Positions 1 to 64,000 of a DNA stretch of 64,000 bases are shown here, one piece after another. The notes beneath the pieces were generated by a model that worked only from the letters and a program-made list of their open reading frames with translations, had not been told where the DNA came from and ran no database searches. Within the stretch, counting starts at the first letter, position 1; each line of letters starts with the position of its first letter. Source of the stretch: Rhodocyclaceae bacterium (GTDB taxonomy: Bacteria; Pseudomonadota; Gammaproteobacteria; Burkholderiales; Rhodocyclaceae); NCBI GenBank assembly GCA_030681195.1, contig JAUXXJ010000012.1, positions 1-64,000 of the forward strand, in the 5' to 3' direction. The position numbers and the translations under genes were made by a program.

Positions 1-120
1 CAAGCACCTACACCTATCGGTTGTTCTTTTGTTAAAGATCTGTCGCCGCTTCACCGCTTCAAAACCGCGCTTCAGCACCAACGAAGCCCGCAATTATAGC
101 TACTCATTTCCCACCGTCAA
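1..120 (-). promoter_or_regulatory. rRNA operon promoter with UP-like element and boxA leader
   Basis: Read on the minus strand, a -35 TTGACG (120-115) and a perfect -10 TATAAT (98-93) are separated by 16 bases. They are preceded by an AT-rich stretch (about 150-121) that looks like an UP element. Downstream, GATCTTTAAC (40-31) resembles the boxA antitermination signal, and the sequence to position 1 resembles the conserved stretch just before 16S rRNA. I infer that the 16S gene begins just outside the window on the minus strand. Confidence 0.8.
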
Positions 121-164
121 GAACTTTTTGAAAAGTTTTTAAAATTAACTAAAAAAGATCAGAT

Positions 165-1352
165 TCAGGTGATCGATACCCGCGCGAACTTGCGCTTACC
201 GACTTGCAGCACCACAGTCACACCCGACTCAAGGAGGAGTGCTTTGCTCTCCGCCTTGCTTCCATCCAGTCGCACACCACCACTTTCGATCATGCGCAAG
301 GCTTCCGATGTACTCGCTACCAAGCCAGCTTGCTTGAGAATCTGGGCAATCGGTGCGGCCTGCAGATTGAACTCGGGCATGCTATCGGGCATGGCACCAC
401 GCTGGAAGCGGGCTTCAAAATCCGCCAGCGCCTTCTCAGCATCTGTTTTAGAGTGGAAGCGTTCTACCAACTCCAGCGCGAGCAGTACTTTTATATCGCG
501 TGGATTGCGGCCCTCGCGCGCACCTTGTTTCAGTGCCTCGATTTCCTGCGAGGTCTTGAATGACAGCAATTCATAGTAGCGCCACATCAAGTCGTCGGAG
601 ATCGACATCAGCTTGCCAAATATCTCTTGGGGCGCTTCAGCAATCCCGATATAGTTGCCGAGGGACTTGGACATCTTGTTAACGCCATCCAGCCCCTCCA
701 GTAGTGGCATTGTCAAAATGCACTGCGGGGCTTGTCCGTAGTGCTTTTGCAATTCGCGCCCGACGAGCAAGTTAAACTTTTGATCAGTCCCGCCGAGCTC
801 TACATCCGCCCGCAATGCCACGGAATCATAGCCTTGGCACAGCGGGTAGAGAAACTCATGAATGGCAATGGGTTGATTTCCAGCGTAGCGCTTGGCGAAG
901 TCATCTCTTTCAAGCATCCGCGCCACAGTATGTTGCGCCGCAAGCTTGATCATGCCCGAAGCCCCCAAGGCATCGAACCAAGTTGAGTTGAAGCATACCT
1001 CGGTTTTTTCGGGGTCAAGGATCTTGAAGACCTGATCGCGATACGTTTGCGCGTTCTCCAGGACTTGCTCTCGTGACAAGGGCGGGCGCGTCGCGTTTTT
1101 TCCAGTCGGATCGCCAATCAGCCCTGTAAAGTCCCCGATCAGGAAAATAATCTGATGCCCCAACTGCTGGAAGTGCCGCAGCTTGTTAATCAACACGGTA
1201 TGGCCCAGATGCAGATCCGGGGCTGTAGGATCAAAACCCGCCTTGATCCTCAGCGGACGCGCGGTGGCAAGCCGCTCGTATAGCTCAGTCTCTAGCAACA
1301 GTTCATGCGCGCCACGTTTAATCAGTTCAAGTTGCGATTTTGTATCCATCAT
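165..1352 (-). CDS. tyrS: Tyrosyl-tRNA synthetase
   Basis: This cytoplasmic class I synthetase charges tRNA-Tyr. The 395-residue product has the HIGH-type signature HLGH at residues 48-51, a KMSKS loop near residue 230, and a C-terminal S4 RNA-binding domain (about 335-395). Length and signatures fit the proteobacterial TyrRS. The start is a double Met and either could be used. The gene points into the rRNA promoter just downstream with no visible terminator, and is divergent from the M23 peptidase gene. GC content is visibly lower here than in most of the window. Confidence 0.97.
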
Positions 1353-1476
1353 CCGGGATTACCCATTGTTTTCTTGTTGATTTATATGATAGTCTTGCAG
1401 CTTGGGCTTGGTTCTTCGGCGGAATAAAGTGTTTCGCCAAGGGCATGCCACTCAAGACAAGAGAAGATCTTCTGGC

Positions 1477-2796
1477 ATGCCGACAATTTTAAACCAGCGA
1501 AAACTTGCCCTAACGCACAATCACAAAAAGCCATGGCTACTTTCTCTGGCCGCCATCGTGATGATTACGGGGGGTGCTCTTGCTTTTGGTACTGCGCCAG
1601 ATACCGTCACCTATAGCGGGCAACGCTATTCGGTAACCGAGCCTTTGAGCGATACTTTACCGATTCAGATTGCCAACACAGAAACCATAAATGCGCGGGA
1701 ACTCAGAATTCAGGCAGGCGATACAGTGGCTGAATTGCTTGAGCGCTCAGGAGTTTCGGGCAAAGATGTACTGCCTTTCCTTCGCTCCAACCAAGAAGCT
1801 GCCAGTATTTTTCGACAACTGGCCCCCGGCAAGGTTGTTTCCTCGCAGGTTGGTGCAGACGGCACGCTACTAGCCCTCAGTTTCCCCCTCAATGGCAGCG
1901 ATAACGCCTATTTGAATGTTCGCAATACCGCGAATGGATTCACAGTCAATACGCTAGAAGCGGATTATGAGTCCAGGGTCATCCACCAGTCTGCGGTTAT
2001 TCGTCACTCCCTCTTTGGTGCCACTGACAGCGCGGGTATTCCTGACAGCGTCGCCCTTCAGGTTGCGGAAATCTTCAGCGGAGTTATCGATTTCCATCGC
2101 GATCTGCGCAAAAATGATCACTTGTCCGTTATTTACGAACTCAAAACTCGTCAGGGGAAACCTGAAAAACTCGCGCGCATCTTGGCCGCTAAATTCGTCA
2201 ATGATGGCAAACCCCATCACGCGTTCTGGTTCAAGGTTACGGGTGGAACAGAGGGTTATTACGACCTGAACGGGAGCAGCCTTAAAAAGGCATTTCTACG
2301 ATCTCCGCTTGAATTTTCGCGCATCACATCGGGGTTCTCCAGTGGCAGATTCCATCCCGTATTGCGCGAAATGCGTGCCCATCGCGGCATTGACTATGGC
2401 GCACCAACCGGCACTCGTGTCAGGGTCACCGGAGATGGTGTCGTCGAATTTGCCGGGGTGCGGGGAGGGTATGGCAATGTGGTTACCGTTCGCCATCCTG
2501 GTGGGAAAACCACCGTCTACGGGCATCTATCGAAGTTTGCGCAAGGCATGAAAAAAGGGGCGCGGGTTCAGCAAGGGGATATCATTGGCTACGTCGGGGC
2601 CACGGGACTTGCTACGGGGCCCCACTTGCACTACGAGTTCCAGATCAATGGGGTTCATCTGAACCCACAAACTGTCGCACTACCGCCCGCAACCCCGCTG
2701 CCGACAACACGGCTGGCTGAATTTCGTCGCCAGGCAACTGACCACCTAGAGACTTTGGAAATGCTCGGGGTCTCACCGCTGACAATGCTTGACTAA
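1477..2796 (+). CDS. M23 family metallopeptidase (murein endopeptidase)
   Basis: This is a predicted cell-envelope peptidase that cuts peptidoglycan cross-links. The 439-residue product has an N-terminal membrane or signal segment (about residues 20-38), a middle region typical of OapA/LysM-like M23 proteins, and a C-terminal M23 domain with the HRGID and HLHYEF zinc-ligand motifs. I chose the ATG at 1477 because AGAGAAGA lies upstream. An in-frame TTG at 1402 would add 25 residues without a good ribosome site. Its position next to tyrS is usual in betaproteobacteria. The stop codon lies inside a strong inverted repeat. Confidence 0.9.
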   Translation: MPTILNQRKLALTHNHKKPWLLSLAAIVMITGGALAFGTAPDTVTYSGQRYSVTEPLSDTLPIQIANTETINARELRIQAGDTVAELLERSGVSGKDVLPFLRSNQEAASIFRQLAPGKVVSSQVGADGTLLALSFPLNGSDNAYLNVRNTANGFTVNTLEADYESRVIHQSAVIRHSLFGATDSAGIPDSVALQVAEIFSGVIDFHRDLRKNDHLSVIYELKTRQGKPEKLARILAAKFVNDGKPHHAFWFKVTGGTEGYYDLNGSSLKKAFLRSPLEFSRITSGFSSGRFHPVLREMRAHRGIDYGAPTGTRVRVTGDGVVEFAGVRGGYGNVVTVRHPGGKTTVYGHLSKFAQGMKKGARVQQGDIIGYVGATGLATGPHLHYEFQINGVHLNPQTVALPPATPLPTTRLAEFRRQATDHLETLEMLGVSPLTMLD

Positions 2797-2815
2797 GCAG
2801 CCAAGCATTGTCAGC
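2778..2815. terminator. 14-bp inverted repeat between convergent genes
   Basis: The arms GCTGACAATGCTTG (2778-2791) and its exact complement (2802-2815) flank a 10-base loop that contains the M23 stop codon. No U-rich tract follows on either strand, so it may be a transcript-end stabiliser or a bidirectional terminator for the convergent M23 and erpA genes. Confidence 0.55.
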
Positions 2816-2821
2816 TGTAGA

Positions 2822-3172
2822 TCAGGCCGAAAAAGACGATCCACACCCGCACGTGCTGGTTGCATTCGGGTTCTTGATCACGAATTGAGATCCCTGCAAA
2901 CCCTCGGTGTAATCAATTTCCGCGCCGACCAGATACTGGAAGCTCATTGGGTCGATCAGCAACGTGACGCCATTTTTTTCCATCACAGTATCGTCTTCGG
3001 CAGCCACCTCATCAAAGGTGAACCCATACTGAAATCCAGAACACCCTCCGCCAGTGACAAAAACTCGGAGCTTGAGCTCAGGATTCCCCTCCTCGGCAAT
3101 CAACTCTTTCACTTTACCAGCTGCACTATCTGAAAAAACGATTGGGACAGGCATCTCATTGGGGGCATTCAT
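2822..3172 (-). CDS. erpA: A-type iron-sulfur carrier ErpA
   Basis: This is an iron-sulfur cluster insertion protein that delivers clusters to apo-enzymes, in E. coli including isoprenoid-synthesis enzymes. The 116-residue product has the three conserved cysteines of the HesB/IscA fold: Cys44 in GGGCSGF, and Cys108 and Cys110 in CGCG. Length and the N-terminal sequence fit ErpA better than IscA, but the two families are close. It is convergent with the M23 peptidase gene and lies upstream of the bactofilin on the opposite side, as in related betaproteobacteria. Confidence 0.93.
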
Positions 3173-3258
3173 ATTTTTCTCCTGGAGAGTACATCAGAGT
3201 TGCGATGGTCCGGCGTAATTGGCCGAATCGTGATTATCTGATACGGCCTGGCAAATTT

Positions 3259-3660
3259 TCAATGGCCAGACGCAAGTTTTAATTCAACGGCCCGCACGGC
3301 CATTTCATCTTGGTAAATGAGCCGCCCCTGCACAACTGCGCCAAGCTGCATTTCAATCGTCCGGTACTCGACATCGCCTGTCACCCGCGCATGTGATTGC
3401 AACTCAATGAACTCGGTCGAGCAAATCGGGCCATTCACCATGCCATTCACCACCAGGTTCGGCACATTCACAGCCCCCTCGATACGGGCATGCTCACTAA
3501 GAACCAAGGTCCCCGACGCCTCTGCTGCAACAGAGACATTGCCATGCACCTCGCCATCAATGCGTAACCCGCCACTGAAAGTAATGTCACCTTTGATGAT
3601 CGTACCGGCGCCAATCAGACTGTCGATCCGGTTATTCGGCTTATTGGATTTGCTAAACAT
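3259..3660 (-). CDS. Bactofilin (polymer-forming cytoskeletal protein)
   Basis: This 133-residue bactofilin (CcmA/DUF583 family) consists mainly of a right-handed beta-helix built from repeating hydrophobic turns (about residues 15-115). It has polar tails and no transmembrane segment. Bactofilins self-assemble into filaments that position envelope or stalk proteins. It begins 9 bases after the stop of the coiled-coil membrane protein on the same strand, so the two are probably co-transcribed and may work together at the membrane. Confidence 0.9.
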   Translation of the reverse strand: MFSKSNKPNNRIDSLIGAGTIIKGDITFSGGLRIDGEVHGNVSVAAEASGTLVLSEHARIEGAVNVPNLVVNGMVNGPICSTEFIELQSHARVTGDVEYRTIEMQLGAVVQGRLIYQDEMAVRAVELKLASGH

Positions 3661-3669
3661 TGGTATCTC

Positions 3670-4455
3670 CTAGAGGCTCACGCTCTGGCTGGCCAACAGC
3701 TTGCCACCTTCTGAAATAACGAACTCAACCTTCCCTGGAACAAAGTCCTCAGGCACTTTGAACTTGCCTTCGATACGCCGAAAATTGCGTAACGCGATTT
3801 GATACTGGCTGATATCCGGGTCAGCTCTGCTTGCCGGCAGAGTGATCTTAGCACCAGTGACTGATCGGGGTGAAATGACCAGTTGCAAATCGAATGTCGA
3901 TTCCTTGCCGCGCCGGTCGCCTTGCAGCGCAATCAAGAAACTGAATTGGTATGTTTTCGGAGCAAGCGGGCGGACACTAATTCGATCCAGGGAGACGCCC
4001 CCGGGTGCGCCTGATGAGTGAGATGCCGGCTCGACCTTGGCCAGGCGCTCAAAAACCGCCAGATCCTCTTTGAGTCTGGCATTTTCCGCAACAAGTAAGC
4101 CGTTCTGTTCGGAGAGTAGCTTTTGCGCTGAGCGCTCAATCTGCAATGTGCTTTCGCTGCCGGAGAGAAGGCTGCGCATTCGCGCCACCTCTTCCTCTAG
4201 TTCTGCATTGGTTGTACGTAACAGCTCAACCACCTTATCCAGCTCGCCGCCATCATAGCCAACAACACGCCTGCCCGCATCGTAAATCGAGACCACAGCC
4301 ACCACGATCAGGCCGGCAAGTACCGTGAGCGTTAACGCCTTGACATACCAAGGCAGATGGGGGCGTATCGCCAGTTGCGGGGCGGTAATGCCATACCGGC
4401 TGCGCAAGCGGCGCAGCTTTACGGCAAATCGGGAACTTGGGTCAATCCAAGACAT
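3670..4455 (-). CDS. Single-pass membrane protein with coiled coil (DUF6776-like)
   Basis: The exact function is unknown. The 261-residue product has a basic cytoplasmic N-terminus, one transmembrane helix (about residues 38-58), a long periplasmic coiled coil rich in Glu, Leu and Arg (about 75-140), and a beta-rich C-terminal domain (about 155-261). It resembles a hypothetical family (DUF6776) that neighbours bactofilins in betaproteobacteria. The immediate linkage suggests an anchor or partner for the bactofilin, which is an inference from context only. Confidence 0.7.
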   Translation of the reverse strand: MSWIDPSSRFAVKLRRLRSRYGITAPQLAIRPHLPWYVKALTLTVLAGLIVVAVVSIYDAGRRVVGYDGGELDKVVELLRTTNAELEEEVARMRSLLSGSESTLQIERSAQKLLSEQNGLLVAENARLKEDLAVFERLAKVEPASHSSGAPGGVSLDRISVRPLAPKTYQFSFLIALQGDRRGKESTFDLQLVISPRSVTGAKITLPASRADPDISQYQIALRNFRRIEGKFKVPEDFVPGKVEFVISEGGKLLASQSVSL

Positions 4456-4524
4456 GCGTCAAATCCAACCCTCCGGTTCATGCTCACACCCTCGAATCTC
4501 AGGGAAACGGCGAATGGTATCAAC

Positions 4525-4546
4525 AAAAAACCGCCCGAAGGCGGTT
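4525..4546 (-). terminator. Intrinsic terminator of rplM-rpsI
   Basis: On the minus strand a 7-bp stem (AACCGCC paired with GGCGGTT, 4529-4546) closes a TTCG tetraloop and runs directly into six T residues. It lies 16 bases past the rpsI stop, in the right orientation. Confidence 0.9.
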
Positions 4547-4561
4547 CTTTGCTGCTGGCGC

Positions 4562-4960
4562 TTAGCGCTTCGAGAACTGCTTGCGTCGACGTGCCTTGTG
4601 GAAACCGACCTTCTTACGCTCGACCTCACGTGCGTCCCGCGTTACAAACCCGGCCTTCGACAGGGCGGGCTTCAGGGTCGCATCGTATTCGATCAGCGCA
4701 CGGGTAATGCCGTGACGCACTGCGCCAGCCTGCCCAGACTCGCCGCCGCCGATCACATTAACCATGATGTCGAAAGTCGCTGAATGCTGAGTCAGCTCAA
4801 GCGGCTGGCGCACGACCATGCGACCTGTCTCACGTGAAAAGAACTCATCGACCGGCTTGTCGTTAACCACGATCTTGCCGCTGCCGTTTTTCAGGAAAAC
4901 GCGTGCTACCGCCGTCTTGCGACGCCCTGTGCCGTAATAGTAATTCGCTGCCATGTTCAT
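4562..4960 (-). CDS. rpsI: 30S ribosomal protein S9 (uS9)
   Basis: This small-subunit protein contacts P-site tRNA through its basic C-terminal tail. The 132-residue product opens with the typical [15 protein letters not shown] block and ends with the lysine- and arginine-rich tail finishing in KR. The start could be Met1 or Met3 (MNMAAN). It follows rplM by 8 bases and shares its promoter, the classic L13-S9 operon. Confidence 0.98.
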
Positions 4961-4968
4961 TTGTCCTG

Positions 4969-5397
4969 TCAGATATCCAGGGTCTTAGGCTGCTGCGCCT
5001 CGTGCGGATGAGCGCCGCCGGCATAGCACTTCATTTTCTTCAGCATTGCATAGCCCAGCGGGCCCTTCGGCAGCATGCCCTTGACCGCTTTTTCAAGAAC
5101 GCGGGAGGGGAAACGCTGCTGCAGCTTGATGAAATTGGTTTCGTAAATGCCGCCAGGGAAACCGGAGTGGCGGAAATACTTCTTGTCCTCCGCCTTGTTG
5201 CCGGTGACACGCAGCTTTTCAACGTTCACGACCACGATGTAGTCGCCGGTATCTACGTGCGGCGTGTATTCAGGCTTGTGCTTGCCACGCAGACGGTGGG
5301 CAATTTGAGCAGCCAGGCGACCCAGTACCTTGTCGGAAGCATCGACAACGAACCAGTCACGCGTGACTTCATGCGATTTGGCGGAAAAAGTCTTCAT
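4969..5397 (-). CDS. rplM: 50S ribosomal protein L13 (uL13)
   Basis: This is an early-assembly large-subunit protein. The 142-residue product starts [11 protein letters not shown], the family-typical N-terminus. The open frame extends 32 codons upstream, but that part has no family similarity and overlaps the promoter. It is the first gene of the rplM-rpsI operon. Confidence 0.98.
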
Positions 5398-5482
5398 AGG
5401 AAATCCTGCGGTGCATTTCAAACAGTGACGCGCACTTTGTAAATTGGCAAAAAATACCAGTCCAAGACGCGGAAAGCCGAGC

Positions 5483-5512
5483 ATGATATCCAATAAAGTC
5501 CGGCCGAGTCAA
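5483..5512 (-). promoter_or_regulatory. Sigma-70 promoter of rplM-rpsI
   Basis: On the minus strand TTGACT (5512-5507) and TATCAT (5488-5483) are separated by 18 bases, about 85 bases upstream of the rplM start. This leaves a leader of about 80 bases. Confidence 0.6.
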
Positions 5513-5545
5513 ACATTTCTTTTCCCCGACCGACAAAAGTGCTTT

Positions 5546-5569
5546 GCCGTCCCGCCAGCGCCGACTTTT
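5546..5569 (+). repeat. Dispersed 24-mer, copy 1 (intergenic)
   Basis: Exact match to the consensus (left half GCCGTCYCGCC, right half AGCGCCGACTTTT, contiguous). It lies between the rplM promoter and the OsmC gene. A 9-bp inverted repeat (GACAAAAGT at 5532-5540, ACTTTTGTC at 5564-5572) encloses it, so the end of the motif can pair with upstream sequence. Confidence 0.95.
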
Positions 5570-5625
5570 GTCAAGCTTCAAACTCTCTACAATGACAGGC
5601 AACAATCGACTCTCGGGAGAATGAA

Positions 5626-6042
5626 ATGGAATGTACGGTCAGATGGCACGAAGGCATGAGCTTTATTGCACAAACCGGCAGCGGTCACCTCGTGCCGATG
5701 GATGGTGCGCCGGAAGCGGGCGGCCATAACTGGGCGGCGCGCCCAATGGAGTTGTTGCTGGCCGGTGCAGGCGGTTGCACCTCGTTCGATGTCATTTCGA
5801 TCCTGAAAAAAAGCCGTCAGGACATCCGGGCTTGCGAAGTCAAATTAGATGCCGAACGCGCCGCAGAGGACCCCAAGGTCTTTACGCAGATTCACCTGCA
5901 CTTTATCGTTACGGGACGGGAGCTGAAGCCAGAAGTAGTGGAGCGCGCCGTCAAGCTTTCCGCCGAGAAATATTGCTCCGCCTCGATAATGCTCGGCAAA
6001 ACCGCCGAGATGAAGCATTCTTTCGAGATCGTCGAGGTCTGA
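5626..6042 (+). CDS. OsmC family protein
   Basis: OsmC/Ohr-fold proteins are thiol peroxidases that reduce organic hydroperoxides. The 138-residue product has the two family cysteines: Cys51 in GAGGCTSFD and Cys117 in KYCSAS. The whole sequence resembles the YhfA-like subgroup more than Ohr. A GGGAGA ribosome site precedes the ATG. It is convergent with coq7, with only 4 bases between the stops. The physiological substrate cannot be read from the sequence. Confidence 0.9.
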   Translation: MECTVRWHEGMSFIAQTGSGHLVPMDGAPEAGGHNWAARPMELLLAGAGGCTSFDVISILKKSRQDIRACEVKLDAERAAEDPKVFTQIHLHFIVTGRELKPEVVERAVKLSAEKYCSASIMLGKTAEMKHSFEIVEV

Positions 6043-6046
6043 CCCG

Positions 6047-6673
6047 TCAGATTCGGTGGGCGGTTGTCGTCATCAGCTTGGCGGCAAGCTTCATCGCGAG
6101 CTTGGCGAGGCCCGGCAGTTCTTGCGCCCCTAACCCGGCAGCCATGTTTGCATGGCGAATTTCGTCGGTTTTCATCTGCTCAATAATCGCGTGCGAGCGT
6201 CCATCGGCGGCCGGTAACTGATCCAGATGACTGAGCAGATGTGCCTCGACCTGCCGCTCCGTTTCGACGACAAACCCGAGGCTGATGGCATCCCCCATAC
6301 GCCCGGCAACCGCACCGATGGTCCATGCCCCGGCATACCAAAGGGGGTTCAACAAGCTCTTGTGGCCACCTAGCTCGGCAATCCGCCGCTCTGTCCAGTT
6401 GAGATGCTCGGTCTCTTCCCAGGCTGCCTGCTGCATCGCGACCTTGGTTCGATCATCGCGAGCCGTCGCCGCCTGTCCGGCATATAAGGCCTGCGCACAA
6501 ACCTCACCCACATGGTTGATCCGCATCAGCGCGGCCACATGGCGACGCTCACTTTCTGTCAGGTCGGCTTCAGGCATCTGTTCGCCCGGCATCGGGCGCG
6601 TCGTCGGTGCTGCGGCAAACACCGTCCGCAAGGCCTGATCAACTTGTGAAATTAGGGGATCGAGTAAGCTCAT
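6047..6673 (-). CDS. coq7: Demethoxyubiquinone hydroxylase Coq7
   Basis: This is a membrane-associated di-iron monooxygenase that adds the last ring hydroxyl in ubiquinone synthesis. The 208-residue product has the ferritin-like carboxylate and histidine ligands in the ETEHL and DEIRH motifs. Betaproteobacteria use Coq7 where many gammaproteobacteria use UbiF. Its start overlaps the CNP1-like gene stop by 4 bases, so the pair is translationally coupled. Confidence 0.96.
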   Translation of the reverse strand: MSLLDPLISQVDQALRTVFAAAPTTRPMPGEQMPEADLTESERRHVAALMRINHVGEVCAQALYAGQAATARDDRTKVAMQQAAWEETEHLNWTERRIAELGGHKSLLNPLWYAGAWTIGAVAGRMGDAISLGFVVETERQVEAHLLSHLDQLPAADGRSHAIIEQMKTDEIRHANMAAGLGAQELPGLAKLAMKLAAKLMTTTAHRI

Positions 6674-7188
6674 AGCGCCTCAGGATGCTTGCCACGACGC
6701 AGGGCATCGCGACCCTCATCGGGGGTGTAAATCGCCACACCATTTGGGCAGAACAAATCCCGCGACAAGGCCGCATGGTGACGATTCACTGGTTTGTTTT
6801 CAATCGGCCGCCACTCGCTCAGCCGAGCCTTTGTCCAACGCCCCTCGCGGTGCCCCGACGCATAGAGACGGAATTCACGCGCATCACAGCGTATGCCCTC
6901 GAAGCTGATGTTGGTCGCACCGCCACTGGTCTGGACCACCAAGACATAACGCACCACGCCATCCTTGCCCACCTGCAGCGTCGAGGCATCGATCATGAAG
7001 CGATGCGCGGTCATCTCGCTGACATAGAACGGCAACAGGTTCTCGGTCTTGGGAAATTCCGGCGGGACGGCCTCATCTTCCGTCCACTTGGGCGCATCCG
7101 GGTCGCTGAGGTCGCGAAAACGCACATCAGCCATCGCCACCGTCGTCAGCAGCAGCAGGGGCCACAAAGTCCATCCATGCCATTTCAT
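6670..7188 (-). CDS. CNP1-like secreted protein
   Basis: A 172-residue exported protein of the CNP1-like family (first noted in Neisseria), with no known biochemical role. A cleavable signal peptide is evident (residues 1-20, ending AMA-D). The mature part has two cysteines (in IRCDA and LFCPN) that could form a disulfide, and no membrane helix. It overlaps rppH upstream and coq7 downstream by 4 bases each, so the three form one tightly coupled minus-strand unit. Confidence 0.8.
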
Positions 7189-7751
7189 GGTAATTCCTCC
7201 TCATTCTGCGGCTTGGCTTCATAACCCATCATGAACTTCGTCCACTCAAACCCAGGCCAATGCGGCATGCGCTCCGCTGCCTGGAAAATCAGGCGCGACA
7301 ATTCCGTCAGTGCCTGAGCATAGACCATGCGTTTGAAGTCGATGACCGCATCCAGCGGCACCCAGTAACTGCTCCAGCGCCAGGCATCGAACTCCGGCTT
7401 TTCCGTTGCCCGCAGACTGACATCGCTGTCGCGGCCCACCAATCGCAGCAGAAACCAGATCTGCTTCTGCCCCCTGTAACTCCCGCGCCATTCCCGGCGC
7501 ACCCACTGCCGGGGAACGTCATATCGCAACCAATCGCGCGTACGCCCAATAATGCGCACATGCTCGGGCCTGAGGCCGACCTCTTCGTACAACTCGCGGA
7601 ACATCGCCTGCTCGGGCGACTCTCCCTTTTTGATGCCACCCTGCGGAAACTGCCAGGAATGTTCGCGAATTCGCTTGCCCCAGAACACCTCGTTACGCTG
7701 ATTGGTCAGGATAATGCCGACGTTCGGGCGATAACCTTCCCGATCGAGCAT
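7185..7751 (-). CDS. rppH: RNA pyrophosphohydrolase RppH
   Basis: RppH removes pyrophosphate from the 5' end of mRNAs and so triggers decay. The 188-residue product begins [12 protein letters not shown], which is typical of RppH, and carries the Nudix box [11 protein letters not shown]...RELYEEVGL at about residues 38-60. A longer in-frame reading up to 7793 exists, but family alignment favours the ATG at 7751. It is divergent from proS and heads the rppH/CNP1-like/coq7 unit. Confidence 0.95.
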
Positions 7752-7875
7752 GATGAAAGACCTCAAATGTTTGACTGGTTGGAATTGTTCCACACTTCCC
7801 CTGACCGAGGAAAGCCGAGCAAGGTCGAAGGGACAGTTAAAATCCTCGTTTAATCGTCAGCCACGGAATTTCGTC

Positions 7876-9606
7876 ATGCGCGCCAGTCAATTCTTCATCG
7901 CCACCCTGAAAGAAGCCCCCGCCGACGCCGAGGTCGCCTCCCACAAGCTGATGACCCGCGCCGGCATGATTCGCAAGCTGGCAGGCGGCATCTACAGCTA
8001 CATGCCGATGGGGCTGCGGGTCATCCGCAAGATCGAGGCGATCGTCCGCGAGGAAATGAACCGCGCCGGCGCCATCGAATTGCTGATGCCGCTGGTGCAG
8101 CCCGCCGAACTCTGGCAGGAAACCGGTCGCTGGGACAAGATGGGGCCGGAGTTGTTGCGCGTGAAGGACCGCCACGACCGCGACTTCATCATCCAGCCCA
8201 CCTCCGAGGAGGTGGTGACCGACATCGCTCGTGGCGAGATCCACAGCTATCGCCAGTTGCCGAAAAACTTCTATCACATCCAGACCAAGTTTCGGGATGA
8301 GCGGCGCCCGCGTTTTGGCGTGATGCGCGGCCGCGAATTCACCATGAAAGATGCCTACTCCTTCGACCGCGACGAGGCCAGCGCGGAGAAAAGCTATCAG
8401 GCCATGTATGCCGCCTATGTGAAGATTTTCGAGCGGCTGGGTCTAACATTCCGCGCCGTACGTGCTGACACGGGGGCCATCGGCGGCTCGCTATCCCATG
8501 AGTTTCAGGTGATTGCCGACACGGGTGAGGATCTGCTGGTCTACTGCCCCGACTCCGACTACGCCGCCAATATCGAACTGGCCGAAGCATTGCCGCTGCT
8601 TGCCGTCCGGCCAGCGCCGACTTTTGCAATGGAAAAAGTCGCGACGCCCGATACCATCCGCTGCGAGGACGTCGCCAAGCTGCTCGGCCTGCCGATTGAG
8701 CGCACCGTGAAATCCATCGTGATCGCCACGGACACCCCGCTGGGCGCCGAAGTCTGGCTGCTGCTGATTCGCGGCGATCACGAACTGAACGAAGTCAAAG
8801 CGGGCAAACTGCCGGGCCTCGAAGGCGGATTCCGCTTTGCCACCGAACAGGAAATCATCGAACACTTCGGCTGCCCGCCCGGGTATCTCGGTCCGCTCAA
8901 CACGAAGAAGCCGGTACGCATCGTGGCTGACCGCACGGTCGCCAACATGAGTGATTTCGTCTCCGGTGCCAATGAAATCGGCTTCCATACCCGTAGCATC
9001 AACTGGGGGCGCGACCTGCCGGAACCGGAATTCATCGCCGACATCCGCAACGTCGTGGCTGGCGACCCGTCACCCGACGGCAAGGGCCAACTGGCCATCC
9101 AGCGCGGCATCGAGGTCGGTCATATCTTCTTCCTCGGGACGAAATACTCGTCGGCAATGAACTGCACCTACCTCGACGAAACCGGCAAGCCGCAGACGAT
9201 GGTGATGGGCTGTTACGGCATTGGCGTCACACGCCTGGTCGGCGCGGCCATCGAGCAGAATCATGATGAAAAGGGCATCATCTGGCCCGACAGCATTGCG
9301 CCCTTCACGGTCGCCATCTGCCCGGTGGGCTGGGGCAAGTCTGAAGCCGTGCAGCAAGCCGCCATCGAGTTGTACGAAAAGCTCATCGTCTCCGGCATCG
9401 ACGTCATTCTCGACGACCGCGACGAGCGGCCCGGCGTCATGTTTGCCGACTGGGAACTGATCGGCGTGCCGCATCGCATCACCATTGGCGACCGCGGCCT
9501 CAAGGAAGGCCTAGTCGAATATCAGCACCGCCGCGACAAAGAGGCCACCAAGGTACCGCTGGCCGACATCGCGGCACTGGCGCGTCAGAAGGCATGCGGC
9601 GTTTAG
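7876..9606 (+). CDS. proS: Prolyl-tRNA synthetase with editing domain
   Basis: This class II synthetase charges tRNA-Pro. The 576-residue product has the bacterial architecture: a catalytic core with [16 protein letters not shown], an inserted YbaK-like editing domain (about 240-400), and the anticodon-binding C-terminus. The ATG at 7876 gives the family start MRASQFF. Residues 243-250 (AVRPAPTF) are encoded by dispersed 24-mer copy 2, in the linker where the editing domain begins. The 3' end overlaps the next gene by 13 bases. Confidence 0.98.
8602..8625 (+). repeat. Dispersed 24-mer, copy 2 (inside proS)
   Basis: One mismatch to consensus (G at position 8). Read in the proS frame as AVRPAPTF, motif and gene on the same strand. 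Confidence 0.9.
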
Positions 9607-10238
9607 GGCTGCTTTTCTGCCTGCTCTGGACAGCGAATGTCTGGGCCGGCGCGCAACAATACGAGCCGCTGGCCGCCAGCGTGCAGGCGGCCCTGCATGC
9701 AGCCGTAGCGGACAAGTCCGCACCCGAGCCACGCTTCGACAGCATCGATGAAAAGCTCGACTGGTTGACGGAAATGTCACGGCGCCTCGAAAAGCGCATG
9801 CCGGATCGCCGGGGCCGTCTGGAATTTCTCAAGACAGTGCGCTACGAAGCCCAACGCGCCGGACTTGATCCGCATCTGGTGCTGGGGCTGATTCAGGTGG
9901 AAAGCGGCTTTCGCAAGCACGCCGTATCAAGCGCCGGCGCGCGTGGCTACATGCAGGTGATGCCCTTCTGGGTCAAGCTGATTGGCAGTCCCGACAGCAA
10001 TCTGTTTCATCTGCGCACCAACCTGCGTTTCGGCTGCACCATCCTGCGCCACTACCTCGATATCGAGAAAGGTGATCTCTATCGCGCCCTCGGCCGCTAC
10101 AACGGTAGCCTCGGTCGCCCGGAGTATCCCAACATGGTCCGTGCTGCCTGGGAAAAGCACTGGGCCTGGGGCCCGCGCGTCATTCAGGCGCGGCAGTCAA
10201 AAGTCGGCGCTGGCGGGACGGCAGCCAATAACGATTAG
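9594..10238 (+). CDS. Lytic transglycosylase (SLT domain)
   Basis: This is a predicted periplasmic enzyme that cleaves peptidoglycan glycan strands. The 214-residue product has a signal peptide (1-18, ending VWA) and an SLT domain (about 85-190). The likely catalytic residue is Glu103 in QVESGF, followed by [12 protein letters not shown]. It overlaps the proS end by 13 bases in another frame. The last residues ([13 protein letters not shown]) lie beyond the enzyme fold and come largely from dispersed 24-mer copy 3. It converges on ffh, with a 4-base overlap of stops. Confidence 0.93.
10199..10222 (-). repeat. Dispersed 24-mer, copy 3 (3' end of transglycosylase gene)
   Basis: Exact consensus match in reverse orientation. 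It is read as KVGAGGTA in the C-terminal tail of the transglycosylase, ending 13 bases before the stop codon. Confidence 0.95.
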
Positions 10239-11605
10239 CGGGGCATCCCCGGCATTCCCCCGCCCATCAGGCCCTTGGCCGCCCGCATCATCTTCGCCAT
10301 GCCGCCCTTGGAGAACTGCTTCATCATCTTCTGCGTCTGCTCGAACTGGTTGAGCAGACGGTTCACCTCCTGAACCTGCACGCCCGCACCCGTCGCTATT
10401 CGACGTTTACGGCTGGCCTTGAGCAATTCCGGCTTGGTCCGCTCCTGCGGCGTCATTGAATTGATAATGCCCTCAATGCGCCGAATGGACTTGTCCTCGA
10501 CCTGCCCACCCGCTTGCTGGGCCATCTGGGCAAACTGTGCCGGCATCTTTTCGAGCAGCGCGCCCATGCCGCCCATCTGGCGCATCTGGCCGATCTGATC
10601 CTTGAAGTCGTTGAGATCGAAGCCCTTGCCGGACTTCATCTTCTTGACGAATTCCTGCGCCTTGTCCTGATCGACGCCGCGCTGCGCATCCTCAACCAAG
10701 CCAAGAATGTCGCCCATGCCAAGAATGCGGCTGGCCATGCGCTCGGGGTGGAACTCCTCAATACCCGTCAGCTTCTCACCGACACCGGCAAACTTGAGCG
10801 GCTTGCCGGTGACATGGCGCACCGATAGCGCCGCACCACCACGCGCATCGCCATCAAGCTTGGTGAGGATCACGCCGGTCAGCGGCAGTGCTTCGTTGAA
10901 CGCCTTGGCCGTATTCACCGCATCCTGGCCCAACATGGCATCAACGACAAACAATGTCTCGATGGGCTTCAACTGGGCATGTAGCTCGCGGATTTCCGCC
11001 ATCATCGCTTCGTCGATCGCGAGGCGGCCCGCAGTATCGACAAACAGCACGTCATGGAAATGGCGTTTGGCGTAATCCAGCGCAGCAGCGGCAATCTCGG
11101 CCGGCTTCTGGCCGACTTCCGAGGGGAAAAAGTCGATCCCGGCCTGCGCAGCCACCGTCTTCAACTGCTCAATCGCCGCCGGACGATAAACGTCGCAACT
11201 CACCACCAGCACTTTTTTCTTCTGGCGCTCCTTGAGCCACTTACCCAACTTGGCCGTGGTCGTCGTCTTGCCGGCGCCCTGCAGACCGGACATCAGAATG
11301 ATCGCTGGCGGCTGGCAGGCGAGGTTTAGCTCGGCCTTCGCGCCGCCCATCAACTCGGTCAGTTCGCGATGCACCACGCCGACCAGTGCCTGCCCCGGGG
11401 TCAGGGAACCGATCACCTCCTGACCCACCGCCCTTTCCTTAACCCGTGCGATGAATTCCTTGACGACCGGCAGCGCCACATCGGCTTCCAGCAGCGCCAT
11501 ACGCACTTCGCGCAGCATTTCCTGAATGTTTTCTTCGGACAGGCGAGCCTGTCCGCGCAGGTTTTTAACGACCTTGGCGAGTTTTAGCGTCAGATTATCG
11601 AGCAT
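10235..11605 (-). CDS. ffh: Signal recognition particle protein Ffh
   Basis: Ffh is the SRP54 GTPase that, with 4.5S RNA, targets nascent membrane proteins to FtsY and the translocon. The 456-residue product has the N domain, the G domain with P-loop GLQGAGKTTTTAK (near residue 107), DTAGR and TKLDGDARGG, and the methionine-rich M domain ending GGGMPGMPR. The ATG at 11605 gives MLDNLTLKL. An extra 34 codons upstream are open but unrelated. It is divergent from ypjD with a 69-base gap. Confidence 0.97.
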   Translation of the reverse strand: MLDNLTLKLAKVVKNLRGQARLSEENIQEMLREVRMALLEADVALPVVKEFIARVKERAVGQEVIGSLTPGQALVGVVHRELTELMGGAKAELNLACQPPAIILMSGLQGAGKTTTTAKLGKWLKERQKKKVLVVSCDVYRPAAIEQLKTVAAQAGIDFFPSEVGQKPAEIAAAALDYAKRHFHDVLFVDTAGRLAIDEAMMAEIRELHAQLKPIETLFVVDAMLGQDAVNTAKAFNEALPLTGVILTKLDGDARGGAALSVRHVTGKPLKFAGVGEKLTGIEEFHPERMASRILGMGDILGLVEDAQRGVDQDKAQEFVKKMKSGKGFDLNDFKDQIGQMRQMGGMGALLEKMPAQFAQMAQQAGGQVEDKSIRRIEGIINSMTPQERTKPELLKASRKRRIATGAGVQVQEVNRLLNQFEQTQKMMKQFSKGGMAKMMRAAKGLMGGGMPGMPR

Positions 11606-11674
11606 GGTTTGAGCGTGCTTCCGTGGCAGTAATTCAGGAAATAAGCGTCTGGAGCCTTGGTGTAGACTCGCGTC

Positions 11675-12523
11675 ATGCAAATGATACTGCACCCGCCCTG
11701 GCCCCATCTGCTGGTCGCCGCCCTATATTCAGGCTTGGCCGGACATTTCTGGCGCTCGCGCTGGCGTGGCGCGCTGCTTGACCAGCCCATTCGCGGACTG
11801 GCGATCTGGGAGCGAGCGGTGCTGCTCTTCGCGCTCGTGCTGCACGGCCTCACGGTTGCCGCCGAATTATTCCCCCAGAACGGGACCAGCATGCGCTTCG
11901 GTTTTTCCGTCGCCTTGTCGATGATGACCTGGCTGGCCGTCGCGCTTTACTGGATCGAGAGTTTCTACGCCCGCATGGAAGGGCTACAGATGCTCGGCCT
12001 CCCGCTGGCGGCGCTCTGCGGCCTGTTGCCGTGGCTGGTACCAGGTCAGCATGAGATCCCGAATGCCGACTCGCCTTTCTTCCGCATGCACTTTCTGATG
12101 GCGATGTTCGCCTACAGCCTGTTCACCCTGGCCGCCTTGCACGCCATTCTGATGGCGGTCACCGAACAGCACCTGCATCGCGGCCGACTGACGCCCCTAT
12201 TTGCCGGATTGCCGCCACTCCTGACAATGGAAGCGCTGCTGTTTCGACTGATCTCGATCGCCTTCGTCCTCCTGACCATGACACTCTTATCCGGCTCCCT
12301 GTTTTCCGAGCAAATCTTCGGCAAACCGCTACCGATCAACCACAAGACCGTCTTCGCCGTGATTTCCTGGCTGATTTTCGGCGCCCTGCTGGCCGGCCGT
12401 CACCGCTACGGCTGGCGTGGCCGCATGGCTTTACGCTGGACCCTGACCGGATTCGGTGTTCTGTTGCTCGCCTATGTGGGTAGCCGATTTGTTCTTGAGG
12501 TCATCCTGGGACGGCCGCTTTGA
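11675..12523 (+). CDS. ypjD: CcsA/YpjD-type cytochrome c assembly membrane protein
   Basis: A 282-residue protein with about eight transmembrane helices. The family shares the CcsA/CcmC fold, where histidines bind heme during cytochrome c maturation. His-containing segments such as MHFLMAMFAYS and NHKTVFAV are visible. YpjD-like members adjacent to ffh are a conserved arrangement. Whether this one acts in heme handling is inferred from fold similarity only. Confidence 0.85.
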   Translation: MQMILHPPWPHLLVAALYSGLAGHFWRSRWRGALLDQPIRGLAIWERAVLLFALVLHGLTVAAELFPQNGTSMRFGFSVALSMMTWLAVALYWIESFYARMEGLQMLGLPLAALCGLLPWLVPGQHEIPNADSPFFRMHFLMAMFAYSLFTLAALHAILMAVTEQHLHRGRLTPLFAGLPPLLTMEALLFRLISIAFVLLTMTLLSGSLFSEQIFGKPLPINHKTVFAVISWLIFGALLAGRHRYGWRGRMALRWTLTGFGVLLLAYVGSRFVLEVILGRPL

Positions 12524-12558
12524 GGAAGTTCGGCCTTTTCCGGCTTTACAAGGCGTCA

Positions 12559-12570
12559 ATGCCTAGGCAT
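12559..12570. other. Perfect 12-bp palindrome upstream of pilC
   Basis: ATGCCTAGGCAT reads identically on both strands, 31 bases before the pilC start. It could be a dimeric regulator site. No matching regulator can be named, and a chance palindrome of this size is possible. Confidence 0.3.
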
Positions 12571-12601
12571 CATCCCGATGCTGATTGATTAAGGAGCAGG
12601 C

Positions 12602-13816
12602 ATGGCTTCGCCAAACAAGGCTGATGGGCAAACAATGTTCTCTTGGGAGGGCAAGGATAAGCACGGCAAGATCGTGCGCGGCGAGTTGCGTGCGGCTTCC
12701 GAAACCATTGTCCGTACCACCGTGCGCCGCCAAGGCATCATGGTCAGCAAGGTCAAGAAACTTTCATCTCGCGGCGGTGGCAAGGTCACGGATAAAGACA
12801 TCGCGCTATTCACGCGCCAACTGGCCACGATGATGAAGGCCGGTGTCCCCCTTCTCTCAGCCTTCGATATCGTGGCCAAAGGGGCAGCCAACGGGGCGGT
12901 CAGCAAGCTGCTGATCGACGTGAAGACCGACGTCGAGACCGGCTCATCGCTAAACCAGGCCTTCCGCAAGTACCCACTCTACTTCGACCAGTTGTACTGC
13001 AACCTGGTCGAAGCAGGTGAGCAAGCGGGTATTCTTGACTCATTACTTGACCGACTTGCGACCTATAAGGAAAAGACTCAAGCAATCATCTCCAAAATTA
13101 AAAAAGCGTTGTTTTACCCAATATCCGTATTGGTCGTCGCCTTCCTCGTCGTCGCCCTGATCATGATTTTCGTCGTACCCACGTTTAAGTCGGTATTTGC
13201 CGGTTTCGGCGCCGAGCTTCCAGGGCCAACACTCGTCGTCGTCGCGATTTCGGATTACTTCGTAGCCAACTGGTACATCATCTTCCCTGCCATCGGCGGC
13301 GCAATATATGCCTTTCTATACACATGGAAACGATCTGTGCCAGTGCAAATATTCATGGACAAGGTCTCGTTGCGTCTACCGATTTTCGGGGCAGTCATTC
13401 GTAAGGCAACGATGGCGCGCTGGACCCGCACCCTTTCCACAATGTTTGCGGCGGGGGTTCCTCTCGTTGAGGCACTGGATTCTGTCGGTGGTGCCTCTGG
13501 TAACTACGTCTATCGCGAAGCCACTAAGCAGATCAAGGCAGAAGTCAGTGTCGGCTCAAGTCTTACCGTAGCAATGCAAAATGCCAATATCTTCCCGAAC
13601 ATGGTGATTCAGATGATCGCCATCGGTGAAGAGTCTGGGCAGCTTGATCAGATGAGCGGGAAGGTGGCCGACTTTTATGAAGCCGAGGTCGACGATGCCG
13701 TCGACGCGCTGTCGAGTCTGATGGAGCCGATGATCATGGTGGTATTGGGCGGTCTCATCGGTGGCATCATCGTTGCCATGTACTTGCCGATCTTCAAACT
13801 CGGCGCTGTCGTCTAA
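12602..13816 (+). CDS. pilC: Type IV pilus inner-membrane platform protein PilC
   Basis: PilC is the inner-membrane core on which the assembly and retraction ATPases act. The 404-residue product has the two repeated T2SSF (GspF) domains (about 70-195 and 275-395), each with its transmembrane helices, ending in a hydrophobic segment. An AAGGAG site lies 6 bases before the ATG. pilD follows after 6 bases. The usual upstream partner pilB is absent here; ypjD occupies that position. The middle of the gene has a visibly lower GC content. Confidence 0.96.
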   Translation: MASPNKADGQTMFSWEGKDKHGKIVRGELRAASETIVRTTVRRQGIMVSKVKKLSSRGGGKVTDKDIALFTRQLATMMKAGVPLLSAFDIVAKGAANGAVSKLLIDVKTDVETGSSLNQAFRKYPLYFDQLYCNLVEAGEQAGILDSLLDRLATYKEKTQAIISKIKKALFYPISVLVVAFLVVALIMIFVVPTFKSVFAGFGAELPGPTLVVVAISDYFVANWYIIFPAIGGAIYAFLYTWKRSVPVQIFMDKVSLRLPIFGAVIRKATMARWTRTLSTMFAAGVPLVEALDSVGGASGNYVYREATKQIKAEVSVGSSLTVAMQNANIFPNMVIQMIAIGEESGQLDQMSGKVADFYEAEVDDAVDALSSLMEPMIMVVLGGLIGGIIVAMYLPIFKLGAVV

Positions 13817-13822
13817 ACCACC

Positions 13823-14668
13823 ATGCCACCTATTGAACCCACGACGCTCGTCGTAGGAAGCGTCGTTTTCGGTCTGCTGATCGGCAGTTTCCTCAACGTC
13901 GTCATCCATCGTCTGCCTATCATGATGGAGCGCGACTGGCAGGTTCAGTGCGCAGAGCTTGCGGGCAGCCCCCCGGCCAACACCGAGCCGTTCTCTCTGG
14001 TGGCCCCACGCTCTCGTTGCCCGCATTGCGGCCACCTGATCGGTGCGCTGGAAAATATCCCGATCCTGAGCTACTTGCTGCAAAAGGGACGTTGCAAGGG
14101 GTGCGGCAAGGGCATCAGTCCCCGCTACCCATTGGTCGAGGCACTGACCGGACTTGTCTTCGGCTATGCCGCCTGGCGCTTTGGCTTCAGTCTGGCAGGG
14201 GTCGGTGCCATGCTCTTCCTGGCCATCATGATCGCCCTGACGTTCATCGATGCCGACACCCAACTGCTGCCCGACGACCTGACCCTGCCGTTGCTCTGGG
14301 CGGGACTGCTGATCAACCTTTTCCACACCTTCACGACCCTGTCCAACGCAGTCATCGGTGCAGCCGTCGGCTATCTGGCGCTTTGGTCTATCTATTGGCT
14401 GTTCAAGCTCGCCACCGGCAAGGAAGGCATGGGCTATGGCGACTTCAAGTTGCTCGCCGCCATCGGGGCTTGGCTAGGCTGGCCCTTGTTACCGCTGGTG
14501 ATCCTGCTGTCTTCTCTGGTCGGTGCCATCATTGGCATCGCGCTGATCGTGCTGGCCAAGCGTGGCCGCAATGTGCCGATGCCCTTTGGCCCTTACCTGG
14601 CCATCGCTGGCGTCATTGCCTTGTTTTGGGGCGCCGAGATCAATCGAACCTATCTAGGACTCATGTAG
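13823..14668 (+). CDS. pilD: Prepilin peptidase / N-methyltransferase PilD
   Basis: This membrane aspartyl protease cleaves and methylates type IV prepilins and pseudopilins. The 281-residue product has the N-terminal zinc-type CPHC...CKGC cysteines (about residues 67-97) and several transmembrane helices. The two catalytic aspartates sit in the motifs IDADTQLLPD and GYGDFKLL. It follows pilC directly and is presumably co-transcribed. One peptidase can serve both the Pil and MSHA systems present in this window. Confidence 0.97.
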   Translation: MPPIEPTTLVVGSVVFGLLIGSFLNVVIHRLPIMMERDWQVQCAELAGSPPANTEPFSLVAPRSRCPHCGHLIGALENIPILSYLLQKGRCKGCGKGISPRYPLVEALTGLVFGYAAWRFGFSLAGVGAMLFLAIMIALTFIDADTQLLPDDLTLPLLWAGLLINLFHTFTTLSNAVIGAAVGYLALWSIYWLFKLATGKEGMGYGDFKLLAAIGAWLGWPLLPLVILLSSLVGAIIGIALIVLAKRGRNVPMPFGPYLAIAGVIALFWGAEINRTYLGLM

Positions 14669-14752
14669 GCTTGATTTTGCCCTGATGGCCCCCCATTTAG
14701 CCGGGTCGGCAGATCAAGGCCCGATATAATTCTGCAAATTCTGGAGAATCCC

Positions 14753-15007
14753 ATGCCTATCTACGCCTATCGTTGCAGCCAATGCGGCTTCGAAAAAGAT
14801 GTCCTGCAGAAAATGGCCGACGCTCCCCTGACCACGTGTCCCGAGTGCAAAACCGATAACTTCAGCAAGCAGTTAACTGCGGCTGGCTTCCAGCTCAAAG
14901 GCAGCGGTTGGTATCAGACCGACTTCAAGGGCGGCCAGTCTGCGCCCAAAGCTGATAACCCGCCCCCTTGTCAGGGTGGTACGGGATCCTGCCCCTCCTG
15001 CAACTGA
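14753..15007 (+). CDS. FmdB family zinc-ribbon protein
   Basis: This 84-residue protein begins with a zinc ribbon: CSQC (residues 8-11) and CPEC (about 29-32), in the context MPIYAYRC that is typical of FmdB family regulators. A Gly- and Pro-rich tail ends in CPSCN. The biochemical role is not known. A TATAAT (14725-14730) upstream may be its -10 element, but the -35 is poor. It precedes the DUF502 gene and aspS, a conserved betaproteobacterial order. Confidence 0.85.
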   Translation: MPIYAYRCSQCGFEKDVLQKMADAPLTTCPECKTDNFSKQLTAAGFQLKGSGWYQTDFKGGQSAPKADNPPPCQGGTGSCPSCN

Positions 15008-15019
15008 GTACCCCAATCC

Positions 15020-15646
15020 TTGAAAAAGTATTTCATTACCGGACTACTGATCTGGATCCCGCTGGTGATCACGGTCTGGGTGCTGACGGCCATCGTCGGC
15101 ACCATGGATCAGTCGCTAGAGCTACTGCCTGAGATCCTTCACCCAAAAAATTTGCTGGGCTTCAACATACCAGGGGCAGGCACACTGCTGACCCTGCTGG
15201 TGATCCTCCTGACTGGACTGATCACGGCGAATTTCGTCGGCCAGAAACTGGTGAAATTCTGGGAGGCCCTGCTTGCACGCATCCCGGTCGTCAAATCGAT
15301 CTACTACAGTGTCAAGCAGGTTTCCGACACGCTCTTTTCGGGGAGTGGCGAGGCCTTCCGCAAGGTGCTGTTGGTGCATTACCCCCATCCCGAGGCCTGG
15401 TCGGTGGCTTTTCAGACCGGCACCCCGGCACGGCAAATCAGCGAATTGCTGGTCGATGAGTACGTCAGCGTCTTCATCCCCACCGCGCCCAGCCCGGTCA
15501 ACGGCTTTTTCTTCTTCGTCAAGAAGAGCGAAACCATCGAACTCGACATCAGCGTCGACGATGCCTTGAAGTACATCGTCTCGATGGGCGTCGTACCGCC
15601 CCAACGGCGCTACCCGAATCTTGCCGGGATCGCCCAAAACGAATAA
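15020..15646 (+). CDS. DUF502 membrane protein
   Basis: A 208-residue protein with two N-terminal transmembrane helices (about 5-28 and 55-80) and a cytoplasmic or periplasmic C-terminal domain with the family motif [14 protein letters not shown]502 proteins are widespread upstream of aspS, and the function is unknown. A TTG start at 15020 gives the usual N-terminus [12 protein letters not shown]. The stop lies 14 bases before dispersed 24-mer copy 4. Confidence 0.85.
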
Positions 15647-15660
15647 TCACACCGGCGCTC

Positions 15661-15684
15661 GCCGTCCCGCCAGCGCCGACTTTT
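15661..15684 (+). repeat. Dispersed 24-mer, copy 4 (before aspS)
   Basis: Exact consensus match, between the DUF502 stop and the aspS start. The aspS frame stays open through it (ARRPASADF), but the family start lies downstream. Confidence 0.95.
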
Positions 15685-15701
15685 CATTGACGGGAACCAC
15701 C

Positions 15702-17501
15702 ATGCGTACTCACTACTGCGGCCAACTCAATGCCGGCCACATCGACCAGATTGTCACCCTGTGCGGCTGGAACCATCGTCGTCGCGACCACGGCGGCGTG
15801 ATCTTCATCGACCTGCGCGATCGCGAAGGCATCGCCCAGATCGTCTGCGACCCGGATCGTCCCGAGATGTTCAAGCTGGCCGAGGCCGTGCGCAACGAAT
15901 TCGTGCTGAAGATCACCGGCAAGGTCCGTCGTCGTCCCGCCGGGACCGAGAATGCCAACATGCCCTCGGGCGAGATCGAAATCCTCTGCCACGAAGTCGA
16001 AATCCTCAATGCGGCGGTCACGCCACCGTTCCAGCTCGACGAGGACAACCTCTCGGAGAACGTGCGCCTGGTCAATCGCGTCATCGACCTGCGCCGCCCG
16101 CAGATGCAGAAGAACATGATGCTGCGTTACAAGACCGCACGCGCCTTCCGCCGCTTCCTTGACGACCACGGCTTCATCGACATCGAAACGCCGATGCTGA
16201 CCAAGTCGACCCCCGAAGGCGCCCGCGATTACCTCGTGCCCTCGCGTGTGCATCCCGGCCAGTTTTTCGCCCTGCCGCAAAGCCCGCAGCTGTTCAAACA
16301 ACTGCTGATGGTCGCCGGCTATGATCGCTACTACCAGATCGTCAAATGCTTCCGTGACGAAGACCTGCGCGCCGACCGCCAGCCCGAATTCACCCAGGTC
16401 GATATCGAAACCTCGTTCATGGACGAGACGGCCATTACCGGCATCATCGAAGAGCTGATCCGCTACGTCTTCAAGGATGCCATCGACGTCGAACTGCCCA
16501 ATCCCTTCCCGCGCATGACCTATGCGGAAGCGATGCGCCGCTTCGGTTCCGACAAGCCCGACCTGCGCGTCACGCTGGAACTGGTGGATGTCGCCGATGC
16601 CGTTGCCGATGTAGCGTTCAAGGTCTTCTCCGGTCCCGCCACCAGCGGCGGTCGCGTCGCAGCACTGCGCATCCCCGCTGGCGGCACGCTGACGCGCGGC
16701 GAGATCGACGGCTATACCGAATTCGTCAAGATCTACGGTGCCAAAGGCCTTGCCTACATCAAGGTCAATGACGCTTCGAAGCTTAACGAAGAAGGTCTGC
16801 AATCCCCCATCGTCAAGAATCTGCACGAAGCCGCGCTGAAGACCATCGTCGAGCGCACCGGTGCGCAATCCGGCGACCTGATCTTCTTCGGTGCCGACAA
16901 GACCAAGATCGTCAATGACGCGCTTGGCGCCCTGCGCAGCAAGATCGGCCACGAGAAAGGCTACCTCAATGGCAAGGCCTGGGAACCGCTGTGGGTGATC
17001 GATTTCCCGATGTTCGAGTACAGCGAGGAAGACAAGCGCTGGACCGCCTGCCACCACCCCTTCACCTCACCGAAGGATGGCCACGACGAGCTGATGAAGA
17101 CCAACCCGGGTGAATGTCTGGCCAAGGCCTACGATCTCGCCCTCAACGGCTGGGAAATCGGCGGCGGCTCGGTGCGTATCCACAAGGCCGATGTGCAAGC
17201 CCGCGTCTTCGAAGCCCTCGGCATCGGTGAAGAAGAGCAGCGCATCAAGTTCGGCTTCCTGCTCGACGCCCTCAAGTACGGAGCCCCCCCCCACGGCGGT
17301 CTGGCTTTCGGCCTCGACCGCATCGTCACCATGATGACCGGTGCTGAGTCGATTCGCGACGTGATCGCCTTCCCGAAGACGCAGCGCGCACAGTGTTTGC
17401 TGACCGACGCCCCCTCGGACGTCGACGAGAAGCAGTTGCGCGAGTTGCACATCCGCCTGCGCCAAAAGGTCGAAACGCAAGTCGAAGTTGGCAAAACCTG
17501 A
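15702..17501 (+). CDS. aspS: Aspartyl-tRNA synthetase
   Basis: This class II synthetase charges tRNA-Asp, and also tRNA-Asn in non-discriminating versions. The 599-residue product has the OB-fold anticodon domain (1-105), motif 2 [16 protein letters not shown], the bacterial GAD insertion (about 290-410), and motif 3 GLAFGLDR. The ATG at 15702 gives MRTHYCGQL, the family start. The TGA overlaps the ATG of the following RNase gene by one base. Confidence 0.98.
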
Positions 17502-17842
17502 TGCGCACTTTCCTGCTCCTGCTGCTGGCCTGCGTCATCGGCACTGCGCAGGCGCAGGAGATAACCCCGGGCGATTTGCCGCCGGAAGGACGCGAGACAC
17601 TCATGTTGATTCACCAGGGCGGCCCGTTTCCTCACAAGCGTGACGGCATCGTTTTCCAGAACCGCGAACGCCTGCTGCCACAGCATCCGCGCGGCCACTA
17701 TCGCGAATACACAGTGCGCACACCGGGTGTGAAACATCGCGGCGCGCGGCGCATTGTCTGCGGCGGCCAGCCGGTAACACGCCCCGAGGCCTGCTGGTAT
17801 ACCGCCGATCACTACCAGAGCTTCCGCAAAATCAGCCCATGA
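17501..17842 (+). CDS. Secreted guanyl-specific ribonuclease (barnase/RNase Sa-like)
   Basis: This is a predicted extracellular RNase. The 113-residue precursor has a signal peptide (1-18, ending AQA-Q) and a compact N1/T1 RNase domain with LPPEGRETL, GGPFPHKRDG and FQNRERLLP. Catalytic candidates by analogy to barnase are Glu69 (REYTV), Arg83/84 (GARRIV) and His104 (DHYQSF). Cys87 and Cys98 could form a disulfide. The ATG overlaps the aspS stop. The next gene encodes a barstar-like inhibitor and overlaps by 4 bases, the expected arrangement for a toxic RNase. Confidence 0.92.
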   Translation: MRTFLLLLLACVIGTAQAQEITPGDLPPEGRETLMLIHQGGPFPHKRDGIVFQNRERLLPQHPRGHYREYTVRTPGVKHRGARRIVCGGQPVTRPEACWYTADHYQSFRKISP

Positions 17843-18273
17843 ATTACGCCGAACTCCTGACCCGCCTCGACCATGCCAGCGTCTATCACATGCCCCTCGA
17901 TGGCGAGGAAGCCCTGATCGCGGCGGCCGAGCAGAATAGTTTTTTTGTCTTTCGTATCGACCTATCCGGCGTGCAGGACAAGAAGGAAATGCTCAACAGC
18001 ATCGGCAAGGCCATGGCCTTCCCCGAATGGTTCGGCCACAACTGGGATGCCCTGCTCGACTGCCTGGCCGATCTGGGCTGGCGTCCGGCTGAAGGCTACC
18101 TGGTCATCCTCGAACATTGTGACGGCATCCACGGCCGCGCCGAGGCCGACTTCGTCGAAGCCCTGCAGGTCTTCGAAGCCGCCGCCAACGAATGGCGCGA
18201 ACAGGGTATTCCCTTCTGGTGCTTCGTCGACATGCAAGCCGATGGCATCAACTGGCTGTCGGATATCGCTTAA
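17839..18273 (+). CDS. Barstar-family ribonuclease inhibitor
   Basis: This is a predicted cytoplasmic inhibitor that protects the producer from the preceding RNase. The 144-residue product has the barstar hallmark FPEWFGHNWDALLDCL at residues 61-76. Asp70 and Asp74 match the two barstar aspartates that enter the barnase active site. It is longer than classical barstar (about 90 residues), with an acidic C-terminal extension. It overlaps the RNase gene by 4 bases, so inhibitor and enzyme are co-translated. Confidence 0.92.
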   Translation: MNYAELLTRLDHASVYHMPLDGEEALIAAAEQNSFFVFRIDLSGVQDKKEMLNSIGKAMAFPEWFGHNWDALLDCLADLGWRPAEGYLVILEHCDGIHGRAEADFVEALQVFEAAANEWREQGIPFWCFVDMQADGINWLSDIA

Positions 18274-18277
18274 GGCA

Positions 18278-18739
18278 ATGCCGGGCACCAGGGGAACCAA
18301 ACGCCCCGTCTCCGTGCTGGTCGTCATCCACGACCCAGACCTCAATATCCTGCTACTGGAGCGCGCTGCTCACCCCGGCTATTGGCAATCAGTCACCGGC
18401 TCGCAGGAGGGGAACGAAACCTTGGCCGCAACAGCAATGCGCGAAGTCGCCGAAGAAACCGGGATCGACTGCGCACCGTTAGACCTGCGCGATTGGCATC
18501 TCTCGAACCGCTTCGAAATCTTTGCCGAATGGCGCGACCGCTACCCGGTAGGCGTGACGCACAACACCGAACACGTCTTCAGCCTGTGCATCCCCGCCGG
18601 GTCGCCCGTCACCACCGCACCGGCCGAGCACCGCAACTGGCGCTGGCAGCCCTGGCGCGAAGCCGCCGCCGCCTGCTTTTCCTGGACCAACCGCGATGCC
18701 ATCCTGATGCTCGGTCTGGCAAACGTGGTTTATGAGTGA
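18278..18739 (+). CDS. nudB: Dihydroneopterin triphosphate diphosphatase NudB
   Basis: This Nudix hydrolase removes pyrophosphate from dihydroneopterin triphosphate in folate synthesis. The 153-residue product has the box GSQEGNETLAAT followed by REVAEETGI (about residues 42-64). The sequence RPVSVLVVIH at the start and the NTEHVFSL block fit NudB. It starts 4 bases after the barstar stop. Position near aspS is conserved in betaproteobacteria, which supports the NudB reading over other Nudix classes. Confidence 0.88.
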   Translation: MPGTRGTKRPVSVLVVIHDPDLNILLLERAAHPGYWQSVTGSQEGNETLAATAMREVAEETGIDCAPLDLRDWHLSNRFEIFAEWRDRYPVGVTHNTEHVFSLCIPAGSPVTTAPAEHRNWRWQPWREAAAACFSWTNRDAILMLGLANVVYE

Positions 18740-18764
18740 GCCGATCTACCCATTAGCCCCACCT

Positions 18765-18798
18765 TACTGCAATGCAACATCCATGATGTACTGCATTG
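18765..18798. promoter_or_regulatory. Imperfect dyad and direct repeat upstream of the patatin gene
   Basis: CAATGCA (18770-18776) pairs with TGCATTG (18792-18798), and inside them ACATC pairs with GATGT around CAT. The same stretch also contains two near-identical 10-mers, TACTGCAATG (18765) and TACTGCATTG (18789), 24 bases apart. It is a plausible operator for the patatin-permease cassette; the regulator is unknown. Confidence 0.45.
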
Positions 18799-18820
18799 AA
18801 TGACAAACAGGTGAACAGCC

Positions 18821-19882
18821 ATGACCAAGAAGCGGAAGACGATCGAACTGGCATTGCAGGGCGGCGGAGCGCATGGGGCGGTAACCTGGGGCGTGCTGGA
18901 ACGCCTGCTCGAAGAGCCTGAGCTGCATATCGAGGGCGTGAGCGGGACCAGTGCCGGCGCGATGAACGCGGTGGTATTGGCCGACGGCATGGAAGCCGGC
19001 GGGCCGGATATGGCGCGCACCAAGCTGGAGCAGTTCTGGCGTGCGGTCAGTGAGGCGGCAAAGACCAGCCCGATCCAGCGAGATATCTGGGCCCGTATCA
19101 GCGGCAACTGGAGTCTGGAGTCGTCGCCGAGCTATCGGTTCTTCGACCACTTGTCACGCCTGTTCTCGCCGTACGAGCTGAATCCACTCAACCTCAACCC
19201 CTTGCGCGATCTGGTCGCGAAGCTGGTCGATTTCGACTGCGTCAATCGCTGCACCGCACACAAGGTATTCGTGACCGCGACCAATGTGCGCAGCGGTCGC
19301 CCCAAGATCTTTCGCCAGCCCGATCTGACGGTGGATGCGGTCATGGCGTCGGCCGCGTTGCCGTTTATGTTCCAAGCGGTGGAGATTGCCGGTGAAGCTT
19401 ACTGGGATGGTGGCTATGCGGGTAATCCGGCGCTCTTTCCGCTGGTCGACGAATGCGATGCGCGCGACCTGGTGCTGGTGCAGATCAACCCCTTCAACCG
19501 GCCCGATGTGCCGCGCACTGCGCGCGACATCATCAACCGCCTCAACGAGATCACCTTCAACACCAGTCTGCTCAAGGAAATACGCGCGATCATGTTGCTG
19601 CGTGAGGTGATCGAGGCGGAGGACCTGGATCACGAGCGCTATCGCGACATGCGCCTGCATCGCATTCACGGCGACGAGGACCTGGTGGATCTGAAGGCGT
19701 CGAGCAAGGTCAACGCCGAATGGCCGTATCTGATCCACTTGCGCGAACTGGGCCGCAGTCGTACGGAGCGCTGGCTCAAGGAGCATTGGAGAGACCTCGG
19801 TGAGCGCTCGACCTTCGATCTCGACTGGATGCTGCAAGACAGCATCAAGCCGGTGGGGGGCGGTCTGGGGGACAAGTCGTGA
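18821..19882 (+). CDS. Patatin-like phospholipase
   Basis: This is a predicted cytoplasmic serine lipase or esterase. The 353-residue product has the oxyanion loop GGGAHG (about 14-19), nucleophile Ser44 in GTSAG, and the Asp of the catalytic dyad in DGGYAG (about residue 195). There is no signal peptide. It overlaps the following GntP permease gene by 4 bases, so the two are an operon. Similar patatin-permease pairs sit near 3-hydroxybutyrate genes in other proteobacteria, so a role in polyhydroxybutyrate or ester catabolism is a guess from context. Confidence 0.88.
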   Translation: MTKKRKTIELALQGGGAHGAVTWGVLERLLEEPELHIEGVSGTSAGAMNAVVLADGMEAGGPDMARTKLEQFWRAVSEAAKTSPIQRDIWARISGNWSLESSPSYRFFDHLSRLFSPYELNPLNLNPLRDLVAKLVDFDCVNRCTAHKVFVTATNVRSGRPKIFRQPDLTVDAVMASAALPFMFQAVEIAGEAYWDGGYAGNPALFPLVDECDARDLVLVQINPFNRPDVPRTARDIINRLNEITFNTSLLKEIRAIMLLREVIEAEDLDHERYRDMRLHRIHGDEDLVDLKASSKVNAEWPYLIHLRELGRSRTERWLKEHWRDLGERSTFDLDWMLQDSIKPVGGGLGDKS

Positions 19883-21330
19883 TCGGGCTCCTCGGCGTAC
19901 TGGCCGCGCTCGGCCTGCTGATCTGGCTGGCCTACCGCGGCGTCAGCGTGTTGCTGCTGGGCCCGCTGATGGCTTTGCTGGCGGCCATCTTTGCCGTCGG
20001 CACGCCGTTGCTGGCGACGTATACGCAGGTCTTCATGGCCTCGGCCGGCAACTTCATCATCCAGTACTTCCCGTTGTTCCTGCTCGGCGCACTGTTCGGC
20101 AAGCTGATGGACGACAGCGGCGCGGCCGAGTCGATCGCGCAGGGCATCGTCGACCGCCTGGGGTCGGCGCGGGCGATCCTGGCCGTGGTGCTGGCCTGCG
20201 CGGTGCTGACCTATGGCGGCGTGTCGCTGTTCGTCGTCGCCTTCGCGGTGTATCCGATTGCCGCCGCGCTGTTCCGCCAGGCGAACATCCCCAAGCGCCT
20301 GGTGCCGGCGACGATTGCACTGGGTGCGTTCACCTTCACGATGACCGCACTTCCCGGGACCCCTGCGATCCAGAACGCGATCCCGATGCCGTACTTCGGC
20401 ACCACGCCGTTCGCCGCGCCGGGGCTGGGCGTCATCGCGGCCGTCGTGATGTTCGCGCTCGGTCAGTGGTGGCTGTCGCGCCAGGCGGCGCGCGCCAGCC
20501 GTGCGGGTGAGGGCTATGGCGAGCATGACGAGAAGCCGGTCGAGTTCGACAAGGACCAGCGCGAGCGGTCTGCCGGCGAGAGTTTCGATGTCGCGATGAT
20601 CGCGCCGGATGAAACATCCCGTGGTCTGCCGGGATTCGGTCTGGCCATCGCTCCGGTCGTCGTGGTGATCGTGCTCAACTATGTGTTCAGCAGCCTAGTC
20701 TTCCCGGCGCTGGACACCACTTATCTGGCCGATGCGCACTACGGAGAGACTTCGATCGACTCGGTTCGCGGGGTGTGGGCGATTATTTGCTCATTGACGA
20801 TTGCCAGCCTGTTGCTGATTGCGATGTGCTGGCGGCGTCTGGCCAACCTGCGCCGCACCCTGGACGACGGCGCCAACGCATCTGTGTTGCCGATTTTCAA
20901 TACGGCCAGTCTGGTCGGTTTCGGCGCGGTGATCGCAGCCTTGCCGGCATTCGCGTTGATCAAGGCATTTGTGGACGATCTGGGCGCGGGTAACCCACTG
21001 GTGTCCCTGGCCCTGTCGGTGAACCTGCTGGCCGGCGTCACCGGCTCGGCCTCGGGCGGCATGAGTATCGCGCTGCAGACGCTGGGCGCGGAATATCTCC
21101 AGATCGCTGCGTCGGTGGGGATATCGCCGGAGCTGTTGCACCGGGTCACCACCGTGGCCACCGGTGGCCTGGACAGTCTGCCGCACAACGGCGCGGTCGT
21201 GACCTTGCTCGGCATCTGCGGCCTGACCCATCGCCAGGCCTACAAGGACATCTTCATGGTTGCGGTGCTGTTCCCCATCCTGGCGCTCGTCCTCATCGTC
21301 GTGCTGGGGTCGCTGTTTGGATCGTTCTGA
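19879..21330 (+). CDS. GntP family permease
   Basis: A 483-residue inner-membrane transporter with about 12-14 hydrophobic helices and a charged cytoplasmic loop (about residues 208-245). It belongs to the GntP/citrate symporter family. Members move gluconate or other small hydroxy or carboxylic acids with protons. Substrate cannot be read from sequence. Pairing with the upstream patatin (4-base overlap) suggests it handles the acid released by that enzyme, for example 3-hydroxybutyrate. This 2.5-kb cassette contains no copy of the dispersed 24-mer. Confidence 0.88.
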   Translation: MIGLLGVLAALGLLIWLAYRGVSVLLLGPLMALLAAIFAVGTPLLATYTQVFMASAGNFIIQYFPLFLLGALFGKLMDDSGAAESIAQGIVDRLGSARAILAVVLACAVLTYGGVSLFVVAFAVYPIAAALFRQANIPKRLVPATIALGAFTFTMTALPGTPAIQNAIPMPYFGTTPFAAPGLGVIAAVVMFALGQWWLSRQAARASRAGEGYGEHDEKPVEFDKDQRERSAGESFDVAMIAPDETSRGLPGFGLAIAPVVVVIVLNYVFSSLVFPALDTTYLADAHYGETSIDSVRGVWAIICSLTIASLLLIAMCWRRLANLRRTLDDGANASVLPIFNTASLVGFGAVIAALPAFALIKAFVDDLGAGNPLVSLALSVNLLAGVTGSASGGMSIALQTLGAEYLQIAASVGISPELLHRVTTVATGGLDSLPHNGAVVTLLGICGLTHRQAYKDIFMVAVLFPILALVLIVVLGSLFGSF

Positions 21331-24517
<3,187 letters not shown>

Positions 24518-24521
24518 TTAC

Positions 24522-24549
24522 TTGAACTTTTTTGTCGAATATCTATCAT
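24522..24549 (+). promoter_or_regulatory. Sigma-70 promoter for the candidate small RNA
   Basis: TTGAAC (24522-24527) and TATCAT (24544-24549) are 16 bases apart. The predicted transcription start (about 24556) falls at the first base or two of the first hairpin of the structured element downstream. It faces away from hemB. Confidence 0.55.
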
Positions 24550-24555
24550 AGAGTA

Positions 24556-24661
24556 TGGAGGGCAACCTCCCCCGCTTTTCCTCCCTGAGCGGGTGCCCCG
24601 GTGCTAATCGGGGCATTTGACCCCTGGCTTTCTCCCCTTTAGCCAGGGGTCATTTCTTTTT
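24556..24661 (+). ncRNA. Candidate small RNA with four hairpins and intrinsic terminator
   Basis: About 105 bases between hemB and ysxC fold into four consecutive stems. They are GGAGG/CCTCC with a GCAA tetraloop (24557-24570), CCCGC/GCGGG with a loop containing TCCTCCC (24571-24593), TGCCCCG/CGGGGCA (24594-24615), and an 11-bp stem GACCCCTGGCT/AGCCAGGGGTC (24619-24651). The last has a loop TTCTCCCCTTT and is followed by ATTTCTTTTT. The last stem plus U tract is a good plus-strand terminator, although no plus-strand coding gene lies upstream. Two C-rich loops could pair with Shine-Dalgarno sequences. I do not recognise a named RNA family. Confidence 0.6.
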
Positions 24662-25259
24662 CAAGCCATGCACCGATCACCTTCTCGGCCTCCTCGATAC
24701 CGGTTTTCTTCAGGCTGGAAAACAACTGCAGTGTGAATGGTACGCCGGGAAAGTCGGCGCTGGCGAGACGGCGTGCCGCCGCCAGGGTTTTGGCCTGCTC
24801 CTGACGGGTCAGTTTGTCGGCCTTGGTCAATAGGCAATGAATCGGCCTGCCGGTCTCGCCGAACCAGCCAATCATCTTCCGATCAAGCTCGGTAAAGGGA
24901 CGGCGCGCATCCATGATCAGCACCAGCCCGACCAGCGCCTCGCGCCGCGTCAGGTAATGCTCCAGCAGACCCTGCCACTGACGGCGCACGGTTTCAGGCA
25001 CTTGGGCATAGCCATAACCGGGCAGGTCGACCATCGCGGCACCATTCTTCAGGCGGAACACGTTAATCAACTGGGTGCGCCCCGGCGTCTTGGAAACATA
25101 GGCCAGCCGCGTATGGTCAGCCAAGGTGTTGATGGCGGAGGACTTGCCGGCATTGGAGCGTCCGGCAAAGGCAATCTCCGCCCCGCCGGCCTGAGGCAGC
25201 ATGTAGGGATCGGCAACAGAAATCTCGAATTCAGCGTGGCGGAACAGGTTGGATGTCAT
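24639..25259 (-). CDS. ysxC: Ribosome biogenesis GTP-binding protein YsxC/EngB
   Basis: This essential GTPase acts in large ribosomal subunit assembly. The 206-residue product has G1 GRSNAGKSS, G3 DLPGYGY, G4 LLTKADKL and G5 FSSLKK. The ATG at 25259 gives MTSNLFRHAEFE, matching the family; a longer open frame upstream is non-coding. Residues LASADF near position 165 come from dispersed 24-mer copy 6. Its last codons overlap the terminator stem of the candidate small RNA. It is divergent from cytochrome c4. Confidence 0.96.
   Translation of the reverse strand: MTSNLFRHAEFEISVADPYMLPQAGGAEIAFAGRSNAGKSSAINTLADHTRLAYVSKTPGRTQLINVFRLKNGAAMVDLPGYGYAQVPETVRRQWQGLLEHYLTRREALVGLVLIMDARRPFTELDRKMIGWFGETGRPIHCLLTKADKLTRQEQAKTLAAARRLASADFPGVPFTLQLFSSLKKTGIEEAEKVIGAWLEKEMTPG
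24749..24772 (-). repeat. Dispersed 24-mer, copy 6 (inside ysxC)
   Basis: One mismatch (last T is C). Same strand as the gene, read as RLASADF. Confidence 0.88.
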
Positions 25260-25338
25260 TAAAGTGGGCGACAACATGAATGTAAGCTGATATAGAATAG
25301 CGCGTTTGCAAATCCTGCTGTTCTTCAGGAGCCTCACG

Positions 25339-25995
25339 ATGACCCGTTTTTCGCTCATGACGATGTTTTCTGTCGCCGCTCTGGCCTTGTCGGTAACTGC
25401 CCATGCCAGCGACGCCGCCAAGCCCGCCCCCTACCAGGGTGATGCCGCCAAAGGCCAGCCGCTCGCGTCGGCGGTTTGTGGTGCTTGCCATGGTCCCGAT
25501 GGCAACAGTCTGACCTCGGCCAACCCCAAACTGGCCGGCCAGCACGCCCAGTATCTGTTCAAGCAGATGAAGGATTTCAAGGCCAATGCCGAAGGTAAGA
25601 CCGAGCGCATCAATCCGATCATGAACGGCATGATCGCGCCCTACACCGAAGAACAGATGAAGGATTTTGCAGCTTACTTTGCCGCTCAGAAACAAACCGG
25701 TGGCGAAATGAAGGATCGCGAGGCCCTCGCACTCGGCCAGAAACTCTGGCGTGCCGGTGATGCCAGCAAGGGACTGCCCGCCTGTGCCGCCTGCCACGGC
25801 CCCGCCGGTACCGGCCTGCCTGCGCAGTATCCCCGTTTGGCCGGTCAGTTCTCCGAGTACACCGAAGCGCAGCTGAAGGCCTTCCGCGTCAGCGAGCGTG
25901 CCAATGATATGAACAAGATGATGCAGATGGTCGCCATCAAGATGACCGATGCCGAGATCAAGGCAGTCGCTGACTACATCGCCGGGTTGCATTGA
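25339..25995 (+). CDS. Di-heme cytochrome c4
   Basis: This periplasmic, often membrane-attached electron carrier feeds terminal oxidases. The 218-residue precursor has a signal peptide (1-24, ending AHA-S) and two class I c-type domains, each with a CxxCH heme site (CGACH and CAACH). Downstream methionines are candidates for axial ligands. An AGGAG site lies 7 bases before the ATG. A strong intrinsic terminator follows. Pairing with divergent ysxC is common in betaproteobacteria. Confidence 0.95.
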   Translation: MTRFSLMTMFSVAALALSVTAHASDAAKPAPYQGDAAKGQPLASAVCGACHGPDGNSLTSANPKLAGQHAQYLFKQMKDFKANAEGKTERINPIMNGMIAPYTEEQMKDFAAYFAAQKQTGGEMKDREALALGQKLWRAGDASKGLPACAACHGPAGTGLPAQYPRLAGQFSEYTEAQLKAFRVSERANDMNKMMQMVAIKMTDAEIKAVADYIAGLH

Positions 25996-26024
25996 ACGGC
26001 ACGCAAGTGACGTTTCACACCGAA

Positions 26025-26051
26025 AGGGGTGGCTGCCAGCCACCCCTTTTT
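26025..26051 (+). terminator. Intrinsic terminator after cytochrome c4
   Basis: An 11-bp stem (AGGGGTGGCTG with the near-perfect complement CAGCCACCCCT) ends in five T residues, 30 bases after the cytochrome c4 stop. Confidence 0.92.
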
Positions 26052-26090
26052 GTTGATGTACTCGGCTGTCTGGCCCGGTAAGATGCGTGC

Positions 26091-27995
26091 ATGAAGCATC
26101 TCGGCATTCGCGACCGTATCCTGCTGGCAGCATTTGCACCTGCCGTGCTGGTTGCGCTGCTGGTGACTGGCGAGATGGTGATCAGCCAACGGCAAAGCGC
26201 CCTCGAATCACAGCATCGCCGCATCGCGGCAATGGCCCGCCAGGTTGCCACGATTGCCGAATTCAACCTGTTCGCCGGCAACATCGGGGGGTTGCAGCGC
26301 CAGCTTGAACTGGCCGTCAACGAACCGGACATCCTCGCTGCCGCCTTCCTCACGCCCGAAGGCACGGTCATCACCAGCACCGTCCCGGTTTCGTCCATTC
26401 CTGACGCAGACCAGATCTACGCCGGCTTTGAAACACCCGCCACGCCCTACGGTATGCAAAGCCATTGGCATGCCCAGCCGATCCACTCAACCCAAACTGG
26501 CGAGTTCGACCTGTTTTCGATGCCGGAGCAGGACGCCCCGCTGCTTGGTCAACTGATCGTACAGATCTCCACGGACAGTGTTCAAGCACAGGTGCGGCGT
26601 GACGCGCTGCGGGCGATTGGCATCGCGATGGGCATCCTGATTCTCGGCATTCTGCTGGCACTGGGCCTGGCGCGCGGCCTGATCATCACGCTTGGCGAAA
26701 TCAGCACCGTCGTCGAGAGCATTGGCCGCAATCGCCCCCGCCGGCGGGCACTGCATACTGGCCCCGATGAACTGGGCCTCTTGGCACAGGGCATTAACAG
26801 CATGGCCGACGCCGTTGCGCAAACCCAGGATGACCTGGTGCACCGCATCAACGAAGCCACCACCTCGTTGCGCGCCGAGCGCGATGCCGCCGCACAGGCA
26901 GCTGAATCGCGCAGTCGCTTCTTTGCCGCCGCCAGCCACGACCTGCGCCAACCGGCTCACGCCCTCGGACTCTTCGTCACCCGGCTGGAGCGCGATGCGC
27001 GCCACAGCCCGCTATTGCCGCACATCGAACAGCTCGCCCACACGGTCAAGAGCCTGCAGCAGATGCTTGATGAACTGCTCGACTACTCGCGCCTGTCCGG
27101 TGGCGTGTTTCGCACCAGTCGGCGCCCCATACGGGCCAGCGACGTGATCACCGCCCTGGCCGAGGAATTCGATTCGATCGCCCATGCCAAGCACCTAGCC
27201 TTACGCCAACGCGTCACCGATTGCTGGCTGCTAACCGATCCGTCCCTGCTCAATCGCATCCTCATCAACCTGGTCAGCAATGCCTTGCGCTACACGCAGC
27301 AGGGCGGCGTGCTGATTGCCTGCCGCCGTGGCGCCACCCATGCACGCATCGAGGTCTGGGACACCGGTATCGGCATCGCCGAGGATCAGCAAACGGAGGT
27401 CTTCGAGGAACTCGTGCAACTTGGCAACCCGGAACGCGACCCGAGCAAGGGCCTCGGCCTCGGCCTTGCCATCGTGCGCCGCACCGCCGACCTGCTCGGC
27501 CATCCCCTGAGCCTGCGCTCACGGGTAGGTCACGGCTCCTGCTTCAGCCTGACAATTCCGCTCGCCATCGCACCCGCGGCCCTGGCAAAGACCTTTGACG
27601 TCGAGCAGAACTGGATCCTGCTGCTGGCCACCGACGCAGCCACCAACGATCAGATCGATGACTGGGGGCTTTCGCCGACGCTCGCCCCCAGTATCGATAC
27701 TGCCTTGGCCCTGATCGCCCACCTTGGTACACCCACGCTGATAATTACCGACAGCCAGGGCGACCTCACGCAATGTCTCGCCGCACTGGATCGTCTCGAT
27801 ACTGCCGCCGGTCAGCCACTACCCGCCCTGTTGATCCATCCCGGGCCGGTGCCTGACACGACACCAGGTAGCCTGCGCCGCCTATTGCCGCGTCCCTACC
27901 GTCCGGCCCGTCTGCGGGCGCTCATTGACCATCTGCTGAACGAGATGAATGAGGGGGGTGAAACCGCATCACTGCCTGCGTCTCCGGCCGCGTAG
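26091..27995 (+). CDS. Hybrid-like sensor histidine kinase
   Basis: A 634-residue inner-membrane kinase with two transmembrane helices (about 10-30 and 175-197) bracketing a periplasmic sensor region, then a HAMP-like linker. The HisKA domain has the phosphoacceptor His283 in SHDLRQP, and the ATPase domain has NLVSNALRYT, DTGIGI and GLGLGLAIV. A degenerate receiver-like tail (about 505-610) keeps one possible Asp in IITDSQGD. No response regulator gene is adjacent, so the partner is unknown. The last 74 bases overlap the 3' end of convergent bioC. Confidence 0.85.
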   Translation: MKHLGIRDRILLAAFAPAVLVALLVTGEMVISQRQSALESQHRRIAAMARQVATIAEFNLFAGNIGGLQRQLELAVNEPDILAAAFLTPEGTVITSTVPVSSIPDADQIYAGFETPATPYGMQSHWHAQPIHSTQTGEFDLFSMPEQDAPLLGQLIVQISTDSVQAQVRRDALRAIGIAMGILILGILLALGLARGLIITLGEISTVVESIGRNRPRRRALHTGPDELGLLAQGINSMADAVAQTQDDLVHRINEATTSLRAERDAAAQAAESRSRFFAAASHDLRQPAHALGLFVTRLERDARHSPLLPHIEQLAHTVKSLQQMLDELLDYSRLSGGVFRTSRRPIRASDVITALAEEFDSIAHAKHLALRQRVTDCWLLTDPSLLNRILINLVSNALRYTQQGGVLIACRRGATHARIEVWDTGIGIAEDQQTEVFEELVQLGNPERDPSKGLGLGLAIVRRTADLLGHPLSLRSRVGHGSCFSLTIPLAIAPAALAKTFDVEQNWILLLATDAATNDQIDDWGLSPTLAPSIDTALALIAHLGTPTLIITDSQGDLTQCLAALDRLDTAAGQPLPALLIHPGPVPDTTPGSLRRLLPRPYRPARLRALIDHLLNEMNEGGETASLPASPAA

Positions 27996-28767
27996 CCGGA
28001 TCGGGCGCGGTCAGCTTCCAGGCATGGCCATAGACAATCTCGAAGCGCGCAGGCAACACCCCATCCACGCGCGGCCAGGCCGCCAGGACCTGACGCCAGC
28101 GTTGCCAGGAAAGCTGGCCCAGCAAGACATCACGCACCCCGAGATGGCGCTGGTCGGCGAGAAAAGCACGCGGGCTGCGATAGGTCAGCGTCAGCATTTC
28201 CATTTCCATCACCGGGTCTGAAAAACCGGCCGCCAGCAGCATGTCGCCAATGTCGTGCATGTCCTGGAAAGCATGAATCGGCGCGCCGGCCGTGCGCAGT
28301 TCCTTCAGGGTATCGGGGCCAAGCAACGCAAACTGTAGCAGCCCGCCTGACGCCAGCGTGCGATGCATCTCACTGAAGGCCGTCTGCAGGCCATCGGGCC
28401 CGAGCCAGTGCAGCATCAGGTTGGACCACACCAGATCGAGGCTGCCGCTCGCCACCGGCAAGGCCCGGACATCGGCATTGACCAGCCGTACCTGCCGACC
28501 ACGTAGCCGCGTCAGCCAACCGCTGCGCGCCCGCACGGCCGTCAGCATCGGCAGGGCATAATCCACTGCCAGCGGCAATGCGGCTGGATAACGTCGCTGC
28601 AAGTCGGCGATGCCATCGCCAGTGGCACAGCCCACGTCGGCTACCCGTTGCGGCGCCAACCGTACGCAACCGAGTCGCTCGCCCAAGCGTCGCCCCACTT
28701 CGCGCGCCAGCACGGCCGCGCTGTCGTAGGATGCAGCCGCTTTGGCAAACTTCTTTTGCAATGTCAT
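27922..28767 (-). CDS. bioC: Malonyl-ACP O-methyltransferase BioC
   Basis: BioC methylates malonyl-ACP to start pimelate synthesis for biotin. The 281-residue product is a Rossmann methyltransferase with SAM motif VADVGCATGDG (about residues 43-53), DLVWSNLMLHW and LLQFALLGPDTLKEL, all characteristic of BioC. The ATG at 28767 fits the family start. It is divergent from comF (16-base gap) and its last 24 codons overlap the sensor kinase gene. Biotin is needed by the acc and pcc enzymes also encoded here. Confidence 0.93.
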   Translation of the reverse strand: MTLQKKFAKAAASYDSAAVLAREVGRRLGERLGCVRLAPQRVADVGCATGDGIADLQRRYPAALPLAVDYALPMLTAVRARSGWLTRLRGRQVRLVNADVRALPVASGSLDLVWSNLMLHWLGPDGLQTAFSEMHRTLASGGLLQFALLGPDTLKELRTAGAPIHAFQDMHDIGDMLLAAGFSDPVMEMEMLTLTYRSPRAFLADQRHLGVRDVLLGQLSWQRWRQVLAAWPRVDGVLPARFEIVYGHAWKLTAPDPATRPETQAVMRFHPPHSSRSADGQ

Positions 28768-28783
28768 GGGCCGATCATCCGTA

Positions 28784-29494
28784 ATGCACGCGTGCTTGTC
28801 AATTTTCGATTCGCTATGGCCCAACACCTGCCTGCTGTGCGGCATGGCGAGTGGTACTGCCGCAGTCTGTCCTGGCTGCCTGTCCGACCTGCCGCGCCTT
28901 GCCACACCGCGCTGCCCGATCTGCGCCACGCCACTGTGTGTCCCGGCACCCGCCTGCGGCGCCTGCCTGAGCCATCCGCCCACCTACGATGCCACGCACG
29001 CCGCCTGGCGCTACGGCTACCCGCTCGACGCCCTGATCCACCTGCTGAAATTCGGTCACGGACAAGCCCTGCGCCGTTTCGCCAGCGCCGACTTTTTGGC
29101 CAGCCAGATGCGGGTCGATGCCCCCGGCGACGCAACCCTCCTCATACCGGTGCCGCTCTCGCACCAACGTTTGCGCGAACGCGGCTTCAACCAGGCGCTT
29201 GAACTGGCCCGGCCGCTGGCCAATATCCTGAAACTACCGCTCGACGCCACCAGCCTGACGCGCGAACGCGATACGCCGCCGCAAAGTCTGCTGCCCTGGC
29301 GCGCGCGCAAGAACAATGTGCGCCACGCCTTTTCCTGTAGCACCGATTTTTCGGGACAATCCGTCATCGTCGTCGATGACGTGATGACCACGGGCGCCAC
29401 GCTCGATGCCATCGCCCGTATCCTCAAGGATCATGGCGCAACCCGTGTCACCAACTGGGTCGCCGCGCGCGCGGTGAAGGCTGACGCTACTTGA
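28784..29494 (+). CDS. comF: ComF family phosphoribosyltransferase-like competence protein
   Basis: ComF proteins are needed for transformation in several naturally competent bacteria; the exact step is unclear. The 236-residue product (from ATG 28784) has N-terminal zinc-finger cysteines (CLLCG, CPGC, CPIC, CGAC) and a PRTase domain with the PRPP loop VIVVDDVMTTGAT. An ATG at 28742 would add 14 residues but overlap bioC. RRFASADF (residues 97-104) is written by dispersed 24-mer copy 7. It converges on mshN with an 8-base overlap. Confidence 0.92.
   Translation: MHACLSIFDSLWPNTCLLCGMASGTAAVCPGCLSDLPRLATPRCPICATPLCVPAPACGACLSHPPTYDATHAAWRYGYPLDALIHLLKFGHGQALRRFASADFLASQMRVDAPGDATLLIPVPLSHQRLRERGFNQALELARPLANILKLPLDATSLTRERDTPPQSLLPWRARKNNVRHAFSCSTDFSGQSVIVVDDVMTTGATLDAIARILKDHGATRVTNWVAARAVKADAT
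29073..29096 (+). repeat. Dispersed 24-mer, copy 7 (inside comF)
   Basis: One mismatch (T at position 6). Same strand as comF, read as RFASADF. Confidence 0.9.
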
Positions 29495-30515
29495 GTTTCT
29501 GTTCGACAGCCGCGGCCATATCGGGCGGCAGATTACCCGCCGCCTTGGCCTTGGCATAGGCCTCCTTCGCCCCGGCGGCATTGCCGGCCTGCTCCAGCGA
29601 GAGGCCAAGCCCAAACCACCAGCGGCCTTCGTTGGGGCGCACCTGCAAGGCAGACCTGAAGCGTTCGGCTGCCTCGGCAGGACGCTGCTGTTTCTGCAAC
29701 AGGTAGGCAAACAATCCCTGATAGTCGGCATCGTGCGGCGCATGCACGGCAAAGCGTTCGAGCGTCTGTATGGCACCCGTCGAATCCCCCTGCTCGAACT
29801 GCAGGCGCGCCATGATCGTCGCCCAGCCGGTCTGGGTCGGATCAAGCTCCAGCCCCTCATGGGCCACGCGCTGCGCATCGGTCCAGCGTTTGGCGCCGAC
29901 CAACACCGACAAGAATGCCTGACGCGCTCGGGTGAATTCTGGATTCAGGGAGAGGGCGCGCTGGAACAGGGACCCGGCCGCCGCCTGATCGCCGCGCCGC
30001 ACCGCCTGCATGCCGGCACGATATTCGTTTTCGGCGTCTTCAAGTGCCCCGCCCTTGGCACGTTTGTCGATCTGCGTATCGACTTTCAGTTCGACAGGCG
30101 TCTCTAGCAAGGGTTGACGGGGGGCTGACTTTTCCGCCGCTGGCGCTTTGACATCGTTCACGGATGCTGCCCGGGGTGCCGGCTTGGCTTGCTTGCTTTG
30201 CCCGATCAGGGCGGATAGTTTCATGTCGCCTTCGTCAGTCTGAACCACTGGCGGCTCGGCAACCAGCGCCTTCGCCGCTGGCAGGCTGACTGGTGCAATC
30301 TCCGGCACCGGTGCGGCAGGCTGCATGACCAGCGCCACCACAAGCCCCGCCACGATGGCGCCGACACTGGCACCTGCCGCGAGCATCTGCCAGCCCTGGG
30401 TCGCCACACGCTTAGCCGGCGGCAGTGTCCGCATCCGCGATGGCAAACCCGCCCGCTCATGGTCGCTGGCCGCCCGCACATCCAGATCGCGCAACATCTG
30501 ATTGATGACGCTCAT
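29487..30515 (-). CDS. mshN: MSHA pilus biogenesis TPR protein MshN
   Basis: MshN is a single-pass membrane protein with periplasmic tetratricopeptide repeats, part of MSHA pilus assembly. The 342-residue product starts with the signature MSVINQMLRDLD, has one transmembrane helix (about 42-64), a Pro/Ala-rich linker, and TPR units (about 155-340) such as AAAGSLFQRALSLNPEF. I chose ATG 30515 from this signature. It is the last gene of the msh run; the usual next genes mshE and mshG are not present, and convergent comF follows. Confidence 0.92.
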   Translation of the reverse strand: MSVINQMLRDLDVRAASDHERAGLPSRMRTLPPAKRVATQGWQMLAAGASVGAIVAGLVVALVMQPAAPVPEIAPVSLPAAKALVAEPPVVQTDEGDMKLSALIGQSKQAKPAPRAASVNDVKAPAAEKSAPRQPLLETPVELKVDTQIDKRAKGGALEDAENEYRAGMQAVRRGDQAAAGSLFQRALSLNPEFTRARQAFLSVLVGAKRWTDAQRVAHEGLELDPTQTGWATIMARLQFEQGDSTGAIQTLERFAVHAPHDADYQGLFAYLLQKQQRPAEAAERFRSALQVRPNEGRWWFGLGLSLEQAGNAAGAKEAYAKAKAAGNLPPDMAAAVEQKLK

Positions 30516-30530
30516 GGCCTTGCTCCCCTC

Positions 30531-30548
30531 CTTACCATGCTTACCATG
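30531..30548 (-). repeat. Tandem 9-base duplication at the mshM-mshN junction
   Basis: CTTACCATG occurs twice head to tail. On the coding strand each unit contains an in-frame-style TAA, and the first carries the mshM stop. A GGAGGGG ribosome site for mshN follows directly. Confidence 0.6.
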
Positions 30549-31374
30549 GCCACCACCCCAGCTTGGATACGGCACCCTCGGTGTCCTGCGCCGCGCTCTT
30601 GATGTGATGCGGCAGGATGTGCAACTGTCCCTCGCCAAAGGCCAAGAGCATGGCTTTGTGCGACAGAATGTTGATCAGGCGGGGCGTACCGCCCGCAGCC
30701 TTGGTCAACAATTTCACCGCGACCGGCTCGAAAATCGGGTCGCCGCTATGGCCGGCAATGCGCAGGCGTTGCTCGACATAGTTATTCACCTCGTCGCTAT
30801 CGAGATGCTTGAGTTGATGATGAAAGGCAATGCGCTGGCGCAACTGGCGGGCCGAATGAACAGCCAGCATCTCATCGAGTTCCGGTTGGCCGAACAACAC
30901 AATGTGCAGCAGCTTGCGCTTCTCTGTTTCGAGATTCGAGAGGAGGCGCAGGCTTTCGAGCGTCAGGCGTGGCATGGTTTGCGCCTCGTCGATACACAGC
31001 ACGACTTTCTTGCCGGTCCGCGCCAATTCCAGCAGGCGGGTATTCAGGCGCTTGACGACGTGTGCCGCTTCAGGCGCACCATCGGCAGTGCCAAGATCAT
31101 CGGCCACCTCGCGCAGGAAAGCACGCGGCTCCATCTGCGGATTGGGTAGATAGGCGGCCTTCCACTCCGGCCCCAGTTCGGCGAGAAAGTTGCGGCACAG
31201 CAGCGTCTTGCCGGTACCGATCTCGCCGACCACCTTGACAAATCCCTCGCCGCTGGCCAGCGTGAAATGCAGCAGGTTGATGCCTTCAAGGTGGCTGCGG
31301 CTCGGGTAAATAAACTCCGTATCGGGCGTGATCCCGAAGGGAAGCTGCGTCAGACCAAAATGGGCGAGATACAC
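30541..31374 (-). CDS. mshM: MSHA biogenesis ATPase MshM (ExeA/GspA family)
   Basis: This 277-residue AAA-type ATPase belongs to the ExeA/GspA family that helps insert or assemble secretins. It starts MYLAHFGLTQLPF, typical of MshM, with Walker A GEIGTGKTLLCR (about 51-62) and Walker B VVLCIDEAQ (near residue 132). No peptidoglycan-binding tail is present, as in other MshM proteins. It lies between the secretin gene mshL and mshN. Confidence 0.94.
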   Translation of the reverse strand: MYLAHFGLTQLPFGITPDTEFIYPSRSHLEGINLLHFTLASGEGFVKVVGEIGTGKTLLCRNFLAELGPEWKAAYLPNPQMEPRAFLREVADDLGTADGAPEAAHVVKRLNTRLLELARTGKKVVLCIDEAQTMPRLTLESLRLLSNLETEKRKLLHIVLFGQPELDEMLAVHSARQLRQRIAFHHQLKHLDSDEVNNYVEQRLRIAGHSGDPIFEPVAVKLLTKAAGGTPRLINILSHKAMLLAFGEGQLHILPHHIKSAAQDTEGAVSKLGWWPW

Positions 31375-31385
31375 GGTGGGCGATG

Positions 31386-33146
31386 CTACTGGAGCGGCAC
31401 GCTGACGGGCGGCAGATCGAACTTGCGCAGGCGGTCGGCGCTTTGTTCGAGATCACGCACCCAGGACCGATCATCGCTGATCACCGTTGGCTTGAGCAGA
31501 ATCACCAGTTCGCGCTTGGTCACCGTACTGCCACGCTGGCCGGCCAGTGCCCCGGCCGGGGCATTCAGGGTGCCGGGCAGCCCCGTCCGGTCGCTGCTTT
31601 GTCCCTGCGTCATCAAGCCGCCAATGGCGACGATATTGCCATCCTGAACGCGCACGATACTATCGGTCTCATTCACACTCGACGATGCCAGCGGCAGCGT
31701 GAATGATCCCATCGTGCCCAGATCGATCACCTTGTTCTTTTCTTGCACCGTACTGACGGCCGGATGGACATGCAGGATGATCTGGCCGTCATCATCGATC
31801 TGCGGTGTGACATCCAGCGAGATGCCGGAGAAATAAGGCTGCAGCGTCAGACTCGGGGTTGCCGTGGTGCCACCCGCCGTGCTGGTCGTCGTGGTGGTCG
31901 TCACGTTGGTGACGAACAACTCGTCGGTACCGACCTTGAGTACCGCCTTCTGGTTGTTCAGGGTGGCAATGCGCGGACTCGACAACACCGATACCGTACC
32001 CTGTGTTTCCAGGAAGTTGAGCAACGCGGCAAAGTTCGCCGCCTGGAAAGCCAGGCCGACGAACCCCTTGCCCAAGGCCGAGGCGGCAATCAGCCCAGCC
32101 TTGCCGGCCACGAAGGTGCCGCTACTGGAGTAGATCTCATCCGTACGACCGCTGGCATCCACGATCCCGCTTGGCAAACCCGTGAGCGCCTCGCCCGGCC
32201 GGGTGCGCAGGATCGTGCCCGGCTGCACCACACCGGTCGAAAAACGGTTGTTGGTGCCATTGAATGAGGCCCAGTTGATGCCAGCCTGGTATTGCTGATT
32301 CAGCGACACCTCAAGAATCTTCGCTTCGAGCATCACCTGCCGTTCGACCATCACCTGAGTCGCCTTGAGATACTGTTCGACAGAGCGCAGCTCGCTCGGG
32401 TAGGCACGAATCACCACCACACCGGAAATGCTGTTAACCACGACGCTGCGCCCCTCACCCGCGACGATGGTGCTCAGGGCCGTGCGCATGTCATCCCAGA
32501 AATTGGTATTTGAACTGGTCTGGACGCGGCTGGTGGTACTGCTCTGCGGTTGCGTGCCCGAGCCACCGCCGGCGGACATCGGCGCGGCACCGGTCCCCGG
32601 TGTGGCTCCCGACGTATTGTTGCCACCAGCAATGGAGCTCGACGTCACACGCAGCTGCGACTCGCCGGAACGTACGCTGGCCAGGTAATTGACCTGAAAC
32701 ACGCGCGTCTGCAAGGTATTTGGCTGAATCGAGATGCGGTTGCCCTTGACCGAGAATTCGTAGCCGTAGAGTTCGCGAATTCCCTCCAGCGCCTCCTTGA
32801 CCGTGACATCCTTGAGGTGCACCGTGATATTGCCCGTCACTTCCGGTCCCACCAGCATGTTGTAGCGCGTGCCGGTGACAATCGCCATGAACACCTGTGC
32901 CGCCGGTGCGTTAACCACCGCCAGGTCGAAGCGCGGCTCACCGTTGCCGTTGCCATTCTCGTGGGCTGGCATCTCGACACTCAGCGGCATCAGCACCCCC
33001 GCTTCGGCCGACTTATTGGCCTTGCGCTGCATCGCTGCATCGGTCAGTTCGGATTCAATCCGTTCGCGCACGACATCCGGGCGTGGCGGTGCCGAGTTGC
33101 ATGCGGCAAGGACAATCGCCAGGGGAATCAGCTTGAGATACGTCAC
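31386..33146 (-). CDS. mshL: MSHA pilus secretin MshL
   Basis: MshL forms the outer-membrane channel through which the MSHA pilus emerges. The 586-residue precursor has a lipoprotein signal with lipobox LAAC (Cys16), N-terminal secretin domains including an STN-like block with ALEGIRELYGYEF, and the C-terminal secretin barrel with VSVLSSPRIATLNNQKAVLKVG. A low-complexity Gly/Ser/Thr segment lies near residues 175-210. Its start overlaps the mshK stop by 4 bases. Confidence 0.95.
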   Translation of the reverse strand: MTYLKLIPLAIVLAACNSAPPRPDVVRERIESELTDAAMQRKANKSAEAGVLMPLSVEMPAHENGNGNGEPRFDLAVVNAPAAQVFMAIVTGTRYNMLVGPEVTGNITVHLKDVTVKEALEGIRELYGYEFSVKGNRISIQPNTLQTRVFQVNYLASVRSGESQLRVTSSSIAGGNNTSGATPGTGAAPMSAGGGSGTQPQSSTTSRVQTSSNTNFWDDMRTALSTIVAGEGRSVVVNSISGVVVIRAYPSELRSVEQYLKATQVMVERQVMLEAKILEVSLNQQYQAGINWASFNGTNNRFSTGVVQPGTILRTRPGEALTGLPSGIVDASGRTDEIYSSSGTFVAGKAGLIAASALGKGFVGLAFQAANFAALLNFLETQGTVSVLSSPRIATLNNQKAVLKVGTDELFVTNVTTTTTTSTAGGTTATPSLTLQPYFSGISLDVTPQIDDDGQIILHVHPAVSTVQEKNKVIDLGTMGSFTLPLASSSVNETDSIVRVQDGNIVAIGGLMTQGQSSDRTGLPGTLNAPAGALAGQRGSTVTKRELVILLKPTVISDDRSWVRDLEQSADRLRKFDLPPVSVPLQ

Positions 33147-33556
33147 TTTTTACTCTCCCCTTTGATGGCATTCATGCCAATCGATTCGGCCGCCCCGGTT
33201 GCTGTGCCGGCGCCGACTTTCATCGTCTTCTCTGCTGCCGGCATCAGACGCAGGGTTTCACGACCCTCCGCACCGAGCAGCACCACATGGTCTTCTGCAA
33301 CCTTGACGAGGCGCGCCTCGCCATGCATTTCACCCAACCGGACCACTTCACCGTTGATCACCGCCGCCGGCCGGCCCTTGCCATCCCGACTGAGAATCAC
33401 CGATTGCAAACCGGTGACCGCAGGCGCGGCGGCAACCGCGCCGCTTCCTGCTGCCGGTGCAACGAATTGCGGGGGCGGACGCGTCGGGTCAGCCAACTGG
33501 CCCCAGGCCGGGGCAGCCAGCACCAGGGACAAGGCAAGGATCAAACGGTGAGCCAT
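33143..33556 (-). CDS. mshK: MSHA biogenesis protein MshK
   Basis: A small exported protein analogous to PilP, which links the inner-membrane platform to the secretin. The 137-residue product has a signal peptide (1-19, ending AWG), a DPTRPP motif typical of MshK/PilP-like proteins, and a compact beta domain (about 50-110, SVILSRDGKGRPAAVINGE). It overlaps mshJ by 16 bases and mshL by 4. A weak relic of the dispersed motif (33197-33220) encodes KVGAGTA near its C-terminus. Confidence 0.85.
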   Translation of the reverse strand: MAHRLILALSLVLAAPAWGQLADPTRPPPQFVAPAAGSGAVAAAPAVTGLQSVILSRDGKGRPAAVINGEVVRLGEMHGEARLVKVAEDHVVLLGAEGRETLRLMPAAEKTMKVGAGTATGAAESIGMNAIKGESKK

Positions 33557-34278
33557 ATCGACTCCAGGCTCAAGGTGAATACGGTCAGGGTCAGTTCGCT
33601 GACAGGGTATTGACTGCTCAGGCTCATGCCGCCCCAGAGCAGTTTCTGCGGGCCGGTTTCAAGCTCATTCACATACGCCAGCAGGTCGCTGTAGCTGCCG
33701 GAAATCTTGACCTCGATCCCGTGCTTGAAGATGTTGCCGCCCGTTGCACCATTCGCTGGCGCTGCGGGCGTCGTGCCAGCCTCCGGGCTGGTCGGTGGGG
33801 CAATCAGCGGTTGTGGCGGCAGTGTGGCCATGCTGACCAGAGACAGCCCGCGATGCCGACCCAGCAAGGTTTGCAACAGCACGGGCGCCTGTTTCGGTGA
33901 AACCAGCACGCCGTCAAAGCCGTGGATATCACGCTCGGCATCTGCCAGCGCCTGCTGCACTTGTTCGAGCGCCGCCCGACTGGCGGCATCCGGATCGATA
34001 TCCCGCTTCACCAGGGCGAGCAGTTGCACCTGCAACTCGGCCTGTTCGCCTTGTTGCTGGGTAATGGTCTTCATGAGCTGGGCCTTTTGCAACTGCGCCG
34101 GCTCGATCCAGTAGGTATAGCCCCCAAACAGCACGGCAAACAGCACCGCACTGATCACCATGGCTTTCTCACGCTGCTGTAATGCGGCAAAGCGTGCACC
34201 CCAGCCTTGCCAGGTCTGGCGTAGCGCGTCCATGCCCATCCCCATACCCATCCCTATACCCTTGGTCCCGGCCATCAA
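33541..34278 (-). CDS. mshJ: MSHA biogenesis protein MshJ (PilO-like)
   Basis: MshJ is an inner-membrane alignment protein like PilO. The product (245 residues from ATG 34278, 230 from ATG 34233) has a short cytoplasmic part, one transmembrane helix (about 40-60), a coiled coil, and a ferredoxin-like periplasmic domain. The N-terminus GIGMGMGMGM is encoded by five tandem hexamers, which offer several in-frame ATGs each with an upstream GGG, so the true start is uncertain. It overlaps both neighbours. Confidence 0.88.
   Translation of the reverse strand: MMAGTKGIGMGMGMGMDALRQTWQGWGARFAALQQREKAMVISAVLFAVLFGGYTYWIEPAQLQKAQLMKTITQQQGEQAELQVQLLALVKRDIDPDAASRAALEQVQQALADAERDIHGFDGVLVSPKQAPVLLQTLLGRHRGLSLVSMATLPPQPLIAPPTSPEAGTTPAAPANGATGGNIFKHGIEVKISGSYSDLLAYVNELETGPQKLLWGGMSLSSQYPVSELTLTVFTLSLESIWLTV
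34231..34260 (-). repeat. Five tandem hexamers at the mshJ 5' end
   Basis: On the coding strand the units are GGTATA, GGGATG, GGTATG, GGGATG and GGCATG. Each encodes Gly-Met (or Gly-Ile). Length changes would keep the frame but change the number of possible starts. Confidence 0.8.
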
Positions 34279-34970
34279 CCCGCCCCCCCAGCAGCACTTG
34301 CCGCAAAAGTCGGCGCTGACGGCGCGGCACTGCGGTTATCCGCTGGCGTCGCCGCCTTGCCCTCGCGTGTCGGGGTCAGCATGAACTCATGCCACGGTGG
34401 CGGTGCGACATCGCCCTTCGCCGCGGGGCGTTCGAGCTTGAGCGCTGCAAAGGTCTGTCCTTCGAAGGCCGCCTCCTTGTTCAGGCGCCGGATGTATTCT
34501 GGAATCAAGGCGGGATCGGTGGCATTGCCACGAATCTCCATGCCACCACCGGCGGCCTGGATCGAAAAACCGGTCAGCCACAGGCCGCTCACCGTCTGGC
34601 GGGCGAAGCCGCGCAGGTATTCCGCATAAGAATGCGCATCGGGGCCGACACTACTGCGCAGGGTCGCCAGCACTTCACCGCGTATCGACAGCAATTGTTG
34701 TTGGGCCGCCAGCGCCTGCTCAATGCGTGGATCGGGTTTGCGACTAGCCACCCGCCGACCCGTGACCAGGATCTGATCGCGCACCGCCTTGACCTGTGTT
34801 TCGCCAGACGCAACCTGGGCGCCCAGGGCCGGCAGGCTGCTACGCTCCGCCATGCCCAAGGCACCCACCGCCGTGGCGAGGAGCACCCCGCCGATCACCA
34901 CGTTCTCGAGCGCCAGCCAGTCGCGCTTTCTTTCCAGGGCGGGATCGTAGAGGTTGATCTGCAGGGCCAT
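34275..34970 (-). CDS. PilN-like MSHA biogenesis protein (MshI2)
   Basis: This 231-residue PilN-family protein begins MALQINLYDP, the short cytoplasmic segment that docks into the PilM/MshI actin-like protein. One transmembrane helix (about 22-44) and a periplasmic coiled-coil and ferredoxin-like part follow. The last 18 residues form an Ala/Ser/Gly-rich tail, and AAPSAPTF within it is encoded by dispersed 24-mer copy 8. It lies between mshI and mshJ and overlaps mshJ by 4 bases. Confidence 0.88.
   Translation of the reverse strand: MALQINLYDPALERKRDWLALENVVIGGVLLATAVGALGMAERSSLPALGAQVASGETQVKAVRDQILVTGRRVASRKPDPRIEQALAAQQQLLSIRGEVLATLRSSVGPDAHSYAEYLRGFARQTVSGLWLTGFSIQAAGGGMEIRGNATDPALIPEYIRRLNKEAAFEGQTFAALKLERPAAKGDVAPPPWHEFMLTPTREGKAATPADNRSAAPSAPTFAASAAGGAG
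34305..34328 (-). repeat. Dispersed 24-mer, copy 8 (3' end of the PilN-like gene)
   Basis: Three mismatches in the left half, right 13 bases perfect. Same strand as the gene, read as AAPSAPTF in the low-complexity tail. Confidence 0.75.
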
Positions 34971-34982
34971 CGCGTCGTCTCT

Positions 34983-35921
34983 TCAATCTCGCAAGGCTGC
35001 GCCCAGCGCACGCCAGTTTTCATATTGCGCCGACGCCTCTGCCAGCCCCGGTGCCGCCTCAATATCGAGTACCTCAGCCAGATTGGCGCTGGCAACCGGC
35101 AACGACAGATTGGCAGCGAGATACTCGACGAAGCGCTCGCCGCCGGGCAGCGGGCCGACCAATAGGCGGCTCATGGGAATGGCACTGTAATTGCGATCAA
35201 AATTGTCCAGTGTGCGCTGAATGTCGAGCAGCACCCGTTCATAGAGCGCCTCGGCTTGGGCACTGACCAGCTCAGGGCCGCTGACATCAAGATGGCGCAC
35301 GGCGTACAACTCACCCTGATAACTGATCGTCAGCCGCCCACCCTTGCTGTCGAAGGCCACGACGACCAGGCCACGATTGGGCTCTTCGAACAGACGGGCA
35401 ATGTTGCGCTGGGCCAGTTCGGGAATGTCGATCGCCACCAGCGGCACCTTGCAATCCTGAAACAAATGCACCCGCGACTGCACGGCCTCGCGGCTGGCCA
35501 CCACCACCCACAATTGCGGACTGTGCGTGCCAACGGTGGGGATCGCAATAACGTCGATGCCCGCCGTTTCGATGGGGAAATCGACCATCTCCTTGACCCG
35601 CCAGCGCATCGCCTCGCGCAACTCCTCGCGCGGCATGTCCTTGGTGTTGCTGGGTGCATCGACCTGCAGAAACTGGTACTGGCCATGCCAGAGCAGGGTA
35701 GTGCAGTGGTTGCGGGCAATTCGCTTGGCATTCTTCAGGCGTTTCAGGGCGTCCAGTTCGCCGCCCTCGCGGGCAAAACTGTCGCAGGCGCGCACCTGCG
35801 GCCGCGCATCCGTGCGCCGCAAAATATCAGCGACGATGATCCGATCGGTGCCAAAAATCACCGATGTCCATCCGTCACCCGCCACCTGTTTTTGCCAAAA
35901 CGCCATATTCCGGGCCACCAT
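34983..35921 (-). CDS. mshI: MSHA biogenesis protein MshI (PilM-like)
   Basis: MshI is a cytoplasmic actin-fold protein like PilM that binds the PilN-like partner at the inner membrane. The 312-residue product has segments of the PilM fold such as REELREAMRWRVKEMVDFP and LVVVAFDSKGGRLTISY, the latter in the nucleotide-binding half. The start may be Met1 or Met6 (MAFWQK); neither has a strong ribosome site. It is the first gene of the msh operon. Confidence 0.9.
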   Translation of the reverse strand: MVARNMAFWQKQVAGDGWTSVIFGTDRIIVADILRRTDARPQVRACDSFAREGGELDALKRLKNAKRIARNHCTTLLWHGQYQFLQVDAPSNTKDMPREELREAMRWRVKEMVDFPIETAGIDVIAIPTVGTHSPQLWVVVASREAVQSRVHLFQDCKVPLVAIDIPELAQRNIARLFEEPNRGLVVVAFDSKGGRLTISYQGELYAVRHLDVSGPELVSAQAEALYERVLLDIQRTLDNFDRNYSAIPMSRLLVGPLPGGERFVEYLAANLSLPVASANLAEVLDIEAAPGLAEASAQYENWRALGAALRD

Positions 35922-36000
35922 TACCGTGTGCCAGGAGTCTAACGATGGTCTTATATAGAGGATTGCCTGAAAAGGCCGGGAAACCCCGCCTAGATAGGGG

Positions 36001-36024
36001 AAAAGTCGGCGCTGGCGGGACGGC
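36001..36024 (-). repeat. Dispersed 24-mer, copy 9 (intergenic, paired)
   Basis: Exact consensus match between pccA and mshI. A partial copy in the opposite orientation follows at 36031-36044. Confidence 0.95.
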
Positions 36025-36043
36025 AGATCCTCGCCAGCGCCGA
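36001..36043 (-). terminator. Terminator-like hairpin built from an inverted motif pair, after pccA
   Basis: Copy 9 and an inverted partial copy form a perfect 12-bp stem (36006-36017 with 36032-36043, core CGGCGCTGGCG) with a 14-base loop. On the minus strand the stem is followed by CTTTTCCCC, and it lies 9 bases past the pccA stop. It is a plausible end for the mcm-meaB-pccB-pccA operon, upstream of mshI. Confidence 0.7.
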
Positions 36044-36052
36044 GAATTGACG

Positions 36053-38047
<1,995 letters not shown>

Positions 38048-38066
38048 GTTTTTCTCTCCCCGGCGC

Positions 38067-39599
<1,533 letters not shown>

Positions 39600-39621
39600 G
39601 GGTTAGCTCTCCTACAAAAAT

Positions 39622-40626
39622 TCAGAAATACCGGTTCATCAGATTCAAGAGGCGGTGAGCGGCGACGGTGGGCGTCATGCCCCCATCGGCCACCGCCTGG
39701 GTTGTGTTCGGCAGCGCGGTCTTGACGGCAGGATGATCGCGGAAGCGATGGCGCAGGCCGCTGTCGATCAGTTGCCACATCCAGTCGAGCGACTGACGAC
39801 GACGCTTTTCAGCCAGCTCGCCACTGGCCGTCAGGGCCTCGCGATACTTCAGCAGGGTCTGCCAGACCGCATCGATGCCCTGACCGTGCAAGGCGCTGGT
39901 CTGCAGCACCGGCGGTTGCCAGTGCGCGCTGGCCGGATGCAGCAAGCCAAGCGCCGAACGCATCTGCATGGCCGCGCGCTCGGCCGCCGTGGTATCGAGG
40001 TCGGCCTTGTTGCAGATCACCACATCGGCCAGCTCCATGATGCCCTTCTTGATCGCCTGCAGGTCGTCGCCGCTGTTCGGCAGTTGCAGCAACACGAAGA
40101 CATCGGTCATGCCGGCCACCACGGTCTCGGACTGGCCGACGCCGACGGTTTCGACAATCACCACATCAAAGCCCGCCGCTTCGCAGACCAGTAACGCCTC
40201 GCGCGTTTTCTCGGCCACGCCGCCCAAGGTGCCGGAAGAAGGCGAGGGACGAATAAACGCCTGCTCCCGCTGGCATAACTGTTCCATGCGCGTCTTGTCG
40301 CCGAGGATGGAGCCGCCGCTGCGCGAAGACGAGGGATCGACAGCGAGTACCGCGACCTTCAGGCCCTGGTCAATCAGATGCAGGCCGAAGGCTTCGATGA
40401 AGGTCGACTTGCCGGCACCCGGCACACCGGTCAGGCCGATGCGCAAACTACGGCCGGTGTGTGGCAGCAGCGCATCAAGCACGGCCGCAGCGCGTTCCTG
40501 ATGATCGGCACGCGCCGACTCGACGAGGGTGATGGTCTTGGCGAGCGCACGGCGGCGCCCGGCAACCACACCCTCGACGAGGTCGCGGTCTTGCGGCATC
40601 AAACCGAGTTCGGCCATTCGCAACAC
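39622..40626 (-). CDS. meaB: Methylmalonyl-CoA mutase-associated GTPase MeaB
   Basis: MeaB is a G3E GTPase that protects and reloads the B12 cofactor of methylmalonyl-CoA mutase. The 334-residue product has the P-loop GVPGAGKST (about 66-74), ETVGVGQSE and NKAD. I prefer GTG 40626, which has GGGACGG just upstream; that ribosome site is itself part of dispersed 24-mer copy 10. The alternative is ATG 40617. It lies between mcm and pccB, the expected operon context. Confidence 0.94.
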   Translation of the reverse strand: MLRMAELGLMPQDRDLVEGVVAGRRRALAKTITLVESARADHQERAAAVLDALLPHTGRSLRIGLTGVPGAGKSTFIEAFGLHLIDQGLKVAVLAVDPSSSRSGGSILGDKTRMEQLCQREQAFIRPSPSSGTLGGVAEKTREALLVCEAAGFDVVIVETVGVGQSETVVAGMTDVFVLLQLPNSGDDLQAIKKGIMELADVVICNKADLDTTAAERAAMQMRSALGLLHPASAHWQPPVLQTSALHGQGIDAVWQTLLKYREALTASGELAEKRRRQSLDWMWQLIDSGLRHRFRDHPAVKTALPNTTQAVADGGMTPTVAAHRLLNLMNRYF

Positions 40627-40627
40627 T

Positions 40628-40651
40628 GCCGTCCCGTCAGCGCCGACTTTT
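40628..40651 (+). repeat. Dispersed 24-mer, copy 10 (fills the mcm-meaB gap)
   Basis: One mismatch (T at position 10). It touches the mcm stop codon and stops 1 base short of the meaB GTG, so it makes up practically the entire gap and supplies the meaB ribosome-binding region. Confidence 0.92.
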
Positions 40652-42816
40652 TAGACCGAACCCGGCAGATGCGCAGCACGAATCGCGCGCAGCACTTCGC
40701 CCGCGCACTGCGGAATCGGCGTGCCCGGCCCGAAGATGCCTTTAGCACCGGCGGCGAACAGGGCTTCGTAGTCCTGCGCCGGAATGACACCGCCGACGAA
40801 GACCACAATGTCATCCGCCCCCTGCTCCTTGAGCGCCTTGACCAGTTGCGGCACCAGCGTCTTGTGGCCGGCTGCGAGCGTGGATACGCCGACCGCATGC
40901 ACGTCGTTCTCGATGGCCTGACGCGCGGCTTCTTCCGGCGTCTGGAACAGCGGGCCGATATCGACGTCGAAGCCGAGATCGGCAAAGGCCGTGGCCACCA
41001 CCTTGGCGCCTCGGTCGTGGCCATCCTGGCCGAGCTTGGCGATCATGATGCGCGGGCGACGTCCCTCGGCGGCGGCGAAGTCCTCGATCAGTTCGCGCAG
41101 CTCGTCAATGCCGGGGCTGTTGCCATAGGCGGCGGAATAGACGCCGGACACCACCTGATTGGTCGCACGATGGCGGCCCCAGACTTTTTCCAGCGCGTCG
41201 GAGATTTCGCCGACGGTCGCTCTGAGTCTGGTTGCCTTGATGGCGAGATCGAGCAGGTTGCCTTCACCGGACTGGGCGGCGGCGGTCAGCGCATCCAGCG
41301 CGGCCTGCACAGCAGCACTGTCACGGCTGGCTCGAATTTCCTTGAGGCGCGCCACCTGCGACTCGCGCACGGCGACGTTATCGACATCGAGAAAGTCGAT
41401 GGCGTCTTCCTTCGCCAGCTTGTACTTGTTCACGCCGACGATCACATCCTGATTCGAATCGATGCGCGCCTGCTTCTCCGCCGCGCACTTTTCGATCTGC
41501 AGCTTGGCCCAGCCGGTTTCGACGGCGTGGGTCATGCCGCCCATCGCCTCGACTTCCTGAATCGTGTTCCAGGCCATGTCGGCCATGTCCTGCGTCAACT
41601 TCTCCATCATGTAGCTGCCGGCCCAGGGATCGACGACGTTGGTGATGTGCGTCTCTTCCTGAATCAGGATCTGCGTATTGCGCGCGATGCGCGACGAGAA
41701 CTCGGTGGGCAGCGCGATGGCCTCGTCGAGCGCGTTGGTGTGCAAGCTCTGCGTACCGCCAAACACGGCGGCCATCGCCTCGATGGTGGTGCGCACGACG
41801 TTGTTGTAGGGGTCCTGCTCGGTCAGCGACCAGCCCGAGGTCTGGCAGTGGGTGCGCAACATCATCGACTTCGGGTTCTTGGCACCGAACTCCTTCATGA
41901 TGCGCCACCACAAGAGGCGCGCCGCACGCAGCTTGGCCACCTCCAGATAGAAGTTCATGCCGATGGCGAAGAAGAAGGACAGACGGCCGGCGAAAGCGTC
42001 GATGTCCATGCCGCTCTTCATCGCCGTGCGCACGTATTCCATGCCATCGGCCAGCGTGAAGGCCAGCTCCAGCGCCTGCGTCGCGCCGGCTTCCTGGATG
42101 TGATAGCCGGAGATCGAGATCGAGTTGAACTTCGGCATGTTGCTGGCCGTGTAGCCGATGATGTCGGCGATGATGCGCATCGACGGCTCGGGCGGGTAGA
42201 TGTAGGTGTTGCGGACCATGAACTCCTTGAGGATGTCGTTCTGGATCGTGCCCGAAAGCAGATCCTGCGCCACCCCCTGCTCCTCGGCGGCCACCACATA
42301 GCCTGCCAGCACCGGCAGCACGGCACCGTTCATGGTCATCGAGACGGACACCTTGTCGAGCGGAATGCCATCAAAGAGGATCTTCATGTCGGCCACCGAG
42401 TCGATCGCCACGCCGGCCTTGCCGACGTCGCCGACGACACGCGGGTGGTCGGAGTCGTAGCCACGGTGCGTGGCCAGGTCGAAGGCGACCGACACGCCCT
42501 GCGCGCCGGCGGCGAGCGCCTTGCGGTAGAAGGCGTTGGAAGCCTCGGCGGTGGAGAAACCGGCGTACTGGCGAATGGTCCACGGTCGCGCCGCGTACAT
42601 CGTTGCCTGCGGGCCACGCAGGAAGGGCTCGAAGCCCGGCAGCGTGTCGGCGTAGGGCAGATCGGCGACATCGGCCTGAGTGTAGAGCGGCTTGACCGTC
42701 AGCCCCTCGGGCGTCGTCCAGTTCAGTTTGCTGACATCGCCATCGGGAGCCGACTTGGCGGCGGCCTTGTTCCAGGCATCGAGGCCGGGCACATTGACTT
42801 CAGGTGTCTTGCTCAT
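40651..42816 (-). CDS. mcm: Methylmalonyl-CoA mutase
   Basis: This B12-dependent enzyme turns methylmalonyl-CoA into succinyl-CoA. The 721-residue single-chain product has the substrate-binding TIM barrel (about 60-420, [15 protein letters not shown]) and a C-terminal cobalamin domain with the DGHDRG motif (His ligand). I chose ATG 42816 because GGGAGTGG precedes it; an ATG at 42855 lacks a ribosome site. It is the first gene of mcm-meaB-pccB-pccA, divergent from a GntR gene. Confidence 0.96.
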
Positions 42817-42849
42817 GGATTCCACTCCCGCCTTGTTTTCGGCTGATGT

Positions 42850-42922
42850 TTGCATTCAAAAGTCGAATGATGCTTGACATTCGGAATTTCGGATAATACT
42901 GTATCCATAATTATGAATGCAA
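42850..42922. promoter_or_regulatory. Divergent mcm/gntR promoters with inverted 9-mer operators
   Basis: The plus strand has TTGACA (42874-42879), 17 bases, then TACTGT (42897-42902). The minus strand has TTGCAT (42922-42917), 18 bases, then TATTAT (42898-42893). A 9-mer TTGCATTCA (42850-42858) recurs as its exact complement at 42914-42922, overlapping the minus-strand -35 and the gntR start codon. The layout suggests autoregulation by the GntR protein and control of the propionate operon. Confidence 0.6.
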
Positions 42923-43584
42923 GACACCCCACCGAAAGCCTTGGCTCCCCCGCCCTCTATGAACAGGTCGCGGAACGCCTGCGCGCCCGCATCTACGCCC
43001 ACGAACTGCCGCCCGGTGCCTGGATCGACGAACAGACGCTGGCGGACGACTTCGGCATCTCGCGTACGCCCATGCGCGAGGCACTCAAGGTGCTGGCCTC
43101 CGAAGGGCTGGTCATCCTCAAGCCACGGCGCGGCTGCTATGTCGCCGAAATGTCGGAACGCGACATCGACGAAATCTTTCCCATCCTCGCCCTGCTCGAA
43201 GGTCGCGTCGCCGAGGAAGCAACAGGCCGCCTCACCAGCGCCGACTTTTCACGTCTCGAAACAATCCACGCCGAACTGGAACGCCACGGCGCCACCAACG
43301 ACGCCAACAAGTTCTTCGAAGCCAATCAGACTTTCCACAACACCCTGCAACAACTCGCCGGCAATCGCTGGCTCTCGCAGCTGATCGACGATACACGCAA
43401 GTTCCTCAAACTGACGCGCCGCGACTCGCTGCGCCTCGACGGGCGCATCAGCCAGTCGCTGGCCGAACACCGCGCGATCATGGCCGCGCTCAAGGCCCGC
43501 GATGCCGGTGCCGCCGCACGGCACATGCACGATCACATCCTCTCCGGCCGCGACGCGCTGGCAAAACTCCACGCCCAGCCTTAA
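42913..43584 (+). CDS. GntR family regulator with FCD domain
   Basis: A 223-residue repressor or activator of the FadR/FCD class. The N-terminal winged helix (about 20-85) contains EQTLADDFGISRTPMREALKVLASEGLV, and the C-terminal all-helical FCD domain (about 95-215) has metal-ligand-type residues such as the His in NQTFHNTL. It probably senses an acyl-CoA or organic acid of the divergent methylmalonyl-CoA operon. The predicted transcription start lies only a few bases before the ATG, so the mRNA may be nearly leaderless. Dispersed copy 11 writes RLTSADF. Confidence 0.9.
   Translation: MNARHPTESLGSPALYEQVAERLRARIYAHELPPGAWIDEQTLADDFGISRTPMREALKVLASEGLVILKPRRGCYVAEMSERDIDEIFPILALLEGRVAEEATGRLTSADFSRLETIHAELERHGATNDANKFFEANQTFHNTLQQLAGNRWLSQLIDDTRKFLKLTRRDSLRLDGRISQSLAEHRAIMAALKARDAGAAARHMHDHILSGRDALAKLHAQP
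43226..43249 (+). repeat. Dispersed 24-mer, copy 11 (inside gntR)
   Basis: Two mismatches (C at position 5, A at position 9). Same strand as the gene, read as GRLTSADF. Confidence 0.85.
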
Positions 43585-43616
43585 ACTTGCGCCACTGTTT
43601 GTTTGTGGAGCACCTC

Positions 43617-44075
43617 ATGTCCGGATTTCTACGCCCGCTCGTTTTGGCCTTTTTCGCTTTGATGCTTGCCTTGCCCGTCGTCGCCGAACCAAAAGTCGAC
43701 GTGACCAAAGGGAACAAGACGGCCGCCGCCCTGAAGAATCGCGTCGTCATTCAGGTGAACGAGGAGGATGCCAAGAAGTGGATTGCGGTGCTGGCCAACA
43801 TCCGCAACATTCAGGCCGACCTCGGCGCGAAAAATGTCCGCATTGCCGTGGTCGCCATCAGTTACGGCCTCGGCATGCTGACGGCAGAGTCGCTCGCCGC
43901 CAACGATGTACAGGATGCTCTGGCCACCGGTGTCGAGTTCATCGCCTGTGGAAACTCGATGCAGGCGCAGAAAGTGGCAAGGGAAGATCTCGTCGATGGC
44001 GTGACGATTGCCACGGCCGGCTACGTCGAGATCATGAAGCGCCAGCAGCAGGGCTGGGCATATTTACGCCCATGA
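43617..44075 (+). CDS. Exported DsrE/DsrF-like protein
   Basis: A 152-residue protein with a clear signal peptide (1-23, ending VVA) and a DsrE-like alpha/beta domain (VVIQVNEEDAKKW... VEFIACGNSMQ). One cysteine, in FIACGNSM, sits where DsrE-fold proteins often place theirs. Periplasmic members of this family occur in many betaproteobacteria without a proven role. A GTGGAG ribosome site precedes the ATG at 43617. It overlaps the next gene by 4 bases. Confidence 0.75.
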   Translation: MSGFLRPLVLAFFALMLALPVVAEPKVDVTKGNKTAAALKNRVVIQVNEEDAKKWIAVLANIRNIQADLGAKNVRIAVVAISYGLGMLTAESLAANDVQDALATGVEFIACGNSMQAQKVAREDLVDGVTIATAGYVEIMKRQQQGWAYLRP

Positions 44076-44737
44076 CTACAGCAATGATCGACTGGCAGAC
44101 CATCGACACCGTCCTGCTCGACATGGATGGCACGCTGCTCGATCTGCATTTCGACAACCACTTCTGGCAGACCCACGTCCCCCTACGTTATGCCGAAGCC
44201 AAGGGACTGCCGCAGGACATCGCCCGCGACGAACTGATGGCGCGTTACCATGCCCGCGCCGGCACACTGGCGTGGTATTCGGTGGATTTCTGGGCAACCG
44301 AACTCGAACTCGACATCATGGCGCTCAAGGAGGAAGTGGCGCACCTGATCGCCATCCATCCGGCCGTCGTCGACTTTCTCGCTGCCACACGCGCGGCCGG
44401 CAAGCGCATCGTAATGGCCACCAACGCACACCACAAAAGCCTGACTTTGAAGATGGCCAAAACTGGGCTGGAACCGCATTTCGATGCGCTCATCAGTTCG
44501 CACGAACTGGGCGTCGCCAAGGAGGCGCGCGGCTTCTGGGAGAAGTTGCAAGCGCTTGAGCCTTTCAACCCGGAGCGCACCGTGCTGGTGGATGACAGTC
44601 TGCCCGTGCTCGACGCGGCACGTGATTTCGGCATCCGCCATCTGGTCGCCGTGCGCACCCCCGATACCCGGCAGCCGCCGAAAGACACGCGCGACTACCT
44701 CACCATCGACAGCTTTGCCGAACTGATGCCTGCCTGA
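44072..44737 (+). CDS. HAD-family GMP/IMP 5'-nucleotidase (YrfG-like)
   Basis: A 221-residue HAD phosphatase with motif I DMDGTLLDLHFDN (about 17-29), motif II MATNAH, a motif III lysine in GVAKEARGFW, and motif IV LVDDSLPVLDAA. The sequence DLHFDNHFW matches the YrfG-type purine nucleotidases. It overlaps the DsrE-like gene by 4 bases and precedes the FeoB-like gene by 3, so all three may be co-transcribed. The start could also be Met5. Confidence 0.88.
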   Translation: MTTAMIDWQTIDTVLLDMDGTLLDLHFDNHFWQTHVPLRYAEAKGLPQDIARDELMARYHARAGTLAWYSVDFWATELELDIMALKEEVAHLIAIHPAVVDFLAATRAAGKRIVMATNAHHKSLTLKMAKTGLEPHFDALISSHELGVAKEARGFWEKLQALEPFNPERTVLVDDSLPVLDAARDFGIRHLVAVRTPDTRQPPKDTRDYLTIDSFAELMPA

Positions 44738-44740
44738 TCC

Positions 44741-46783
44741 ATGCCGGCCACGCACACCTTTCCGCTGGCTGGTCCGCTGTTGCGGGGATCGCGCTGTCCG
44801 CGTGTCGCGCTGATCGGTCAGCCGCGCGCCGGCAAGAGCTGCATCTTCAAGGCCGCCTCGAGTACGGTGGTGCATCACGAACGCCTTGCCGGCGTCGGCC
44901 CGGCGTATGCGGAATGCCAGGTCGAGGTCGGCCTCGAACAGATTTCCCTCGTCGATCTGCCGTCCCTCGACACGTTCCACGAACTCGCCGGCAACATGCC
45001 CAACGCAACAGTGGTGCTCAAATACCTACTGTGGGGCGACCACTGGCCGACCATCGCGCGCCACGAATCGCATCAACCGGAAACCGCTTTCGCCGCGCCG
45101 GACGTGCTGCTACTGGTGATGGATGCCACCGCGCTGGAGCGCGATCTCGAACTCGCATTGGAACTCGCGCAGATCGGCAAACCGCTGGTGATCGCCCTCA
45201 ACCGCATGGACGAGGCACGCAGCAAGCGGCTGTTCATCAACGTACGCGCATTGTCGGAAAAGCTCGGCGCCCCGGTCGTGCCCACCGTGGCGCACATGGG
45301 TATCGGTCTGGCCGACCTGTTCAGCACGGTTATCCGCGCGGCGCACGAAAAGCGCGCACCCAAGCCGCAGCCGCCCAGTCCACATATCGTCGAACATCTC
45401 GCGCCGATCACCGACATCGTCACGCAGGCTGCCGTCGCCACCGCCTTTAACGTGCCCGCCACCTTCTTTGCCCTGCAACTGGCCGAGAATGACGATTACT
45501 TCTTTCAGGAATTGCGCTGCCATTTTCCGGCTGAAGCGATCGCCCTGCTCGACGCCCGCGATACCGCCAGCGACATCCTGCCGCGTCCGCTCGGCGAAGA
45601 GATTCACGCCGACCGCCATCACCGTGCCGCCGTGCTTTACGAAGCCGTCACCCGTCCTGGCGGCGGCGCCCTGCAGCCACGCTGGCAACGCTGGGCGGAT
45701 GAGGTCTTCCTCCACCCACGCTGGGGCTTCGCCGGCACACTGGCGATCTTCGCCCTCGTGCTGTTCTTCGTCTTCGAGGTCAGCGCCTTCCTCGACAGCC
45801 TCACCGTCGCGCGCCTGATCGCCTGGGCGGAACCGTGGCAGCCGACCGACCTAAGTGGCGTCCTCGCCCGCGCCGTACTCGACGGCGGCATCGGTCTGCT
45901 CGGCATCGTCATTCCCTACATGATCCCGCTGGTGGTGCTGCTGGTGCTGCTCGAAGAGTCGGGCATCATGCACCGCGTCGCTTTTGTCGTCGACCGTGGC
46001 TTCCACCAGCTCGGGCTGCACGGCGGCGTGGCGCTGCCCTTCCTGATGGGCCTCGGCTGCAATGTGCCGGCGCTTGCCGCTACCGCCGCCGTCACCCATG
46101 GCCGCGACAAGACCGTCGCCGCATTGCTGATCACCTTCCTGCCCTGCTCGGCACGCTCGGCCATCCTGCTCGCGCTCGGCGGCAAATATCTCGGCGGCTT
46201 TGGTGTGTTCTGCCTGTTCATGCTGACGCCGATTGTCGTCAGCTTGGTCGGCAAACTGCTCAAGCGCCGCTACCCGGAAACCACGCCGGGCATGATCCAG
46301 GAAATTCCGTCCTACGCCGTGCCGACGCTGCGCGCGCTGCTCGCCAACACCTGGGAACGCAGCCGCGACATCGTCACCATCGTCCTGCCGCTCTTGGTCG
46401 CCGGTAGCGTCGTACTGGCGCTGCTCACGCATTTTGGCGCCGATGCGTGGATCAACCTCGCACTGACACCGATCACCGGCTGGTGGCTCGGGCTGCCGGT
46501 TGTACTCGGCGTGCCGATTCTGTTCGGCGTGCTGCGCAAGGAACTCTCGCTGCTGATGGTCTTTCAGGCGCTTGGGACGCAGGAGCTGGCCGGTGTGCTG
46601 AGCACCACGCAGATCGCCACTTTCCTCGTCTTCCTGACCTTCTACGTCCCCTGCGTCTCAACCTTCGCGATGATGCTCAAGCTGCTCGGGCGGCGCGAAG
46701 CGCTGTTCTCCGTCGCACTCTCAGTGGGTGCCGCGCTGGCGGTCGCCGCCGCCGTGCGCTGGCCACTGGAATTGATACTCTGA
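44741..46783 (+). CDS. feoB: Divergent FeoB-type ferrous iron transporter
   Basis: A 680-residue protein with an N-terminal G domain (about 20-200) and a FeoB-type membrane part (about 325-680, with Gate motifs LGCNVPALAATAAVTHGRDKT and PCSARSAIL). The G domain is unusual. G1 is GQPRAGKSC instead of G-N-P-N-x-GK, G3 is DLPS rather than DLPG, and the switch I threonine region is not recognisable. No feoA or feoC is nearby. It probably moves Fe(II) or another divalent metal, but the GTPase may be altered. Confidence 0.82.
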   Translation: MPATHTFPLAGPLLRGSRCPRVALIGQPRAGKSCIFKAASSTVVHHERLAGVGPAYAECQVEVGLEQISLVDLPSLDTFHELAGNMPNATVVLKYLLWGDHWPTIARHESHQPETAFAAPDVLLLVMDATALERDLELALELAQIGKPLVIALNRMDEARSKRLFINVRALSEKLGAPVVPTVAHMGIGLADLFSTVIRAAHEKRAPKPQPPSPHIVEHLAPITDIVTQAAVATAFNVPATFFALQLAENDDYFFQELRCHFPAEAIALLDARDTASDILPRPLGEEIHADRHHRAAVLYEAVTRPGGGALQPRWQRWADEVFLHPRWGFAGTLAIFALVLFFVFEVSAFLDSLTVARLIAWAEPWQPTDLSGVLARAVLDGGIGLLGIVIPYMIPLVVLLVLLEESGIMHRVAFVVDRGFHQLGLHGGVALPFLMGLGCNVPALAATAAVTHGRDKTVAALLITFLPCSARSAILLALGGKYLGGFGVFCLFMLTPIVVSLVGKLLKRRYPETTPGMIQEIPSYAVPTLRALLANTWERSRDIVTIVLPLLVAGSVVLALLTHFGADAWINLALTPITGWWLGLPVVLGVPILFGVLRKELSLLMVFQALGTQELAGVLSTTQIATFLVFLTFYVPCVSTFAMMLKLLGRREALFSVALSVGAALAVAAAVRWPLELIL

Positions 46784-46860
46784 CGCATGAAGATACATTC
46801 TGCGGCTATGTGATAATTTTCGCTTCCGCAACAGGGCGCACGAATAAAGGGGATGTAATC

Positions 46861-47094
46861 TTGATTGACAGACAAAGTGGCTTCATCAGCTTCGGCAGCA
46901 TGACCCTACTGGTCGGTGGCTTGGCGCTTGCGGGAGCGCTGCTCTACGGCATGAACTCTGGCTACGAATTACCTATATGGCCCGCTATTGCCGTGGCGCT
47001 GGTCAACCTGATTGGTGCCGGCAGGCTAATTTACGAGGTCCGTACGCGCAAGCAACAGCAAGGGCGCCCTGCTGCCCCGCCCAGCGCCGACTAA
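46861..47094 (+). CDS. Small membrane protein (hypothetical)
   Basis: A 77-residue hypothetical protein from a TTG start, supported by an AAGGGG ribosome site 8 bases upstream. It has two hydrophobic helices (about residues 9-29 and 36-53), a charged RTRKQQQ stretch and a Pro/Ala-rich end finishing PPSAD. I do not recognise the family. The final codons fall in a degenerate copy of the dispersed motif (47076-47092), whose GAC-TAA junction forms the stop. Confidence 0.55.
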   Translation: MIDRQSGFISFGSMTLLVGGLALAGALLYGMNSGYELPIWPAIAVALVNLIGAGRLIYEVRTRKQQQGRPAAPPSAD

Positions 47095-47556
47095 TTATCC
47101 CAGCGCGGCGATCACCTCGGGCGGCGCCTGCACCAGTTCGATCAGCACGCCTTCGCCGGCAATCGGAAATTCGTCGTTCGATTTCGGATGCAGAAAGCAG
47201 ATGTCGTAGCCCGCCGCGCCCTTGCGGATGCCGCCGGGGGCAAAGCGTACGCCCTGCGCGGTCAGCCATTCCACCGCCTTGGGCAGATCGTCGATCCACA
47301 GGCCAACGTGATTGAGCGGCGTGGTGTGCACCGCCGGCTTCTTCTCGGGATCGACCGGCTGCATCAGGTCGACCTCGACCTTGAACGCCCCCTTGCCCAT
47401 CGCGCAAATGTCTTCGTCGACATTCTCGCGTTCGGAGACGAAATTGCCGGTGACTTCCAGGCCCAGTTTGTCGACCCATAGCGTGCGCAGCTTGTCCTTC
47501 GACGGGCCGCCGATGGCGATCTGCTGGATGCCCAATACCTTGAATGGTCTACTCAT
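47095..47556 (-). CDS. VOC family (glyoxalase-fold) protein
   Basis: A 153-residue two-module VOC protein. Possible metal ligands by position are Gln in IQQIAIGG, Glu in KVEVDL, His in LNHVGLWI and Glu in LIELVQ, the Q/E/H/E pattern of glyoxalase I. Because the window encodes propionyl-CoA carboxylase and methylmalonyl-CoA mutase but no obvious epimerase, a methylmalonyl-CoA epimerase role is worth testing; a glyoxalase role is equally possible. It overlaps lgt by 4 bases. Confidence 0.75.
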
Positions 47557-48338
47557 TTTGTTTTATTCCCTCTGACGAATAGAAGAACGCCGATGACGAT
47601 CATCGGCAATGAAAGCCACTGCCCCATGCTGACGACGGAGGACACACCGAAGATGCCGTGATCCGGCTCGCGGAAATATTCGCCAATCCAGCGCACCACG
47701 CCATAGCCGATCAGGAACAGCGCCGAGATCTGCATGCGCGGCCGTTGTTTCGACGAGAACCACCACAGCAGCGCGAACAACAGCAAGCCCTCCCCCAACG
47801 CCTGATACAACTGCGATGGGTGGCGCGGCAGACTATCCACGTAAGGAAATACCATCGCCCACGAAATGTCGGCGCTGGCAGGACGGCCCCACAGCTCGCC
47901 GTTGATGAAGTTGCCCACTCGGCCCAGGCCCAGTCCAATGGGTACCAGCGGCGCGATGAAGTCGGTGAGTTGCCAGAACGTCAGGCCATGCTTCTTCGCA
48001 TACAGCCCCATCGCCACCAGCACACCGAGGAAGCCGCCATGAAAACTCATGCCACCCTTCCACACCGCGAGGATTTCCAGCGGATGCTGCAGGTAATAGC
48101 CTGGCTCGTAGAACAACACCTGCCCGAGCCGGCCACCGAGTACCACGCCAAGTACGCCGAAGAACAGCAAGTCGTCGACGTGCTGCGGCGTCAGGCCATG
48201 CCAGGGCTGCGTTGCGGCGCGCCGCTTGCCGAGCCAGATGAAAGCCAGAAAAGCCAGCAGGTACATCAGGCCGTACCAGCGGATGGCCAGCGGGCCGAGT
48301 GAAATCGCGATGGGGTCGAATTGCGGATGGATGAGCAT
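47553..48338 (-). CDS. lgt: Prolipoprotein diacylglyceryl transferase
   Basis: Lgt adds diacylglycerol to the lipobox cysteine of prolipoproteins. The 261-residue, seven-helix inner-membrane enzyme has the signature [15 protein letters not shown] (about 138-152) and the essential-type HGG motif in SFHGGFLG. Residues RPASADIS just after the signature are written by dispersed 24-mer copy 12. The ATG at 48338 fits the family start. It is divergent from the EEP gene. Confidence 0.97.
47864..47887 (-). repeat. Dispersed 24-mer, copy 12 (inside lgt)
   Basis: Two mismatches (T at position 8, A at position 21). Same strand as lgt, read as RPASADI next to the Lgt signature. Confidence 0.82.
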
Positions 48339-48379
48339 GTCCGCATTTTGCCGCATTACAGAAGGTTTACACTCCGGGC

Positions 48380-49123
48380 ATGCTTTCAATCGCTACCTGG
48401 AACATTCACAAGGGCTTCTCGCAGTTCAACCGCCGCATGATGGTGCATGAGCTACGCGAGCGGCTGCGCGCGCTGGATGCCGACATTGTGTTCCTGCAGG
48501 AAGTCCAGGGCCGCCACGAACACCACGCGACCAACCACGACAACTGGCCGGCCGAGCCGCAGCATGAATTCCTCGCTGAAGGTGTGTGGGCCAACCACGC
48601 CTACGGTCACAACATGGTCTATGACCACGGTCACCACGGCAATGCGATTTTGTCGCGCTTTCCGATCCTCACCTCGCATAATCAGGATGTGACCCGCCTG
48701 CGCTTCGAGAAGCGTGGCTTACTCCACAGCACCATCGCCGTGCCCGGTCTTGCCACACCGCTGCATTGCGTCTGCGCCCACCTCTCGCTATTCGGCCGTT
48801 CGCGCCGCCATCAGTTGCTCGCCCTCGCGACGCACATCGAGGCCCATGTCCCGCACGACGCACCACTGATCATTGCCGGCGACTTCAACGACTGGCGCGG
48901 TCGCGCCTGCGAACTGATCACCCCGCGCCTGGGATTGTCCGAGGTGTTTGCCTGCACCAATACGCAGCCGAGCCGCAGCTTTCCCGCCGCCCTGCCGATT
49001 TTTCGCCTCGACCGCATCTATGCGCGCGGCCTGCGGACGGAAGCCTGTGCCGTGCATCACGGCCTGCCGTGGTCCGCCATTTCCGATCATGCCGCGCTCT
49101 CTGCACAGTTTTCCCTGCCATGA
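48380..49123 (+). CDS. Endonuclease/exonuclease/phosphatase family protein
   Basis: A 247-residue cytoplasmic EEP-fold hydrolase with ATWNIHKGF (about 5-13), the metal Glu in [26 protein letters not shown] and the C-terminal SDHAALS. It may act on phospholipid head groups or nucleic acids; the substrate is not evident. Its end overlaps clsB by 4 bases. EEP-clsB pairs are conserved in betaproteobacteria, so a phospholipid-related role is plausible. Confidence 0.88.
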
Positions 49124-50298
49124 GCGCGGCCTACCTCCCCGGCAACCAGGTCGATCTACTCGAATCGGGCGGGGATTTCTTTCCGGCCCTCGAAGCCGCC
49201 ATCGCCAGCGCTGAGTGCGAGATCCATCTCGAAACCTACATTTTTGCGGATGACGAATCCGGGCAGCGCATCGTCGCGGCCCTCATGGGCGCGGCGGAAC
49301 GCGGCGTGCCGGTGCGGGTGCTGGTCGATGGCTTCGGTGCCCGCGAATTCCCGGTGGGCCTTGGGCGCCGACTGGTCGCTGCGGGCGTGCAAGTCGAAGT
49401 CTATCGGCCCGAAGTTGCCCGTCTGCGTCTGCGCCGCCACCGTCTGCGCCGCCTGCATCGCAAGCTCGCCGTGATCGACGGGCGCATCGCCTTCGTCGGC
49501 GGCATCAACCTTATCGACGATCTCAACAACGGCAGCATGCCGGGACTGGGACCGCGCTTCGACTACGCCGTGCGCATCACCGGGCCGCTGGTCGCGCACA
49601 TTCACCGCAGTGTCGTCAAACTATGGCGCCTGATCGGCTGGGCAAGGCTACAGCGCCGCCCGCCGCTGCCATCACTGCCCGCTTGCGCGGAAGAGGCGCC
49701 CAGCGGCCTGATGGCCGCCGCCTTCATCATTCGCGACAACCTGCGCCATCGGCGCGACATCGAGCAGGCTTATCTCGAAGCCATCGCCACCGCACGCAGC
49801 GAGATCATCCTCGCCAGCGCCTACTTTCTGCCGGGCCGCCGCTTTCGCCGCATCCTGCTCGACGCGCGTGCGCGCGGTGTGGCGGTCACCATCCTGCTGC
49901 AAGGTCAGGTGGAATATGCGCTGCTGCACTATGCCACGCAAGCGCTCTACGGCAAATTGCTGGGGAACGGCGTGCGCCTGTTCGAATACCGCAGCGGCTT
50001 CCTGCATGCCAAGGTGGCCGTGGTCGATGAAGTCTGGGCAACGGTCGGCTCCTCCAACATCGACCCGTTCAGCCTGCTGCTAGCCCGCGAGGCGAATGTG
50101 GCCATCAAGGATGCCGGCTTCGCCACCCGACTGCGCGAGAGCCTGCAACGCGCCATGGCGCAGGATGCCGTCGAGATCACCCGTGCCGACTTCAAACGCA
50201 GCGGCTGGCCAGCGCGGATGCTGCGCTGGATCGCCTACGGCATGGTGCGGATGATGCTGGGCATTACGCGCTATGGCGGGCGCGACTACCGGGAGTAG
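49120..50298 (+). CDS. clsB: Cardiolipin synthase ClsB
   Basis: ClsB condenses phosphatidylglycerol into cardiolipin at the inner membrane. The 392-residue product has two phospholipase D HKD motifs: HRKLAVIDGRIAFVGG (about 110-125) and HAKVAVVDEVWATVGSSNID (about 291-310). It lacks the N-terminal membrane helices of ClsA, as expected for ClsB. The ATG at 49120 overlaps the EEP stop. Confidence 0.94.
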   Translation: MSAAYLPGNQVDLLESGGDFFPALEAAIASAECEIHLETYIFADDESGQRIVAALMGAAERGVPVRVLVDGFGAREFPVGLGRRLVAAGVQVEVYRPEVARLRLRRHRLRRLHRKLAVIDGRIAFVGGINLIDDLNNGSMPGLGPRFDYAVRITGPLVAHIHRSVVKLWRLIGWARLQRRPPLPSLPACAEEAPSGLMAAAFIIRDNLRHRRDIEQAYLEAIATARSEIILASAYFLPGRRFRRILLDARARGVAVTILLQGQVEYALLHYATQALYGKLLGNGVRLFEYRSGFLHAKVAVVDEVWATVGSSNIDPFSLLLAREANVAIKDAGFATRLRESLQRAMAQDAVEITRADFKRSGWPARMLRWIAYGMVRMMLGITRYGGRDYRE

Positions 50299-50341
50299 CC
50301 AACCTACCCAAGCCGGTTGATCAACTTTATACTGCCATTTC

Positions 50342-50355
50342 TTGATTGGCATCAA
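50342..50355. promoter_or_regulatory. Perfect FNR/Anr-type box
   Basis: TTGATTGGCATCAA matches TTGAT-N4-ATCAA exactly. It lies 15 bases before the TTG start of the binding-protein gene and just downstream of a possible -10 TATACT (50328-50333). That position would suit oxygen-dependent repression more than activation. Confidence 0.5.
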
Positions 50356-50370
50356 TGACAGGAGTGGGTC

Positions 50371-51129
50371 TTGAACATCCGGCTATTGCGCGTTTTCCTT
50401 CTAATTTGCCTTGCCCTGCCCTGGGGTCTGACCCATGCGCGCGAACTGAAAATCATCTTTTCCCAGTACACACCGCCTTATGTGTTCGAGAAAGGGGATG
50501 GCATCGTGGTCGATATCGTGCGCGAAGCCCTGAAGGCCAGCGGTCACAAGGTCGCGCCGGTGTATGTCCCGATCGGGCGCGGCTTCGAGTTGTTCGCCGA
50601 ACAGCGCGTCGATGGCACGGCGATCATCCGTGAAAACTCCGGGCTCAAAGCCAACTATTCCGATGACTTCATGCAGTATCACAACCGCGCCTTCAGCCTG
50701 AAGTCGCGCCAGTTCAAGCTCGGCAAACTGGCCGACCTCAAGGACAAGACCGTCGTGGCGTTCCAGAACGCCAGCAAATACCTGGGTGAGGACTTCGGCC
50801 GTGTCGTGGCCGTCAATCCCGATTACAAGGAAATGGCCAACCAGGAAACCCAGACGCTGATGCTGCTGCTCGGGCGTATCGACGTCGCGGTGATGGACGA
50901 GAGCATCTTTCGCTTCTATCGCGAAAAGCTCATCGCGGAAGGCAAGGCGCCGCGCGCAACGGAATATGAGGTTTTCCAGCTGTTCCCCCCGACACCGTAT
51001 AAGACGGCGTTCATCGACGCCAGCATTCGTGATGCCTTCAACCGCGAACTGGCCGCCATGCGCCGAGATGGCCGTTACGAAGCCATCTATCGCAAGTACA
51101 TCGACGAATACTTTACGGTCAAGCAATGA
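50371..51129 (+). CDS. Periplasmic solute-binding protein (SBP family 3-like)
   Basis: A 252-residue exported protein with a signal peptide (1-23, ending THA) and the amino-acid-type binding fold (LKIIFSQYTPPYVFEKGDGIVVDIVREAL...). There are no transporter genes beside it. It overlaps the diguanylate cyclase gene by 4 bases, which suggests it is a sensory subunit rather than a transport component. A TTG start at 50371 with AGGAGTGGG upstream gives the signal peptide. Confidence 0.85.
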   Translation: MNIRLLRVFLLICLALPWGLTHARELKIIFSQYTPPYVFEKGDGIVVDIVREALKASGHKVAPVYVPIGRGFELFAEQRVDGTAIIRENSGLKANYSDDFMQYHNRAFSLKSRQFKLGKLADLKDKTVVAFQNASKYLGEDFGRVVAVNPDYKEMANQETQTLMLLLGRIDVAVMDESIFRFYREKLIAEGKAPRATEYEVFQLFPPTPYKTAFIDASIRDAFNRELAAMRRDGRYEAIYRKYIDEYFTVKQ

Positions 51130-52403
51130 GGATTGGCACGTACTCGCTCTCTTGGCAACTGCTGAAGGCGGTGTTGTCGATATATTTTGCGATCACGCTG
51201 CTGGTGACGCTGGCGCAGATGGGCGTCGAATACCTGCATACGCGCAACACCATTCAGGGGGAGCTGGCCAGTGTCGAACGCACCTTCTCTCCCGCACTGG
51301 CCACCGCGCTCTGGGAACTCAACACCGAGCAACTGGAAGCACTACAGCAGGGCATTGTCGATTTGCCGGTGATTTCCACCATGCGCGTCATCGATGCCAG
51401 TGGACGTGAACTGATCAAGGAATCGGCGCCCAGTGTGCTGGGCAGACAAATCACCCACACCTTCAAGCTCTCCTATCACTTCGCCGGCGAGGATGTGCAT
51501 CTGGCCGACGTCAGCTTCGAAGCGGCGGGCGATGTCATCTTCGATCGTCTGCGCGTGGGTTATCAGATGATCCTGATCAGCGCCCTGATCAAGAGCACCG
51601 CACTGACCCTGCTTTTCCTCTGGGCCTTCCGTCGGCGCCTCGGCATTCCCCTGCAACAACTCACCGATGCGGTAACCGCCATCGACCTCGATTCTCTCGG
51701 GAACAAGCACCGCCTGGATCTCCATCAGGCAAAAGAAAATGAATTGACCAAGCTTGAGGAGGCCTTCAATCGCATGCTCAACCGACTGGAGGAAGAGCGC
51801 ATCGCCCATTACTCTGCGCTGGAGACCATGAACAAGGGCCTCGAAGCGCAAGTTGCCGAGCGTACCCGCGCCCTTGAGCAGGCCAACCAGCAGTTGGAGC
51901 AACTGGTGCGCACCGATCCGCTGACCGGTGCCGCCAATCGCCGCCACTTTGTCGAGCAGGCGCAGATCGAAATCCAGCGCGCCCGACGCGACAACACGCC
52001 CCTGTCCTTGCTGATGATCGACCTGGATCACTTCAAGCGCATCAACGATACCTGGGGACATGCGGCTGGCGATGAGGTGCTGCGCAATTTTTCCCGCATC
52101 GCCTTGGCCCCCTTGCGCGCCACCGACCTGTTCGCCCGACTCGGCGGCGAAGAATTTGCCGTGCTGCTGCCGAACACCGGGCTGGATGGTGCCGTTGAGG
52201 TTGCACTGCGCATCCTTGAGGCCACACGCCAGCAGTCCATCGACCACAGCAACGGGCAGATTCGCTACAACGCCAGCATCGGCGCAGCCGTCCTCGCGGT
52301 GCAGGAAACCAGTTACGAATCGTTGCTGAAGCGCGCCGATGCGGCCCTGTATCGCGCCAAGGAAGAAGGGCGCGATCAGGTGGTCGCCGAACAAACGGAT
52401 TAG
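51126..52403 (+). CDS. Membrane diguanylate cyclase (GGEEF)
   Basis: A 425-residue inner-membrane enzyme predicted to make cyclic di-GMP. Two transmembrane helices (about 13-33 and 150-170) flank a periplasmic sensor domain; a HAMP-like segment, a coiled coil (about 225-265) and a GGDEF domain (about 265-425) follow. The active site is GGEEF, with the product-inhibition I-site RATD exactly five residues before it. It is coupled to the upstream binding protein, which may present a ligand to the periplasmic domain. Confidence 0.92.
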   Translation: MRIGTYSLSWQLLKAVLSIYFAITLLVTLAQMGVEYLHTRNTIQGELASVERTFSPALATALWELNTEQLEALQQGIVDLPVISTMRVIDASGRELIKESAPSVLGRQITHTFKLSYHFAGEDVHLADVSFEAAGDVIFDRLRVGYQMILISALIKSTALTLLFLWAFRRRLGIPLQQLTDAVTAIDLDSLGNKHRLDLHQAKENELTKLEEAFNRMLNRLEEERIAHYSALETMNKGLEAQVAERTRALEQANQQLEQLVRTDPLTGAANRRHFVEQAQIEIQRARRDNTPLSLLMIDLDHFKRINDTWGHAAGDEVLRNFSRIALAPLRATDLFARLGGEEFAVLLPNTGLDGAVEVALRILEATRQQSIDHSNGQIRYNASIGAAVLAVQETSYESLLKRADAALYRAKEEGRDQVVAEQTD

Positions 52404-52810
52404 TCGAACAGCCGCCCGATCTCGATCTTCGGACAGCGATCCATCACCACCGCCAACCCTGCCGCCGCCGCTTTCTCCGCCGCTGCAGGGTGAATCACCC
52501 CCAATTGCAGCCAGAGCGATTTCGCGCCGATGGCAATGGCATCATCGGCAATCGGCGGCACGTCGGCTGAGTTGCGGAACACATCGACCATATCCACCGT
52601 GACCGGAATGCTTTTTAGGTCCGCGTAGCAGGGCTGGCCAAGAATTTCCTGCTGCCCCGGATTGACCGGAATCACCGTGTAGCCACGCGCCATCAGGTAG
52701 CGCGCGACGATATTGCTGGGCCGATCTTCCTTGGGCGAGAGGCCGACCATGGCGATAACCTTGTGGTTTTCCAGGATGCGGCGGATGCCTGCGTCGTCGT
52801 TAATGATCAT
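52400..52810 (-). CDS. CoA-binding domain protein
   Basis: A 136-residue single-domain Rossmann protein of the YccU/CoA-binding family (VIAMVGLSPKEDRPSN, IPVNPGQQEILG, LWLQLGV). The nucleotide loop and the WLQ motif are as in E. coli YccU, whose role is unclear. It follows gluQ with a 4-base overlap and converges on the diguanylate cyclase gene with a 4-base overlap. Confidence 0.85.
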   Translation of the reverse strand: MIINDDAGIRRILENHKVIAMVGLSPKEDRPSNIVARYLMARGYTVIPVNPGQQEILGQPCYADLKSIPVTVDMVDVFRNSADVPPIADDAIAIGAKSLWLQLGVIHPAAAEKAAAAGLAVVMDRCPKIEIGRLFD

Positions 52811-53712
52811 GGATTCTCCTCGATAGTGATCGCCGCAACGTGCGGCACCTTGTTGAGTTGCCAGTGTTCGTGTGCCCACGCCCAAAAGTCGGCGCTGGCG
52901 AGACGGCAAGGTGGATTTTGCCCAAGAAATCTCGCAGCGGCTGTCAATGCCCTGCCCGGATCGTGCGCATCCACCGGCGCGGCCAACGTTTGCTTTGACA
53001 GCTTCGCCCCGGTGGCATCGACTGCCACCGGCAGATGGGCATAGGCAGGCGTCGGATAACCCAGCAAGTGCTGCAGGTAAATCTGCCGTGCCGTCGAATG
53101 AATCAGATCGGCACCACGCACGACATGGTCGATGCCCTGATCAGCATCGTCGACCACCACCGCCAACTGATAGGCAAAGTAGCCATCAGCGCGCAGCAAC
53201 ACACAGTCCCCCACGTCGCGCGGCAAATCCTGATGCTGCCGGCCTTGCACCGCATCGTCGAAGTCGATATCACCCGACACGCGCAAGCGCCAGGCCCGTG
53301 CATTTTTTCCGGCCGGCAGGCCGTTGCGACAGGTGCCCGGATATACCGGCGCGCCGTCCGCACCGACCCGCGCACCGTCCAGTTCGCTGCGCGTACAGCC
53401 GCAGGGATAAACGGCGCCCATCGTCTTCAGTTGCTCAAGCACATCGCGATAGCGCGCGGTGCGCTGGCTTTGCACCATCACGGGCCCATCCCACTCGAAA
53501 CCGAAGGCGTCGAGGGTACGTAGGATGTCGTCGGCATGCTCGGGTTTGCAGCGCGGCTGATCGACATCCTCCATGCGCACCAGCCAGCGGCCGCCACGCG
53601 CTTTCGCTTCAAGGTAGCTGCCCAAAGCGGCCACCAGCGAGCCGAAATGCAAAGGCCCTGTTGGCGATGGGGCAAAGCGGCCGATCACGGACGCAGCGGC
53701 TAAAATGTCCAC
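52807..53712 (-). CDS. gluQ: Glutamyl-Q tRNA(Asp) synthetase
   Basis: GluQ-RS adds glutamate to queuosine in tRNA-Asp. The 301-residue product has the HIGH-like RFAPSPTGPLHFGSL (about 12-26), zinc-site cysteines (CGC...C), and KLSKQ in place of KMSKS. It lacks the anticodon-binding domain, which distinguishes it from GltX. The start is GTG at 53712. Residues RLASADF near 275 come from dispersed 24-mer copy 13. Confidence 0.95.
   Translation of the reverse strand: MDILAAASVIGRFAPSPTGPLHFGSLVAALGSYLEAKARGGRWLVRMEDVDQPRCKPEHADDILRTLDAFGFEWDGPVMVQSQRTARYRDVLEQLKTMGAVYPCGCTRSELDGARVGADGAPVYPGTCRNGLPAGKNARAWRLRVSGDIDFDDAVQGRQHQDLPRDVGDCVLLRADGYFAYQLAVVVDDADQGIDHVVRGADLIHSTARQIYLQHLLGYPTPAYAHLPVAVDATGAKLSKQTLAAPVDAHDPGRALTAAARFLGQNPPCRLASADFWAWAHEHWQLNKVPHVAAITIEENP
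52884..52907 (-). repeat. Dispersed 24-mer, copy 13 (inside gluQ)
   Basis: Exact consensus match (T at the variable position 7). Same strand as gluQ, read as CRLASADF. Confidence 0.93.
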
Positions 53713-53736
53713 TCATCCACTCCCACGGAGCGCCTC

Positions 53737-54105
53737 ATGGCCACCATCCAGCTCACCGCCGAAAACTTCAAGGACACTATCAATAGCAAAGACATCGTCA
53801 TCGTCGATTTCTGGGCGGAGTGGTGTGGCCCCTGCAAATCCTTTGCGCCGACCTTCGAGGCCGCCTCGGAGAAGCATCCCGACATCGCCTTTGCCAAGGT
53901 GGATACCGAAGCGGAACGCGATCTGGCCGGCGGCTTCAACATCCGCTCGATCCCCACGCTAATGGTTTTCCGTGAACAGATCATCCTCTACGCCGAGGCC
54001 GGCGCCCTGCCCGCTTCTGCCCTCGATCAACTGATCGAACAGGTGAAAAGCCTGGACATGAACCAGGTGCGCGCCGACATCGCCGCCGAGGAAGCGCAGG
54101 GTTAA
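53737..54105 (+). CDS. Thioredoxin family protein
   Basis: A 122-residue cytoplasmic thioredoxin-fold protein with the classical WCGPC active site (about residues 29-33), the cis-Pro region RSIPTLMVF, and an acidic C-terminal extension (SLDMNQVRADIAAEEAQG). It could be a general disulfide reductase. It is divergent from gluQ and converges on the kinase gene with a 4-base overlap. Confidence 0.93.
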   Translation: MATIQLTAENFKDTINSKDIVIVDFWAEWCGPCKSFAPTFEAASEKHPDIAFAKVDTEAERDLAGGFNIRSIPTLMVFREQIILYAEAGALPASALDQLIEQVKSLDMNQVRADIAAEEAQG

Positions 54106-55037
54106 TCCAGCTTTTCGCCAAAGGCTGCGTCAAACTGCGCGGCCAGTTCTGCGCGGCTGGGCTTGTGGTTCTGCCCGCCGCGATGAGCAATCTTGATGCT
54201 GCCCATCAGCGCCGCCAGACGGCCGGTCTTTAGCCAACTCCAGCCATTCGCGATGCCGTAGAGCAAGCCGGCGCGATAGGCATCGCCGCAGCCGGTCGGG
54301 TCGAGCAGTTCGGCCGCCGGCACCACCGGAATATCGACACGCGTGCCGTCCGCGTAAATCTGCGAGCCGTTTCCGCCAAGCGTCACAATCAGCGCTTTGA
54401 CCAGCGTTGCCAGTTCGTCGAGCGACTTGCCGGTACGCTCGGTCAGCAGCTTGGCTTCGTAGTCATTCACCGTGCAGTAGTCGGCCAGACGGATGAATTC
54501 GAGTAGCTCCTCACCATTGAACATCGGCAGGCCCTGACCTGGATCGAAGATGAAGGGAATGCCCTGTTCGTGGAACTGGCGTGCATGCTGCAGCATGCCG
54601 TCGCGGCCATCGGGGGCGACAATGCCGAGGGTCACATCGCGCGCATCGCCGATGCGATTCTCGTGCGAGAAGTTCATCGCGCCGGGGTGGAAAGCGGTGA
54701 TCTGGTTATCATCAAGGTCGGTGGTGATGAAGGCTTGGGCGGTGAAGCTGTCCGGCACCTTGCGCACATGCGTGGCATCCATGCCCAGTTGCTTGAGTCT
54801 TGCCATGTACGGATCGCAGTCATCGCCCACCGCCGCCATGATCAGCGGCTTACCGCCGAGCAGGCGCAGGTTGTAGGCGATGTTGCCAGCGCAACCGCCG
54901 TATTCGCGGCGCATGTCCGGCACTAGGAAAGCAACGTTGAGGATGTGGATCTGTTCCGGCAGGATGTGGTTCTTGAAGCGATCCTTGAAAACCATGATGG
55001 TGTCGTAGGCGAGGGAGCCGCAGATGAGCGTGTGCAT
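54102..55037 (-). CDS. PfkB-family carbohydrate or adenosine kinase
   Basis: A 311-residue ribokinase-fold kinase with the N-terminal GG pair in EYGGCAGNIAYNLRLLGG and the C-terminal DPTGCGDAYRAG motif containing the catalytic Asp. The overall sequence resembles the adenosine kinase-like PfkB group of betaproteobacteria, but substrate cannot be fixed. It is the last gene of the aroQ-accB-accC-prmA-zinc ribbon-kinase run, 13 bases from its neighbour. Confidence 0.88.
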   Translation of the reverse strand: MHTLICGSLAYDTIMVFKDRFKNHILPEQIHILNVAFLVPDMRREYGGCAGNIAYNLRLLGGKPLIMAAVGDDCDPYMARLKQLGMDATHVRKVPDSFTAQAFITTDLDDNQITAFHPGAMNFSHENRIGDARDVTLGIVAPDGRDGMLQHARQFHEQGIPFIFDPGQGLPMFNGEELLEFIRLADYCTVNDYEAKLLTERTGKSLDELATLVKALIVTLGGNGSQIYADGTRVDIPVVPAAELLDPTGCGDAYRAGLLYGIANGWSWLKTGRLAALMGSIKIAHRGGQNHKPSRAELAAQFDAAFGEKLD

Positions 55038-55050
55038 GTGGTTGATCCAG

Positions 55051-55905
55051 TCAGGGATAGAAAAGATAGAGGCGGTAGCCAACGGCCGACAGGCCGGGCG
55101 TTTCGAGCTGCAGGGAGACAGCCACTTCGTCGCGCGGCGCGAAGAAGGCTGCTGATCGACCTGATTGAGCGGCCGGCAGATAGTCGGCGGGCGTAAGCAC
55201 CTTGCGCAACATGGGCGCATCGGCGGTGTCGGTCAGCGTCAATTCGAGATGCGGATAGGCCTGCGCGAAAGGCGCGCGATTGCGCAGGTTAGCAGTGAGA
55301 TGCAGGCGTTCATTGTCGGCCGGCGCAAGATCCGAGCTTTCAATCGCCATCAATTCGGGACGATGTGGATAAGGCACGGTGCAGCCAAGCGCCTCACAGG
55401 TGGCCGTCAGCGGCGCACGCAGTTCGGGCATCAGCACGGCCAATTCGACGCGGAACTGGTAAATCAGTTGCCCGGCACCGAGCAAAAGCAGCAGGACGAT
55501 GCCGAGTGCCCATGGCCAGCGGCGGGGCGGGGCTTCTTCCTCGGGCTCATCCCAAACTTCTGGTTCGGGCTCAGGTTCAGGCTCGATTGTTTCCGGTTCG
55601 GGCTCAGGTATCGGCTCGGGCTCGGTCAGTCTCTCGGGCTTGGGAAAGGGCCAGGGATTGGGCTCTGGATCAAGCACCTGCAGAGCTTCCTCGGGGACAA
55701 CCAACGCAACAGGAACGACTTCTTCCTGTTGCTCGGGCAGCACCTCAGCCACCGGCATCGCCGCGCCAGTGGGTTCATCGCTCAAGCTATCCAGCGCGCT
55801 GAACACCAGATAACAGGCGCCGCAGCGCACCCGGCCCTGACGCGGAATCAGTTGCTCATGGGTAATGCGAAAAGCGGTCTGGCAATGAGGGCAACGGGTC
55901 AGCAT
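55051..55905 (-). CDS. Zinc-ribbon and DUF3426 membrane protein
   Basis: A 284-residue protein with an N-terminal MJ0042-type zinc ribbon (CPHC at 5-8, CGAC at about 28-31), a Pro/Glu repeat linker (EPEPEPE, about 90-120), one transmembrane helix (about 130-150), and a DUF3426 domain at the C-terminus. The family is usually encoded next to prmA in betaproteobacteria; function is unknown. The linker is encoded by a degenerate 6-base tandem repeat (about 55565-55625). Confidence 0.88.
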   Translation of the reverse strand: MLTRCPHCQTAFRITHEQLIPRQGRVRCGACYLVFSALDSLSDEPTGAAMPVAEVLPEQQEEVVPVALVVPEEALQVLDPEPNPWPFPKPERLTEPEPIPEPEPETIEPEPEPEPEVWDEPEEEAPPRRWPWALGIVLLLLLGAGQLIYQFRVELAVLMPELRAPLTATCEALGCTVPYPHRPELMAIESSDLAPADNERLHLTANLRNRAPFAQAYPHLELTLTDTADAPMLRKVLTPADYLPAAQSGRSAAFFAPRDEVAVSLQLETPGLSAVGYRLYLFYP

Positions 55906-55914
55906 GCGGCCAGT

Positions 55915-56799
55915 TTACCTGTCACCTTCGAGGCGTACCCAGCCTTCATGCACCGCACCAACCCGCAAGGGCAGGAATGGCGCATAAGCCGCGATGACCT
56001 GCTCGGCCTGCGTTTCCAGCACGCCCGACAGGGCCAGTTTGCCGCCCGGCGCCAAGCGCGAAGTCAGCAGCGGGGCCAGCAACATCAACGGATTGGTGAG
56101 GATGTTGGCGACGACGACATCAAAGCGCTGGGCCATCGGTGCGCTCGACGGCGCCAGCCTCAATACAACCTGATTGCGCGCCGCATTGTCGGCCGCAGCG
56201 GTCAGTGCCGCCGGGTCGATATCCACGCCTGCTGTCTCGCCAGCGCCGAGTTTTTTCGCGGCAATAGCGAGAATGCCGGAACCGCAACCGTAGTCGAGCA
56301 CCGAGACACCCGGCGTGATGGTCGTTTCCAGCCACTCCAGACACAGGCGCGTGGTGGGATGGCTACCGGTGCCAAAGGCGAGGCCGGGGTCGAGTTCCAG
56401 ATTGATCGCCGTGGGATCGGGCGCGACATGCCAGGAAGGCACAATCCATAGCCGGTCGGAAATGCGGATCGGATCGAACTGGGATTGGGTAAGCCGCACC
56501 CAGTCCTGCTCGGCCACATCCTCAAGACGCAGAGGCGTGTGCGGATCGAGTCCGATTTCCTGTATCGCCTGCTTGATGCGGTCGATCAGGTCGGGCACCG
56601 GTTCAAACAGGGCGATGACCCGGCTGACGTCCCAGATCGGTGTCGTCGGTGAACCAGGTTCGCCGAACTGCGGCGTTTCTAGTTCGGTGCCGGCCTGGGC
56701 ATCCTCGACGGAGACGGAGATTGCTCCCGCCGCCATCAGCGCATCCGAAAGCACTTCGGCGTGCGCGGCATCGGTTTCGAGCGCGACGGAAACCCACAT
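55915..56799 (-). CDS. prmA: Ribosomal protein L11 methyltransferase
   Basis: PrmA trimethylates ribosomal protein L11. The 294-residue product has the N-terminal substrate-recognition domain and the SAM domain with LDYGCGSGILAIAAKKLGA (about 163-181), GVDIDPAAL and VVANILTNPL. Dispersed 24-mer copy 14 encodes KLGAGETA between the SAM loop and the GVDIDP strand, one of the most conserved parts of the protein. It lies 6 bases after accC. Confidence 0.96.
   Translation of the reverse strand: MWVSVALETDAAHAEVLSDALMAAGAISVSVEDAQAGTELETPQFGEPGSPTTPIWDVSRVIALFEPVPDLIDRIKQAIQEIGLDPHTPLRLEDVAEQDWVRLTQSQFDPIRISDRLWIVPSWHVAPDPTAINLELDPGLAFGTGSHPTTRLCLEWLETTITPGVSVLDYGCGSGILAIAAKKLGAGETAGVDIDPAALTAAADNAARNQVVLRLAPSSAPMAQRFDVVVANILTNPLMLLAPLLTSRLAPGGKLALSGVLETQAEQVIAAYAPFLPLRVGAVHEGWVRLEGDR
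56231..56254 (+). repeat. Dispersed 24-mer, copy 14 (inside prmA)
   Basis: Two mismatches (T at position 3, G at position 20). Opposite to the gene, read as KLGAGETA beside the SAM-binding loop. Confidence 0.82.
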
Positions 56800-56805
56800 G
56801 GGCGG

Positions 56806-58167
56806 CTACTTGCGCGTCGCCGCCTCGCGCTCGGCGAGTTTTTCTTCGAGGTAGTGAATGCTGGTCCCCCCCTGCAGGAAGCGCTCGTCGAGCATCAGGT
56901 CCTGATGCAGGGGAATGTTTGTCTTGATGCCATCAACCATCATCTCGGACAGCGCAATGCGCATGCGACGGATCGCCTGCTCACGCGTGTCGCCGTAGGT
57001 AATGACCTTGGCGATCATCGAGTCGTAGTGACTGGGCACCGTGTAGCCCGAATAAACGTGCGAGTCGACGCGTACGCCAGGACCACCGGGCGGATGCCAA
57101 TTCGTTATTTTGCCGGGAGATGGCGTGAACTTGAAGGGGTCTTCGGCACAGATGCGGCATTCCACCGAATGACCCTTAACCTCGATGTCGCGCTGGCGGA
57201 ACCACAATTTCTCGCCGGCCGCGACGCGAATCTGCGCCTGCACAATATCGATGCCGGTGACCAGTTCGGTGACCGGATGCTCGACCTGCACGCGCGTGTT
57301 CATCTCGATGAAGTAGAACTCGCCGTTTTCGTAGAGGAACTCGAAAGTCCCGGCACCACGGTAGCCGATCTTCTTGCAGGCTTCGGCGCAGCGTTCGCCG
57401 ACGCGGGCAATGGCGCGGCGATTCACATCCGGTGCCGGTGCCTCCTCAATGACTTTTTGATGGCGGCGCTGCATGGAACAGTCGCGCTCGGACAGCCAGA
57501 CGGCGTTCTTGTAGTTGTCGGCCATGATCTGGATTTCGATATGGCGCGGGTTCTCAAGGAACTTCTCCATATAGACCACGGGGTTGCCAAACGCTGCGCC
57601 CGCTTCGCTGCGCGTCATGTTCACCGCATTGATCAACGCCGCCTCGGTATGCACCACGCGCATGCCGCGTCCGCCGCCACCGCCGGCCGCCTTGATGATC
57701 ACCGGATAACCCACGGCGCGCGCAATTTTCACGATCTCCTTGGGATCGTCCGGCAACGCGCCCTCAGAACCGGGGACGCAGGGCACCCCGGCGACCTTCA
57801 TGGCATTCTTGGCAGAGACCTTATCGCCCATCAGGCGGATCGTCTCGGCCTGCGGGCCGATGAAGACGAAGCCGGATTTTTCGACGCGCTCGGCAAAATC
57901 GGCATTCTCGGAAAGGAAGCCGTAACCAGGATGGATCGCCTCGGCATCGGTCACTTCGGCCGCCGAAATAATGGCCGGGATATTGAGATAACTCAGGGTG
58001 GATGAGGCCGGGCCGATACAGACCGACTCATCGGCCAGTTTGACGTATTTGGCTTCGGCATCGGCGGTGGAGTGCACCGCCACCGTGCGTACGCCCAGTT
58101 CGCGGCAGGCACGCAGGACTCTGAGCGCAATCTCGCCACGGTTGGCGATCAGGACTTTCCCGAACAT
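56806..58167 (-). CDS. accC: Acetyl-CoA carboxylase, biotin carboxylase subunit
   Basis: AccC carboxylates the biotin on AccB for malonyl-CoA synthesis. The 453-residue product starts [16 protein letters not shown] and has the ATP-grasp glycine loop [25 protein letters not shown] and [14 protein letters not shown]. An ATG two codons earlier (58173) is also possible. It has no biotinyl domain, unlike pccA in this window, and follows accB by 8 bases. Confidence 0.97.
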
Positions 58168-58175
58168 GGCCATTT

Positions 58176-58643
<468 letters not shown>

Positions 58644-58695
58644 ACAATCTCCAATGAATGCCGATGCCTGCGTGTTGCAGGCAAGATGTTTAATT

Positions 58696-59193
58696 TTACG
58701 CGCGAATACGCGCAAGCGCCGCTTCTAGCGCGAGGGCATAACCCTGGGCGCCCAGGCCGCAGATGGTGCCCACGGCGATCTCGGAAAAATACGAGTGATG
58801 ACGAAACGCCTCACGGGCGAAGATGTTCGACAGATGCACTTCGATGAAGGGGATGCGCACCGCCGCCAGCGCATCACGCAGGGCAATGCTGGTATGGGTG
58901 TAGCCGCCAGGATTGATGATAATGAACTCAATGCCCTCGGCACCCGCCGCCTGGACACGATCAATCAGACCGCCCTCGCTGTTGCTCTGGAAACTCTCGA
59001 TCTGGATGCCGTCGGCGTGCGCCCGGGCCTCCATCATGCCGTGAATGTCGGCCAACGTGGTGTGGCCGTAAACATCCGGCTCACGCGTGCCGAGGAGGTT
59101 CAGATTGGGGCCATGCAAGACCAGAATACGCGCATCACGTCCGGCACTTGCATCACTTTTGGCAGAAGCCTTTTTGCGTTTTGGATTCGACAT
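58696..59193 (-). CDS. aroQ: Type II 3-dehydroquinate dehydratase
   Basis: AroQ dehydrates 3-dehydroquinate in the shikimate pathway. The 165-residue product has a basic N-terminal extension (about 20 residues) and then the family core [17 protein letters not shown], with catalytic Tyr in the last motif, [18 protein letters not shown] and the His in EVHLSN. It heads the aroQ-accB-accC run, a common betaproteobacterial order. Confidence 0.96.
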
Positions 59194-59262
59194 AGCTGCA
59201 AGTTTGCCGCAAATAGGGTCAAGTTGTCCAGTTCTGAGAGGAAAGGACTAGGGGATGGCGGG

Positions 59263-60399
59263 CTACACAATATCCAGATGTTGTATCCCGCCAGAGAGAT
59301 CCTTGTCGGCGGTTTCCTTGCCATGCAGTTTGATCATCAGGCGCACTTCGTTCATCGAGTCGGCGAAACGCAACGCGTCCTCGTAGCTGATCTTGCCGGC
59401 CTCGTAAAGGTCGAATAGCGCCTGGTCGAAGGTCTGCATACCCAGTTCGCGCGACTTCTTCATGATCTCCTTGATGCCATGCACCTCGCCCTTGCCGATC
59501 AGGTCGGAAATCAGCGGTGAATTCAGCAGGATCTCGATGGCGGCAGCGCGCCCCTTGCCTTCCTTGAGCGGAATCAGGCGCTGCGAGACGACGGCCTTGA
59601 GGTTCAGCGACAAGTCCATCAGCAACTGCGGGCGGCGCTCCTCGGGGAAGAAGTTAATGATGCGGTCCATCGCCTGGTTGGAGTTGTTGGCGTGCAGCGT
59701 ACCCAAGGCCAAGTGGCCGGTTTCCGCAAAAGCGATGGCATGCTCCATGACTTCCCGATCGCGAATCTCGCCGATCAGAATGACATCCGGCGCCTGACGC
59801 AGGGTGTTCTTCAGCGCCGCTTCCCACGACTCGGTATCGACGCCGACTTCGCGCTGGGTGATGACGCAGTTCTTGTGGTCATGCACGTACTCGACCGGGT
59901 CTTCGATAGTGATGATGTGGCCGTAGCTGTTCTCGTTGCGGTAGCCGATCATCGCCGCCATCGAGGTCGACTTGCCGGAGCCGGTGCCACCGACGAAGAG
60001 GACGAGACCGCGCTTGGTCATCACCACATCCTTGAGCACCGGCGGCAGACCGAGGTCCTCGAACTTCGGGATGGTGGTCGTGATGGTGCGCAGGATCAGG
60101 CCGGTACGGCTTTGTTGCACAAAGGCATTGACGCGGAAGCGACCGATGCCGGCGGGGCTGATGGCGAAGTTGCATTCCTTGGTCGCCTCGAATTCGGCCG
60201 CCTGCTTGTCGTTCATTACGGCGCGGGCGAGTTCGATGGTGTGCTGCGCGGTCAGCGGCTGCGCGGTGACCGGTGTCATCTTGCCGTCCACCTTCATCGC
60301 CGGCGGAAAACCGGCGGTGATGAAGAGGTCTGATCCCTTTTTCTGGATCATCATCGACAGCAACTGGTGCATGAACTTCAGTGCTTCATCTCTTTCCAT
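59263..60399 (-). CDS. pilU: Type IV pilus retraction ATPase PilU
   Basis: PilU is the PilT-dependent accessory retraction ATPase. The 378-residue hexameric ATPase has Walker A GGTGSGKST (about 130-138), the Asp box ITIEDPVE, Walker B VILIGEIRD and the His box HLALGTLHANN. Its C-terminus is longer than that of PilT, as expected for PilU. The ATG at 60399 gives MERDEALKF. It is 5 bases after pilT and surely co-transcribed. Confidence 0.96.
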   Translation of the reverse strand: MERDEALKFMHQLLSMMIQKKGSDLFITAGFPPAMKVDGKMTPVTAQPLTAQHTIELARAVMNDKQAAEFEATKECNFAISPAGIGRFRVNAFVQQSRTGLILRTITTTIPKFEDLGLPPVLKDVVMTKRGLVLFVGGTGSGKSTSMAAMIGYRNENSYGHIITIEDPVEYVHDHKNCVITQREVGVDTESWEAALKNTLRQAPDVILIGEIRDREVMEHAIAFAETGHLALGTLHANNSNQAMDRIINFFPEERRPQLLMDLSLNLKAVVSQRLIPLKEGKGRAAAIEILLNSPLISDLIGKGEVHGIKEIMKKSRELGMQTFDQALFDLYEAGKISYEDALRFADSMNEVRLMIKLHGKETADKDLSGGIQHLDIV

Positions 60400-60404
60400 G
60401 GTGC

Positions 60405-61448
60405 TTACCCCGGGAAGGTGTCTTTGTTGGCGGCCTTGCTGCGGGCCTCGGCGGATGACACGATGTTGCGCTTGACCAGATCCTGCAGATTCTGATCCAG
60501 CGTCTGCATGCCGAACTGCTGGCCGGTCTGGATCGCCGAATACATCTGGGCAATCTTGTTTTCGCGGATCAGGTTGCGGATGGCCGGCGTGCCGATCATG
60601 ATTTCGTGCGCGGCGACGCGGCCGCTGCCGTCCTTGGTCTTCAGCAGCGTTTGCGAGATGACGGCCTTCAGCGATTCGGACAGCATCGCACGGATCATCT
60701 CCTTCTCGGCAGCCGGGAAGACGTCGACAATCCGGTCGATGGTCTTGGCGGCCGATGAGGTGTGCAGGGTGCCGAACACCAGGTGGCCGGTCTCGGCGCC
60801 GGAGAGGGCGAGACGGATGGTTTCGAGGTCGCGCATTTCGCCCACGAGAATCACGTCCGGGTCTTCGCGCAGAGCGGAGCGCAAGGCGTTGCTGAAAGAC
60901 TTGGTGTGCGGGCCGACTTCGCGCTGATTGACCAGACACTTCTTTGATTCATGCACGAATTCGATCGGATCTTCGACCGTCAGGATGTGGCCGTATTCGG
61001 TTTCATTCTTGTGGTCGACCATCGCTGCCAGTGTCGTCGACTTGCCTGAACCGGTCGGGCCGGTGACGAGTACGATGCCGCGCGGCTGGTCGGAGATTTC
61101 CTTGAAGATTTTCGGTGCGTTCAATTGCTCCAGCGTCAATACCTTGGAGGGAATCGTCCGCAATACGGCGGCGGCACCCCGGTTTTGCACATAGGCATTG
61201 ACCCGGAAACGTGCCAGGCCCGGCACGGCGAAGGAGAAGTCGCATTCGAGATTCTCTTCGTAGGCCTTGCGCTGGCCGTCGTTCATGATGTCATAGATCA
61301 TGCTATGGACATCCTTGTGCTCCATCGCCGGGAGGTTGACGCGGCGGACGTCACCATGAACGCGGATCATCGGCGGCAGGCCGGAGGATAGGTGCAAGTC
61401 GGATGCCTTGTTCTTGACGACGAAAGCAAGCAGTTCGGTGATGTCCAT
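60405..61448 (-). CDS. pilT: Type IV pilus retraction ATPase PilT
   Basis: PilT powers pilus disassembly for twitching motility and DNA uptake. The 347-residue product starts MDITELLAFVVKNKASDLHLSSG and has Walker A GPTGSGKSTT (about 132-141), ILTVEDPIEF, Walker B VILVGEMRD and GHLVFGTLHTSSA. An AGGAG ribosome site lies 7 bases before ATG 61448. It is divergent from yggS, the standard arrangement in proteobacteria. Confidence 0.98.
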   Translation of the reverse strand: MDITELLAFVVKNKASDLHLSSGLPPMIRVHGDVRRVNLPAMEHKDVHSMIYDIMNDGQRKAYEENLECDFSFAVPGLARFRVNAYVQNRGAAAVLRTIPSKVLTLEQLNAPKIFKEISDQPRGIVLVTGPTGSGKSTTLAAMVDHKNETEYGHILTVEDPIEFVHESKKCLVNQREVGPHTKSFSNALRSALREDPDVILVGEMRDLETIRLALSGAETGHLVFGTLHTSSAAKTIDRIVDVFPAAEKEMIRAMLSESLKAVISQTLLKTKDGSGRVAAHEIMIGTPAIRNLIRENKIAQMYSAIQTGQQFGMQTLDQNLQDLVKRNIVSSAEARSKAANKDTFPG

Positions 61449-61492
61449 ACGGAGCTCCTGAAGGTTTGGCCGGATATACTTGAAGCCGATAT

Positions 61493-62191
61493 ATGACAAC
61501 AATTTCCGCCAACCTGCAAGCCGTAAATCAGCGCATCGTGGCCGCCTGCGCCCAGGCCGGACGCGCTCCCGGCCTGGTAAATCTGCTGGCCGTGTCGAAA
61601 ACCTGGCCAGAATCGGCCGTTCGCGCCGCGGCCGGGGCCGGGCAGGTCGCCTTTGGCGAAAGCTATGTGCAGGAGGCGCTACCCAAGATGGCTGCGCTGG
61701 CTGAGCTGTCATTGCAATGGCATTTCATCGGCCCCCTGCAGAGCAACAAGACCCGCCCCGTCGCTGAACGCTTCGACTGGGTGCACTCCATTGAACGTCT
61801 CAAGATTGCCGAACGCTTGTCGGCACAACGGCCCGAGCATCTGCCGCCGTTGAATGTCTGCGTCGAGGTGAATGTCAGTGGCGAGGCCAGCAAAAGTGGT
61901 TGCACGCCGGCAGAGGTGCCCGCGCTCTGCCGCGCTGTGGCTGCCTTGCCGCGACTCAGGCTGCGCGGCCTGATGGCGATTCCCGAGCCGATGAGCGACG
62001 AAAAGTCGGCGTTGGTGAAACGGCACTTTGCAGCAGTGCGGGCGTTGCAGGAAAAACTGGTGGCCGAAGGCCTGCCCCTTGACACACTCTCGATGGGCAT
62101 GTCGCACGACCTCGAAGCCGCGATAATGGAGGGCGCGACCATCGTGCGGGTGGGCACGGCGATCTTTGGCGAAAGGAATTACAGCACATGA
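61493..62191 (+). CDS. yggS: PLP homeostasis protein YggS (PLPBP/COG0325)
   Basis: YggS binds pyridoxal phosphate and keeps vitamin B6 and amino-acid pools in balance. The 232-residue TIM-barrel product has the PLP lysine in LAVSKTWP (Lys36), HFIGPLQSNK, and the phosphate-binding SMGMSHDLEAAI. Residues EKSALVKRH near 170 are written by dispersed 24-mer copy 16. It overlaps proC by 4 bases. Confidence 0.95.
   Translation: MTTISANLQAVNQRIVAACAQAGRAPGLVNLLAVSKTWPESAVRAAAGAGQVAFGESYVQEALPKMAALAELSLQWHFIGPLQSNKTRPVAERFDWVHSIERLKIAERLSAQRPEHLPPLNVCVEVNVSGEASKSGCTPAEVPALCRAVAALPRLRLRGLMAIPEPMSDEKSALVKRHFAAVRALQEKLVAEGLPLDTLSMGMSHDLEAAIMEGATIVRVGTAIFGERNYST
62001..62024 (-). repeat. Dispersed 24-mer, copy 16 (inside yggS)
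   Basis: Three mismatches (T at 6, A at 9, A at 13). Opposite to the gene, read as KSALVKR, a fourth reading frame of the motif. Confidence 0.75.
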
Positions 62192-63000
62192 AAATTACCT
62201 TCATCGGCGGCGGCAACATGGCCACTGCCCTGATCGGCGGCCTCAAGAAGCAGGGCTTCTCGATGGCCGGCCTGCAGGTGGTCGAGCCCTTCGACGAGGC
62301 CAGGGAGCGCCTGACCGACACCTTTGGCGTGCGCTGCACCCCGGCCATCGACGCGGCGGCGCTCAACTGCGATGTCATCGTGCTGGCGGTCAAGCCACAA
62401 CTGATGAAAGAGGCGATTGCCCCGGCAGCCGGCAAATTGGCACAACAGCTGGTCATCAGCATTGCCGCCGGCCTGCGCCTGGCCGACATGGGCCGCTGGC
62501 TGGGAGGTCATGCCCGACTGATTCGCGCCATGCCGAACACCCCGGCCCTGGTCGGCGCCGGCATCACCGGCCTGTATGCCGACCCGAGCGTCGATCTGGA
62601 AGGGCGTGAAACAGCCGAGAAAATTCTCTCCGCCGTGGGCAAAACGCTGTGGATTGAGGACGAAAGCCTGATGGATGCGGTGACCGCCGTCTCCGGCAGC
62701 GGCCCGGCCTATGTGTTCTATTTCATCGAGGCGCTGCAAAGCGCGGGTGCCTCGCTCGGCCTGCCAGAGGAAGCTGCGCGGCTCTTGGCCATCGAAACCT
62801 TCGTCGGCGCGGCCCAACTGGCGGCCAACAGTGACGAAAACGTCAGCGAACTGCGCGCCCGCGTCACCTCGAAGGGCGGGACGACGGCTGCTGCGCTCGA
62901 CACCTTTGCCTCGCTGCGCGTGGCGACCTCGATCGGCCACGGTGTCGCCGCTGCCGCCGCGCGTGGCCGTGAGCTTTGCGACCAACTTGGGCAAGACTGA
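62188..63000 (+). CDS. proC: Pyrroline-5-carboxylate reductase
   Basis: ProC makes proline from pyrroline-5-carboxylate. The 270-residue product has the N-terminal NADPH loop FIGGGNMATALIGGL (about 5-19), AVKPQ, RAMPNTPALVGAG, and the C-terminal dimer domain with SGSGPAYVFYFIEAL and KGGTTAAALD. It overlaps yggS by 4 bases and yggT by 1. Confidence 0.98.
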   Translation: MKITFIGGGNMATALIGGLKKQGFSMAGLQVVEPFDEARERLTDTFGVRCTPAIDAAALNCDVIVLAVKPQLMKEAIAPAAGKLAQQLVISIAAGLRLADMGRWLGGHARLIRAMPNTPALVGAGITGLYADPSVDLEGRETAEKILSAVGKTLWIEDESLMDAVTAVSGSGPAYVFYFIEALQSAGASLGLPEEAARLLAIETFVGAAQLAANSDENVSELRARVTSKGGTTAAALDTFASLRVATSIGHGVAAAAARGRELCDQLGQD

Positions 63001-63566
63001 TGCTGGCACAAATCATTTCCCTCCTGCTGGGCACCGCCGCCGATATCCTCGCCGTTGCATTTCTCGCGCGTGTCTGGATGCAGTGGGCGCGCGCACCGTT
63101 TCGCAACCCGATCGGCGAATTCGTGCTGGCGGCGACCAACTGGGCCGTGCTGCCCTTGCGGCGCATCATCCCCGGCCTGTTCGGCGCCGACTTGGCTAGC
63201 ATGTTGGCCGCCTGGCTGGTGCAGATCGTCTTTCTGGGCATCATGGCCGGCCTCACCGGTCTGCTACTGCTAACGCCCGGTGCGATCCTCGGCGTGGCCT
63301 GGATGGCGGCGCTGACGGTGGCGCGCATATTCATTTATCTGCTGATGGGCGTGGTGATCATTGCGGCGCTGCTGTCCTGGATCAATCCCCATTCGCCCTT
63401 TCTGGCCCTGTTCGACGGCCTGGCCCGGCCCCTGCTGGGGCCGGTACGGCAGCGCATGCCGGCCATGGGCGGTATCGATTTCTCGCCGCTCATCGTCATC
63501 CTGCTGCTGCAGGTCGTGCTGATCGTAATGGCTAACCTGCAGCCGGCATCCCTGCTGCTGCCATGA
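63000..63566 (+). CDS. yggT: YggT family membrane protein
   Basis: A 188-residue integral membrane protein with about five hydrophobic helices arranged as two YggT repeats. Each contains the motif W(A)R-PFRNP or SWINPHSP followed by a conserved P-I/LLxP stretch ([27 protein letters not shown]). YggT proteins are linked to osmotic or ion homeostasis, and in Gram-positives to cell division; the exact role is unknown. Its ATG overlaps the proC stop. Confidence 0.92.
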
Positions 63567-63576
63567 CGAGGAACTG

Positions 63577-64000
63577 ATGGCCACCTACGCAATCGGCGAC
63601 CTGCAGGGCTGCTACGACCCGCTGGCACGCCTGCTCGACTATCTCGACTTCGACCCGGCGGCGGATTGTCTCTGGTTCGTTGGCGATCTGGTCAATCGCG
63701 GACCGCAATCGCTGGAAGTATTGCGCTTCGTCCGCAGTCTGGAGGATGCCGCCGTCACGGTGCTGGGCAACCACGATTTGCATCTGATCATGCAGGCCGC
63801 CGGCCACGGCAAGGCCAACAAGGAAGACACGCTGACGGCGATTCTCGCCGCCAAGGATTGCGACGAGTTGCTGTACTGGTTGCGCGGCCTGCCCCTGTTT
63901 CATGTCCAGGGCAACTGGGGCATGGTTCATGCAGGTCTGTTGCCGGCCTGGGATGTGGCGCAGGCGCAGGCATTATCCGATGAGGTGTCGGCGGCGCTGC
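63577..64000 (+). CDS. apaH: Diadenosine tetraphosphatase ApaH (partial, runs off window)
   Basis: ApaH splits Ap4A into two ADP. The first 141 codons are present and open to the window end. They show the metallophosphatase motifs IGDLQGCYD (about 6-14), VGDLVNRGP (near 36-44), LGNHDLHL (about 63-70) and [10 protein letters not shown] (about 110-119). The ATG at 63577 has a GAGGAA site upstream and lies 10 bases after the yggT stop. Confidence 0.95.

Follow-up and report, generated by a model that had tools for sequence, protein, structure and literature searches.

Occurrence of the motif in the window and in the genome

What could keep one and the same motif at 16 places in a 64,000-nucleotide window of a Rhodocyclaceae genome (the window being the whole stretch of DNA that was analysed), on both strands and inside genes as well as between them? 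The initial annotation had described a 24-base motif resembling a DNA uptake sequence, and our re-scan of the window (up to three mismatches) returned its 16 coordinates exactly, with five exact copies, none beyond three mismatches, seven copies on the plus and nine on the minus strand, and an identical list of 13 invariant positions when this was recomputed. The motif itself is real, but the sharp unit is 25 bp rather than 24 (YGCCGTCYYGCCAGCGCCGACTTTT, about 38 bits in a sample of 842,700 bases that includes the window), with position 0 being T in 51% and C in 36% of the copies; positions outside the 25-bp unit carried no signal over 202 aligned copies.

A pattern scan against the predicted genes placed the five exact copies in intergenic DNA (5546..5569, plus strand), immediately after the stop codon of ffh, inside the 3′ end of a convergent SLT-domain gene (10199..10222, minus), in front of an aspS-like gene with a weak hairpin (15661..15684, plus), between genes, with the motif supplying the 3′ arm and T-run to a strong terminator-like hairpin (36001..36024, minus), and where the frames of a CoA-binding and a tRNA-synt_1c gene overlap (52884..52907, minus). 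The position behind ffh is retained in relatives. Copies with one mismatch lie in sense orientation within proS, encoding prolyl-tRNA ligase (8602..8625, plus), a ribosome-binding GTPase gene (engB-like; 24749..24772, minus), a comF-like gene (29073..29096, plus) and the Ala-rich part of a biotin-carrier gene (58458..58481, minus), as well as antisense in a HAD-hydrolase gene (22394..22417, minus) and between two minus-strand genes (40628..40651, plus). Two mismatches are found in the sense copies of a GntR/FCD regulator gene (43226..43249, plus) and lgt (47864..47887, minus) and in the antisense copy of prmA (56231..56254, plus), and three in a sense copy in a PilN-family gene of an MSHA-type pilus cluster (34305..34328, minus) and an antisense copy in an Ala_racemase_N-family gene (62001..62024, minus).

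No match was obtained in 100 dinucleotide-preserving shuffles of the window. The whole genome (3,664,058 bases) holds 741 copies, 381 forward and 360 reverse, and none of the reversed-pattern control, so that the genome-wide count proposed as a check came out strongly positive. In the 842,700-base sample, we counted 202 copies at zero to three mismatches (68, 61, 46 and 27, respectively), with none for the reversed control at up to three mismatches; the histogram is bimodal, with only 10, 7 and 9 sequences at four, five and six mismatches and a background that rises beyond. Inside predicted genes, 128 copies were present, compared to a mean of 6.5 and a largest value of 14 in 100 synonymous-codon shuffles. 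The excess is far above chance, and the shuffles, the reversed control and the synonymous-codon shuffles rule out chance, as had been claimed, and codon usage as the source of the motif. We estimate at about two in three the probability that the motif is a DNA uptake sequence, by which DNA from kin would be recognised as "self" and imported.

Spacing and distribution among genomes

The sampled copies lie 4.2 kb apart on average and are spaced more evenly than random (CV 0.68, compared to 0.98 ± 0.07), with a largest gap of 12.9 kb where the random mean is about 23 kb. The relative G419 repeats this even spacing (CV 0.79 versus 0.97 for random, P = 0.0015). Local duplication also occurs, since five copies lie within 1.7 kb in contig C11, some with common flanks.

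Tallied from the genome tables, 55 of 395 family genomes carry the motif abundantly (at least 50 copies): Sulfuritalea, Rugosibacter and uncultured kin. Seventeen of 18 congeners have 253-718 copies each, with balanced strands. The close congener G006 has none, and a search of 142 kb of it for an alternative over-represented word gave nothing convincing; G277 (genus g2) has only 25 copies. Among the 399 order genomes scanned, none outside the family has the motif in abundance. On an Ffh tree, its presence changes three times, compared to 14.3 times when shuffled.

The main alternative to an uptake tag is an intracellular chromosome-maintenance site, to which a nucleoid, repair or compaction protein would bind every few kb while selection keeps the spread even. 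Such a site would fit the very even spacing, the strong conservation of the copies (see below) and the lack of ComEA in most carriers, and maintenance roles of this kind were proposed by Karlin et al. for the uptake signal sequences (USS) of Pasteurellaceae on the basis of even spacing (quoted in the part of PMC1939737 consulted), where they are also disputed on spacing and orientation. It is harder to reconcile with a close congener that has no copy and another genome that has only 25, or with a long, non-palindromic motif that stands in both orientations in genes and differs in dialect between lineages, and no binding protein is known. We regard a maintenance site as unlikely, although it is the most credible of the alternatives.

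Orientation of the copies

By GC skew, 97 of the 202 copies lie on the leading strand, as do 86 of the 186 with a skew of 0.02 or more (p = 0.34); the motif is without overall replication-strand bias, in agreement with the initial annotation, which had argued from the mixed orientations against a polarity signal. The 60-kb stretch C29 is an exception, its 12 copies all having the same direction; the other four stretches are mixed.

This bears on two further readings. The motif could be a Chi-like self mark that spares the cell's own DNA from a degrading defence or recombination enzyme, unmarked foreign DNA being destroyed. Its frequency, clade specificity and dialects would suit such a mark, as would the 12 kb of one phage-like contig in which there is no copy, but sites of the Chi type are short and recognised on a single strand, and the orientation of the motif is unbiased overall, which makes this reading improbable. 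The motif could instead be a replication-polarity signal (KOPS) or another oriented segregation site. Like the motif, Chi, KOPS and similar sites are short, frequent and tolerated inside genes; they are, however, about 8 bp long and strand-biased, in contrast to a unit of 25 bp with no overall bias, so that the strand bias expected of oriented sites is lacking. Except for the C29 stretch, which is what such a signal would look like, the leading-strand counts and the other four stretches lead us to reject replication polarity as very improbable.

With regard to mobile DNA, 43 viral stretches (389.5 kb), each picked by one copy, contain 27 further copies, a biased set with possible host flanks. 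A depletion of the motif in mobile DNA is tentative, being drawn from 12 kb of a single phage-like contig and from this biased viral set, a point that counts against an uptake tag.

Conservation and origin of the copies

In G419, which has 87.7% DNA identity to G000 (about 12% divergence), 52 of 58 copies are kept in place with at most three mismatches. Within aligned blocks of at least 400 bp and 78% identity, each place being counted once, the motif has an identity of 0.93-0.94, compared to 0.82-0.84 for its flanks (p = 1e-8) and 0.873 for random 24-column pieces. Of the locus set, 49 of 50 loci were covered (L061 was left out). At proS, the window and L011 have the motif in forward orientation; L017, L020 and L022 (Sulfuritalea-type) have it reversed at the aligned place, and L012, L014, L024, L030 and L057 lack it there. 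As the alignment in these relatives without a copy has no gap, the motif at proS arose by base changes. Three copies are present in G419 and not in G000, one at an ungapped and two at gapped places; proS and the one ungapped site are the basis for an origin by base changes. Related lineages have "dialects" of the motif that differ at fixed bases. Taken together, these alignments point to a motif that forms by base changes, is then retained and differs in dialect between lineages.

A small mobile or insertion-type repeat spread by copying could account for hundreds of near-identical copies, and the C11 cluster shows that local duplication happens. However, the flanks without signal, the ungapped proS site and the G000/G419 comparison, in which one of the three additional copies is ungapped and two are gapped, disfavour an insertion element, as do kept positions and dialects that shift at fixed bases, and we give this reading hardly any credence.

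Position relative to genes and hairpin formation

Of the sampled copies, 74 lie between genes or at their edges, in a sequence that is about 10% non-coding, and 128 are inside genes (57 sense, 71 antisense), these coding shares being approximate because genes were called by a home-made codon scorer that missed the peptidase frame 1402-2796. Copies inside genes use the reading frames unevenly. In summary, the motif is tolerated in genes, as had been noted for the window, and enriched between them.

The use of the motif in a hairpin terminator, claimed earlier as a further likeness to known uptake sequences, stands in part. The 36001 copy folds into a strong hairpin (-31.8 kcal/mol) that has a T-run. 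Folding was scored for 199 of the 202 copies, three near contig ends being left out: eight of the 27 intergenic sense copies behind genes fold at z < -2 compared to shuffles, as do eight of the 172 other copies, while the other 19 of the 27 fold with no unusual strength. Hairpins made of paired copies, as in Neisseria, are absent from the sample: there is no pair of inverted copies, and the smallest distance between any two copies is 172 bp. Terminator-like folds are limited to a minority of copies and terminator use is minor; that the motif is mainly part of a transcription terminator, as the 36001 copy and the excess of folds behind genes could suggest, is scarcely tenable with 128 of 202 copies inside genes in both orientations and most post-gene sense copies folding ordinarily.

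Pilus and competence genes

As had been reported, the window contains type IV pilus genes and a comF-like gene, the latter with a double zinc ribbon and a phosphoribosyltransferase domain (28742..29494, plus strand). A PilC/GspF-family inner-membrane protein (12602..13816, plus; below the curated cut-offs of single families) may be part of the uptake machine and is followed by a PilD-like prepilin peptidase (13823..14668, plus). A frame with a PilT/PilU-family retraction ATPase (59263..60939, minus; over the curated cut-off) and a second T2SSE-family ATPase (60405..61712, minus) presumably form a PilT/PilU pair. ComEC is over the cut-off in 19 of 20 carriers and also in most non-carriers, including G006; the competence machinery looked for, type IV pilus and ComEC, is present, and neither is special to carriers.

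ComEA is the usual periplasmic DNA receptor, a common companion of uptake sequences and not their definition. A search for it had been proposed; it is over the curated cut-off in seven of 55 carriers (all of genus g88), compared to 128 of 340 non-carriers (135 genomes in total, with 40 genomes having no match at all), a contrast that is descriptive only because the genomes share descent. In another scan, none of 20 carriers was over the cut-off. With a second model, HHH_3, a small ComEA-like frame was found in two of 11 carriers; a weak HHH_3 match in G002 was read as something other than ComEA, since its frame of 229 residues contains nuclease-like sequence internally and does not look like a secreted protein of ComEA size. 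No ComEA was found in the cysM neighbourhoods of ten genomes, which says little because G187 has ComEA elsewhere.

In G000, one pilin matches the ComP_DUS family (E 7.6e-21), and the minor-pilin operon of this genome, at C29:36805-39937, contains pilins of the ComP_DUS and GspH (FimT/GspH-type) families. The former has 2,850 homologues with E values of 1e-8 or lower, and general type IV pilins are the solved structures nearest to it in sequence. A comP-like pilin specific to carriers, for which the initial annotation had proposed a search, was not found among 61 genomes: the family occurs in 53 of them, mostly non-carriers, so that the ComP-type pilin has no support as a carrier-specific receptor. 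The scarcity of ComEA, the wide spread of the ComP_DUS family and a ComEC that does not track the motif are points against an uptake tag.

Comparison with known uptake sequences

In the parts of PMC3630211 consulted, the DNA uptake sequence (DUS) of Neisseriaceae, whose receptor is ComP, has many copies (hundreds to thousands), also in genes, with intergenic enrichment, and is limited to a family with lineage dialects and some kin that lack the sequence, all as in the case of the motif. The DUS is, however, 10-12 bp long and its inverted pairs are frequent (PMC3630211, same parts), compared to 25 bp and no such pair in the 202-copy sample, and it has a cognate ComP, whereas we found no carrier-specific ComP. 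The meningococcal DUS numbers about 1,900 copies, the motif about 740 in 3.7 Mb. The motif consensus matches neither the DUS GCCGTCTGAA nor a dialect with a 5′-CTG-3′ core described in these parts of PMC3630211, and has no CTG at that place on the motif strand.

Like the motif, the Pasteurellaceae USS, as far as covered by the portions of PMC7811141 and PMC12616744 used here, is genome-wide on both strands, with few copies in a genomic island and slightly differing motifs between lineages; it arises by point mutation (PMC7811141), and its predicted receptor is the minor pilin ComN/PpdA (PMC7811141, PMC12616744). In the same material, the USS consists of AAGTGCGGT with AT-rich flanks, to which the motif is unrelated in sequence, and the mean spacing is about 1 kb, compared to 4.2 kb. 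Neither the core AAGTGCGGT nor a variant described in the consulted part of PMC13020248 matches the motif consensus. The absence of inverted pairs, a length beyond the 9-12-bp DUS/USS cores and the unidirectional C29 stretch are further points against an uptake tag.

A putative uptake tag, possibly of separate origin

Judged from sequence, the motif has the genomic profile of DUS and USS with a sequence of its own, and its carriers belong to neither Neisseriaceae nor Pasteurellaceae. Clade restriction, dialects and positional conservation make a stronger case for an uptake tag than the window alone gave. In the proposed mechanism, a minor pilin (ComP/PilE-type or FimT/GspH-type) or another surface protein would bind the motif irrespective of its orientation, PilT/U retraction would pull the tagged DNA through the outer membrane and ComEC would import it; recombination with tagged kin DNA would then spread and maintain the motif. 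As ComEA is missing from most carriers, the periplasmic step would have to be carried out by another protein or to differ.

The part of PMC7811141 consulted names two families with a strong sequence preference in DNA uptake, Pasteurellaceae and Neisseriaceae, and the literature searched, as far as its texts were available, describes no uptake sequence for this bacterial group, as the initial annotation had stated. At somewhat under even odds, we propose that Sulfuritalea and Rugosibacter have a third, independently evolved uptake system, with a 25-bp tag, its own receptor, genus-level mate-recognition dialects and an import that mostly dispenses with ComEA. If so, this third origin, in environmental betaproteobacteria, would imply that genome self-tagging for transformation evolves repeatedly, a new receptor-DNA pair with dialects would be added, and Sulfuritalea-like bacteria, which are mostly uncultured, would be predicted to be naturally transformable. 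The missing ComEA makes the dispensability of the known import route testable. Should the motif have another role, hundreds of even, conserved 25-bp sites with dialects still call for an explanation. The first seven bases, GCCGTCT, are common to the DUS 10-mer GCCGTCTGAA and part of the motif copies, an overlap that is probably due to chance.

Abundance, Spacing and Position of the Motif

All 16 copies that the initial annotation had reported in the window were found in place, five exact and none with more than three mismatches, and the same 13 positions were invariant. Chance, which it had discounted, gave no copy in 100 shuffles of the window. In the window's own genome (G000, a draft of 3.66 Mb in 58 contigs), the motif occurred 741 times (381 forward, 360 reverse), and the reversed pattern was absent. 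A sample of 842,700 bases of G000 contained 202 copies, 128 of them in genes, where synonymous shuffling left a mean of 6.5. The consensus of the 202 is YGCCGTCYYGCCAGCGCCGACTTTT, and the positions flanking it carry no information. Mismatch counts in this sample are bimodal (68, 61, 46 and 27 copies at 0-3, then 10, 7 and 9 at 4-6), implying that the copies are maintained close to the consensus rather than drifting.

Spacing in G000 (mean 4.2 kb) was more even than random (CV 0.68 versus 0.98 +/- 0.07), with a largest gap of 12.9 kb, compared to about 23 kb for random placement, and no two of the 202 copies closer than 172 bp. Copies in the related genome G419 were likewise even (CV 0.79 versus 0.97, P = 0.0015), no gap there exceeding 17.9 kb. 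For USS, significant even spacing is quoted in PMC1939737, and the chromosomal distribution is called uneven in a passage of PMC7811141. Five copies lie within 1.7 kb at C11:109041-110748 of G000 (L125), between small frames and a pilin gene cluster; long flanks common to some of the five show that they arose by local duplication. As had been argued against a replication-polarity signal, 97 of the 202 copies were on the leading strand, with no overall orientation bias. The exception was C29:1-60000 (L128-L130), where 12 of 12 copies point one way; the other four stretches differ. Farther along C29 (>78 kb), exact copies in reverse are present.

Copies wholly within predicted genes made up 128 of the 202 (57 sense, 71 antisense), and 74 were intergenic or at gene edges, compared to about 10% non-coding sequence; these shares are approximate, as genes were predicted with a home-made codon scorer. 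Frame use by in-gene copies was uneven, two of the six frames having just 2 copies each. Translated in these two, the motif would give the Arg-rich peptides PSRQRRL and KSRRWRDG; peptides from the remaining frames, for example KVGAGETA and AVPPAPTF, would be milder. One copy lies in the comF-like gene (window position 29073) and another where the comEC frame of G000 begins (C7:153581).

The proposed use in hairpin terminators was partly borne out. At 36001, the copy pairs with an upstream arm in a hairpin of -31.8 kcal/mol, after which comes TTTT; three further window copies gave z scores of -2.8, -3.6 and -0.7. Folds with z below -2 were found for 8 of the 27 intergenic copies lying sense behind a gene, versus 8 of 172 others (p = 0.0003), but not for the other 19 of the 27. 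We read the terminator role as an occasional co-option of motif copies.

Conservation of Copies at Fixed Places

G419, from which locus L011 comes, and G000 share 87.7% DNA identity in aligned blocks, and 52 of 58 copies in the 238 kb compared were kept in place at up to three mismatches. Of the remaining six, four had 4 mismatches, one lay beside an alignment gap with an exact copy near, and a 21-base gap broke the last one; in G419, three of 62 copies had no G000 counterpart (one ungapped, two gapped). Identity within the motif was 0.94 for 12 intergenic and 0.93 for 46 coding copies, compared to 0.82 and 0.84 in the flanks (p = 1e-8) and 0.873 in pieces taken at random from the same blocks. 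On average, the intergenic copies departed from the consensus by 1.28 mismatches and the coding copies by 1.42. USS are described as evolving by point mutation (PMC7811141, in part).

A copy stands close behind ffh in the loci L011, L012, L014, L015, L017, L018, L020, L022 and Rugosibacter L042, being GCCGTATCGCCAGCGCCGACTCTT or near variants in the Sulfuritalea-type loci; L024 carries a reversed copy at this place. At proS, the motif is forward in the window and L011, reverse at the aligned place in L017, L020 and L022, a damaged reverse copy in L015 and a reversed copy in its own dialect in L025; the aligned loci L012, L014 and L024 have none at this site. This alignment is loose around the variable motif region (67-87% identity). 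The simplest reading of the opposite orientations would be independent acquisition, and that the presence of the motif, rather than its orientation, may be what counts.

Distribution and Dialects

Among the best 80 matches listed, the nearest named records to the window were Rhodocyclaceae MAGs and species of Sulfuritalea, a genus that NCBI assigns, like Rugosibacter, to Sterolibacteriaceae. By our own reading of the count table, carriers (at least 50 copies) comprise 55 of 395 family genomes, in seven genera, followed by G064 (32 copies), G277 (25), G097 (17), G232 (15) and others with at most 9. Among 399 order genomes, four were rich, all of this family, and the others had at most 8, the reversed control reaching 7. 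Of 49 genomes reached via named-record loci, some with titles that look mislabelled (L024 Propionivibrio, L026 Gammaproteobacteria), 16 were rich (77-747) and 33 had 0-9 (reversed controls 0-5). On an Ffh tree, carrier state needs 3 changes, versus 14.3 with shuffled labels.

Two poor genomes belong to carrier genera, G277 and the congener G006, which had zero copies and nothing related in the 142 kb searched; both are candidates for loss of the motif recogniser. G524, G036, G034, G123, G168 and other poor genomes, otherwise motif-free, contain a few copies that match exactly or nearly so; some of these cluster along the chromosome, and they could mark DNA acquired from carriers.

The matrices of seven genomes have GCCGT..C..CAGCG.CGACT in common, with hits/reversed controls of 218/2 (G000), 230/0 (G419), 30/0 (G110), 22/0 (G187), 26/1 (G433), 29/1 (G429) and 31/3 (G434, a weak matrix and partly background). 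Positions 6-7 and 22-24 are open in G110, C is preferred at position 0 in G110, G429 and G187, and position 16 is T in 92% of G433 sites. A genome-wide change at one fixed position points to what may be one recogniser per lineage.

A terminase model matched in 2 of 26 carrier genomes, and the 12 kb around the G000 hit held no copy at up to five mismatches. The exact motif occurred in 43 stretches of viral contigs, which beyond one copy each held 27 copies (up to three mismatches) in 389.5 kb, about one third of host density; these stretches were picked by containing the motif and may include host flanks. This weakly suggests depletion in mobile DNA, the expected direction; USS are noted as few in a genomic island (PMC7811141, in part).

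Comparison with Known Uptake Systems

As previously stated, no uptake sequence for this group was found in the literature searched (preprints and most subscription papers excepted). In the passages cited, terminator surveys of thousands of genomes (PMC13020248) and of 343 genomes (PMC1852404) describe uptake motifs from Neisseriaceae and Pasteurellaceae, the two families that PMC7811141 also names. The motif differs by sequence from both DUS and USS. Where its genomic properties could be tested well, they resemble those of an uptake sequence, and to this extent the initial DUS/USS-like reading stands; we infer for it an uptake function, a receptor and an import route. Support from the machinery was partial, as ComEA is mostly missing and no ComP is specific to carriers.

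The pilus genes and comF claimed for the window are there, encoding a PilC/GspF-family protein, a prepilin peptidase, PilT/U-type ATPases and a ComF-like protein, along with an MshL-type secretin that narrowly misses its cut-off. The minor-pilin operon of G000 encodes a ComP_DUS-family pilin (E = 7.6e-21) and a GspH/FimT-type pilin. ComEC passed its cut-off in 19 of 20 carriers and in 55 of the 61 genomes screened overall; the ComP_DUS family (2,850 homologues) was present in 18 of 20 and 53 of 61. Since both are common to most genomes, neither singles out a receptor.

The main result contrary to an uptake role is the scarcity of ComEA, which passed its cut-off in 7 of 55 carriers, each of them from genus g88, versus 128 of 340 non-carriers, by our reading of the match table and in genomes that are not independent by descent. 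V. cholerae ComEA is reported in PMC3879209 (in part) as essential for bringing DNA to the periplasm. Hence, either another protein performs the periplasmic step in most carriers or the motif serves some purpose other than uptake. Across the family, ComEA was over cut-off in just 135 of 395 genomes, though nearly all genomes sampled for ComEC have it.

The window also encodes, at 18821-19882 (+), a protein weakly matching a CBASS phospholipase model, far below cut-off. At 24568-24659 (+), beside hemB, it matches anti-hemB (RF02837, 67.8 bits), an Rfam family described from Burkholderia.
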